A DNA stretch of 64,000 bases from Pempheris klunzingeri (taxonomy: Eukaryota; Chordata; Actinopteri; Acropomatiformes; Pempheridae). The DNA lies in the NCBI RefSeq assembly GCF_042242105.1, contig NC_092032.1:12449915-12513914 (forward strand). Direction: 5' to 3'. Position numbers and translations under genes: made by a program. The first letter of the stretch is position 1. Each line of letters opens with the position of its first letter. The notes under the pieces were generated by a model that was given only the letters and a program-made list of their open reading frames with translations, made no database searches and was not told where the DNA came from. Shown here one piece after another: positions 1 through 64,000 of this stretch.

Positions 1-125
1 TCCTCTCGTTCTGTGACACAAATAGGGAGAAAGACACAGAGAAACTGGGATCATTTTTAGACCTGGCTGAAACCCAGGAGGCTTTTAAAGATTTCCTCAG
101 TATATAATTCCACTCGGTTCCTCAG

Positions 126-209
126 TGGCTCCAGTATCGTATGAATGTCCACAAGAGAATGTGAAGAAAAACCAGCCACCGATACCAATCACCTTGAAGT
201 CTCCTAATG
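126..209 (+). other. candidate internal coding exon, unknown gene
   Basis: An 84 bp open segment lies between a pyrimidine-rich CTCAG acceptor and a GTGAGT donor. It reads APVSYECPQENVKKNQPPIP and continues to LKSPNG without a stop. I recognise no family and found no matching partner exon, so it may be chance. A real exon would mean that a plus-strand gene enters from the left edge. Confidence 0.2.
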
Positions 210-679
210 GTGAGTGCAGCACCGAGTTTATACAAAAAATTAGGTGTGACGGGTCAGCAGCAATGCAGCTCATAAAATCACACACACGCATGAATTTTTC
301 ATCTGGTTATGTGATGAAAGGTTGCAAAGTGCTCCATTCACTTGTGCTTTGCTTATTGTAGATCAAGTGCTAATTGAAACTGATTTCCCTCTTCATTCTA
401 ACGTTCGCCGGACCCTCCTCTCATATTATCCACGGCATGATGCTGCTCGCTCAATGTCAGTGTGCAGGACTCTGGCCTCCTGCAAGTGTGCATGAAATGG
501 GCATAATTGGACCCTGGGAAACACGCGCATACATGCACATGCACACATATATAGATGCATATATAGTGCACCACATATGTCTGCACCATCTGAAGCCATC
601 AAAGCAGAGAGGAGGGGGTGTTACTATATTTATCTGCATGTACAGTACCAAGACAATTTACATTATCACAATATTAATC

Positions 680-1000
680 CTGAATTAATTGCAGATTAAT
701 TTGCTTGCAACCAACTGACAGCAGCTGATTGTTTTCCTCCCCCGCCACAAACTGCGCTGTACCTGCCAGTTTAATTTGTGCGAGTCAAACCCTAATTTTA
801 AAATTCAATTAAGCCCCGTGATAGAGCGCCTTATCGGGCTTCACAATCACGCTTCCAGAAAGATTGGGGTCAAATATGATCCAGTAACACAGAGGAGTAG
901 TAGAATCGATTTTCCCCACATGATCACCTATCAGATCACATGCGGCGTGAAACAATTAGCAAGCAAAACAGCTGATAAGAATTTAATCTCAGGCGCAAAA
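680..1000. promoter_or_regulatory. possible conserved noncoding element
   Basis: About 320 bp of non-repetitive sequence with many TAAT/ATTA-type cores and ATCGAT, lying just downstream (minus strand) of a candidate first exon. Its texture resembles intron-1 enhancers of developmental genes. No ORF makes sense here. This rests only on composition and position; conservation was not tested. Confidence 0.22.
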
Positions 1001-1077
1001 AACGCGAAAGCAAAGGGAGTTTGGTGGTGCTTTTGCGTGTCCCCCCCCCCCCCCTGCCAAAAGTAAACAGACTTACC

Positions 1078-1310
1078 TGTTACTGTTCCCCAGTGAAGGA
1101 TTCATTAGATGCCATCGAGGAAAAGCATCATCCGTGCAGAGTTTAAAGTTATCCGGTCATCTCGTCCAGCGCAGCGGGAGGAGCGCTCGGAGCCATTGCG
1201 CGCAGGCGAATGTGAATGTGGGAATCACAGACGAGCCGCGCCGCGCACTCACTTACTTCATCTCCCCTCCAGAGCTCCGAGCCTCTGTGACGGCCGGTAA
1301 CACGCGTTGA
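1078..1310 (-). promoter_or_regulatory. candidate CpG-rich promoter and 5' noncoding exon
   Basis: Read on the minus strand, a GC- and CpG-rich block ends at a strong donor, CAG|GTAAGT, at about 1078/1077. The ATG in the block opens only a short reading frame that stops before the donor, so it would be 5' UTR. A gene starting here would run off the left edge. Its identity is unknown: casr would be the neighbour expected from human synteny, but it should lie on the other strand. Confidence 0.35.
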
Positions 1311-3512
1311 TTTTTTTTTTTTTTTTTTTGTACTCTTTGATTTTGAACACTGAAGGCGCGCGTGCGTGGCAGGGAGACGTCAGGTGTCTCCCCTTTTAGT
1401 GATGCAGTGGCAAACGAAGGTGACCAATTATACCAACAATAAACATAACCAAAAATAAACTGAAAAAAAATGTGTTTTAATATCAGAACAACTTGTGCTT
1501 TATTTACTATTTAGTTTAAATAATGATACTAATGATCATACATGCTTGAGCTGTGTTACAATCCCATTTCTGTGTTCCTCACCTTGACCCTGAGCCAGTC
1601 TGGGTCGTGCTTTGCTGGAAGTGACACAAAAATAGTCTAATGTTGGTCTCATCACAAAACCATATGAGAGGACCAGGAAGATCTATAGCGTGCTAACTAG
1701 GTCACTCTGGGTCTATGCATGGAAACAATGTATAGTAACACACTATTGTGACATCCTATGAGTGTCTTTCCAACCCTCTTCCACCCAAAGAAATAAAAAA
1801 ACAACAATAAAGAAAAAAAACTCAGTACCAAGAGCTTGAGTCTTATATAAACAAAACACATTGCAGCCAATGTGCTTTGTTTTACTATCTTCTACATGGC
1901 ATTTTAAGATAAGAGTAATAAGCCCAGCACACTAAAGAAATGAGCTCTGGACCAAAGCAATGTGAATGTACTATGGGAAGGTGTTGTGCTTTTTCCTCCA
2001 TGTTCCAGCTTACAAAGTTTTTTTATTTTTTCATTGTAAAAACTGGGGAAAATGTAATGGCCCTTTCTGTGACGCTTGATTGTGTTTGAATACATAATGG
2101 GGTTTATTTTATCACTACATTAATCTGTCAGTTGGGAGGTAAATGAAGACCACATAGCTCATGTTTCCAAATATCTTTTTATGCTTTATGCACTGTAGGT
2201 TTCATTACAAAGCTCCCCCATAAAATGCATTTTTAAAAAGCAATGAGCAGCAGGAGGTTGGCCTGTTTGGTGCAACCGCAGCAGATGACAAACAGCCCTA
2301 GCAGATCATTTTTCACCACTAACCTACAGTCAGTTTCTGTTTTAACTAATGTGAAAGCATCCAAAAGTCCTTGGTGCTCATTGGAAATTTGACCCATCCT
2401 TCTTCTCCACAGCAGCACATTGGCAAACATCTCCTGAAGAGCTGGAGAGAATCCTAATACACAGTGTGGCTGGCACAAATCCATACATTCGAAACTTGAC
2501 AAAACCGATGGTGTGTGACATCCAGAGCTCATGCTGAATTTTGTGTTTGGATGACAATACAGCGCACAGTGGTTTCTCCACTCACTCGTATCTCAAATTT
2601 CCCTTTGCAGTCCATACTCATTCATGAAATCAATCTCTGTCTCTCCACATGAATGGCAGCAACTGGAAGTGCACAATTTTTTTCTGGAATGGCTATTGCC
2701 TCCCTGACTTGGTGATTTATGAGTTAAACGTGCAAAAACTAAAAGTGTTTTTGAACTGAGGCACCTCCAAACTCCTTTTTTATGGTCCTCTGCCAGAAAC
2801 CCATCACACCAATTTTCCTCCCTCTGTACAGAGATCAGAAACAGAGCATCGATTCTTACACACACACACACCTTCTGTATGGTTAATGTTTTGCAAATAG
2901 CTGAGATCAGAATCCGCATTCCCTCTGAATGAGGGATGTTCAGACCTTGTGCAGATCGGGCTCTTGACAGCTGCTCACAGAGCTGTTACTCACAGGATCT
3001 ATACCTGTCTGGACCAATACCAGTGTGAAGGTCAGGACTAAGAGGGCATCGCTACCATAATGATAAAGGACAGTGGTAGGAAAACTAAACCTTTTCAGAG
3101 TTGGTTGGGATTTTGCTGCCATCTACTGGCTCAAAGATCAAACTGCTCTATATTCCACACAAACACATCGGCAGTGTCATAAATCCAGACTGCATACAAA
3201 TTCAGAGCAGGTTTTGAGTCTGTGTGTTTCAGTATGTTCACACTGGAGAAGTGACTAAATGAAGTACACTTAAAACAGTCTGTTTGCACACTAAATAATC
3301 CTTCAGTTTCGAGTGTGCAGTCAATGGAGGAACTGCTCACAGCTGCAGAACATTAGGTGATTTTGTTGGGTTTAATTGGCAGTCATTGCCATCTGATTGG
3401 CACATGTATTATTTCTGTTACTATATATCAATTAAGTGTGTTGATTTTTGTATTGTCACTAACCATTAATATTATAATTAATATAATAATTAATATATAG
3501 CCTAGTAGTTGC

Positions 3513-3514
<2 letters not shown>
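1311..3514. other. intergenic, no gene seen
   Basis: AT-rich sequence with only short chance ORFs. A stretch near 1,560-1,720 faintly recalls a decayed Tc1-like transposase, but not well enough to call. No splice-consistent coding exons were found. Confidence 0.5.

Positions 3515-3571
<57 letters not shown>
3515..3571. repeat. (TA)n microsatellite
   Basis: A nearly pure run of alternating T and A of about 57 bp, directly abutting the LINE fragment to its right. Confidence 0.95.
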
Positions 3572-3905
3572 TGAAGCAGCTAAGGCTGTGGGACTTCCAG
3601 ATCCAGACTGACAAGCTGGTTATGGCCAACCAACCTGACAACGTGCTGATCGACAAACAACAGAAGAGGGAACACAAGAAATACCTGGAGCTGAAAGAGG
3701 AGCTACAAAAGATGTGGGAATGAAAGGCAACAGTGGTGACCGGAGCACCGGGGGCTGTGACCCACAAACTGAGAGAGTGGCTGCAGCAGGAACAACATCT
3801 GAGGTCTCTGAGGTCTCCACAAGAGCACAGTCATAGGAACATCTAAGATACTGCCCAGAACCCTGAAGCTCCCAGGCCTCTGGTAGCTTGAGGAAGACAC
3901 ACCAC
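3572..3905 (+). mobile_element. 3' fragment of an endonuclease-type (RLE) LINE ORF
   Basis: Conceptual translation gives LRLWDFQIQTDKLVMANQPD, then VLIDKQQ, KREHKKYLELKEELQKMWE and, in shifted frames, KATVV, GAVTHKL and EWLQQ. This is the C-terminal region repeated many times in fish genomes from LINEs with a restriction-like (PD-(D/E)XK) endonuclease, of the R2/R4 group. The piece is short, lacks the reverse transcriptase, has a stop after KMWE, and is missing the segment between DKQQ and KREHKK that normally follows the PD motif. It is a dead relic. The clade assignment is less certain than the LINE call. Confidence 0.7.
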
Positions 3906-5123
3906 CACCAGATGAGAAGCTGAAACCAGATAATCTTTGGCTTTTTTAGCTTAAATGATTGAAACAAGACTGGGTGATTGTTGAAGCTCTAATATACAGT
4001 AAACAACATACTGTGTACAGTTGGTGTCTACTGGAAACAGCCGCTAGGTCAGTAATAGTTCTATACTATGAAAGTATCAAAATAAAACACCTGGAAAATA
4101 CATGTCACTTAAAAATGCCTGACTTTGACTGAACTGCTGACTGACTCTGTTTTCCCATGATGCACTGCACGAAGGACATGGAGAAGCTTAAAATACATTT
4201 AGAATGATGGTAAAACAGCTTTGTGAACACCTGAAAAAAAACAACTAAAATAAAAAACACAAAACAACACAGCTTGCAAATGAATCCCTAGGCTGCACTA
4301 TTGGGAGTAATTCCTGAAGACTGTAGACATTCATATTTGCTAAAAAAACAGTTGGTTATGAATAACTGGGTATGGATGCATCTTCCACAAGAGGATGGAC
4401 AAGCAAATTAAAGGAAGTGTATGAAATGGGGAAAAAACACATTTAAACTGAAAGCATAGACAAAAAAATAGAAAAAAGGAACAAACAAAACAAAGTAAAC
4501 AGAAAAGTGAATGTTCATGTTGTCTTATGAATCCATCATCTCTTATTTACTTACCTTTTATGCGTCTTTTTACTTTAATTTGGAACTTGCCTCTATTTTT
4601 TGTTTGCCTACTCTTCTTTTTGGTCTTGTATTTGTTTTATTCTTGCAGCAGCATTTGTGAGTTTTTGCAAACTGCTCCGAGCAATTAAAAATAAATAATG
4701 TACAAAAAAAAATATGCACAAAGGTTAAGGGTGATGATTTGTTTTGATACTAACTACAAACCCATAAAAGTGTTGCATAACTTTAAAAGTGTGTAGTGCC
4801 GAAATGGGAAAAACTACAAGTCTACAAAGATGTGGACGTTTTTTAATATAAGATTAAATCAAGACCAAGCAGTTTGTCATAAATCATTTGTGTTCGCAAA
4901 AATGTAACACAGCAAAGAAATTCAAGTGGTGCTTACCTATAAAGTAACAGTTAACAAGAATTAAAGGAACAGTCAGCGTTAATCTTTAAACTTATTAGCA
5001 GTCAGTGTGATGTTTAAGTGTAACTGAATGTTGCTCTAGAGTAACACACGTGTCATCTATATTCAGTAGTTTCATATTAGCTGTATTTATTAATAAAGAT
5101 TTCAGAATTCAAGTCGGATTCCT
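3906..5123. other. intergenic, downstream of the rhodanese gene
   Basis: AT-rich sequence with no supported gene. It contains whatever 3' UTR the minus-strand rhodanese gene has. I see no recognisable repeat. Confidence 0.45.
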
Positions 5124-7040
5124 TCATTTTCCTTCTTGCTCTGCCCACTCGCTGTACCCTCCTTTATAGTGTCTCGCCCTGAGAAAAAGAAAGGATAAAG
5201 AGAAGAGCTCAGTCTCTTTTGACCGTTGTTTGTTTTTCTACTAAAAAGGTCATCCAGCGTTCAACAAACCAGAGCAGCATGTGAGGACACCGTACTGTGA
5301 GTGAAGCACCATGACCGATTAATAATTAAAGAACTACATAGAAAGTGCTGTTTACAGCTCTAATACAGTACATTATGTAGTTCAGCAGGGACCACATTAT
5401 GTAAAGTGACTGAATTTTAATTCAGTGTGTCTGGAATTTCAAAACAGTTGAGTTGCTGTTTTATTATTACAGTAATAATAAATGTCAGTGTCCTAATGGG
5501 CCGTGTAATCATTGGACTACTGGATGGATATTTCTCATGAGTGTGTTCAGGTGTGTGTGCTGTTTAACCTGCTGAATCCCAGCTGACGGGCGATGTCCAG
5601 AGCTTTGGCGCTCCTGTTGCCACCTTTGCAGTGAAACACAATGTTGTTGTCATCTTTCCCAGGAGCCCTCACTTCAAATTTCTGCTGGAAGTGTTCTGGG
5701 GAGAGCTTCAGAGACTCCTCCAGGCTGCCCACTGATATTCGCACACATACAGATCAAAGTAAAAAGAAACCCAGTCGAAAACCACTCTTTTCCCTACTTC
5801 GTTCGTGTGTTTCACACTCACGTGGGATGTTGACGGCACCCAGAATGCGTCCTGCCTGGTATTCATCTGGATTTCTCACATCGAACAGCTGAACGTCGTG
5901 GCTGGACAGCATGCTCTTCAGCTGCGAGTAGGTCACCACTGACGCTGAGAAACATAAAAGATTACACACACTGTAGTATCTAGTTAAAGTACCTAGCTAA
6001 AACTCACCTTTGGCCAAATTGGCCCCTTTTGTCTGTTACCTGTAAAACTCACCGTCCATTGATTAATAGTAACCTGTGTTAATGCAGGTCAGTGTTGGTG
6101 CCGATGTCTGCTGCGAGCAAAGCTTTCACCACTGACACACCATTGTAGTCCATTTGACAACAAAAATGCCAGAGTCAACCAAACTCTCTGTTTCCAACAA
6201 TCCCATGAAAACCACTGGATACACATTCTTCAGTCCATTCAGTCTGACAATGCTGGCAGCAGCGGTGGAAGAAGTATTCAGGTGTTTTACTTGAGTAAAA
6301 GTACAACACCACGGCCTAGAAGCACTACAGTCATGTACTCCAAGTTTTATTAGTACATTAGTACTGCACAAGCAGCTAAATATGCTTAAAACTACCCAAA
6401 AAAATAAAGTACTCAATTATGCAGAATGGCCCATTTCAGATTACTGGATTCTAATTATTGATGCATTCAGGTGTTAATCAGTTTAATGTTGCAGCTCATT
6501 TTAACTATTTTATCACTTTGTATCATTCTATCTTAACCTGTAATAACACATCATGACATGACATTTTTGTTGCTTTTATTATTATTAATCTGAATCTATG
6601 AAAAGGTACAATATTTGCCTAAAATGTGTACTTGAGTAAATGTACTTAGTTACTTGCTGACAGCACACATGCAGAAAGCCTCTTAAACTACTACAATAAT
6701 AAAGCTTTATGACTTTTTTTAACCTCAGATCTCACTTCAAAACGACATTTGGCCATAAAAAGCACATCATGACCGTCAGTAGATTAAAAATTTGCTATGA
6801 AGAGTCTCGGGCGCATTGATCTGACTCTTGCTGGCTTTCTACCAGGAAGTGTTTATTACCGTTGTCGGACGCTTCTCCACATTTTGGACTTGAGGTTGTG
6901 AAAACCCGTGAAACTGAACCAATGGTCTGATAAGATCTCAGGTTCACTTCCGCAACCACCTGGCACACACTTCGTGACAGCAGGTAGGACAGCATGGTGA
7001 GGACGGGAGCGCCGCACACACTGCGCAGGACTGAAGTCAT
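5124..7040 (-). CDS. single-domain rhodanese (thiosulfate sulfurtransferase), TSTD1/TSTD3-like
   Basis: Four exons on the minus strand, 6860-7040, 5822-5944, 5569-5731 and 5124-5178, join in frame to 173 residues. Residues 1-60 are basic, Ser/Thr-rich and poor in acids, as in a mitochondrial presequence. The rhodanese domain starts at VVTYSQLKSML, carries the LFDVRNPDEY motif and the active-site loop HCKGGNRS with Cys136, and ends ARHYKGGYSEWAEQEGK. The loop fits CxxGxR, so sulfur transfer from thiosulfate or a persulfide to a thiol acceptor is plausible. The exon 3 donor is GTTAAA, weaker than usual, but the next exon restores the expected C-terminus and phase. An in-frame ATG lies upstream at 7103; I prefer 7040 because the presequence looks better there. 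TSTD1 and TSTD3 are both possible; the presequence leans toward TSTD3. Confidence 0.85.
6255..6665 (+). mobile_element. hAT-like non-autonomous element (MITE) in rhodanese intron 1
   Basis: Begins CAGCGGTGGAAGAAGTATTC and ends near GTAAATGTACTTAGTTAC. The TTACTTGAGTAAAAGTA core is typical of a very common teleost MITE. The right terminus is eroded. It carries no coding capacity. A related scrap in the opposite orientation lies near 57.5 kb. Confidence 0.6.
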
Positions 7041-7104
7041 GCCGCAGGTCCGCTGACACCTCGGGCCTCTGTCGTCTTCTTCGTGTTTAGAAATGTCCCA
7101 CACT

Positions 7105-9229
7105 TATCTCACTTTACGATGCATTTGCCGCCATCCTCAGGTTGGACGCGGTTGGACATGTTCTTTAGTAAATGTCAAACCTCAGGCAGGATAAAAGTGT
7201 CAAGACAAGATCTGGAAAAACAAGAAACAAACATAATGTAACTTGCCAGAAATAACAGGATACAATTGTGTTCACTCAGCAACAGATGAAATGCTTCTGT
7301 TCTATATATTACACTTTGTGTTATAAGTAATTTAAAGTTTGTTTTCCCTGACCCAGGTTTTTGTTTTTCTCTTTATTAGTGAATATTGGTACGATTGTGT
7401 TATGTTTAGGTCACTTTTCTCAGAATAAAACCAAACCAAGCAAAGGATTTGTTCATTTGATCAAATGAAATGCAGTAAAAAAATGAAAATAATACACATT
7501 TTCAATACAGCTGTATTTGTGCAAAAATGTTTTCAAAAGGAAGATGCAACATTTAAAGTTAAAGGCAGAAATCAGTTACTCAGTCCAAACCTTACTGAGC
7601 CTGTCAGGTTTAATATACCTGTTTGTCTTCTGTTTGACCCATAATAATAATAATACCTACTTGTTTCTCCACTCTCTAGTCCCGTAAAGGTCTGAAGGTA
7701 CGTTAATCCTACATTTTGGTCATCGCACATTCTGTAGCAGGAAATGAAATATCCATCTCAGCTTTAGCAACAGAAGAAAGCATTGTTGTGGGACACTGCT
7801 GGGGAAGATGTTAGACAACTTTTCCATTTTCTGCAAACTTTGGCTATTTAGAAACAAATCCCCCAAATTTTTTTTCTGGAAGAGTGGCTTTGTGTCATTG
7901 GAGTTTTGTTTCATAGCTTAAAGCCAGTTTGAGTATCCCCGGCCTCAGTGGATTTGTGCATTACAGCTGCTATCAGCTGGGATTGGAGTCAAAAAACAAA
8001 CTTCACAAAATACCTCGAGGGCTTCAGCTTGTACAGTTTTGTCTCAGATCTCATCAAACAAAGCCCACAGACATTTGGCTGATTTAACTCCTTCCAGGCC
8101 TTAGATGCTGCTCAGATTTACAAATAATGCTTTATCTGCAGAGGCCTTCTAATCCTACGTTTCTGCTTTAACTGGAAGAATATCGCATATAGCTTCACTT
8201 ATTGCTCCCCAAGGGGAGATCTGCCCCATCTCTGATAGTATATTCAGCCATTGTGAGGGAATATATTTAGTACTGCCTCATTATCACTGCTGAACTTTAC
8301 TCAGTGCTCGTTAAATCTCCATCCCCACAGTACTGCGGCAACCACCTGTACACACGCACACGCACACACACACACACACACGCACAGATAATTTCTAACC
8401 GCCTTAATACTTTCACCCCTCCAACCTGGCAGTACTAGTATATTGAATTCCTTCCGCATGGTGTGTAATTCCTCAAACGTATCTGTCTGTCTGATTGCTG
8501 TTCACAGTGTTACTGCAGTGTTTCCAGTAGTTTACAGTTTGCTGTTGCAAAAAAAAAAAGCATTTTGTACCATTTATGATGTTTTGTGTTAACACATTCA
8601 TCCACAAGCAAAAACAAGAAAGACTGACACAGAATTTCATGAGCAAAAAATGTCAACGACCTGGTGAAAAAGTCCAAGATCATCAAAGTCGCTAACATCA
8701 ATCCTCTTGGGAGCATGAATGTCAGTACAAAATTTCACTTCAATCCATCCAGTAGTTGTTGAGATATTTCAGTCTTCCAGTCAAATTGAGGGAAAAGTGG
8801 TTGGTATTCTGAATCCACAGAAACCATTGTTCTTAAAGACAGTGTGGTGTTGTAAAAGTAGGCCAGGTGACTGAATATAAAACTGGGTTTTATTTTATTC
8901 TACACTGATGGATCTACTTATCCTGATTCAGGGTTGGGATGTCTGTCACATCTTGTCACACTTGTCCAGCAGATGTCCTCGTTGTGGTTCCCATTTCCAT
9001 TCCATTCATTTCTCTAAAACTGGAAAAACCTGGTTAGGTGTTGGGAATTTTGTTGGCCTTTGCCTTCCAAACCGTTCCAAACCGGGCGTTAATATAAATG
9101 GAGAGCTTGAAAACACAAGATCAGAGTTATTCCCCAACATTAGATGCCATTGTTTAGTATTTCATAATCTGGACTGACTGGCCATTGGGAACACTGGGAG
9201 AAATATATGACTATGTTGCTTCCATGTTG
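7105..9229. other. intergenic, no gene seen
   Basis: No coding exon is supported. A CA-rich microsatellite lies at about 8349-8386 and a fragment of a dispersed repeat at about 8640-8800. The remainder shows only short chance ORFs. Confidence 0.5.
8640..8800 (+). repeat. fragment of a common unclassified teleost repeat
   Basis: Contains the phrase GAGCATGAATGTCAGTAC followed by AATCCATCCAGTAGTTGTTG and GAGATATTTCAGTC. The same family recurs, longer, at about 36,340-36,730. It is non-coding. Confidence 0.55.
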
Positions 9230-9547
9230 ATGGATGAAATGGGGGATGAAGGGATTGCGCCACATTTATTGAAAAAAAGGTATACAATACAGAGTATTAG
9301 GAATAATGCAGGGTCAGGAGTATGCTGTAGAAGAGGAATGATTTAAGAGGAAAGAGTTGGTGGTGATAAACTATTACAGTTCATGCACACAGATCTAATG
9401 TCATTTGATGTGGGGAGTTGAATGCACATAACACCTTATGGGGCAATGAAAAGAAGACAAGAACGAGCAGGGAGTAGAGGGCGTATTAACTTGAGGAAAT
9501 GTGGTGTGTTTAAATGATGGAAAGAAGACTTGGGTAGATGTTAGAGC

Positions 9548-10007
9548 CATGGACTGTATATAAGAAGTGGACATGGCCACCGAAACCTCGCCCATTGGTT
9601 TGTGGAACGCCATTTTGAAGTCTCGAGTTTAGGCTTTATGGGCGACGTCATCTTGGTATTTTGGAGCCAGAAGTGACGGTCGTTGAAAGAAGACCTCTGA
9701 TTGGTCACTCAAAAAGTAGTCTCATCCTAAAGCTTACCCTGCCTTATTGTCTATTTTACTCTAAATGGGACCATAATTTACTAAATGAAATGTGCTGAGA
9801 GTGAGTGAGACCATAAAGTCATCAGGAAAATGTTTACTATTAAATCAAGTGAGAAATAGGCAAATTTTCTCATAGACTTCTATACAATCGTACTTCGTTT
9901 TTGGAGCCAGTGGAGTTGCCCCATGGCAGTCTCACCAGTTTAAGACACTCATTCGGCTTCATTTTTCAGACCAAGACACTACGTCCACTTCTTACATACA
10001 GTCTGCG
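9548..10007 (+). mobile_element. 460 bp MITE inside the LINE, hAT-type
   Basis: The left end reads CATGGACTGTATATAAGAAG and the right end is its imperfect inverted repeat, CTTCTTACATACAGTCTGCG. The flanks are GTTAGAGC at 9540-9547 and GTTAGAAC at 10008-10015. This 8 bp near-perfect target duplication suits the hAT superfamily. The family, with CCCATTGGTTTGTGG and GCCATTTTGAAG inside, is very common in teleosts. It splits the LINE endonuclease, so it is younger than the LINE. Confidence 0.75.
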
Positions 10008-11220
10008 GTTAGAACAGGACAGGAGTTTGTACTGGACCTTTCAAATAGGACTGCCCCAAAGTGTGACTATAGGAAGGGGTACCATAGGAAGTGATCATCA
10101 CCCTGTGCTGTGCAAAATAAATGCTACTACTAATTCTAGTGAGCGAAAATAGAAGTGTACATTGAGTGTTTGGGAGAAATTTAAAGAACAAAATTATAGA
10201 CTAATTAAGACTAATTCAGGAGGAGGTAAACATAGAAACCGTTGAAAATGAAATGACAGAAGGTATTAGAGGAGAAGCGTTTCAATTGCCATTCCTAAAA
10301 GTAAAAGAAGCTCAGAGAGGAAAGCAGTGCCGTGGTGGGACGATAAGAGAGAGTTTCAAAGAGGTGGTAAAGAACAGAAACATTCAAACTAATGGAGAAC
10401 TCATAACTACCATCATATGATTGTGGAAGTATAAGAGAAACAAAAAAGAGCGTGATGGAGGAAATCTTGCAACTCAATTGGAAGTACTGCTTGTGTAGGG
10501 GAGGTATGTGGCATGATCGAAGGGAGTGGAGCTATTCACTTCTCACAAATGGAGATCAAACTGCAGTCTCCAGTGACGTGAAGCTGAATTAATGTTCAAC
10601 ACTTTTGGTGGTTCACAGCTGAATGCAAGAACACGGCCCCCAGGGATGGAAGACATATGCTATAAAATGTTAAAGTATCTGAGTGAAGAGGGACTCCAGA
10701 AGCTTTTGGCACTGAATAATCAATAATAAAAGTGTGGGAAGAAAGGGTGAATATCAGAAAGGTGGAGAGAAGCAGTCATTGTCCCTATTAGTGTGATGGA
10801 AATCCAGAAAATTATTGGCCCATAAGTTCAAACTGTAAGTTAAGGGAACGTCTAGTAAACGAGAGACTGGCCCAGCACTGAAGGAAGTCAAGAAAGAGTC
10901 TGTGGTTGCTATATTCTTTGACGTAGAGAAGGTGCATGACATGCTGTGGAAAGATGGTCTTCTAATTAAGCTGCATTTAATGGGAATGGGAAGAGATCTA
11001 TTTAACTGGATAATCGATTTATCTGGGTGGTAGAAGTATCGAGGTTAAAAGGGGACTAGAAGCATTTAGTAGAGGAAGGAAGGAGAGGAGAGGAATCGTA
11101 CTCCCCCAAAGGAGAGTCATAAACTCTATATTATCCTCAGTCATGGTTGATAACTTATTTATGCTAGTCGCTCTTTGCCGATGATGGCAGCCTATAGAAA
11201 AGAGGGAGAAGCGCAGATTT

Positions 11221-11856
11221 ATTTATTTTTTGGAACTTTGTATTTTGCTTTTTTTTCCCGTTTAACATAGAACATTATCTGAGACAAGATCAAGAGTTCA
11301 AAACATATTGCATACATAAATATTGTTGCATATGATGCAAATGTACATCAGATATACATTATACAGTGCAATAATAAAGACAAACAAACAGAATAAACCT
11401 ACTGACAAAATAGATAAATAAACAAATAGAAATAAAATTAAAATAAAATAAAAAATTTAATAAAATTAATTAACAGATTCACTTCATGTCAGGGCCTGTT
11501 TCCATTACTTAAAGAACAGCCTCATCCACCTGAATAGTTCACATTATCAGGTATTTTCCAACCATGCTCCACCTCCGATTAAAAAGGTCAATTTTCAGCT
11601 GTAGTGATGCGGCCATTCTTTCCATGATATACACCTGTCTCAACCTCTGCTTCCATTCAGCCACAGTTGGTGATTTAACATTCTTCCAATTTGCCGTTAC
11701 AGTTTTCTTGGCAACCAATAATAAAATATGCAAAATATGTCTTTGGTCAGCAGTGAAAAGGTCGGCCGGTATAACACCAAGTAAGTAAAACAGTACATCT
11801 GAAGGGATTTTTCTTTTCATAATTTTCTCAATTTCGTCTTTGATATTTTTCCAGTA
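11221..11856 (-). mobile_element. 5'-truncated L1 insertion with 15 bp target duplication
   Basis: The minus strand encodes an L1 ORF2 C-terminus without stops: YWKNIKDEIEKI, then FTADQRHILHILLLVAKKT, then VTANWKNVKSPTVAEWKQRL and QVYIMERMAASL. A 3' UTR and a short A-rich tail (T-rich on the plus strand at 11221-11231) follow. The identical 15 bp GAGAAGCGCAGATTT flanks it at 11206-11220 and 11857-11871. Truncation plus target duplication is the hallmark of target-primed reverse transcription. The open frame and perfect duplication suggest it is much younger than the LINE it interrupts. Confidence 0.85.
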
Positions 11857-12570
11857 GAGAAGCGCAGATTTTATTGTGAAGAAATTACAGGATTGGATAG
11901 ACCAGGTGGAGGAGTACCAGTGTGGTTGCTAGAGACCTCCAAAATTAATTTGGAGCTAACTGGAGGTCAGAGTGAGTAAAAAAGTAGACCCAGTGAATGA
12001 ATACTATTACCACATAGAAATTACATATAAGGGACATATTTCAATCTTTACAGAAGGGTTGATGGGTCCAGCAGCAGATGCAACAGGAGCGTCTACGTTG
12101 GTCCACGGGCTGCATGTCCAGAGTTGCAAAAGAACATCCAACTATAGAGCTGTACGCTATTGTGATGGCAGTTCAATGGACCGAACAGATACACCCTCAC
12201 CAAATACCAGTGTGTAGTGACTCATTGTCAGCAATCCAACCGGGTTGTGTGAGCAATGCCTGCAGCCAGAGGCAGTACGATTTGCACTTGTGTCATGTAG
12301 GAAGTATGGGCCAGAAAGAGAAGTGCGCTAAATAAAAGCTAAATGAAATGAGGACATTGGGACTGACAACATCATCGGTAAGAGGTATTCTAGACTATGG
12401 AGGGAAAGGGAGAGGAGCAGCATGTCTCACTGATTTCTTTTTTGAGAGTGGACTAATAAAAAGGACCTAGATTGAAAACTGCACAGTAGTGGGCTAGTAG
12501 AAATTGGCAGCAATGCAACATAAAAACATCAAGAAGAAGAACAAGATGAACTACAATAGAAGAAAAAAAA

Positions 12571-13770
12571 AGTAAAGGCAGCGCTTAAAAGCTGAGAGGG
12601 AAGAGGTTGAAGTCACATGAAGCTGATGCAAACACGTTTTATTTTTAAACAAATGATTCAGACAGGCAGCAGAGAGAGCAGCTGAGACAGCTGAGTCAAA
12701 GAGTCCAGGGCCCTTTTTTCACCCCCAGTCTGTCCCTGCTAGAAATGCTATATGTAGAATGAAAACAAATACATTTCTTATAGACCTTGTTACTAAACAG
12801 TATATAGCTGTACATGCTCTAATAGTTTACATCTCCCAGTCACACACACACAAACACTGATGGCAAAGTGCAAACTGCTGGCCTTGGTGGCCTTGGCCAA
12901 GGTGTGGTTCAGTGTTTTCACTCACTGACATTTAAACATATCAAATACATGTGCTTCAGTAAACAGAACAATGTACAAGTATAAAGTGGGATACAGTGGA
13001 AACAGCCAACTTAAGTATAAGTATCTGAAAATTGTGTTTGAATTGGGTAAATATACTTTGTTACTCTCCATAACCGCAAATAGAGCATATTAAATAGAGG
13101 AAAGCTCATTTCTGTCCCGTGGAGTGATTAATACCTTGTCAAAGGATTTGACATGTATGCATCAACTCTACCACTCACACTCACAAAACCTGTTTTTCTA
13201 AACCATAACTGGACTATGGGTTGGGTTTAAATCCTGGTGCAGTGCAGACTATTAAAAGCCGAAATAAAAGAAAGTGTATGAAGCTGTTTAGTTGGAGCAT
13301 GACTCATCTTTGATCCTCAACAGCTCCACACATGACAGCCACAGATTTCCCCCTCTGTTTTGGCCAAATCTGCTGCTCATTTCTCATCAGTGTGTTGAAC
13401 ATGGTGGTCAGCTGACACAGCCACGCCTCGGACCAACCCACATCGTCTGTTAGGAGGACGAAGAAGGATAATATTTAAGTATATCACAAAATGTTAAGTC
13501 CTCTATCATTTAAGCGTCTAAATCAAGTAATATACATTATATCATTATATCTTTTATATATATAAAAGACGTTATTTGTTGATTTAATCAGTTTGTGACA
13601 TCGTTTAAAAAGTAACCACCCCCACTTTTCTTCATAAATGGTATAATCCTAGACGCTCCAAAACACGGCGTCTGTTCCGCTTCCTGACTCAACCTGACCG
13701 CCTCCAAACTGACACAAACCCACTGTTTCTCTCGTCTTTTCGTCACTTTTCACCACTAAAAACTGTCACA
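12571..13770. other. intergenic upstream of cstb-like gene
   Basis: No gene seen. A short CA tract lies at about 12,840-12,856. The last 150 bp before the stefin ATG probably hold its promoter and 5' UTR; I see no clear TATA box there, unlike the later stefin copies. Confidence 0.45.
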
Positions 13771-15073
13771 ATGCCCACGATGTGTGGAGGGACCTCCTCG
13801 GCGGCCGATGCCAACGAACAAATCCAGACGATCTGTGATAAGGTAAGTAGAGAAGAAAGGAATAGGTCTATTATTAGTGTCGCACTTGGACTTTTTCCCT
13901 TTAAAACAAAGAGCACACAGTAAATGGGGCTTGTGTGTCATTTTAATGTTGTCGTGTGATTGTTTCTCAGGTGAAGCCCCATGCTGAGCAAAAAGCAGGG
14001 AAGACTTATGATGTTTTCACTGCCAAAAGTTTCACTAAGCAGGTCGTGTGCGGGACCAACTACTTCATTAAGGTAAGTATTACTTACAAGGAGCACAAAA
14101 GGGCTCACTACAAACACAAATGACTGGAAACTAGCGTAGTTTCAAGATCAAGTGATATTTAAAGCGGCTATGATCGATATTTTTATATACAAACAATGGG
14201 TCACATGACTACTTGTATGTGACAGTGGTTGTAGTGATGGGCCCTCACTTGAGCTTTTTTTTTTTTTTTTTTTTGGCCCAAGACTTTGTGGTTCGTTGTT
14301 GCTGTTAAAAACCTGTATAAAACCCAGTATGCACCTTCTGTCCAGCACTAAACTGCAGACAGACAACACCTAACACCTGGTAAACATAGCGGAGCATTTA
14401 GCAGCTACAGAGCCAGGTGTTTGTCTCAGGAGTTGGTGGAGACCAAAACAGAGATAGACGAGAGTGAACATTGCACAGTAAAAAGAAGAAGCTGAAAAAA
14501 CTGAATAAATGAATTTCATGACAGCAAACTAGAAAAAATTTAAGCTTGAAACGGACAAAATTAGGGAGTGAACTCCGAAAATTGCTGTTAACTCAAGTTA
14601 ACAGAACTTTCTCCCTTTATAATAACTCACAGATTAAAATTAAAGTATCTGGATTCACTTATGTTGAAGCAGGAGATTATCTTGATTTCAAGGCACAATT
14701 TCAGTTCTTACTTAAAATGCTGATAAGTTATGTTTGGAAAACAACTGACTGTTGTGTAAGCCAAAGAATATAAGTTGATGTTTTTTTACAGTACGGACAC
14801 AAACACAACTTCAAGTAAATGCTAATGTTAGCTCCGTGTCTGCTGGATGTGTAATTAAGAAAAAAAATTCCATATCAAATTAGAAGAAGATCTTTGAATG
14901 CAGGTTTAAAGATCTACTGAAACGTTACTTTTTCTTCATTGCAGGTCCATGTGGGAGGAGAAGACCATGTTCACCTACGCATTCATGAAAAACTCCCATG
15001 TAATGGCGGAGACATTGAGCTGCATGACATGCAGCAATCCAAGAGCCAGCAGGACCCTGTCGTGTACTTCTAA
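13771..15073 (+). CDS. cstb: stefin / cystatin B-like cysteine protease inhibitor
   Basis: Exons 13771-13842, 13971-14072 and 14945-15073 give 100 residues with no signal peptide, the size and exon layout of type 1 cystatins. All three protease-contact elements are present: the N-terminal trunk MPTMCGG with its glycines, the first hairpin QVVCG at residues 48-52 (family QxVxG), and the second loop LPCNG. The C-terminus is DPVVYF, close to the ELTYF end of mammalian stefin B. It should block papain-like cathepsins (B, L, H, S) in cytosol and nucleus. It is the most stefin B-like member of the array and is separated from the recent duplicates by about 6 kb. Whether it is orthologous to CSTA or CSTB cannot be settled from the protein alone; synteny with mix23 fits the CSTA position. 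Confidence 0.92.
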
Positions 15074-18000
15074 AGGGATCCCAAACCAAGCGAAGCATCA
15101 GTGCCTACACGTTGCCATCTCAATATAATATTGTTAGTAAGCGATCCTGGCTCAATGTATAAAACAATGTTCTCATTCCTAACATGTAATAACATACTCT
15201 GTACTTACTGTAGATCATGATGTTAGAGCATGTCAAAATTGAACTATTTTGTGCAAAATGAATTAATAAATGTATCACATTTGTTATGATTCTGTGTGTT
15301 GCTTTTCCTTCTGTGGTATATGATTTGTAAAATAGCTACAGGCCACGGCGTATGCCTTCAGCTGGCACCCTGTGTGATGAAAAAGGACTGGGCAAAGCCA
15401 TTTATCCACAGAAAAAATGAAGACAAACATGGTTTGTTGATCACTTGATTGATTTTAGGGATCAAACAGTCCCCTCTGAAGCTGTCTGCTTTATGTTACA
15501 TTTGTGGAAAATCCTCCTGGTAGTATTTTACATAGATTTGTTTATTAGCAGGAATACAACTCACTGTTCCTTCAACAATCTAAACATGAGATGAACTGCA
15601 TACTTGAATGCCTTAACCTCTCCTACTCCCCTGACCTGCCAGTGCGCTAGTCTTTGCAAGCACATGCAATGTAGACACATATTTTTCAAACCCACAGAAC
15701 ATAACTTTAAATTCTAGGGCAGAACCAAACGTTTCTAAAGATTACAAATATGTCAGGGGAAAATGTGTATGAAATCATGCAGAAGACATTTAAATGATTT
15801 ACATTTGCTGGAATGGTGCAGCCAGGGCACTCTTCCCCAGTCACTTAATGATATGAACAGTTAAAATGTTCACACACACAGTACAGAAGTTGCTTACTGA
15901 AACTGTATAATATTCTTATATGATCTCTGTCAGGTTTTAGAACATATGATACAATTAAGTAACTTACAATGAACCAGAAAAAAAGGCACAAGAAGTCTAA
16001 TCCACTTCCACTGTTCATAGCAGGAAAAGCTCAGGTGTATTTAATGACAGTAAAAATGGCCGCCTTCCATTTAGGTGAGTCAGTTCCAAGGGCCTGGTAC
16101 TCTGCAGTGCCCACTCACAGGCATGGCTCACTGGGACACTTTACATTATTGTCACAAGGCTCGAAAAAACCTGAAACTCAGCCTTTGACCCGTGAATGTC
16201 TGTCAATAAATCTATCTGACTCTCCTTTCTTGTCCTTTCTTGTTCCAGAAGACTTAAAAACGTCTTGCACTGAGCCATGAGTCATAGTATATATAGTAAA
16301 TACCTCCACTTTGCTTGAACAAAGACACACTGTATAAACTAAGCATACATTTATGAATCACACCCACTGCACTGAACTTGATGAGGGATCGGTGTGTAAA
16401 GGATGAATATGAAAGAAAAGACATTAACTGTCGAATCTGAACATCTATCTAAAAAACATGTCATCAAGTTTTAAAACAATTTAAAGCAATTATTGCTGCA
16501 TTTAACTATTATTTAATGACTTTTTATAAAGATTTTTCACATTTTCAAATAAATAATCAAAATGTAGTTTAAGCAATCTGTTTATAAATTTGTTTTAAAG
16601 GTATATCAATCAACCTCTTTAATTAACCACCGTCACCGTCTGTAACTATTCATGGTACACAGCACAGGCTACATGCTACAGAGACAAACATACAGTCACA
16701 TTCACATTCACACTCACTGCAGCCCACGTAGTTAGAAATGACTGTACCACTATCCGCACTTGCTACTTCAACTAACTAATGACACTCTAGCTGTGCTGAG
16801 CCACATTAGGTTGCATGTCAGCAGTATTTGTAAATCCATGTACCTCATATGTCAACCACATCCCTTCTTCATCTTGTGACTACTGCTCCTCTTGTTTAAG
16901 CACATGCTGCGTGAATTTTTGCTCCCATTTACAAATTGAATAAGAATATTCTTCTACTTCTACTCCTACTTCTTCTACTTCTACTGTGACCCTCTAACAT
17001 GCCTTTCCAAGAGAGAAAACATGATGCACTGCCATAATGGCTACCATACATGCTAGAAAAGGGTTTTTGGCAGTTTCACCATAAATGCACCACGACTTTC
17101 TGCACATTGGTGCTCCATTGCATGCGTTTGTTTAAGAACAGCAAAAGCTGGAATAAGTAAAATCTGATAGTGATCCCAACATACTGTTTCACACACAAAT
17201 TTTTCTCATTGAAAGCTTGTTTGGCTGTAAAAACCTAGAAATTATTAGTCACGACTGTGCCACACTTTTTGCTCTCAGGTGTGGCTGCGCAGTCTAAAAA
17301 CGTTGCTTTATATCTCAGCAGTGAGCAAGTTTCTGTTGGAACCTGCGAGACAAGTTATAAACAGAGCTCAAATAGATTTACTGACAAAATGTCATGTGTC
17401 AAAAGTTCAGTTTTTCACAACGTTTCCAGCAGCCTCTATCAGGTTTCCAGAGCACCGTGACACTCAGCTTTTTCCATCTATCTTGTTGTGTTGTTGAGCG
17501 ATTGTTTTGACAGAGTGTTCAGAGTAAGTAATACAGAATTCTCACTGCAGAACTCCAATGATGCTGGCAGTAAATGTGAGTAAATGGTCGACACTTTCCT
17601 TAAGATAGAATTCAGGAGCTCCAGGACTTAAATTAATTATCATGAGTCAGATTATGGAGTTGGTAAACTGGTAGTGAATTAGAGGCTAATTAGGGATTAA
17701 GAGTGTGGGCAGCATGTTGGTTTGGTTGGTTTAAGTTTAAGTAATTTCCTTCGGGATCAATAAAGTTGATCTTATCTTATCATACAGAAGAAAAAAGAAG
17801 AATAATTAAAATCTGATCTGACATGCCATTATCAGTATGTAGGACTATAAGACATGATGGGCAAATATAGCCTAAGAAAACTGCCAATGTCAAACAAACC
17901 AATGAAATGAACAATTTTTACAAATCAAAAAGTTTCAAATGTTGCAGCTGTAGACTGCTCTTACACCATCAAAAAAACATTAAACAAACTTTGTGCTGCC

Positions 18001-20620
18001 CTGGTAACAATTGTGGATAGTGGTATAATCAACTGTTTCAACATTTCTAACTACAAGGCCAGCAGTGACTGCGAATTTAAATGTGATTTCATTTTGTTAT
18101 CTGTGTGTCAAAAGCCCATAGTTTGTGCTGTGCACCAGAATAATTACAGAATCTAACAGTAGTTAATTAAAGAGGTTGACCATATCACCGTATCATTAAG
18201 CCTTTGCTCTAACAACAGCAGCCCAGATATGAACTTTTTGAAATGGTCCAGGAGACTGCCTTCACTGAGAACAGCCGGCGAACAGGCTACAATGGCTGTA
18301 ATGCAATCCTTCGGGGCAATTGCGCCTGATTAAAGCACGTCCACTAAAAGGGATTGTTTTGCCGCTGACAGGCTCATATTGCTATTTTAAATGTCTGGTT
18401 ATTTTTTCTCAAATAGTAAGATTCTCTTTTCTTTTTATTATTGCTCCACATGCTGATGGAATGATTTCAACAACTTTTGTACTTATAATCTATTTTTTAT
18501 CTCTTTTAATTCTATATTCTTATATAGGATGCCTTTCTGACATCTGTCCAGGGAGTACAGATAAAAAAAATACTTTGGCATTTGGTTCCCTCTTGTGTTA
18601 AAAACAAGAATTACATTACTGCTCTCCTGCCTGTGCTCTTTGATGATGAACACATTTTCAGTATTTTCGATTCCTACTGCAGCTACTGCACCACCTCAGA
18701 TGTTAGTCATTCCTCATCTGAAGTGTGCTTTTGATAAATAGCACATTTTTATTTAGTGATTTCATGTGTATTATTACATCTATCTCCACACTCCATACAT
18801 GTTTTAAAGCCTTTATTTGTTTTCTTTTGGGTGAATTGACACCATCAAAAGTTTGCCAAATTAACTATTAGCAGGTTCTGTTCACAATGTGTTCATGGAC
18901 ATACAGACACCTGTCACTGGATTACTTAGATAGTGAAGAAAACTTAAAACATGATGAAAATCATTCAAGTTCTGGAGGAGCTATGTTTCTTCTAATGGAT
19001 TTCTAGGCCTACCTCTGAGCACTAGATGGAGTAGGAGTACTGTATGTCATTAGAGACTGCAGAGAAATGCATACAGTTTTGGACTTGGCCAAAAAGCTGA
19101 ATTTACATTTGAATTCAAGAGAGATCTGCATATTCAGGTTGGCTGTTGACCTTAAAATAAGCAGTATATTCTCGTTTTGCTTTGTGACATGCTGTTAAAA
19201 ACTCAATTATGAGAACAATGTGGAGGCTCCTTAATTAGACTCCATAAAAAGACTCCTTAATTAACAACTATTATTATTATATTAATTATTAATAATAGTG
19301 AGTAATGCACTTGTAGAATATTCCAATGCCAGGTTTACATATAGTATTTCAGAGGTGTGATGTATATTACTGTTAGCAATGTCACTGAGAAAAATCTTTT
19401 CATTAAAATAATTTAAATTTGTTTTGATAAAAATCCAAGAGCTCAATCTTTGCAGTCTAGCACTTTGAGCACAGGTCAGAGGCCAGTGGTCATTATGTCC
19501 TATTGGACAAAATCAAATCTATCAGTGATGATATTAAGGGATTCTTTAGATTGGGTCTGGTCACCTCGTTAATCAGCCTTTGACAGATTGAGGTTGTCAC
19601 ACATTTCTTTTAGACTACTTGAATCATTAGTCAGCCAATTCAAAATTCTTTGAAATCAGCATCTCTGAGTTACCTCAGGGCACTCAGGGCAGCTGAAGAT
19701 GGTCTGTATATACCCACCACACTAATTGAATTATCACTAGATACGTTAACTTTCAGAGCAATACATTCAAGGAATAAGATACAGTGACAGCATTTAACAA
19801 GGTAACAGTTAAATATGATTTCACATGCAGCCACACCAAATCAATTTTCTCATCTAACTCTCACAATTTCTTTGATTTGATTTTGTAGCCACAAAGGTAA
19901 AGTAGAAACACTGTAACGCCACGTTGACATATTACATCACCTTATCACCATTTGTCTAATTTGTTAGAAACAACAATACAGGATACAGACTGGGTGTGTG
20001 ACTCTTGGATGAAGTAGATGTGTAACTGCAGCTCTCATAATTCTGGTGAATTGCCCAAATTGTGTTGCTGTGCTGTGCCAAAGTTGTGTTTGGTATATTG
20101 TGTGAATCAGATTCTTGTCATCTGGTGCATCTTCAAAGCAGCTATAATCAATATAATAACTTTGAACTGAAATGGTGAAACCAACATCCACAGTGGGGCT
20201 GATACTGAGTAGTTTGCTTCTCACACACCCTTTCCTCTACGGCCTGGTGGTGAGTTAATGTCTCCTTCACCAGAATTTTGCTTCCAGGAGTAAATAAAGG
20301 CTTATCTTATCTTGCCTTACTTCAAACAAAGTCTATTTAATTTCTGTCTCCATCAAAGTAATTTCCTCATAGTTCATTCTGACCACTTTCAGATAAATGA
20401 ACATGTTACCTATAATCAAAAACTCCTTTAGTGGAAGCAGGCTTATATTAGCGACAGGTCTTTATTTCTAATTCTGCATCTGAAATGTATTTTGTGGGTT
20501 GGCTCAGGCTACTACTGGTTAGATATAGTAATAATGAATTTGATTTAAAAAATCTAATATTGTTGACAATGAAAAAATACTTTTACGTGTAGAATGTTCA
20601 CTCCTAAAATGTTAACGATT
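15074..20620. other. long intergenic region between the first and second stefin genes
   Basis: No supported gene over 5.5 kb. AATAAA-type polyadenylation signals follow the cstb-like gene near 15,265. A LINE-like 3' tail (TTCCTTCGGGATCAATAAAG) lies at about 17,690-17,785. A 40 bp segment at 18,581-18,620 recurs inverted near 34.0 kb. From about 20,012 to 20,400 there is an old diverged copy of the array spacer. Confidence 0.55.
20012..20400 (+). repeat. ancient copy of stefin-array spacer repeat
   Basis: Matches 23806-24225 with clear divergence. Shared runs include GCAGCTCTCATAATTCTGG, GAATTGCCCAAATT, CTTCAAAGCAGCTATAATCA and GATACTGAGTAGTTTGCTTC. It shows that a unit carrying this spacer was duplicated well before the recent 4.87 kb event. 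The gene belonging to this spacer copy is absent or is the distant cstb-like gene. Confidence 0.75.
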
Positions 20621-21120
20621 CACCTCCCATAAGTGTTGAACGTTGGACATCAGAGAAAAAGTAAGAAGACTTAAGTCCTTGATTGTTGTGTGTTTCATGG
20701 CTGTTGAAACTGTTTCAAATTACCAGTCGTACAGTATGTTTTCACTCTCTAAATAATCAGCTCTGCAAAGTTGTAGTAAAACACTGATTTTACAGCACTT
20801 GTCAGCACTGAAACAGTGTCAGAAAATAATAGTTATAGAGTACATTTGTACTCTCCAAGTGTTCAAATGTCACTCGATATTTAGAGTATACATTTTACCC
20901 TGTTGACAGTGAACAGGGCTGTATATACTGAAGGTGGTGTTGAATGTACTCTTTTACAGTATATTATACACTGTGATATTGGCTGTGTAGAAATGTGGAA
21001 ATAAATTCATACCAGAGGAAGAAAACCAACCAATGTCATGTGAGGGTTGTAGTCACTCATGTAGCTCCACCCAACATGTAGTGGAGCCACCTTCAGGTCT
21101 GCCCAGCGGTGGTTAATCTG

Positions 21121-21128
21121 TATAAATA
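21121..21128 (+). promoter_or_regulatory. TATA box of stefin copy 1
   Basis: TATAAATA lies 96 bp before the ATG. The same box occurs at 25990-25997 (copy 2) and 30871-30878 (copy 3). It is missing from the truncated fourth copy. Confidence 0.75.
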
Positions 21129-21216
21129 CATGTGTGTTTGATAAACAGTTAAAACACTTGAGACACATTAAAGCAGGCAGTTCACTTCTCTGTTAACTTC
21201 AACAGAATTTGTGTCA

Positions 21217-21761
21217 ATGGCTCAAATGCTCGGAGGATTCAGCGACCCAAAGGATGCCACTGAGGACATTCAGAGGATCTGTGATCAGGTGAGCTTCAGT
21301 CTACCTTCATTCTTCACAACCTCCACACACAACTCTGCTCTGCATTTACATCACATTTTACTTCATTCATACACAGGTGAAGCCCCTGGTGCAGGCAAAG
21401 ACAGACAAGATCTATGAGGAATTCAGAGCAATTCAGTACAGGGAGCAGGTTGTGGCTGGAGTCATCTACCTTATCAAGGTAATTGTTGTTATTATATTAC
21501 TTCATTTGAAAGAGAAGTGAAAAGCTTCAGATTTATGGACTGAATTAAATGTGACTGCTCCTCACTGCTCAACAAAACAACATCCGGATGAATTTATCAA
21601 TTTAGATGTCCAATTTTCCTCTTTTCCCACAGGTCGATGTTGGAGGACGGAAATTCATTCATCTGAAAGTCCTACAAGTTCTTCCCTGTAACGGAGGAGG
21701 ATTGGAGCTGCTCGGTTTACAGCAGGACAAAACCAAAGAAGAACCCCTTGTACCTTTCTAA
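21217..21761 (+). CDS. stefin (type 1 cystatin) array copy 1
   Basis: Exons 21217-21288, 21377-21478 and 21633-21761 give 100 residues with no signal peptide. Exon lengths 72/102/129 match the cstb-like gene exactly. The inhibitory elements are intact: MAQMLGG trunk, QVVAG at residues 48-52, and LPCNG near residues 75-79. The C-terminus is EEPLVPF. It is expected to inhibit cytosolic papain-like proteases. The ATG at 21217 follows GTGTCA and is the first AUG after the TATA-directed start. The gene in the next unit differs at only a few residues. Polyadenylation signal candidates (AATAATAAAG) lie near 21,935. Confidence 0.9.
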
Positions 21762-22599
21762 AGTTGAACACTTGCAGGCTGCAGCCTGCTCTGCTTCTGT
21801 ATTCTGAAATAATTCTACACCAAAATGTTCCTTTACAATACATCATTGTTTGATTTTGAATGTATTCAAAGTTAGAGATGAAGACATTTGTTGTTTGGAA
21901 GCAGCAAGTTGAAGCAATTACTTTCTAAAGAAATAATAAAGAAAGCATAAACATATCTTCATACATTTCCTGTGGTTCTTGTGTGCAGCAATTTCTTTTC
22001 TTTTATGAGGTCTGATTAAAAAACAAAAACAAACACAAATGGTTGAAAATAAATGTAGCAATTCTTCTAGTTTACACAAACCTTAACATGGACAGAGATT
22101 TTTACCTTCACTTAAACATATACCTCTATACATACTTCTGACATTAAAAACGAGTGGGCACGGTGCAAAATGTAACCAAACAAAGAAATACCCCGAAGTA
22201 CATTTTCTCTGCTTTCCTGACATGAACATATGTTCTTAGCTGAAATCTCTGCTGCCTCGTTTAAAATGCTCTGCTCCTTTATCCAAAATGATTACACACG
22301 ATATACAATACTCCTTTATAATTTAGTTATATGCAGTTGTGTGTGTTAACAGGGGAGAATATTCAGAGTTGAGGGGGAAGAAGTTGAATGTTTTATTTTG
22401 TGAAGGAATATTTTAAGTAAAGCAACAGAAAAATTACATTTCTTAGTTACAGCAAGTCAGTTGAATGATTCAGTTTTTTGTTATTAAACCAATTTTTTCA
22501 GGCTGAAATTCTAAAATGTTTTAATAAAATGCATCTTTGTCTTCCATTACACACGAGGACTCTGCCTCAGCTGTTTTTGCACAAATACTCATCTAATAT

Positions 22600-22800
22600 G
22601 CTGTCACGACACTGCACTACCGCCACTGTTGTAGATAGGTTGATTCTTATTTATTCTTTATATTTTTTCTATCTTCTTTCTTTGTTTTATTTGTTATTTC
22701 TATTTTTATATACTGTTAAGGTGAGAGAGAAACAGTATTTCGATTCTACTGTTTGTCCTTGTACATACAGCAAAATTGACAATAAAAATCATCTGAACAA
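22600..22800 (+). repeat. LINE-type 3' tail in unit 1
   Basis: Contains GAGAGAAACAGTATTTCGAT, CCTTGTACATACAGC and a terminal GACAATAAA run, the 3' end of a common fish retroposon. The same tail is at 27,467-27,668 in unit 2. It has no coding part. Confidence 0.5.
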
Positions 22801-23538
22801 AAGAGAAGGAACAGCTGTAAGAAATCAAACTTTCTGTTGTTTATCTAGAATATTCCCTCTCAGAATAAAACATTCCTCCTTCTCAGCCCTGAAAATCCTC
22901 ACTTGTTAACACACACATAACTGTATATAACTTAATAGTAAAGTATATTATATATAGTGTGTAATGATCCTGAGATAAAGGAGCAGAGCATTTTAAATGA
23001 GACTGCAGGAATTTGGCGAAGAAGAACTTTTGGCAAGAAAGCAAATGCACCTATTCCCCATAATGTTACATTTTATCAAATCATGCAAATTGTTTTGATG
23101 CCAAATGTGTCAAATCAGGGCTTCTTTACTTTCCTGATAAAAATCTGGTTACATTTTTTAATGTCAAAGCTTGCCTCAGATGATGACGGTTTATCTGAAC
23201 CTGGCATACAAATTAGTCTTAAAGTCTTTAAGAGTTATCATTTGCACAGCTTTGCACAATTGTTCAACAGAGTACAGTTGTTTGGTGACAGCATTTCAGG
23301 TCAGTACTTGTTACTTGTAAATACTTGTAGGTCATTGAACTTCCTCATTTCACATGTGTATTTTGTGAGGTTGAGAGCTTCTCCGCACCCTTTGTTACTG
23401 CACAAATACGCGAAACATGTAAGAAATCTTTCATCCTTCTACACATCCTACATATCAGTTGAAGGAATTACTCAACAGTTCCTCAGAATTTTCTTAGCAG
23501 TGCAGTTGCAACATCTGAAGACATTTTGGGTGAAATAA

Positions 23539-23805
23539 CTGGGTGGTTAGCACTGTTGCCTCTCAGCAAGAAGGTTCCAGGTTTGAATCCCGGTTTGAAC
23601 CTGGGTCTTTCTGTGTGGAGTTTGAATGTTCTCCCCGTGCTAGCGTGGGTTCTCTCCGAGTACTACGGCTTCCTCCCACACTGTATGTCCTGTGTGTCTT
23701 TGTGTGTATGTCCAGTCCTGTGTGTACCCCGAAGTCAGCTGGGATTGACTCCAGTTCCCCCGCGACCCTGACGGATAAGCGGTATAGATAATGGATGGAT
23801 GGATA
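23539..23805 (+). mobile_element. tRNA-derived SINE in unit 1
   Basis: The head GGGTGGTTAGCACTGTTGCC resembles a tRNA A box and GGTTTGAATCCCGG resembles a B box. The body CTCCCCGTGCTAGCGTGGG leads to GGATAAGCGGTATAGATAAT and an (ATGG)n tail. This is a very common fish dispersed repeat. The copy at 28,407-28,673 comes from the tandem duplication, so insertion predates it. Confidence 0.75.
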
Positions 23806-24225
23806 GATGTGTAAGTGCAGCTCTCATAATTCTGGTGAATTGCCCAAATTTGGTGTATTGTTTTTCACACATATTCTGGTGCATCTTCAAAGCAGCTATA
23901 ATCAGTATAATAGCTTTATATTAACAAATGATCAAATAACTAAAAATATGAGTGTTTAAGTGTTGAACTAAAACGTCCATAGTGAGGCTGATACTGAGTA
24001 GTTTGCTTCTCACACACCCTCTCCTCTGTGGCCTGGTGGTTAGTTAACGTCTCCTTCCCCAGAATTTTGCCTCTTGGAGTAAATACAGGCTTATCTTATC
24101 TTACCTTACTTCAAATTAATAATGACCAAGTGTTCTGGAGGCGTTCAAACAAAGTGTATTTTATTTCTGTCTCCATCAAATTGATTTCCTCAAAGATCAT
24201 TTTGACAACTTTCAGATAAACAAAC
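23806..24225 (+). repeat. array spacer repeat in unit 1
   Basis: Diverged relative of 20012-20400, of about 33,722-33,845, and, inverted, of about 32,226-32,310. Its recent twin is 28,674-29,093. Useful shared phrases are GGCCTGGTGGTTAG and GGCGTTCAAACAAAGTGTAT. Confidence 0.8.
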
Positions 24226-26085
24226 ATTATTTTGCATGTCAATGAAATATTTCGCATGTGTGGAGTTTTAGAAATTTCAGGCCTTTAGGAGAGAGATTGT
24301 TTTTTTATTTGCAATTCTAGATTTTGATAAAATTTTCTCATATTTTAGTATGAAGCATAAAGGCATTTATTGGCAGGAAAGTGGAAAATGTAGTAACTGT
24401 CACCGTTTCCATACACCACTTTGTGGTACTTGTATGTTACTACAAAATACAATTTGACTGGGACAAAAACATACAAACGCACAGTGACTGAAATGCAACA
24501 TTAGATTGTTGAATGTATTCCTTTAAATGAAACATTATGACTTTGGCCATAGGTTTTGAGTGAAATCCTTTCACACTATTGGATCTCCATGTCATTTGGG
24601 ACAGATACTTCAGGTCACTCTCAGAATTAGTTGTAATTACTGAGGTGAGCCTTCCCTCTAGCACCATCATCAGAACAAAGTATCAGTTTGTACAGTACTT
24701 TGGTTGTTAGATGGCTTGTTCTTCAGAATTTTAGCTGTAGGGGGAAATAAAGGCTTGTCTTATATTATTCATAGATCATTGCCACCCTCCTACAACCTGA
24801 GAGGGACACACCCTCCCGGCTGGAGAGAGATGCATCCATCAACACTGATAGGTGTGATGTCACTCACCTGAGAGGAACCCGAGGGGAATTGACAGGACCT
24901 GGCACTCCCTACCAGCTCCTAGGAACTCACAGTGGCTGAATTTGCCCTCACTTTGTCCCTGTACCGTTATATAATTTGTTCCACCCTTCCCTGACTTCAG
25001 GTCAGAGCTGAATAACTACTTGTCCCTGATTCTTGATCTGACTTTGTGTTTCTGTGGCAACACTTCAGGCTGTTGATTTCACCACTACTACTTGCTCCAC
25101 CTGTGGCAGAACCCACATCAGACCTACTTGTGCTCCTTACCCAACTAAGCGCAGTTTGAGTACATACCTCACTACCCCATTACAATCAATGCTCTAGCTT
25201 CTGTCTTAAAAAACTCACCCAGACCGCCAGTTTGTTAACTTCCTCATATAAGAGTTCACACAGATTTGCAGGTTGTACCTGATTTATCTCACACAATTCA
25301 CAATTTTCAATTAGTTATCTCTGAGTCCAACACTGTCGACAGTCTCCAAAGGAAATTAAAGACGGATTTGCTCACATTTACAGTCAGTCTGATAGGCATA
25401 GCTAGGGAAATCCTCAGGAAAAAAAGAGACTTACGCTGAGCCAGGGTTATCCCACTCCCCGCATCACCTCATCCCCCCCTCTGGACTTTCACCTCCCATA
25501 AGTGTTGAACGTTGGACATCAGAGAAAAAGTAAGAAGACTTAAGTCCTTGATTGTTGTGTGTTTCATGGCTGTTGAAACTGTTTCAAATTACCAGTCGTA
25601 CAGTATGTTTTCACTCTCTAAATAATCAGCTCTGCAAAGTTGTAGTAAAACACTGATTTTACAGCACGTGTCAGCACTGAAACAGTGTCAGAAAATAATA
25701 GTTATAGAGTACATTTGTACTCTCCAAGTGTTCAAATGTCACTCGATATTTAGAGTATACATTTTACCCTGTTGACAGTGAACAGGGCTGTATATACTGA
25801 AGGTGGTGTTGAATGTACTCTTTTACAGTATATTATACACTGTGATATTGGCTGTGTAGAAATGTGGAAATAAATTCATACCAGAGGAAGAAAACCAACC
25901 AATGTCATGTGAGGGTTGTAGTCACTCATGTAGCTCCACCCAACATGTAGTGGAGCCACCTTCAGGTCTGCCCAGCGGTGGTTAATCTGTATAAATACAT
26001 GTGTGTTTGATAAACAGTTAAAACACTTGAGACACATTAAAGCAGACAGTTCACTTCTCTGTTAACTTCAACAGAATTTGTGTCA

Positions 26086-26630
26086 ATGGCTGACATGCCC
26101 GGAGGATTCAGCGACCCAAAGGATGCCACTGAGGACATTCAGAGGATCTGTGATCAGGTGAGCTTCAGTCTACCTTCATTCTTCACAACCTCCACACACA
26201 ACTCTGCTCTGCATTTACATCACATTTTACTTCATTCATACACAGGTGAAGCCCCTGGTGCAGGCAAAGACAGACAAGATCTATGAGGAATTCAGAGCAA
26301 TTCAGTACAGGGAGCAGGTTGTGGCTGGAGTCATCTACCTTATCAAGGTAATTATTGTTATTATATTACTTCATTTGAAAGAGAAGTGAAAAGCTTCAGA
26401 TTTATGGACTGAATTAAATGTGACTGCTCCTCACTGCTCAACAAAACAACATCCGGATGAATTTATCAATTTAGATGTCCAATTGTCCTCTTTTCCCACA
26501 GGTCGATGTTGGAGGACGGAAATTCATTCATCTGAGAGTCCTACAAGTTCTTCCCTGTAACGGAGGAGGATTGGAGCTGCTCGGTTTACAGCAGGACAAA
26601 ACCAAAGAAGAACCCCTTGTACCTTTCTAA
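26086..26630 (+). CDS. stefin (type 1 cystatin) array copy 2
   Basis: Exons 26086-26157, 26246-26347 and 26502-26630 give 100 residues. Compared with copy 1, the trunk reads MADMPGG instead of MAQMLGG, and VLQ is preceded by LR instead of LK. QVVAG and LPCNG are unchanged, so inhibitory function is expected. It lies exactly 4,869 bp from copy 1 in the same orientation with the same TATA promoter, so both are likely co-expressed. Three of the few coding differences fall within about ten bases of the trunk that enters the protease active-site cleft. Confidence 0.9.
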
Positions 26631-27466
26631 AGTTGAACACTTGCAGGCTGCAGCCTGCTCTGCTTCTGTATTCTGAAATAATTCTACACCAAAATGTTCC
26701 TTTACAATACATCATTTTTGATTTTGAATGTATTCAAAGTTAGAGATGAAGACATTTGTTGTTTGGAAGCAGCAAGTTGAAGCAATTACTTTCTAAAGAA
26801 ATAATAAAGAAAGCATAAACATATCTTCATACATTTCCTGTGGTTCTTGTGTGCAGCAATTTCTTTTCTTTTATGAGGTCTGATTAAAAAACAAAAACAA
26901 ACACAAATGGTTGAAAATAAATGTAGCAATTCTTCTAGTTTACACAAACCTTAACATGGACAGAGATTTTTACCTTCACTTAAACATATACCTCTATACA
27001 TACTTCTGACATTAAAAACGAGTGGGCACGGTGCAAAATGTAACCAAACAAAGAAATACCCCGAAGTACATTTTCTCTGCTTTCCTGACATGAACATATG
27101 TTCTTAGCTGAAATCTCTGCTGCCTCGTTTAAAATGCTCTGCTCCTTTATCCAAAATGATTACACACGATATACAATACTCCTTTATAATTTAGTTATAT
27201 GCAGTTGTGTGTGTTAACAGGGGAGAATATTCAGAGTTGAGGGGGAAGAAGTTGAATGTTTTATTTTGTGAAGGAATATTTTAAGTAAAGCAACAGAAAA
27301 ATTACATTTCTTAGTTACAGCAAGTCAGTTGAATGATTCAGTTTTTTGTTATTAAACCATTTTTTTCAGGCTGAAATTCTAAAATGTTTTAATAAAATGC
27401 ATCTTTGTCTTCCATTACACACGAGGACTCTGCCTCTGCTGTTTTTGCACAAATACTCATCTAATA

Positions 27467-27668
27467 TGCTGTCACGACACTGCACTACCGCCACTGTTGT
27501 AGATAGGTTGATTCTTATTTATTCTTTATATTTTTTCTATCTTCTTTCTTTGTTTTATTTGTTATTTCTATTTTTATATACTGTTAAGGTGAGAGAGAAA
27601 CAGTATTTCGATTCTACTGTTTGTCCTTGTACATACAGCAAAATTGACAATAAAAATCATCTGAACAA
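27467..27668 (+). repeat. LINE-type 3' tail in unit 2
   Basis: Tandem-duplication twin of the tail at 22,600-22,800, with the same GACAATAAA end. Confidence 0.5.
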
Positions 27669-28406
27669 AAGAGAAGGAACAGCTGTAAGAAATCAAACTT
27701 TCTGTTGTTTATCTAGAATATTCCCTCTCAGAATAAAACATTCCTCCTTCTCAGCCCTGAAAATCCTCACCTGTTAACACACACATAACTGCATATAACT
27801 TAATAGTAAAGTATATTATATATAGTGTGTAATGATCCTGAGATAAAGGAGCAGAGCATTTTAAATGAGACTGCAGGAATTTGGCGAAGAAGAACTTTTG
27901 GCAAGAAAGCAAATGCACCTATTCCCCATAATGTTACATTTTATCAAATCATGCAAATTGTTTTGATGCCAAATGTGTCAAATCAGGGCTTCTTTACTTT
28001 CCTGATAAAAATCTGGTTACATTTTTTAATGTCAAAGCTTGCCTCAGATGATGACGGTTTATCTGAACCTGGCATACAAATTAGTCTTAAAGTCTTTAAG
28101 AGTTATCATTTGCACAGCTTTGCACAATTGTTCAACAGAGTACAGTTGTTTGGTGACGGCATTTCAGGTCAGCACTTGTTACTTGTAAATACTTGTAGGT
28201 CATTGAACTTCCTCATTTCACATGTGTATTTTGTGAGGTTGAGAGCTTCTCCGCACCCTTTGTTACTGCACAAATACGCGAAACATGTAAGAAATCTTTC
28301 ATCCTCTTACACATCCTACGTATCAGTTGAAGGAATTACTCAACAGTTCCTCAGAATTTTCTTAGCAGTGCAGTTGCAACATCTGAAGACATTTTGGGTG
28401 AAATAA

Positions 28407-28673
28407 CTGGGTGGTTAGCACTGTTGCCTCTCAGCAAGAAGGTTCCAGGTTTGAATCCCGGTTTGAACCTGGGTCTTTCTGTGTGGAGTTTGAATGTTCT
28501 CCCCGTGCTAGCGTGGGTTCTCTCCGAGTACTACGGCTTCCTCCCACACTGTATGTCCTGTGTGTCTTTGTGTGTATGTCCAGTCCTGTGTGTACCCCGA
28601 AGTCAGCTGGGATTGACTCCAGTTCCCCCGCGACCCTGACGGATAAGCGGTATAGATAATGGATGGATGGATA
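28407..28673 (+). mobile_element. tRNA-derived SINE in unit 2
   Basis: Twin of the SINE at 23,539-23,805, carried along by the 4.87 kb duplication and not an independent insertion. Confidence 0.75.
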
Positions 28674-29093
28674 GATGTGTAAGTGCAGCTCTCATAATTC
28701 TGGTGAATTGCCCAAATTTGGTGTATTGTTTTTCACACATATTCTGGTGCATCTTCAAAGCAGCTATAATCAGTATAATAGCTTTATATTAACAAATGAT
28801 CAAATAACTAAAAATATGAGTGTTTAAGTGTTGAACTAAAACGTCCATAGTGAGGCTGATACTGAGTAGTTTGCTTCTCACACACCCTCTCCTCTGTGGC
28901 CTGGTGGTTAGTTAACGTCTCCTTCCCCAGAATTTTGCCTCTTGGAGTAAATACAGGCTTATCTTATCTTACCTTACTTCAAATTAATAATGACCAAGTG
29001 TTCTGGAGGCGTTCAAACAAAGTGTATTTTATTTCTGTCTCCATCAAATTGATTTCCTCAAAGATCATTTTGACAACTTTCAGATAAACAAAC
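28674..29093 (+). repeat. array spacer repeat in unit 2
   Basis: Recent twin of 23806-24225, with almost no differences by eye. Confidence 0.8.
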
Positions 29094-30370
29094 ATTATTT
29101 TGCATGTCAATGAAATATTTCGCATGTATGGAGTTTTAGAAATTTCAGGCCTTTAGGAGAGAGATTGTTTTTTTATTTGCAATTCTAGATTTTGATAAAA
29201 TTTTCTCATATTTTAGTATGAAGCATAAAGGCATTTATTGGCAGGAAAGTGGAAAATGTAGTAACTGTCACCGTTTCCATACACCACTTTGTGGTACTTG
29301 TATGTTACTACAAAATACAATTTGACTGGGACAAAAACATACAAACGCACAGTGACTGAAATGCAACATTAGATTGTTGAATGTATTCCTTTAAATGAAA
29401 CATTATGACTTTGGCCATAGGTTTTGAGTGAAATCCTTTCACACTATTGGATCTCCATGTAATTTGGGACAGATACTTCAGGTCACTCTCAGAATTAGTT
29501 GTAATTACTGAGGTGAGCCTTCCCTCTAGCACCATCATCAGAACAAAGTATCAGTTTGTACAGTACTTTGGTTGTTAGATGGCTTGTTCTTCAGAATTTT
29601 AGCTGTAGGGGGAAATAAAGGCTTGTCTTATATTATTCATAGATCATTGCCACCCTCCTACAACCTGAGAGGGACACACCCTCCCGGCTGGAGAGAGATG
29701 CATCCATCAACACTGATAGGTGTGATGTCACTCACCTGAGAGGAACCCGAGGGGAATTGACAGGACCTGGCACTCCCTACCAGCTCCTAGGAACTCACAG
29801 TGGCTGAATTTGCCCTCACTTTGTCCCTGTACCGTTATATAATTTGTTCCACCCTTCCCTGACTTCAGGTCAGAGCTACTTATAATAATATAATAACTAC
29901 TTGTCCCTGATTCTTGATCTGACTTTGTGTTTCTGTGGCAACACTTCAGGCTGTTGATTTCACCACTACTACTTGCTCCACCTGTGGTAGAACCCACATC
30001 AGACCTACTTGTGCTCCTTACCCAACTAAGCGCAGTTTGAGTACATACCTCACTACCCCATTACAATCAATGCTCTAGCTTCTGTCTTAAAAAACTCACC
30101 CAGACCGCCAGTTTGTTAACTTCCTCATATAAGAGTTCACACAGATTTGCAGGTTGTACCTGATTTATCTCACACAATTCACAATTTTCAATTAGTTATC
30201 TCTGAGTCCAACACTGTCGACAGTCTCCAAAGGAAATTAAAGACGGATTTGCTCACATTTACAGTCAGTCTGATAGGCATAGCTAGGGAAATCCTCAGGA
30301 AAAAAAGAGACTTACGCTGAGCCAGGGTTATCCCACTCCCCGCATCACCTCATCCCCCCCTCTGGACTTT

Positions 30371-30966
30371 CACCTCCCATAAGTGTTGAACGTTGGACAT
30401 CAGAGAAAAAGTAAGAAGACTTAAGTCCTTGATTGTTGTGTGTTTCATGGCTGTTGAAACTGTTTCAAATTACCAGTCGTACAGTATGTTTTCACTCTCT
30501 AAATAATCAGCTCTGCAAAGCAGTAGTAAAACACTGATTTTACAGCACTTGTCAGCACTGAAACAGTGTCAGAAAATAATAGTTATAGAGTACATTTGTA
30601 CTCTCCAAGTGTTCAAATGTCACTCGATATTTAGAGTATACATTTTACCCTGTTGACAGTGAACAGGGCTGTATATACTGAAGGTGGTGTTGAATGTACT
30701 CTTTTACAGTATATTATACACTGTGATATTGGCTGTGTAGAAATGTGGAAATAAATTCATACCAGAGGAAGAAAACCAACCAATGTCATGTGAGGGTTGT
30801 AGTCACTCATGTAGCTCCACCCAACATGTAGTGGAGCCACCTTCAGGTCTGCCCAGCGGTGGTTAATCTGTATAAATACATGTGTGTTTGATAAACAGTT
30901 AAAACACTTGAGACACATTAAAGCAGGCAGTTCACTTCTCTGTTAACTTCAACAGAATTTGTGACA
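30371..30966 (+). promoter_or_regulatory. third copy of the stefin promoter segment
   Basis: About 596 bp nearly identical to 20621-21216 and 25490-26085, including the TATA box. Matching stops being near-perfect at the start codon of copy 3, whose gene body is much more diverged. This is the right-hand junction of the tandem duplication. Confidence 0.88.
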
Positions 30967-31667
30967 ATGGAACAGTGGAGTGAGACAAAGGATGCCACTG
31001 AGGAAACTCAGAGGATCTGTGATCAGGTGAGCTTCAGTCTACCTTTTTTCTTCTCAACCTCCACAAACACAAGTCTGTGCTCTGCATTTACATCACATTT
31101 TATTTAATTCATATACAGGTGAAGCCCCAAGTGGAGGAAAAGACAAAGAAGAAATATGAGGCATACAAAGCATTTGAATACAGGATGCAGACATTGTGTG
31201 GAGGGACAAACTACCTCATCAAGGTAATTGATAATGTTATATTATTTATTTGAAAGAAAAGTAAAAAGCCTCAGATATATGGACTGAATTAACTGTGACA
31301 TCTAGGTGACTCATTAAACACTGCTCCTTACTGCTCAACAACACAACATCCTGATGAATATATTGTGTGTTCAGTGTTCAGCATGGGAGGAGAACTGCTG
31401 ACGCTTACAGAGCAAACAAGATATACTCTGCAATACCAAACAAAACAAACTACAAATTAACTACGAGTTTATGTCCAGTTTTAGATTACCTTTCATTTTA
31501 TACAAGCAAACCTAATGAAGATTCTTCTCCCACAGGTTCAAGTTGGAAGAGTGAGCTACATTCATCTGAGTGTCAACAGTCCTTTTTATGACGGGTACGA
31601 ACAACAGTTTGATCTGAAAGGTGTAGAGGAGGACAAAACCAAAGAAGACCCCCTCGTACCTTTCTAA
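30967..31667 (+). CDS. divergent stefin-like gene, array copy 3
   Basis: Exons 30967-31026, 31119-31223 and 31536-31667 give 98 residues with no signal peptide. The fold-level features remain: ICDQVKP, TNYLIKVQVG and a DPLVPF end. Every protease-contact element is altered. The trunk is MEQWSETKD with no glycine. The first hairpin reads QTLCGG at residues 44-49, with one extra codon relative to QVVAG. The second loop LPCNG is replaced by SPFYDG. The open frame and good splice sites argue for a working protein whose inhibitory target or role has changed. A gene beginning to decay is the alternative. Its promoter is nearly identical to that of copies 1 and 2. Confidence 0.85.
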
Positions 31668-32225
31668 AGTCAAACACTTACAGGCTGCAACATCATATTA
31701 AAATGCTCTGCTTCTGTATTCTGAAATGATTCTACCCTACGATGTTCCTTCAAAGTTAGAGATGAAGACAGTTGGTGTTTGGAAACAGCAAGTTGAATCC
31801 ATTACTTTCTCAAGGAAAAATAAAGAGAGCATAAATGTATTTTCACATGTCTTTTGTGGTTCTTATGTGCAGCAATTTCTTTTCTTTTGAGAAGTCTGAT
31901 TTTGAAAATAAGCATAGTCTCAGCTGGCAGAGACGGTTAGAATTAAATTTAGAAATCCTTTTAGTGTACACAAACCTTAACATGGACGTAGACTTTTAAC
32001 ATCACTGTAATCAAATATTACAAGATTTCTGATCACACAGACAGGAAACATTTTCTTGAGGAGAAAAAACTATTTCATACATTAAAACAATTTTAACATA
32101 AACTTCTACACATATGATTTTTAAAACTCCATGCATGCAGAGATTTAGACTGAATGCAGCATAATGCTTATTTATTTGAAAACATTCAAAATGATCCATG
32201 AAGAGATGAAAATTTGACAGACAAT

Positions 32226-32310
32226 AAAATACACTTTGTTTGAACGCCTTCTGAACAATTTACTCTCGGAGGTGTCTAACCACCAGGCCATAGAGGACAT
32301 CACGCTGCAT
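32226..32310 (-). repeat. inverted old copy of array spacer
   Basis: On the minus strand this reads CTATGGCCTGGTGGTTAG and later GGCGTTCAAACAAAGTGTAT, matching the spacer at 24,010-24,165. It lies downstream (minus strand) of the inverted stefin relic, the order expected for a whole inverted unit. Confidence 0.7.
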
Positions 32311-32616
32311 AATTTCTCACACCAGCCCTTGGAAGACTCTCAAGTGAAGATAACTGTCTCCTCCTGCATGAACCTGCAGGGAAAAGACAATAAAATTGGA
32401 CTACTAAATGAATATAATCATCTTGTCATCTTGTCTTGTCTCACAGTAAGGGTCATCTAACATCTGGGATCAGTTTAACAACTGGACTGCCCTGCTATGA
32501 ACTACTTCATAAGATACATCAAAAGATCATCAAGAGGATAAGTGGGCAGTGCGATTAGTCAGTCAGTTAATCTGAAGCCTTTAAACATTTATTAAAACAT
32601 CACAAAATTAGTTATC

Positions 32617-32812
32617 TTGATGAAGAAGTTTGTTCCAGCCACAATCAATTTCTCATGTGTCTTCTTTGTTTTGTCCCCTACTTGGGCCTTTATGAAAACA
32701 CAGCACATCCAGACTGATATGCAAAGTATAGCATGTAGAGATTTTGGAGAAAAAAAGTGAATTAAAGCTCACCTGATCACAGATCTTCTGAGTTTCCTCA
32801 GTAGCATTTTAA
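32617..32812 (-). pseudogene. inverted stefin relic (exons 1 and 2)
   Basis: The minus strand at 32812-32771 reads NATEETQKICDQ followed by a GTGAGC donor, matching stefin exon 1 and closest to copy 3 (ATEETQ). Further along, 32690-32617 reads KAQVGDKTKKTHEKLIVAGT and then NFFIK, matching exon 2 with its middle deleted. No start codon context, exon 2 acceptor or exon 3 was found. The intron between the pieces has shrunk to under 100 bp. It is a non-functional remnant of an old inverted array unit. Confidence 0.75.
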
Positions 32813-33721
32813 CTTAAATTGACTGAGATTGTAACTGTTGTAAATTGCAACTGTGTATCAAATACAGTATATACTGGGTACCAATCCCTGCATGTTCACT
32901 GGAAAGTGGCTCCATGTTGGGTGGTATGTGTAACGTGTGTAGGTGTTTTCCCACAAATTCCAGCTTGCAGGTTCGTCTGTCCAACTCCCCTCAGAAATCA
33001 GTGGATCAACAACAGCCGGCATTAATGCAAAGTACAACGATGAAAATCAAATCAGAACAGACATTGTTTTTTAAATGATTCTTTTTACAACTTTCTCTTA
33101 AATGCCATCATATGCTGTATCTGGTGAGACATTACAAATCAACATCTGAACATAATATTCATGTAAAGGAATTTGTGGTATGATAACTTCTGGATGGAGG
33201 CAGATCGGTTTCATGCGATAACATACCCGTAGGCACTGAAAGAGGCAACTCCATGAGCTGGGAAATGGCGTTCCCTGCATCTTTGTCTTCGATATTAAAG
33301 GAGACAATTCAGTTGCTTTACTCCAAATAAAAATAATGATTTCATGAAGACATTTTATTTCATTATCCTTGGCTCCGAATAAAGTTTATCTATTGAATGT
33401 TGAAATTGATGTACAGAATCAATCAGTCTTTATTATTTTAGTTACAGTATTCCTGTTTCTATTCTGACTGGCTCTGTTTAGGTTTCAGTGAAATGTCCAC
33501 CAGTGATAAGCCATTTTGATAGCTGTTTTACTTTCTTTTATCTGTGTCATCTGTGTGCCTCTGCAATGAGAAAACTTGAACACATTTTAAGAATTAAAAT
33601 GGTGGCTCTGATGTTTGACATTTTGGGTGGAGCTGGAGTATTTATGTGGTCACTGTTGCTCATCTTTTATGAATTACTCCCCAATTCCAGTTTAGTTTGA
33701 TGCTTCCCAAGAACTGTATCC

Positions 33722-33845
33722 TTCCAACTGTGTAAATCAGATTCTGATCATCTGACATTTCTTTAAAGCAGCTATACATCAACACTTTTATATTAGTAAA
33801 AGATCAAATAATGACACAAATATGAAATGTGTTGCTTGTAGTGAC
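33722..33845 (+). repeat. third old copy of array spacer
   Basis: TGTGTAAATCAGATTCTGAT, TTTAAAGCAGCTATA and AGATCAAATAA match parts of 20,100-20,160 and 23,880-23,940 with clear divergence. Confidence 0.6.
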
Positions 33846-34200
33846 AAACTCACAGATAATTATCTCTGTATTCTGCAGCTCCCCTCAGCTCTATGGAGCA
33901 TTTATCCACTCACTGGTGAACATAGTGGAGCATCATATTTCACTTAACATTCATCAAGTGGACAAAAGCCGGATTCCAAATGAATGTTAAGGAAAGAAGT
34001 AATGCAATTCCTGTTTTTAACACGAGAGGGAACCAAACAACAAAGATTATTCATACGTTTTGTAGCTGATAAGAAGAGAAATGAAAATATATCTTAATCC
34101 CAGATATCATTTTAGTGTGATTGGTGACACTTAAATGAGACAGACAATTCAGCCAAGAGAACTTGTTTATGTCAGGAAAGCATTTCATCATTTGGCTATA

Positions 34201-34999
34201 CAGTTGCACTCAAAATTATTCAACCCCCATTGCAAATTAGGTGTAATTTACAAACTTTCAGCTGAGATCAATGAACAGCTCAAACAAGAACACCTGCAAT
34301 AGCTCAGCATAACTAATATTACAGGTGGTTTCTCCATATTGAGCACAACATGTCACATTTAATGACTACAACAGTCTCAAAATTATTTAACCCCTTCTTG
34401 ACAAGCATCAGTACACACAGTGTGTGCCTCATTCTTCTTCCTCCAGACATACCGCTGATCCAAAGACCTGAAAAGTTCCAGTTTTGTTTCATTGCTCCTC
34501 GGAACAGAATTCCAAAAACTTCTGTGGCCTATTTATGTGGTTTAGAGCATATTGGAGCTGACTTCTCTTGTGCTTTTGGATCAGTGGTGGTGTACATCTT
34601 TGAGTTTGGACATGGACCCCTTCAGTGTTTAGTATGCGCCTTACTGTAGAAACTGAAAGCCAGTCTTTCTTTAGCTTTGAACTTGTGAACTATGCTTTCA
34701 ACAGCATCTCAAGGAACATTCAGTGCCTTTGCTGTCTTTTTTTTTTAATCCTTTTCCTTGTTTGTGCAAGACAATGATTTCCTCTCTTAACTTTTTGGAC
34801 AATTTTCTTGACTTCTTGACTAATTTTAAGACTGCATTAGTTGCAATACGTGGCATATTGTATTGAATTGAAGCCACCTGTAATATTAGTTGTGTTGAGC
34901 TATTTCAATTGCTCTTGTTTGAGTTGTTCATTGATCACAGCTAAAAGTTTGTAAATTTCGCCAATAATCCTAATTTGCAATGGGGGTTGAATAATTCTG
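34201..34999. mobile_element. Tc1/mariner-like element with long terminal inverted repeats
   Basis: TA dinucleotides flank the element at 34199-34200 and 35000-35001. The left end runs through AAAATTATTCAACCCCCATT and GCAAATTAGG; the right end is its inverted repeat (CAATGGGGGTTGAATAATTC). Inverted similarity extends about 130-150 bp, through AATGAACAGCTCAAACAAGA. The middle holds fragments resembling a fish Tc1-type transposase, with stops. The element is about 0.8 kb, internally deleted and inactive. Confidence 0.75.
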
Positions 35000-35353
35000 T
35001 ACAAAATGTTTTTTGGTTGACGGACTGTCAGAAGTAACTGAATAAGAAAATGTTTCCTGGTTTGTGTCATCAGAACTAACACCATGAGGAAGTTTTTGAC
35101 TTGTACAATTGAGTGAAATAAAATAAAATCTAGATGGTTTGTGTAAAAGAAAAGAAGCATAAGAAATATATAAAGATGTGTTTTTGCTTTCTTTATTATT
35201 CCTTTAGAAAGTGGTGGATTCAACTTGTGTCGTGAATGTACACCTACGCTATATGCTATAATGTCTATTTTATCATTTCATATTATTGTTATTGCTGTCT
35301 TATTGGTATGGTAAAAAAGGACTTTGAGTGATATTCCAGCAAAATTGATTATC

Positions 35354-35559
35354 GTGCTTCCAGAAGTGATATGAATACTTGTGTTTGTAGACATGCTTGG
35401 CTCAGAAAAGGTGAATATAAACTTAGCTATCATACTATTTCCTGTTTTCAACCATAGTGTTTCCAGAAATGATATGAACACTTGTGTTTGTAGGCATGCT
35501 TGGCTCAGATAAGGGGAATGAAAACCTGGCATATCATACCATTTACAGTTTTCAACAAG
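35354..35559 (+). repeat. 103 bp direct tandem repeat, two copies
   Basis: GTGCTTCCAGAAGTGATATG at 35354 recurs as GTGTTTCCAGAAATGATATG at 35457, and the following ACTTGTGTTTGTAG and CATGCTTGGCTCAGA match too. The array sits directly upstream of the truncated stefin promoter. Confidence 0.8.
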
Positions 35560-36146
35560 CTCCACCCAACATGTAGTGGAACCACCTTTAGATGTGCCCA
35601 GTGGTAGTGTTTGATAAACAATTAAAACACTTGAGACATTCAGAGGATCTGTGATCAGGTGAGCTTCAGTCTACCTTCATTCTTCACAACCTCCACACAC
35701 AACTCTGCTCTGCATTTACATCACATTTTACTTCATTCATACACAGGTGAAGCCCCTGGTGCAGGCAAAGACAGACAAGATCTATGAGGAATTCAGAGCA
35801 ATTCAGTACAGGGAGCAGGTTGTGGCTGGAGTCATCTATGTTATCAAGGTAATTATTGTTATTATATTACTTCATTTGAAAGAGAAGTGAAAAGCTTCAG
35901 ATTTATGGACTGAATTAAATGTGACTGCTCCTCACTGCTCAACAAAACAACATCCGGATGAATTTAACAATTTAGATGTCCAATTGTCCTCTTTTCCCAC
36001 AGGTCGATGTTGGAGGACGGAAATTCATTCATCTGAAAGTCCTACAAGTTCTTCCCTGTAACGGAGGAGGATTGGAGCTGCTCGGTTTACAGCAGGACAA
36101 AACCAAAGAAGAACCCCTTGTACCTTTCTAAAGTTGAACACTTGGT
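35560..36146 (+). pseudogene. 5'-truncated stefin copy 4
   Basis: Exon 2 (35747-35848) and exon 3 (36003-36131) are almost identical to copies 1 and 2, including QVVAG, LPCNG and PLVPF, with their introns. Only the last 23 bp of exon 1 remain (35636-35658), joined directly to AAACACTTGAGAC from the promoter, so the ATG and trunk are gone and a TGA precedes the remnant in frame. The promoter at 35560-35640 has diverged and lost about 20 bp containing the TATA box. Homology stops just after the stop codon, near 36146. It is probably a pseudogene, though intact exons 2-3 could still donate sequence by conversion. Confidence 0.85.
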
Positions 36147-36339
36147 TATATTCGTTTGTTGATTTGAACAGCACCCACACACCCTTTTCCTTTGTAGTTT
36201 TGCTTCTTGAGTTTGTATTTTTTTTAACAATTTAAGTTCTTTGTTAATAAATAGCTCATCTGGTTATATGTTGCCTCCATAGCAAATGAGAAACAAAGAA
36301 TATAACAATACAATAATAACAATGGAAAGAAGCTATAGC

Positions 36340-36730
36340 CGTTTTAGCAGCTCTGTGAGGCTGGACTGACACACAGTGGTGCTTTAAGCCAAACAGGAGG
36401 CTCACATTAACATTGCTAACATGCTAATGTTTAGCAGGTGTAGTATTTACCAAGTTCACCATCTTAGTTTAGTGTGCTGGAATGCTAAGATTTGCTAACT
36501 AGCACTAACGTCAAAGTGCAGCTGATCCTGATGGGAATGTCATTAGCTTTGCAGGTTAAGAGTGGAACTACTTGAAAAAAAATTTACCTACCCGATGGTG
36601 CTAGATTAAAGATTGAGGATCGGCAAAATTATCAAAATTGCCCTGAGTGGGGCATGAACATCTGAACCAAATGCAATGACAATCCATCCTGTAGTTGTGG
36701 TCGACCAGCTGACCAATGTGACAGACACAG
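36340..36730 (+). repeat. unclassified teleost repeat with GCTAACATGCTAATG motif
   Basis: Contains GCTAACATGCTAATGTTTAG, GATGGGAATGTCATTAGCTT and AATCCATCCTGTAGTTGTGG, the phrases of a repeat that is abundant in teleosts. A fragment of the same family lies at 8,640-8,800. Confidence 0.6.
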
Positions 36731-37082
36731 TGTAGACGTGACACAGAAAAGAGTGAGCTCCTAAAAAAAAAAAGAAAGACTCAAATAACTGAAATCACAG
36801 ACAACAAGCATCGCTTCAAAATGTTTCATTGTCCTCTTAAAAAACTCTTTTTGTACAATTTTTTTTCATGTTTCTCATGAAAGAAGCGCACGGACGACGG
36901 TTTTACAGGTGTGATAATGCCATACAATAATCACAACGGAATATAGTGTGTGACGGAGGGGATGTCAGAGTGGTCTGGATGGTGAACCGCCTGCAGTCAG
37001 GACTCAGCAGAAGGTCACAGATTTGAGCTCCAGTCTGTATTAGAAACCTCGAGTGAAGCAGCTCCTCTCATCAGACGGAGCT

Positions 37083-39668
<2,586 letters not shown>

Positions 39669-40228
39669 AGTGGCCTACAGGGTCCTCTCCTGTCACAACA
39701 CGAGGTGACTGTTCAAAACAGTGCCTGACGGAAACACTCCTCGGTCGAGCTAGATAATATATAACCACGTTACATAATAATGTCCATAGTCATTGTTGAT
39801 ATTAGTAATGCTATGTTAAATGCCATATTTCTATTTACGTACCATCTAAGTAATGCGAGCAGTTACGTTAACAGTAACCTGTGATGAAATAAACCGGTGT
39901 GGTGTCATAGCCTGTTCCCCATCGATTTTTGTTTCTCAACTAAACTTAAACCCAACCGGTCAACTTTGCGCTAAACCATAATCAGACATAAATCTCTAAC
40001 TACAGCCACGGGGAGTAAACACTTTTGGTATGGGAGGGGCGGATTACTTGTATTAATTACTTGATTTGTTTGTGATCAGGCATACGGCATAGGCTCCCAC
40101 GCTTATGTGACGGGGTCCTATTAGGCTGTTTGTGGTTCGTCTCTTGACTTTCAACAGCTGACGGAAGTGTTGGGACGCACTTTAATGGTTTAACGAACAC
40201 GTTTTACCTCAAGTACTGGAAAAAAAAC
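39669..40228. promoter_or_regulatory. shared bidirectional promoter of mix23 and fam162a
   Basis: Only 560 bp separate the two divergent start codons. No other gene or repeat is seen in the gap. Both products are mitochondrial, so joint control is plausible. No TATA box stands out. Confidence 0.6.
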
Positions 40229-42631
40229 ATGAACTTCGCCCGATCTCGCCTTTCCATCGGCAGATTTCTAGGTTCGTATCGTTAAATATCTTGAATTCCG
40301 GTTAATAAGCGTCTCCATCTGTAACTTAGCGCTAATCGTTTAATTAGCAGCTGCAGTTGTTAAAATCGCACACTAACATTGATTCATATGTTTTATCATT
40401 TCTACCAGATGTTCAGGTAGCCCAGGTTATGTTGGTTGTCTTAGTTCCTGTATTGTGAAATTTGTAGTTCAGGTTTAATCATCGAATACAAATACTTTGA
40501 CCTGGCAAACATTTTTATTGTGTTGTATGATATTTCCAGGCTTTGTTGATCTGACACACCTCCGTCTTGCACCTTCATGTTTTATGATGTATCTTGTGAG
40601 ATGATTTACGTGTGTAATGAGCTGAAATGATTTATTTAGATTAGCTCTTAAGGAATCTTTTAAGCCAAAATGTCAGATATTTCGCTTTTCCAGTCCCTCA
40701 GTTGTGAGGATTCGCTGCTTTTCTTTGTCTGCTGTGGTGGTAAATTGAACCCTGTTGGCTTCTGGACTGCTGATTGAACAAAACAAAAAAAAACAAAACT
40801 TGAGGAATCCACACTGGACTTTAGTAAATAAAGATGGGCGTTTTCCCTCAATTTTCGGATATTTTCTGGACCAAATGATTACTTGAGAAAACATTAAGCA
40901 AGTTAACCAATATCAAAAAGAGTCATTGGTCCTAGTTGTGATTTGTCGTAGATCCAATGCATTCATGTTTTTTTGCATTTTTTTCTCACCAGGTCAGAGG
41001 TGCAGACAGGCCACTGAAACATGGAGCTACAGAGGGATGTGTAATAAACCGCAGGATGCCAAAGCAGAGCCTCCACCTGCAGCTCCAGCATACAGTAGGC
41101 TTCTTGATCGCAGCATCTGTTTTGTTTTTTGTGTGGTCCATGCCCAGATTCAGTTCAGCCTCAGACATTTAACACTAAGTATTTCACCTCTAATCCAGAA
41201 TACAATTATATGGTTGATAAAACTGGAATGTGATCAACAATAGCTTTAAAAGGGGGAAAGTGATGGCTCAAAGTTATCTGCTGTGAAAATTCCACATAAA
41301 TGACATCCACATTTGTTTGTCTATTTCAAGTAGTCCCAGAACAAGTCAGAAAGATGAAAGGTCCTCATCTCACTGGTGGTTGGTGGGTTTTGTACATCAC
41401 AGTACACAAGTGTGTAAGTTTTCTTTAGTCCCAGAGGGAGGAGGGACACAGGAAGAGGGGTGATGGAGCTTAGGATCGGGGCTTGTGAAACAGAACTTCC
41501 AATGTTTTGCTCAAGATGAGGATTTGTGGACTTAGAACTCTGTTTGTTTGTTCTGTCATGCAGGATCGGGTCACGGTTTTAAACTCCCAGGCCACAGACC
41601 CTCCAACTTTGACAGGAAGTGCCTGGTCTGGTCAGGGCGCTTCAAGACAGCAGACCAGATACCAGAGGTTGTGTCGTAAGTTGACTCTTCCTGTTTATAC
41701 CAGACCTCCCATCACACTCGCATCTGATTGGCTCTTTGCTTGATTTATTTAAGATACTTAACAAAAACAGAGCAAACTAACTGGATGAGTCGCGCTGCTG
41801 CTGCGGGTAGCTGATGTTCCATAATGACTGCACTTCAAACAAGGCGTCTGTTTGTGTCTGGAGGTAATTAATGTGGTTCATGACATCAGGTTGGAGATCA
41901 TATCTGATCTGCTGCAGTGATAAAGGACCTGAGTGTCACGTATACAAACGGCAGACCCCCCCCACCTCCTGTGCAGTATAAAACAATGTAATTATGTTGT
42001 AATCAACATGTGACAGAAGAGACAGAGAAGCATGATTGGCTGCAGGTGATTGTTGACATGACTGGCATCATGTGAAGGGATACGCACATCACTTTTAATA
42101 ATGTGCTGAGCTTAAAAACGGCACAAAGTATACTCAAACATGCACATGGATGTGTTCCTAATTAGTGCTAGATGATTTTGTTTTTGGAAGTATTTAAATA
42201 TCTGGCTACACTGATGTTTGTTTGTGCACCTGTCTGTGCCATAGGGTGGAGATGATTGATGCTGCAAGAAACAAAGTCAGAGTGAAAATCTGCTATTTGA
42301 TGATTGTGGCCACATTAGGGGGCTGCCTGCTGATGGTGTACCTGGGAAAAAACGTGAGTGACAATAGATGAATGTTTTCCCTGTAGTTAAACACTTTACA
42401 ACCATGTGATAGATCAGTTTTTTTCCTCTGCATGTATAAAAGAACCATTTTGTTCCGCTCAGAATATCATGTAGAGCATCAGTCATTTCCTCAAATCTCA
42501 TCTGTAATTTGCAGGCTGCAGCCAGGCACGAGTCCCTGACAAGTCAAAACATGGAGAGGAAAGCTAGATGGAGAGATGAAACACGGAGGGAGAGGGAAGC
42601 TGCCGCTGCCCTGGCTGAGAAGGCTCAGTGA
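40229..42631 (+). CDS. fam162a: FAM162A (HGTD-P) mitochondrial membrane protein
   Basis: Exons 40229-40271, 40993-41094, 41564-41675, 42245-42353 and 42515-42631 give 160 residues in phase. The family core is clear: MCNKPQ, then FDRKCLVWSGRFKTADQIPE, MIDAARNKVRVKICYLMI and the C-terminal AAARHESLTSQNMERKARW. A single membrane span, about YLMIVATLGGCLLMVYLG, lies in exon 4. The N-terminus MNFARSRLSIGRFLG is basic and fits mitochondrial targeting. The mammalian protein is hypoxia-induced and linked to mitochondrial apoptosis. It is followed by an AATAAA-type signal near 43,350. Confidence 0.95.
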
Positions 42632-44875
42632 TGGAGAACGACTAGTCCCCACAAAACCAAGTCTGTTTTCCGGCAAAACTGGGGCAATAGTGTCGCCCCT
42701 TTCACTGTATGTATCACAACTTCAGGGCTCTCCACTCCTTTGAAGAAGCAGAGTGACCAAAAGTTATTAGATGTACTTTTGTCACCTGGAGATCAACCAT
42801 TTACACAATCATGGATTATTTAGTAATTTTGAAACCTAAAATAAGGTTTTATCTTTTCAGTGAATATACTGACGTTATAAACTGGCACCTTTTTTGAGGA
42901 AACGGCAGTTAAGTGTTTGTGGCGGTAACATTTGGTCACAGTCTGACGTAATGGAGGTTTCTTTGCATTTACTACAGAGCAAAATGATTTTCAGACTACA
43001 AATTAGCAGAGCACACTCCCTAAATCTAATTTCCGGTTGGAATTAACAAAGTTCTGTATGTCTCTATGCTTCTAGTAAATGTTGCTATGCTTCTCTCCAA
43101 TATAAATGACTTAGATTAACCCTCTGTTTTTAAATTTGCCTCTGAGGCAGTTATCTGCCTGGTAAAGACAGTTCAGCCTTAAAGGGTTTTGAATAGTCTT
43201 CAGTTTTCTTCTGATAACATCAAGAAGTGGATTAGGTATGATTGCTTCGCATAAGGGTCAGTTATGTCCTTGTACTCATGTAATTATGCTGATTTGTTCA
43301 TGACTGATGTGTCATCTGTGTTTGTATATAGTGAGCACCAAAAAGTTAAATAAAGTAATGCTTCTCAAAAATTCCCACCTGATTTAATGACCCAATTTAG
43401 TTTCATATACACTGCAAGCCTAAAGCCAAAAGCTCTAAGTCAAAGTCTTTTTTTTTTCTAGTTATAGACCAAGCGTTTAATGGAGAAAATACCACGCAGA
43501 TTAGGTGATAATGAAAATGGGCATTAGATGCTGACTTACACACCCAAAAAGATCCAACCTGTATGCTAAGTACAATAAAACTGATTCACTTACACTGTGG
43601 TTCATGAAACGGCTTTTATGCAAATGGCATAACAGGGGACAGCTGCACAAACTGAGTACAACAAACAGTAATTAACATGTAGAGCTGGTCATCTCTTGCA
43701 GAGATTGACAAAAGTAAGCGATGTAATGAGGACTAGGTAAACAGACATTCAGTTCTGCTAACTAAGGTGATCACCAGTATTTTCAAGTTTTAATCTGGAT
43801 TTTTGTTGAAACGATCTGGAAGGATTTCTGTAAAATAAATATTATGGCACCATCAGCAAGACGACAGATGCTAACCCAACCAAAAAACATGTTTGTTAAA
43901 AAAGACCAACTTCAGACCCATTAGCTGATATATGTGTCCATGATTTGGCATGATCAAATTAGAAAATACTACCTGACCATGTGTTGGAACGTCATGTTTT
44001 AGACAGCTCAATTTTCCAAAAGAGTCAGTGTCATTTAGTTTGTCAAAATAAAGTTCTTCTAGCTTTGCTGAGGCAGCATGATCTACTGATTGTAATTAGT
44101 GTGCTAACAGTTTCAGTCCACAATCTGCTTGAGTCCCTTTGTGGGAAGGGTAAACGGTGAAGTACATTGTAATCCTTGTCATACCAGAAGGGGATAGAGG
44201 ATTCAGACCACACCTCTTTACACCTCGCTTCCTGAGGAGGGAAGAGCCGCATCATCAACCAATTAAATAGTTAATGCAAAACTACGGTATATTCTCAAAG
44301 AGCGGGCATCAGTCCAGAACTAAAGTGCTGCGAATGAAATGAAATTATGGTAAGATAATAAAAATTCCCACTGGTCTGCTGCTGGACAGATTCCAGGGTT
44401 AGATAGTCTTTGTCTTGTCCAAGTCTGTCCAATTGTCTCAGTGCGAGGGAAGACTCCAATTCCCATGGCTCCATGGGGTTATTCACGTCACACCAGAGGC
44501 AGGAGGCAGTCTAAACTCTTCAAGATGGAGCCTGTGCAGGTGGAAAGTCCCGTTACTGGATGAAGGAATGCACGATATGAGATCCAGGAGGGAATGCAAG
44601 CAGCCTGGTTTGTCACTGACAAGCTCCACCTCTCTGCGACACAGTCAAGTTCCTAATTTGTCCATCTGTGGTCACTTCTCCAACGGCTGGAGAGGAGGAG
44701 GTGAGGGGATTCCACCTCCATTTTTGAGTCGTTTAAGTGCCTTTCATAGAGGTCAGTAAAGTCCTTGGGTTGGGACTGGCCACATGGACCCGCTGTGGGC
44801 AGTTCAGTCCAAAGACCACAGTCGAACATGTGGTCGACGTCTCATGGTCAGTCCAGTGTTTAGGTTAGATCATTC

Positions 44876-44957
<82 letters not shown>

Positions 44958-45512
44958 TGGTGGGGGGGGGGGGTAGAGGGGCTAAAAATCACGTCCATGT
45001 TTGTCTGTCTTGCGAGTCATTAATGTTTCAATCAGACAAGCAGTGCAGTCCTACAAACTCCCGCGTAAGGAGTCACCAGTCCTATAGGAACACGGAGAGG
45101 TGCTTTTTATTTTGAATGAGCTGAGGAGGAAATCCTAAAAGTAGGACGGGGGTGGTGTTATCAGGAAAATCTGCTAGTGGGAGACGCTGGGGCCCAAGCA
45201 GGTAAGTGGGGTTCGGGCGCAGAGGGAAGCTCAGCGCAAGACAGAATAATGAGTGAAACCTTCACAAACTGGCTGACAAGACTGCAGAACTTGACCCACA
45301 TTGGACGTACGCGCACGCACACACACACGTGCTCCTGTGATGTTACACTTTTCATTATCATGATAATGATTAAATCAATCTCTCTGACGATGAGGTGGGG
45401 GAGGGGAGCCGAGGGGTCGTCGTAACCCCTGATCATGGCAGTGGGCATAGAGTGAGAGAAATGAGCAGAGGTGAGGATGTAGGTGGAGCACGGAGGGAGG
45501 GTGGATTTAGCA
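42632..45512. other. convergent intergenic region and 3' UTRs
   Basis: The 3' UTRs of fam162a (plus) and kpna1 (minus) both run into this 2.9 kb. A long (TG)n tract lies at 44,881-44,957 followed by a G-run. No WDR5B-like WD40 ORF is present, unlike in mammals. No other gene is supported. Confidence 0.6.
44881..44957. repeat. (TG)n microsatellite
   Basis: About 38 uninterrupted TG units followed by a poly-G run, probably inside or just past the kpna1 3' UTR. Confidence 0.97.
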
Positions 45513-48500
45513 TTATAGCTGAAAGCCTTCCATCGGGGCCTCGCACTGCTGGAAGAGGAACTGCTGCTGCTGCAGGTCGACGGCTGGAGCCAGAGACGGG
45601 TCCTCGTCTTCAGTGTTGAAGTAGCGCTCGATCAGGTCGAAGGCTTTCTGGTAGATTTCCTGGTTCTCGTGGCCCTGCAGGAACTCCAGCTTGTCCAGAC
45701 CTGAGAAGACGGGAAACGATTAGTCAGTCGACAGATAATTAACTGCCAATACAATATTTTGAATGTGCATCATTTGTCTATAGAAAAACTTTTTGGATCA
45801 AGTGGGTAAATTCTGATTTGCTGAAATGTAAGCAGCATGAATGTAGTCATTGTAATTCTGTATGAGCACACTCACCATAGGCCTCTTCAATGAGTGCACA
45901 GTAAGGGTTGATGCCTCCTCCCCTCTTGGCCTCCAGTTCTCCCAGTCGCAGGATGTTCTCCAGGCCATTTAGAGCCACCTGAACTATTTTGGAGTCCATC
46001 AGTGTGAGCAAGTCACACAGTGGTTTTATACAGCCGAGGTCCACTAGGTGCCTGCAGGTGGCAGTACACATACAGAATAGAACTTATATTAGTCATTCAA
46101 GGCAAATACTTGTCTTTGGCGTGATAATAGATACAAAGCCTAAAAGAAGCCACCTTACGCCATCAGTTTTCATACCTAATTTGCTCTGCGGAGCCCCCCG
46201 AGGTGGCGTTAGTAATGGCCCAGGCTGCCTCCTTCCTTGTGCGAAACTCTGCTACCTGCAGGATAGTGATGAGAGGAGGCAGCAGACCTGCATCTATCAC
46301 CATCTACGAAGACAGAAAAAGACTTGATTAGAGGAGCAAACACTTGTGTCAACTGTTCAAACTTCTGTGAGAAAACACTTTCCAGGTTATTCTGATATGT
46401 TCTCACACACACGCACGCACACGCACACACCTGTATTTGTGCTCGGTTCCCTGCAGTGATGTTAGAAATCGTCCAGCAGGCTTCCTTCTTGATAGACTCC
46501 TTGGGGCTACTCAGGAGGTGAAGTAGGGACTGCAGCGCTGAACAGTTTAAAATCACCTAGGCAATCATACAAATTATACACCAAGTCAGACATATTCATC
46601 TGTAAGTACAATTATTTGTGGAAGTAGATAACATTATCTGTGTATGCATGCTGCCATCACCTGCGTCTGCAGGTCATCTCCGGTGACTATGTTCCCAACA
46701 GCTCGAAGTGCAGGGGATACCACCTTATAATCAGAGTGCCTGGAACAAAGCAGATTGGAATATATGATCACTCAGATGTTTCCGAAGCTCGAAACTGATA
46801 CGACCTCACAATGCCCTCCAGGTTCAGGATGGTACCAATAAATGTTAAATGTTTCTTCCAGCTGTAACATGGTTTTTATGGTATTTGATCACATGGAAAT
46901 ACTATTGGAACTTTTCGAACTGTGATGTATCCTCTCCTGACTTGTGCAGTTTGTCACAGCTGGTAATGCATTGGTCGAACTTGAATGCTGTCTGGGAATG
47001 TTCACAACTCATCCGCATCTGGATTCTCACACCCAACGTAGTGGTGACGAAAGCTACACATGGTACACTCTGTTACTGCCTGAGCTCTTCTCCAACACTG
47101 AATATCTTAATTGTGTGTTTGAAGTCTTACATCAGTAACTCCACCAGCCTGCGACAGACTCCTGAGTCAATAACAGCCTGGATTTTGTCATTGGGGCCAT
47201 CAGATAGGTAGGAGAGCGCCCAGCATGCATCAGCCAGGATGTCTGTGTCATTGACAAACAGCAGCCAAGACAGCACGCTGAGACAGGGGGAAACCTGCAG
47301 GACAAAAAGACACATGGCCAGAGTGTTAGTGAGGGAACATGTTGCCGCTAAGTGCAGCGGAAGTTTTCCTGCTTAGATATCAGCAACTTCATACAGCTTA
47401 TGACCTTGAAAAACTGATATAATATTCTTAAGTAAAGTGAGAGGTGTGCTGTTGCCATAGTGATATGTTTATCTTAGCACATTACCTTGGTGAAGTCTGG
47501 AGGTGGGTTCTTTCCTCTGCACAGGTTTGAGAGCGCCCACACTGCATTCCTCATCATTGTTAGACGATTCTGTTTGGCCAACAACCTGCAGAAGGAGTTT
47601 CACAGAGCATGTTTTACAAAGGATGCAGCATCAAAGTTGCTCTTTATTTTGAAGTGTAATAAACAGAATTATGAGGAAGACAATATGACATTGAGTTGCT
47701 ACTTACTGCACCAGGGAAGGCAGGATGTTGCAGTCTATGACAAAGTCCCTGCATTCTGTGCTGTCTCCTGCTATGTTTCCCAAGGCCCACACTGCCTGAG
47801 GGGCAAAACAATTATTCAAGTCAGTCAATAAACAACATTAAAAATATACAATAATTGATGACAGGAGCATGATTTATTCAAGCAGGCAGGCTAAGAACAT
47901 ATGCGATGTGAATGGCATCAAAGTTATACTGGAGGAAACAGAGAATGGGGAAGTGATGACCGTAGAAAACACTGATACGTCTGAATCCTCCCTACCTGTT
48001 CCTGTACATCTTCAAAATCCGAGCTGAGCATCTCTATGAAAATGGGTACCGCCCCTGCCTGGATCACCACCCGAGTCTGGTGGGACGTCCCTGATGCAAT
48101 GTTGGTCAACACCCATGCAGCCTCAAACTACAACAAAAGTCAAAATATATTTATTTTTAACAAACTGATGACCCGGGTTAGATTTAAACTGTAAAACGTG
48201 TTCAATGTTCTCCTTCTGAACCACACAACACACACAGTATTTGACATTCACTGTTAGTGCATGAATTTCATGACAAACAAAAGCAACAACCTGCAAAAAA
48301 AGCTTAGTCAGCTTGTGTGCAACTGCACCATTTACTGAGACATAATGAGGAAATGTACCTGCAATGTGCAGTTTTCTCTTCTCTTCAGGAACTCAACAAA
48401 GCGCTCCACCACCCCTGGAGTGGCAATGACTTCATCGATGGGCGGGTTGGGTTCTGTGTGAGAAATGGAGTAGAGGTGGACAATATGACAAAAAAATAAC

Positions 48501-49929
48501 AATAGCAATACTCGTCACAGGATTATCTTGATGTTAAAATATTCACTCAAGTATTCAAAATCATATGATATGACCATCTATATGTATGCATGAAACAATA
48601 TATAATAATTACCCATGATGAAGGCAGGATTAAATAAGCATGTTGTATAAAGTGTAAATTGTGAACATAAATATACTGTGATGTCAACCTACTTCATGTA
48701 TATCAAGTTACCTGTAACATTAATAATTCCATACTTATGTACTCTGCAACATTGCACTGTTGTCGTCTTGTGTACAACTTTCTTTGTTGTTTTTTTGTAT
48801 ACTTTTAAAATATATTTAATAGTATTTAAATGTTTATGTTCAACTTTGTTCAGCTAATTGATGCTCTTGTTTTAAGCTGTATGTCCATTTCAGTGCAAGT
48901 AAAAAAAGTCAAATTCCTTGTATAGGTAAAGATGTGATTCTGGCTCTGACATCGTCGTCCAGCCCTTGTTAAAATCAAGCATCCATAAGAAATGATAACT
49001 CATCTACAGCAGCCTTACCTTTGGAGAGGAGCTTCCTAAATCTCTGAGTGCCTATTAGCTGCTGCTCAGGAGAACTGGAGAAGATCATTTGAGTCATATC
49101 TTCAGAGATCACCCCACCCTGTGCAGCAAAGAGATGGAGATTTGGTAAAACAGACAAAATACGGTCACATCCAACTTTGTACGAGGAATGAATGCAGATA
49201 GTAGGATTCTTTTCATCAGTATTGCCGACTGGTCTGATGAGTGTGTCCACTCTTACTGCAAGTGGGTCCATGTTGTTAGCCTGGGACTCCAGGTAGCCAC
49301 TGTCAGCCATCCCATCATCCTCCGGCATGCCATCATCCTCCACTGTGGCAACATTCCTTCTCTTGAAAAGCTGCGATAGAATGATATTAGAATAAACTAT
49401 TTTGGTCTTTCTGAGCAGATTCTCACCTAATTATTACATTGCTAGGAACACAGAATGGGTTCCGTCTAGTCCCTGACATTAGCAAAACGAGCAGGGCATC
49501 ATTTCATAATCCTTAAGGCGGTTTATGTTTGTTCTGAACTCTACCACCACAATAGAATAGAATAGAATAGAATAGAATAGTTCCTTTATTAATCCTTCAC
49601 AGGAAATTACTTTGTTACGGCAGCAGTACAGACGGACACCCCACAGACAACAAACAGCCACCACAAGACAACCAACACTTAAGGCACAAAAACAATAGTA
49701 CAAAAGGAAACAATATATAAAAATATAAAATATGTAAAATATGTAGATCAACATAAATCCTCTGGTGAGGAGGTCTAAATGACTTCCTCCAGACTTTGCT
49801 GACCTGTTCATCCTTCTTCTGTTTGCGGAGCTGTAGGCCTTCCTCTTCCCTCCTTCTTCTCATTTCATCTGTGTTGAGGGACTTGTTCTTGTAGCTCTTG
49901 AGTCGTGCATTGTCCTTTCCCTGACTCAT
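45513..49929 (-). CDS. kpna1: importin subunit alpha (karyopherin alpha 1)
   Basis: Thirteen coding exons on the minus strand: 49804-49929, 49257-49370, 49019-49118, 48359-48453, 47996-48127, 47707-47795, 47486-47585, 47131-47294, 46661-46739, 46431-46556, 46176-46303, 45876-46051, 45513-45700. They sum to 538 residues with every phase fitting. The N-terminal importin-beta-binding region reads [20 protein letters not shown] and [12 protein letters not shown]. Armadillo repeats follow with the NLS-groove Trp/Asn pattern, for example [60 protein letters not shown] and [14 protein letters not shown]. The C-terminus is APMEGFQL. It carries classical NLS cargo through the nuclear pore with importin beta. 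Sequence fits the KPNA1/5/6 group; synteny with mix23 and fam162a makes it kpna1. A noncoding exon starts upstream of 50648. Confidence 0.96.
49553..49745. repeat. retroposon tail in kpna1 intron
   Basis: A run of ATAGA units is followed by TTCCTTTATTAATCCTTCAC and AGGAAATTAC. On the minus strand this resembles a fish LINE/SINE 3' end with a pentanucleotide tail. Intact ends were not found. Confidence 0.5.
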
Positions 49930-50647
49930 TGTGTAGCCTGGGGAGATGCATAAATATGTATGTAATAGAGACAGACTAAGATTTGGTTTGGTAAAAAGCT
50001 GGAATTTAATATTGGATTGATATCTGGCATAATCCTATTTTACACCACCAGTTGTATAACAATGCAGGTATGTAAGTATGTTTCACCAAAACATAAATCA
50101 GCTGTGAATAGGGAACCCTTCATTAGTTTTCTGCCTTTGTCAAATAAGGATTACCGCGACAATCAGTAACTACAGCATGTTTGCTGAAATCGAAACTTCA
50201 GCTGTAGTTTTCATGTCAAGATAGTTCACCATTCCTCTCAGTAATTACAGTTCAACAAATGGGGGCATATAAGGATACTAGCTAGCTGGTTAGCTTTAAG
50301 TGACTTAACACTGCGTGATTAATAAGCTATAAAACATATCATTATCTAGAGATCCGGTGCGCTGCTTCCCCTTATCGATCCACAAATCAGCAAATGATCA
50401 CACAACATCAAATTATTGAAGCAAACGGCAGCTCTTAGCTAGCTAATGTCACAGCCGTTGTTAGCCGAAAACTAGCTTGCTAACAGCGGCTAGCTGAATT
50501 AGCTACCGTTAGCTCCGAAATTCAACCTTAACGTTGGCTAATGCGACAGGCCAACATTTTCAAAATGCTGCTGGAAAATTAGATTGGGAATAGAAAGCGT
50601 TACTATACACATAAAGTGATAAATACGTGTAATTATTATGAACTGAC

Positions 50648-50735
50648 CTGTCAAATTGGGCTCTTAATCCCCTTATTCGCTAGGCCACCGTTTGTACAGC
50701 CGTCGCCGGTATGATACTGCGCATGCGTGATATTA
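50648..50735 (-). promoter_or_regulatory. kpna1: kpna1 5' noncoding exon and promoter
   Basis: On the minus strand, TTTGACAG|GTCAGTTC gives a donor at 50648/50647 that can join the acceptor CCCCAG|GCTACACA at 49937, eight bases before the ATG. CpG-containing sequence extends over 50,690-50,780. The start site is not determined. Confidence 0.6.
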
Positions 50736-52058
50736 CAGAGCTCCCACACTGATTTACACTCCGCCCCACCTTCTGACGCCTCAGCGCTGTAAATAATTAC
50801 ATAACCAGCGTCCACAGTTCATGCAAAACATCCTGAACTGTTGCTGTAAATGTGCAAGACAGGACCCATATTTGTCAACACATATTTAACCGTCATTTGC
50901 AACACTGCGGGGTGTGCAGACTTTATTCCAAGGCATTAACGCACAGTAAACACACAAACGACTTGCAACACGCAGTTGGAGCCATGCATTCAAAAAGTCA
51001 CCGTGCACCGGGCAATTTAAAGGAGGACTGCATCCATCCGTCGGCACCTTCATTTAGGTGTGCAGGTGTGGCTCTGGGTGTTTGCATGGACCTTTAACAA
51101 TGATACTGTTTTAAAGGTGGACAGGAGACGCTCGGGCGCCAGCGGCCATCAGGAGGCCGCGTCTCGTCCGTGCAGAGACTCAGACAACTAATTACAACAA
51201 CATGTGACGGAGAGATGCCCACAAGCAGCAGCAATGACAGACAGATTTATTTAATATCATGTAACAGGCAGATATCTGATAAAAGAGCAACGTTGAAACA
51301 TTAAGGCCAGGCAAGCTCTATTTATGTTGCACATTTTATTGTTAATATCCGGGGAAAACTCAATGTGCTTTACATGTTAATTAAAACCGGAAAGAAAATA
51401 GTGTAACAACAAAACAATAAACTCATCATCTTTTTTTCACGTGATCCTAATCATCCATCGTGCAAAAACACAAATTGTATATGCATTGGCAAATTCTTCG
51501 ATAATGTACATATTCATTTTATTATCATTATTATTGTTTCTTCATTAAAGTTATACATGTGGATTCCTACATACAATATCTGATGGTATTTAAGTTTATG
51601 GTGTGTGTGTGTGTGTGTGTGTGTGAAGAGGTTAAGGTCAGGCTATCATTGACAATCAGTCAAATAATGCATCAACCCTCTCTGACCCCTCAGCAATTAA
51701 AGCACAGCAGGTGCACTGAGTGTGCACCCCCGCCTGCCTTCATATCCAAAGTTAAATGCAATATTTCGTTGTTTGTGTTGTTACTCATCTGTGGGTTCAT
51801 GTTTGTTTGGTTGCTAAAACAAATAAAATACAAGGAAATCTGCGCTACTTATTGGTTTTATTTTCTGATCATTTTCCAGCTGGGTCATAATGATGCCACG
51901 CGACAAGCATCCAACCCAAAGGACAGGTTTCTAGAGATGAAAGAAAATCCTCCAAACTGCACAATAGGAGGGGTTTTGTTTCCAGACACCTGCCATCGTC
52001 GATCTACCCACAGCCTTTAGGATCCAAACATTGTTGCATTTCAAAGCCATTTTCAGAC
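50736..52058. other. intergenic between kpna1 and nanos
   Basis: The two genes diverge from this 1.3 kb. A CpG-rich patch lies at 51,120-51,180 and a short TG tract at about 51,600-51,625. No gene is supported. Confidence 0.5.
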
Positions 52059-52072
52059 GTCTATAAATATGA
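52059..52072 (+). promoter_or_regulatory. TATA box of nanos gene
   Basis: TCTATAAATATGAG lies about 55-60 bp before the start codon, which implies a short 5' UTR of roughly 30 bp. Confidence 0.6.
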
Positions 52073-52120
52073 GAAGCTCAAACACACGCGCAAACTCTGC
52101 GCAAACTTTCTGTAGAAACC

Positions 52121-52573
52121 ATGACAACAACGCAAAGACAGAACTCCGGGGACGGCTTCGACATGTGGCACGACTACATGGACCTGGCCAGGCTGCTGGA
52201 GAGGCTGAGGGGTGAGGGGGACCACAGACGCACCGGGGGGACCGAGAAAGAGGACGCAGCGCCGTGGAGCCACATCCAACCCTTTCGGAGGGAGGAGCGC
52301 AAAAGCTCCACCAGTTCAGCCAGCAGCCTGTCGGACACCAGCAGCAGCAGCGGGACTCCCTCAGACTACTGCCGCTTCTGTAAGCAGAACGGGGAGACTG
52401 CGAGGGTGTACCGATCACACAGGCTGAAGTCAGACGACGGGAAAGTGATCTGCCCCATCCTCCGGAGCTACACCTGCCCCATCTGTCAAGCCACTGGGGA
52501 CCACGCTCACACACGCCGGTACTGCCCGCAGGCGCAGCGGCAGGAGGCTGCGAGGAGGTCCAGGTTCTGGTAG
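52121..52573 (+). CDS. nanos2: Nanos-family RNA-binding translational repressor, nanos2-type
   Basis: A single uninterrupted exon encodes 150 residues. The N-terminal FDMWHDYMDLARLLERL (13-29) matches the NOT1-interacting motif that recruits the CCR4-NOT deadenylase. A Ser-rich linker follows. The paired CCHC zinc knuckles are complete: C84, C87, H100, C111 and C119, C122, H130, C135, within CRFCKQNGET and CPICQATGDHAHTRRYCP. It should bind mRNA 3' UTRs with Pumilio and silence them in germ cells. The ATGD-AHT spacing and FDMW motif favour Nanos2 over Nanos3 (ATRERAHT in human) and Nanos1. A polyadenylation signal AATAAA lies near 52,819. Confidence 0.88.
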   Translation: MTTTQRQNSGDGFDMWHDYMDLARLLERLRGEGDHRRTGGTEKEDAAPWSHIQPFRREERKSSTSSASSLSDTSSSSGTPSDYCRFCKQNGETARVYRSHRLKSDDGKVICPILRSYTCPICQATGDHAHTRRYCPQAQRQEAARRSRFW

Positions 52574-54603
52574 TGGACACCGATAGACTGATTGCACTCA
52601 AAAGACTGTACATAATTACAAAGAAATGTTTTAGCCATGCGTTCATGTTTATGTAGTCTGTTACAGGTTCCCAAAGTGTGCAGAAATGTGCAGTTTGAAG
52701 TGAAATGTTTTAATGTTTGAAGTTGGTTTTCTTTTTTGCAATAATATGTTACTGTTGTTCTGCTGCAGGCAGGCTGGAAATGGAAAACTAAGCCTGACTA
52801 CTTCTGTACATTTTAATGAATAAAAATGGTAAAATAGTGCAGTGTTTTCTTGTTTGTGTTTGCATCTAATGCACGAGTGCATATTTTAAAAATGTGTGTT
52901 CTGTGAATGATAGAGAATACACATGATCATTTTTAATTCTATTAGTAATGCTATAAATGATCAACACTGGGTGATTTTTTTGCTCATTCATACAATCCTG
53001 CTATTCTATGTGGTTGGCAAGGGTTTAAAAAGCAACTAGTAGTCTCAAAAAAATGAACCAAAAGCACTTTTTTCCCCCAAAGATCTCAAAATTGTGCCAA
53101 TAAGAATAACTGAGTCAACATACCACTGAAAATATAAATAGGCAAATAAGGTGTTTCATGCTCTATGTGGTTGTCATATGCTGTGTATGTAAAATCCTTA
53201 TCTGTGATTTAACTAGAAGTAAACTAGAGTAAAAAATATAACATCTTCCTCTGAAATGCAGTGAAGAAGTGTGGAAATACTTCTACTAAATAGGATACAA
53301 GCATTTTTAGTAGAGAGTAAATGTACACCACTGGAGAAGTATGACAGAAGATGACAACACAGAGGGAAGAAATTAGGAAAGAGAGGAAGATAGGGGAGAG
53401 ATGTAAACCAAAGAGACACAACAAGGCCCCAGAGCCACAAAAAGACCACAGTCACAACAGACAGAAAGACCATAGACAGTCAGAATGATCACAGAGACAC
53501 AGAAGATGAGAAACAACTATAAAGAGACAAAAAAAGAGATGCAAAAAACTACAAATGAGATGTAGTTTTGAGTCTCTTCCTGTCTTGCTCTCATGCAGGC
53601 AGGGTGTGTGGGCATATACTCACAGTACAGTAACATATCATCTCACAAAGCAAAAAACATGTTATAGGATTTTTTTCTGTTGTTCACCTGCCGAAGTACT
53701 GTGTTGTGGAGAACCTGCACCCACCGTTCTCAAAATACCGCCTGTCCCATGAATGTTCTCCTGCTGGCTGCGGGCTAACATTCCATAAAAGAAAAGAAGA
53801 TTAAGTTGTTCAAAGTAGCAACACTTCACTTTACCATTCATAAAAGATGACCTGATCTCACCTGGGCCACAAACTGATGTGGCTAAATGATAAAGACCCG
53901 TTACCAAACATGACCCACTGGGGCAAAGTCCAGCTTTTATAAATGATTCAAATTATGGAGCTCAGTTATGAAGCAAAGAATCATAAATCATTTTCACTTC
54001 ACTTTGCCACAGATTCATTCAGTCCATATAAAGGACACAAAGAGGAAGACTGCAAACATTGATGATATTAGTTTCAAACTTGTACATGTGCCCGGGGGCC
54101 ATAAAAGCCTCAGTGTTACACAAGCAGCTCTGCTTATAGCAATAAAAGCCCCTGATCAACAGCAGTCTGTGTGCGGCACTGTGACAGCTCCCATCCAGAA
54201 ACACAATAAACGGTAATCAACTGATAAACGGTAATCATATCGGTATCAACTGATCTTATACATAAATTACCTATGGTATATCCAAAGATTCAGACCAAAC
54301 TTGTTATTTTTTATTTATAGCTTAATTTATGTAGCACCTTTAAAAACATAGTTACACAGGGCTTTACAAACAGGGAAAACAGTTGAAACAGTAAAAGACA
54401 GCAGGGTGACAGTGCTTTTATATAGCAACAGGGGAATAAATGAAAAACTAGTAAAAGCAAGAAAAAACAGTGGAATAGGATTAATGCAATAAGATAAAAT
54501 GAAATAAAATAAAACACAATATATCAAATGTTTACTATAAAGCTTTTTTTTTTAATGTAGCACTTATAATGCTTGTATCTTTAGGCAAGTTGACTTATCT
54601 ACA
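52574..54603. other. nanos 3' UTR and intergenic region
   Basis: About 250 bp of nanos 3' UTR, then AT-rich sequence. A purine-rich stretch with repeated AGAGACA units lies at 53,340-53,560. No coding exon is supported; any 5' UTR exon of the membrane gene at 54,604 was not identified. Confidence 0.45.
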
Positions 54604-56722
54604 ATGGGTGAGCACAGAATTAGCCTTGTGATCGCTATTGTGCTGGCACTGCTTTTCTTCATCATCACTATGGCGTTCACTGTTCTGGCAGGGCCAGGAA
54701 TATGTAAGTCCAAGCTTTAATGCTCTGCTTATACACATTATATTGTAGTACAAGATTTAGTCACTTCTAATAAAACTGTGGGAATATTGTCGCATCCTTT
54801 GACCTTTCGAGTGTGTCAGCATAATTCTACACTGTGTCTATTCAGTTGTGTGACTTTTCAGTTTGTGTCCCGCAGATCCATTTTTGGACAGCACAGGCAA
54901 CATTTCAGATGTGTTTGTGACCCAGATCACACCATCAGGATGGACTTTTACCATCTGGTCGATCATTTATGTCTTTCTGGCTGTAGTGCTTGTCTACGTC
55001 TTGTCCGGCATCTTTAGGAAGTAAGTAGATGTTTTTCATATTCATACATCTGCAATAATAAACAACGGTTATTTTTATCTCCTACATTGTATCTGGTGTG
55101 CTCACGTACACACTTACCTCTGTGGGATATTCTTTCCTAAGGAATGCCTATGGTTACGCGTACTGCAGCCCTGCTATTTTGCCACATGGATTTTTTGTTG
55201 CTTGGTGCTTGAATCTGGGCTTTAACACCGGCTGGTTGTTCCTGTGGGACAGAAGGTGAGATGGGACCTTTTTATACGAAACTGAAATCAGTCTTCAGTT
55301 TACTCCACAGTAATGAGAAACCATCTTCAGTTCATTGTTACAGGCAAACAATTGTCAGCAGATTTAGGTGAAAAATGCTAATCCGGCGTGATTGTATAGG
55401 GGACATGTTGAGTAACAGAGTAAAGGAATATTGGAAGGATACTGATTATGCCAGACAGTTAAGACAGTTACAGCTAAGTGCATTTCTCCATATTAGAATT
55501 CTACTATTTTCATGCCTCCTTGGATGGTTTAACGAGTTTTTAGGATTTTTAGTTTCTATGTTTGAAACCAGGGTTTAGACAGTGGAAACAAACTGGTTGC
55601 TCAATATTTGCATATGTACATCAAAAATGTATCTGATGCTCATGGAAAATGGCGAAAACAGAGAGCTTCAGTCCAATGACAGTCCAGGCACTACAAATGT
55701 AAAAACATTCAGTGCTTGATCGCAGTGACGAAATATATATGATCCTATTTTTCATCTCTACCAAAGGTTGATGCCTGCTGCACTGGCCTTCCTCATCCTA
55801 ATCGCCTTGACTAACTATCTCATGATATTCTTCTCCTGCCATGGTCTCCGCAGCTTGTGGCTCCACCGTGTGCTGGTTTGTATCGCAGTAAGAACATGTT
55901 TACCTATAGTACTAATAATAATAATAATAATAATAATGATAGTAATGTTAAAGATGTTGTCCATATGTCTGTATTTAAGCCTTTTCTGTCGTCTCGGCTA
56001 CAGGTGCAGAATGGTGTTTCTATATATGCAACATGGACAACCATTGCATCCCTAGTTAACCTGAACATTGTCCTGACTAATGATGCAAACATGTCCCAGA
56101 TGGACGCTGCCACCGTCTCACTCTCTATTTTGACTGTGGTGCTGTTTTTGTGGTAAGTGCAAAGGCAGAGGTAGAAACACACCACCTTTAATAAGTTCAT
56201 AATGAAACATATCTCTGGAGCAAAGGTGTTGGATCTCACACAGGTTTTTCCTGGAAAACACTGTCCTCAACAAACACGTGAGGTACATTCTCACCATTTA
56301 CCCTGTTGTGATCTGGGCGCTGACGGGGGTGTTCACGAAGAACTATGATGCTGCAGCTCCTACCAGAAATAACATATACATCGGTGAGGAACTTGAACAA
56401 ACATCTTCATCATGTCAAACACATCGCCTGAATGTTTAATTTATTCTTATATCTCACAAATATTGCATTTATCTTTTTTACCATGCAGTTACACGCATAC
56501 AGGAAGTGCAGTAAAGGTCAGGATAATATGCACACTGATGCTTTCCTCTGGTATTTTCTCTCCACCACAGCTGCTCTGTTGGCTATAGCGTGCGTCTTGT
56601 GTGCCGCACGGGTAGTTATGGTCATGTGGAAGTGCATCACAAAGCCAGTTTACAACGATGTCAGCCCAGAGGTCATGTCCCCGATGGAGATTGCTGAGAA
56701 GCAGAAAAAGATATTTAAGTGA
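54604..56722 (+). CDS. multi-span membrane protein, TspO/MBR-like, copy A
   Basis: Exons 54604-54703, 54876-55020, 55142-55255, 55767-55875, 56004-56152, 56244-56383 and 56571-56722 give 302 residues. Hydrophobic segments suggest seven or eight spans: near residues 8-31, IWSIIYVFLAVVLVYVL, FFVAWCLNLGFNTGWLFLW, AALAFLILIALTNYLMIFF, SIYATWTTIASLVNL, LSILTVVLFLWFFL, YILTIYPVVIWAL and LLAIACVLCAARVVMVMW. The motif QITPSGWTFTIWSIIY near residue 50 resembles the FTPxGxxFxIWxxIY signature I recall from long TspO/MBR-related proteins. The C-terminal tail MEIAEKQKKIF is cytosol-like and shared with copy B. Two potential N-glycosylation sites, including GNIS, follow span 1. Function is unknown. The exon 4 donor GTTTGT is weak, but copy B has the same break. 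Confidence 0.82.
55911..55938. repeat. (AAT)n microsatellite in intron 4 of copy A
   Basis: About nine ATA/AAT units within the intron. Confidence 0.9.
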
Positions 56723-58240
56723 AAGTGCTGAATGAATAATTTTATTTCTTGTATCTACGCAGTATTATTTCTGCAATGAGATGTTTGTCACATTTTTCAG
56801 ACAAATTTAAAAATGGTGGCTATTGTTGTTTTTGTTCATACAATTTGACTTTTGTTTTGAATACTGTTGAAAATAAATATTGTTTTCCTAAATGTCATGC
56901 TTTTGTGGAATGATCTGTGGTATGCTACATAAGACATAACAGACACTTCAACTGTTTAATGAAGCAGTACAATAATGTCAGTGGTTGGACACTTGAGATG
57001 CAGGTAATGTCAACATAAAGAATATTGAAGTAAGAAAGGATGTAATGAATAATGTTTAAAATGGATGACAGGACGGATCACTGTGTATCTAAAGTGTGTA
57101 TCTATGAATTAAATGAAATTAGGAATTATAGTTCAGTTATAAAATAAAATCAAGGCTACCAACGCTGCACGTTTAACTGCCTCATCTTTATTTACTGTGC
57201 TAACTGGGTCTTTTCCTGTAAGATGCAGTGTTTTTATGTATTGTTTGTTTATGTATTATTACCAGCCTTAGCTTTGCAATAATGACTTTCACTGACCTCC
57301 TCTGAAACTAAAATGAGCTTAAACCCATTTAATTGGAGCTACATACCGTATGGAGAGGCCATCTTTGACTTAAATAGTAGATCACACTGAAAAGAAACAC
57401 GTCCTCCATGTTTGTTTTGGTACAGGAACACGTGATAACTGGTGTTCAGGTGGGATTCATAGGGTCATCAGCCGTTACTAACCAGTAACAGTGGTAACAG
57501 AGGCGGAAACACATTTACTCAAGTGCTGCGTTGATGTACCAATTTGAGATACTTGTACTTCATTTGAGTATTTGCATTTCAGTTTAGAGGCAAATTCTGT
57601 ACTTTTACCTCCACTACAATTGTTTGACAAATATATAGCAGTACCTTTTTTACAAATCAGTTTTTTACATACAAAACACATGAAGAAACTTGATGATCAA
57701 ACATGATTCACTGTAAAAGAAAATGTAACTACCCAATAATATGCAAACACTAAGCTTAAACAGTAGCTGATTTGTCAGTTATCAAAAAAGCGCATGTTTT
57801 CATCATTTAGGTCATTTCTTGTGCCAAAGAGCCTGAAACTTTACATCGTCTCAGCTTCTCAAATGAAACAATTTGCTGCTTTTCCTCCCCTGAAACGAGA
57901 GTAAACCATGAATCGTTTTGAGGTTTGGATTGTTGCTGACAAAGTGAAACATTCGAAGGTGACACTTTGAGCTCTTTGTGTATTTTATGTTTTATCTGTT
58001 TTTAAAGAGTGATATTAGCACTTTAACCAAAGTGAAGAATCTCAATATTTCCACAACCACCATGTTTCATTCATTCAGGATTCACACGTATGAACGTGTT
58101 TCATAATTACAGATCCTGTGGGGGATATTGACAGTCAGTTTTATGATTCTCTGTACTGTGACAGGAATATATATGAGATAAGAGGCGCACGTGATGCCTT
58201 GAGGGTCGTAAACCTTCCTCTTACACAAGTCTTACTACAA
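56723..58240. other. intergenic between the two TspO-like genes
   Basis: Polyadenylation signal AATAAA near 56,872 ends copy A. A degraded hAT-MITE fragment lies at about 57,500-57,620. No other gene is supported. Confidence 0.5.
57500..57620 (-). mobile_element. fragment of hAT-like MITE
   Basis: CATTTACTCAAGTGCTG, TACTTGTACTTCATTTGAG and GTACTTTTACCTCCACTAC match the family of the element at 6,255-6,665, in opposite orientation and internally reduced. Confidence 0.5.
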
Positions 58241-58242
58241 TT

Positions 58243-58320
58243 CTATATAACAGCCAGCGCCCTGTCCACTGGTCCTTCACACTGATGACAAAGCTCACAC
58301 AGAGACGGGCAAAGAAAGGT
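58243..58320 (+). promoter_or_regulatory. TATA box and 5' noncoding exon of copy B
   Basis: CTATATAA at about 58,243 precedes a likely noncoding exon ending GGCAAAGAAAG|GTACCT near 58,319. An acceptor (ATGCAG) just before 58,861 lies ten bases upstream of the ATG. This gives a 5' UTR split by one intron. Confidence 0.55.
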
Positions 58321-58870
58321 ACCTGCTGCTTGACTTCATCTTTATCGTGTGGGCACTCTCCTTTTGTTTTACTGTCAATGTTTTATTGTCCTAGAGGAAA
58401 CTTAGCATGGAGTGGTGGCATGTGGGCCTTTCCTATGTCACACAAGTAGATTTGATTTTCACAGTTTGAGATTTCAACCCTGGACATTTTAATTCTGAGA
58501 ATGATTTTGGTTTTTCTTGTTATGGCGGCAATCTTCAAAAAAAAGGTTAGAAGAAAACTAGTGATTTTTGAAAAACATTGTAGCTCACTGGATTTGTCTG
58601 AATGGCCTCTGTATATGGTAACTAATTATCACACATGCCATAGTTTGAGGCCAGGTTCAACTGCAGCTCATCAGCAATAATATTTGAAAAGCATTACTTT
58701 TCTTCCTCAAGGACACTTAAGCACATTTTCTTAGACTTAAACATCCTTATTTATTCTGTTTATTTTTAAAAAATGCAATGCAACTCTTCAGCATGTTGAA
58801 TATGCTCTATGTTTAATTAAATCTATCTTTTCTATTTTTGAATCATTTTAATTTCATGCAGCAGACCACG

Positions 58871-60773
58871 ATGGGAAAACATGATCCTGGACGTATTGCT
58901 GCAATAGTGGTGTCTGTTGTCGGCTTTGCAATAAGTCTGGTGCTAAATGGTCTTTCTGTGGTTGGAATTGGTAAGTCAGAGCTCCATTAAACATCTGTCT
59001 CTTGTTTATTGTCTTTAACTTGTAGAAGATTTGTTAAGTAAGTAGTATCATGAACAGACACAGTAGGATTGTTGAGAAATCACAAATATCAGTTTAAGAG
59101 GTTGCATTCCTGTCCATTGTGACTCATTATTTTTCTCTCAAGGTCCTTATGATACTACAACAGGAAATGTGTCTGCTGTGTTTGACACCCAGATCACACC
59201 CTCAGGATGGACTTTTAACATCTGGAGCGTCATCTACGTCTGGCTGACAGCTATGATTATCTACATCCTTACGGGACTTTGCAGAAAGTTGCGGCCATTT
59301 TTTTTTGTTGATATTATATATCTTGTTTAAAACCTCAAAATATTGTAACAGTTTCTTTTTTAAAAGGCCAAACCTGAGTTTAACAGAGAGGGCATAATAT
59401 CAGTTTGTGTCTTTGCAGTCCCTTTTTGGGTCACCAGATACGGTACAAGACACATTTAGGAAGTTCAACTGTGCTTCTTTCTTCTTGCAGGAATGGTTAT
59501 GGCTACGTCTACTGCAGCCCTGCAGTGCTGCCTTATGGATTTTTCATTAGCTGGTGCCTCAATCTGTGTTTCAATATCGGCTGGCTGCTAGTTTGGGACA
59601 GAGGGTAAGAGTCCGTATTGGCCAGGGAATCTGACTGAGAAACTTTTCTAAACAGCAACATAAATGTGTGTTTTTTTTCTGTCATACTAAAGACAGATGA
59701 TTGTTGCACTGGCTTTTCTCCTCCTGGTGATCTGCACAAACTACTCCATGATATGCTTCACCTGCCATGGACTTCATATTTATGGAGCCTGGCTAAAGAA
59801 ATACCACAAAGTAGACCTGTGGCTCCTCCGTGTGCTGGTTAGTTGGCAGTTTTTGCATCATTAACTGTGTGTGCTAAGGTGTTAATCTCACACGTGGCAG
59901 GTTAAATGAGTCAGTTTTGATCACATACTGTAAAGAGGTTTAAGTAACATAACACAACTGTTTCTGCAGGTTCAGAATGGTGTGATGATATACACAACAT
60001 GGACAACCATTGCAACACTAATCAACCTGACCATTGTACTGACTTATGATGTCAAAATGTCCCCAGTGGATGCTGCTACCATCTCGTACTCTATTTTGGC
60101 TGTTGTGCTGCTTGTGTGGTAGGTGTCCTTATTAGAGACGTAATGTGAAACAACATCAGCGAGATCCTGAGGCATTGTGTGTGTTTCACAGGTTTGTTTT
60201 GGAAAACTTTCTCCTTGACAAACACATGCGGTACATCGTCATCGTCTACCCTGTTGTGATCTGGGCGCTCTCTGGAAACCTGGACAAAAACTATGACGCT
60301 GAATCACCCAGCCGCAATGGCATCTTCATAGGTAAGACACTGAAGAGACACACATATGATCCTCTCTACAATCTAAACACCAAATTGTCATTAGACTGAT
60401 TTCCTGAATTGTGGCAGGTGGAGGAAATAAACACAATATTAATGGAAAATAATGATTAATTTGCACAACTATGTACTACTTATTGTGACATTCTAATAAA
60501 GTGAATTTATAAGAAGCACATTTGAAACACTGGACCCACTTCAATAAAAATGTTATCTCTCTACCTCCAAGGTATGATTAAATATTACAACAGTTGTACT
60601 AACTGAATTTTCTTTTCTTAGTTGTGCTGCTGGCTCTAGCTTCCGCGCTGTTTGTCGTACGGATTGCTTTGGTGGTTTGGAGACACATCAAACATCCGGT
60701 GTATGCAGACGTCAGCCCTGGAGCCATGGAACCGATGGAGATTGCTCAGAAGCAGAAAAAGATATTTTGCTAA
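58871..60773 (+). CDS. multi-span membrane protein, TspO/MBR-like, copy B
   Basis: Exons 58871-58970, 59143-59287, 59491-59604, 59693-59837, 59970-60118, 60192-60331 and 60622-60773 give 314 residues. Six of seven exons have exactly the lengths and phases of copy A; exon 4 is 36 bp longer and adds 12 residues around YGAWLKKYHKVD. Shared landmarks are QITPSGWTFNIWSVIYVW, YCSPAVLPYGFF, CHGL, VQNG, YATW/YTTW-type TWTTIA, YPVVIWAL, NYDAESP and the tail MEIAQKQKKIF. It is clearly a tandem duplicate in the same orientation, diverged enough to be old. Membrane topology is as in copy A. Transport, sterol, haem or porphyrin binding would be guesses from the TspO resemblance; no ligand can be assigned. 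Confidence 0.82.
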
Positions 60774-62185
60774 GCATTTTTTATGATGCAACACACTGAA
60801 ACCTGATGTCATACATCGCAGAAAATAGTTGTGCAATTGCATGGCATTACTTTGCTTATAATCATGGGGACAAACGTCGTTTTTTTGTTTAATTTTTGAT
60901 AAATTACTAAAAATTCTGGTCACGGACAAGTTCATTGTATAGTTAACAATAATTTAGCTTTTGAACTTTGGCTGACTAACCTCTGAACCTTTTATGGCTC
61001 TTAGCAACATATCAACATATAATCAACATATTGATTGCTAACACAACACATTAGGCTCTGATAAGGCTATTACAACACTACACACTGTGATCATCTGCCT
61101 GTCAGTATATGTGAACTATATATTTTTAAAATAGTTTTAATTGTTTTCCAACTTATTCCAATTCTGATTGAAGATTTCTCGTTTTGTGATATGTATTTGG
61201 AATAAAGTGTAAATTTATAACTGGTTTTAACACTTCAGTAGAGTGGGCTCTTGTATCATGATGCCAACCAGACTATAACAAGAATAGCTTGATTCAAGTA
61301 GATATGTTGCTACTCTAAATGTCTAAAAATAATGGACATTATCAAACATTATTGGAATTCACAGCTGTTGTCTATTGTTTTTCACGGTTAAACTCTTTTC
61401 CAAATGTAAGGTACATACAAACACGTCATGGGTGCTGGGTGAAAAAGCTATGATATTAAAAAATAAAGATGATTTAAGTTAACTTATTATTAGAGATTAT
61501 CAAGTATATGTTCAGTTATCTGTAGCTATACCAATATTTTGTGTGTCCCAGCATTGCATCCTTTGCGATGCTTGCATGGATGCTCATCATCTTTGGTCAG
61601 ATTTAACCACCTGTACCTGCAGGGGGCAGCAACGCAACACGCCAACTTCGAGCCCACTCGCAGTCTGCCGGAAAATAAAATGTAGAAGAAGAACATCCTG
61701 ACATTTTAATTTCTTCCCTGAGCTTTGTCTGTCAGGCAGCAAGTCCATGACAACACAAGTCTTTTCCCTCAAGCAGGAAGCGGTCAAGCGGTCAAATATT
61801 GACGGTTCTGCCTCTACTTTTATTGTACTGAAGTTTATGTTATAGTTTTACGGCGCAGTCTGGAGCAACAACGCTGCCTGAGAGTCTTCACCCAGGGCCA
61901 TAGTCATCAGCTCTACGAACGCGCGGGATATTTACAAATAGTCAACAGCGCCATTGTTTTACAGACGCTAACGTTGGATATCAAATGGGCGAAACAGCTG
62001 TTTCACCAACTTTTACACAATTATATACATATGCCTAACCTGATTCTCAGAGGGCGGGTTCAAATAAATGCATCCAAGGAGCTAACCGAATAAGAGCAGT
62101 TAATGTTAGCCTGAGTCTCGCTGTTAAAACTGTCGTCCAGCTAACGTTGCCGTTAGGCGACAGGCACTACGCACTACTAGCATAA
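60774..62185. other. intergenic and promoter of the last gene
   Basis: Copy B's 3' UTR has an AATAAA near 61,201. GC-richer sequence from about 61,850 to 62,180 with CpGs probably holds the promoter and 5' UTR of the gene starting at 62,186. No other gene is seen. Confidence 0.5.
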
Positions 62186-63879
62186 ATGGAGACAAAGTAC
62201 CCTGCCTTGGTAAGTTCGGCTGTTTCTTTGGCTATTTTCTGCAGAGGGGGAGTTTAACAAGCTTGGTACGTTAACCAAACTGAGGGAGGAAGCGGCTCTA
62301 ATGCTACACTCGGTTAGCTAGCTAATTTAAAAACAAAGAAGCTAATCGCAACACAACAGCCATTAGATAATCGCAAGCTTCGTGAAGGTTAACTATAGTT
62401 AGCTAATGTTAAGCCGTGGTTTTAACTGTTTTAGGAACATCTTTTAACTACGGTCATTTTGGAGGATGTAGTTTGATGCTTTATAATTGTGTTGCGAAAT
62501 CCCGAGGGGCGTTTCTACTATTGTGTCTATTTACAAGAACATGGGCTGTTGCATTAAATACACTACTGTAATTGCAGCTTGGTGTATCTGATTAAATTGA
62601 CAACAGAGTGTGATATTCAAGTGGCAATCTTTTTACTCCTTATTTACAAGATTCTCTAATTTTGTTAACAGAGGAGACCAAAGAGGAAACTCTGCTACCT
62701 TACAAACAAGGAAAGGTACGTGTGAACATGTTCTACAAGAGGAAAGCCTAGTAACGCTATAATTTATAATATTTTCAGTGTTTTTGCGTGTCTGTGAGTG
62801 GGTTTTTTTTCTAAAGCCAGAAACTAGAGAGAGCTGAAACTTGGGATCGTTGCAATCATTACAAGGGGTGCATCACAATTAAAGAGCTTTAATCTGGAGA
62901 TTGTTGTGTCATAAAATGTTTTTACCTTACTGAGGTGAGCTTCATTGTGTTCTTGAACACACAAAATAAAATCTTTGGTATAATCCCACTAATTGTCGTT
63001 ATTTCTAATTTTTTAAATATGTTTATTTGTATGTCTTACTCTAACATTGGCATTTTGGGAGCTTTGCATCGGTCCTAATTTTTAATGCAGATTTAATGGT
63101 ATTGAGTGTCTCAGCAGTTGCATAGTAAGTATGAAATGTTGGTCTTTCATCACATTAACCTGACATTTGTGTTTTCAGTCAATCTAAACAGTGGACAGGG
63201 AGGCTGTCATTGGGAGATGTTGATAGGATGTTTGATGACTTGGGTGAGTTCAGTGTGTGATTCCTTTTCTTTAATATTTTGATGCCATTTCATCATGTTA
63301 ACCCATACTTCACTGCCCTTTCCAGATCCATCCACACACAATGATGACAACATGTTTCCACCATCTCTTCTGCTCCAGACATCTGATACTGAGACAAACC
63401 AGACTGAGAGAGAGGCATCGCCTCACCCACAGAAAGTACAGCCAACAGAAAAGCCTTCAGAATGCCAAATGGTAATGTACAGCCACTCACTACTGTGACT
63501 TCGGCTGATATTACAAATAAGCAGTCAAACATTTAGTTTGCTTTAACATGCAGAGGAGCTTGGTTGTGTTTATTCATCACTGATAAGCAGCAGTTAATTG
63601 CTTTTATGTCCTCACTCGAGAAGGGGAACTTTCTTTTTCCACTTTGAAATTTAATGTACTCCCAGGCAGTCCCAAAATGTTCACAAATCTTATTGGCATG
63701 TTGTGTGCCATTTGTGACTGACTGTTTCTGTTTATATCCATTCATGGGCTTTGTGTACCTCTCTAATCTACCAAAATTAGATGTGTTCAGTCTTAAAATG
63801 TTTGTTTTTAACTTTTAGGGCCCTGATGGAGATGTACTGCATCCTGCAACAAGGTCACCCAGTCATAAACTAGACATTG
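62186..63879 (+). CDS. unrecognised gene, first five exons (continues past right edge)
   Basis: Exons 62186-62209, 62672-62715, 63179-63243, 63326-63471 and 63819-63879 join in phase with good GT-AG sites. The start is METKYPAL, then basic RRPKRKLCYLTNKES, then SKQWTGRLSLGDVDRMFDDL, then a long polar stretch rich in S, T, P, E and N (PPSLLLQTSDTETNQ, then KVQPTEKPSECQM) and GPDGDVLHPATRSPSHKLDI. It looks like a disordered nuclear protein with a basic N-terminal patch and one short motif, WTGRLSLGDVDRMFDDLD. I cannot name the family. The ATG lies close to a CpG-rich upstream block with no earlier in-frame start seen. Confidence 0.7.
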
Positions 63880-64000
63880 GTAAGACACTCAAACCTATAT
63901 TTCACTGAGGAATACCTTTCTAAAGTTACACACATTAAATTTTCTTCTCTCACTTGTCCTTTGCACCTTTTCATGTTCTATAAAAATGTCATTTCAAGGA

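Follow-up and report, generated by a model that had tools for sequence, protein, structure and literature searches.

Signs of tandem duplication, non-allelic recombination and decay in a stefin gene cluster of the fish Pempheris klunzingeri

In the 64,000-nucleotide stretch of Pempheris klunzingeri DNA that we analysed (the window; positions are counted from its first letter), a cluster of stefin genes raises the question of how copies that resemble one another so unevenly came to lie side by side. The interval 13.77-36.15 kb holds four intact three-exon stefin genes (S1 to S4), a 5'-truncated copy (S5) and an inverted relic (R), together with locus-specific spacer repeats of different ages. 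An earlier note on this DNA had described the same four genes, truncated copy and relic, and we located their exons at those places and found the frames of the four genes uninterrupted. The account we favour, and consider probable, is that tandem duplication, non-allelic recombination and decay have together shaped this type-1 cystatin (stefin) cluster.

Genes and spacer repeats of the array

S1, S2, S3 and S4 lie on the forward strand, each with an uninterrupted three-exon frame and GT/AG introns. S1 (13771-15073; exons 13771-13842, 13971-14072 and 14945-15073) encodes 100 residues with a QVVCG loop and a retained LP, and no TATAAA was found in the 200 bp upstream of it. S2 (21217-21761; 100 residues beginning MAQMLGGFS, with QVVAG and LP) and S3 (26086-26630; 100 residues beginning MADMPGGFS) are contained in two forward-strand tandem units, unit 1 (20619-25487) and unit 2 (25488-30368), while S4 (30967-31667; exons 30967-31026, 31119-31223 and 31536-31667) has an open frame of 98 residues. 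The relic R is on the reverse strand at about 32323-32924, with a promoter tag at 32913 and exon remains at approximately 32772-32812, 32615-32693 and 32323-32385; it carries stop codons and a broken exon 2, and its exons 1 and 2 are closest to S4 while its exon 3 is closer to S2 and S1. The whole window contained no RNA family at the gathering score and no tRNA, and a stefin search of ~10 kb on each side of it returned nothing better than an E-value of 0.33.

Five spacer repeats were identified by sequence similarity. The forward-strand copies in unit 1 (23781-24245) and unit 2 (28649-29113) show 100% identity across 465 bp. The old spacers that the earlier note had placed at 20.0, 32.2 (inverted) and 33.7 kb are real and diverged, although only partial copies: similarity among them was looked for and found by BLAST and MAFFT (values of 69-84.4%), with the left-flank copy (19990-20420, forward) matching at 69% by BLAST including gaps or at 84.4% of aligned bases by MAFFT, the inverted copy (32117-32297, reverse) at 77.7% over 112 bp, and the short remnant (33729-33811, forward) at 77-81% over only ~55 bp (E-values 1e-5 to 2e-8). 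All three matches of the 20.0-kb copy against the genome fell inside the array, in a search that missed the weak 32.2- and 33.7-kb copies and so detects good copies only; the 20.0-kb copy therefore does not appear to be a dispersed repeat, and a genome-wide dispersed repeat as the origin of the spacers is unsupported for that copy. There were additional short spacer similarities (44-61 bp) at 24.7 and 29.6 kb.

Type-1 cystatins have three coding exons and lack a signal peptide and disulphides. S1, S2 and S4 scored above the cut-off for the Pfam Cystatin domain PF00031 (E-values 4e-13 for S1 and 2.5e-12 for S2); the profile scan was run on these three, and the call for S3 is by way of S2, from which it differs by three residues. 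The inhibitor motifs are complete in S1 (GG...QVVCG...LP) and in S2 and S3 (GG...QVVAG...LP), the stefin hallmarks being a Gly near the N-terminus, the QxVxG loop and a Leu-Pro in the second hairpin, as given in PMC5072729 and PMC9203827. By domain and motifs S1-S3 are thus assigned to the type-1 cystatins, and inhibition of papain and cathepsins is predicted for S2 and S3.

Genome searches placed every match to the stefin protein queries in the array (12/12 for S2, 10/10 for S1 and 10/10 for S4), and no second stefin locus was detected with these queries. R itself was not reported by these searches, so decayed copies elsewhere could escape them too. Three matches to the Pfam Cystatin profile were S1 and one each on contigs C12 and C19; we considered the latter two as stefins, and five stefin queries gave unconvincing matches to them (best E-value 0.001), so they are probably other cystatins. 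A search of viral contigs for relatives of S2 gave 12 pattern matches, none of them confirmed.

Promoter blocks, the S5 patch and the recent tandem copy

Ahead of S2, S3 and S4 lies a stretch of ~590 bp in which the three copies have >99% identity. This forward-strand P block, comprising promoter and 5'UTR, lies at 20619-21216 for S2 (TATAAA at -96 and CCACCCAACATG at -150), at 25488-26085 for S3, where it is near-identical to that of S2, and at 30369-30966 for S4, where it has ~99.5% identity to that of S2. The bodies of S2 and S4 are by contrast 10-33% divergent by region (introns ~10-15%, 3' flank 19.5%, exons 20-33%), an unevenness that no one simple history suits in all parts. The change point between the two regimes is at 21213, 4 bp ahead of the start codon, with differences at 2 of 594 positions before it and at 173 of 863 after it, and with a likelihood ratio of 178, where the highest of 300 shuffles reached 19.5. 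Such a mosaic looks as it would after gene conversion or unequal crossing-over. We judged it very improbable that the blocks were instead kept alike by selection on the promoter with no exchange of sequence: the block does carry a TATA box and the CCACCCAACATG tag, which within the window occurs only at stefin promoters, but ~590 bp at 99.5% identity is more than promoter constraint alone would be expected to preserve, the block edges are abrupt at both ends, and the promoter remnant of S5 differs at 7 of ~80 bases, with that of R differing more. When the P block was searched against the genome, four of its five matches were in the array.

S5 (about 35558-36144, forward) presents the converse pattern, a body of 98.6-98.8% identity to S2/S3 over 518 bp beside an older promoter remnant. 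Its gene part (35628-36144) consists of the end of exon 1 and exons 2 and 3, the start codon being absent, and its promoter remnant (35558-35635) has 7 substitutions in ~80 aligned bases and a 22-bp gap over the TATA box. A 98.7% body next to a diverged promoter is as in a conversion patch. Alternatively, a part of S2/S3 could have been duplicated recently and inserted at this place to give S5, with no old copy having been overwritten: the match of S5 to S2/S3 stops sharply 13 bp past the stop codon, and it lacks an adjoining homologous 3' flank. However, the promoter remnant stands immediately upstream, in the correct order and position, and has clearly diverged further than the patch, and on balance we find insertion the less plausible origin, while still taking it seriously.

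The 4.87-kb tandem copy is nearly identical between units, as the earlier note had it, with 21 substitutions in 4,868 aligned bases (0.43%) and two indels, one of 1 bp and the other of 13 bp. The note had also proposed counting synonymous differences, and for the coding parts of S2 and S3 the count was 0 synonymous and 4 nonsynonymous substitutions, changing three residues, with three of the changes falling within 8 bp near the N-terminus. The chance that at least 4 of the 21 unit differences would land in the S2/S3 coding part is 0.038. The three P blocks vary at four sites, at none of which units 2 and 3 stand together against unit 1; the middle copy therefore shows no sign of being the hybrid that a crossover might have left. 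As the sequence comes from a single assembly, S2 and S3 could be two alleles of one gene, placed in tandem by the assembler with the misjoin in the near-identical promoter ahead of S4; the unit junction does sit in the block that recurs before S4, and a divergence of 0.43% is within the range expected for fish alleles. Yet no near-identical P block or S2 exons were found on other contigs (the sole outside match being 72% over 184 bp), although a purged assembly would look alike, and four nonsynonymous changes with no synonymous one, three of them within 8 bp, would be unusual for neutral alleles while not being decisive. We regard such a false haplotype duplication as unlikely, and the mosaics of S4 and S5 hold irrespective of the 4.87-kb copy.

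Recent, old, truncated and inverted copies do coexist here, which supports the layered birth and death that the earlier note had proposed, but that description is incomplete. The sharp mosaics point to exchange between copies, and the age of a copy therefore cannot simply be read from its identity.

The altered binding edge of S4

S4 begins MEQWSETK, has QTLCGG at the loop and lacks LP, so that it has kept an open frame while losing the N-terminal Gly trunk, the QxVxG and the Leu-Pro, unlike human stefins A and B (PDB 1dvc, 1stf and 2oct), with which S1, S2 and S4 align over nearly their full length. It nevertheless matches the Cystatin domain PF00031 (E-value 5.9e-10; 39.7 bits against a cut-off of 22.2) and human stefin A (E-value 1.5e-17). 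S4 is accordingly a stefin by homology, and the label of cysteine-protease inhibitor is unsupported by its motifs.

One explanation, which we rate as a real prospect and still the weaker one, would be that S4 is decaying and that its binding edge is being lost for want of selection. Measured against S2, the dN/dS of S4 is 0.85, and against S3 it is 0.95 (S1-S2, for comparison, 0.24). An open frame survives 75 random substitutions with a chance of 0.068, so that S4 could have kept its frame by luck. On the other hand, its exon lengths have shifted by whole codons (72 to 60, 102 to 105 and 129 to 132 bp) while its introns have grown, one from 88 to 92 bp and the other from 154 to 312 bp, and it retains splice sites, TATA box and AATAAA. 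Positive selection on S4 was also considered and is not established, as the evidence goes both ways: exons differ more than introns (81/291 vs 22/201; Fisher p 5e-6), nonsynonymous sites exceed introns (p 1e-4) and dN exceeds dS outside the three contact elements (0.243 vs 0.15), but dS (0.37) is no lower than dN (0.32) when all codons are counted, dS is saturated in the contact elements, and nonsynonymous change is not above that of the 3' flank (p 0.095).

A possible history and the neighbourhood of the array

What is observed here is the anatomy with its intact frames, the mosaics, the genes next door and the confinement of good copies to the array; from these we infer an order of events, a type of recombination, and expression and function. 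An old unit of spacer repeat, promoter and three-exon stefin would have been duplicated several times, giving S2, S4, S5 and the inverted R beside an older S1. Later, gene conversion or unequal crossing-over may have made the promoters of S2 and S4 near-identical, leaving a trace that ends at the start codon. The 4.87-kb tandem copy with S3 most likely arose next, by misaligned exchange between these promoters, and S2-type sequence would also have overwritten the body of the decayed S5. The outcome would be three stefins under one shared TATA promoter, S2 and S3 with ordinary motifs and S4 with an altered protease-binding edge. Through such copying and overwriting among the stefin genes, three would have come to have nearly the same control region.

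A more speculative reading, which we hold to be doubtful, is that the array is a promoter-locked diversification device in which recombination stopping at the start codon keeps control regions identical, S4, retargeted or non-inhibitory, is made in cells that also make the normal inhibitors S2 and S3, and the three N-terminal changes clustered between these two mark a further step of retargeting. If so, new protein versions would be expressed at once alongside old ones. The sharp promoter/coding boundary offers a clean natural case in which to ask how gene conversion can coexist with protein diversification.

The next-door genes are MIX23 (PF09774, 34.6 bits against a cut-off of 25) and FAM162A (PF06388/DUF1075, which we take to be the FAM162 family; 122.7 bits), scored on exon pieces put together by eye, along with an importin alpha whose best PDB match is alpha-5. 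As judged from this linkage to MIX23/CCDC58 and FAM162A, the array sits at the vertebrate stefin A locus. The earlier note had given mammals single CSTA and CSTB genes, which is wrong: according to PMC2759285, mouse has ten stefin genes in one cluster on chromosome 16B3 (Csta, Stfa2l1, Stfa1-3 and others), beside Ccdc58 and Fam162a. On that description, the mouse cluster and the fish array alike group several type-1 cystatins beside these two genes, with four intact genes here against ten in mouse. All stefins that our genome searches detected are in one active cluster beside the genes that flank the mouse expansion, so that the idea of a protease-inhibitor locus expanding repeatedly can be put to the test. 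In the fish array, S2-S4 share one homogenised TATA promoter.

Type-2 cystatins are a secreted, disulphide-bonded class that differs from stefins. Their human genes are reportedly organised in tandem (PMC4201479). PMC2784779 describes birth-and-death evolution for this class (the CST3 group) and contrasts it with stefins as single or small, evolutionarily stable families; the present array is like the type-2 clusters in both its tandem layout and its birth-and-death evolution. That paper alone turned up for stefin A/B with teleost or synteny, and among titles and abstract openings we found no paper on gene conversion among stefins.

Relationships to the human genes were less clear-cut. By phmmer S1 was nearer human stefin B, its closest human match, and S2 and S4 were nearer stefin A. 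In a five-sequence tree, the topology that keeps the window genes separate from human A and B was preferred (p-AU 0.864), and the alternative of S1 with B and S2/S4 with A was not rejected (p-AU 0.144). Tree support was weak: the bootstrap tree joined human A and B (87) and did not place S4 with S2 (46). Just past the loop, the residues are VI in S2 and S3, and TN in both human stefins as well as in S1, S4 and R.

The stefin array and its locus

We found the stefin exons where an earlier note had placed them, and the array that it described at 13.77-36.15 kb is real and was aptly characterized. Each of the four intact genes, S1, S2, S3 and S4, has three exons, introns bounded by GT/AG, a start and a stop codon, and an AATAAA signal no more than 200 bp 3' of the stop. 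In S2-S4, TATAAA stands at -96; CCACCCAACATG, a tag located at -150 in the same three genes, occurs five times in the window: at S2, S3, S4, the 5'-truncated copy S5 and, inverted, the relic R. Adjoining the array are MIX23 (minus strand), FAM162A (plus strand) and an importin alpha gene (minus strand; best solved relative, importin alpha-5).

Searches of the 646-Mb assembly (439 contigs; window at C21:12449915-12513914) placed every match up to E 1 inside the array (10/10 for the S1 query, 12/12 for S2 and 10/10 for S4), and at that threshold these queries gave no sign of a stefin B locus elsewhere; the sensitivity of these searches is limited since they missed R, and a low-identity short-exon gene or relic could escape them. 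The comparison with mammals drawn previously, which gave them single CSTA and CSTB genes, is wrong. A five-sequence tree test preferred S1, S2 and S4 apart from human stefins A and B (p-AU 0.864), did not reject S1 with B plus S2/S4 with A (0.144), and rejected S1 with A (0.002).

Probable sequence exchange between copies

The layers in the earlier birth-and-death reading hold, but sequence exchange between copies had been overlooked. The best change point between S2 and S4 is 21213, 4 bp upstream of the S2 start codon; 2 of the 594 positions preceding it differ, against 173 of the 863 that follow. By segment, the two differ at 3/585 positions in the promoter, 12/60 in exon 1, 9/88 in intron 1, 26/102 in exon 2, 22/148 in intron 2 (13/113 in its first part), 43/129 in exon 3 and 64/329 in the 3' flank. 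The left edge of the P block, the nearly identical ~590 bp upstream of S2, S3 and S4, is also abrupt; further upstream, unit 2 (with S3) and unit 3 (with S4) are similar and unit 1 (with S2) is unrelated. Selection alone explains the P block poorly because the S5 promoter remnant is far more diverged. Within the block, 184 bp (20804-20987) match C6:3694724-3694928 at 72% and are possibly an old mobile element incorporated into the promoter; the 3.2-kb C6 locus around the match contained no convincing stefin match.

The order P-S2-spacer-P-S3-spacer-P-S4 would be the expected product of misaligned exchange between two P blocks. A hybrid middle P block was not seen, as none of the four variable P sites unites units 2 and 3 (two adjacent sites distinguish unit 3 and two are private to unit 2). 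Units 1 (20619-25487) and 2 (25488-30368) differ by 21 substitutions and two indels across 4,882 alignment columns. Four substitutions fall in coding sequence, all nonsynonymous and altering three residues, and three of the four substitutions lie inside 8 bp of the N-terminal trunk (MAQMLGG in S2, MADMPGG in S3). The probability of three of 21 random substitutions falling inside any 8 bp is 0.007; for the opening 30 bp of exon 1 it is 0.0002, a post hoc figure. Residues 1-4 of stefin A are among the cathepsin L contacts, according to a docking and dynamics study (PMC5072729). Our chief caveat concerns the 4.87-kb unit, which, with only one assembly to go on, may have been falsely duplicated; neither the mosaics of S4 and S5 nor the old layers hinge on its being a true duplicate. 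Each unit also carries a fold-back element (22233-23023 and 27101-27891) with arms of ~215 bp that are 79% alike.

S5 is 98.6-98.8% identical to S2/S3 over a 518-bp patch that starts within exon 1 and stops 13 bp past the stop codon, and at its three S2/S3-variable sites it has the S3 state twice and the S2 state once. It lacks 22 bp including the TATA box and 103 bp including the 5'UTR, start codon and N-terminus, and alignments read by eye put an in-frame stop codon immediately 5' of the exon 1 remnant. A direct duplication (35351-35556; 103 bp, 85%) lies immediately upstream of its promoter remnant. The interval between R and S5 holds 127-bp inverted repeats (34214-34996) that share 85% identity and stand ~540 bp apart; they resemble the remnant of a Tc1-type transposon.

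S4 and the relic R

The S4 protein still scores as a cystatin in Pfam and matches human stefin A across residues 5-98, and all three elements that make up the inhibitory wedge according to PMC5072729 and PMC9203827 are missing. A title cited in PMC5072729 has QVVAG as not essential in cystatin A, so motif loss in S4 is no proof of function loss. Its in-frame length changes and intact signals speak for a live gene; S4 may be retargeted or eroding, its dN/dS near 0.9 being compatible with both.

R is a broken gene on the minus strand. Its first two exons resemble S4 more closely (34/40 and 59/78 matches) than S2 (32/40 and 53/78), but in exon 3 both S2 and S1 (41/74 each) come closer than S4 (37/74), so that any placement of R is tentative. 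R retains a VAGTN-type loop end; TN after the loop therefore looks ancestral, and VI in S2/S3 and QTLCGG in S4 look derived.

Other features of the window

An older tandem duplication, apparently of a small membrane-protein gene, occupies 54556-60770; the pieces tested gave no Pfam match above cut-off. A rhodanese-domain gene (5550-5996, minus strand; PF00581, 63 bits from joined pieces) resembles TSTD1. At 52121-52573 a single open frame of 150 aa encodes a Nanos-type zinc finger (PF05741, E 1.7e-26).
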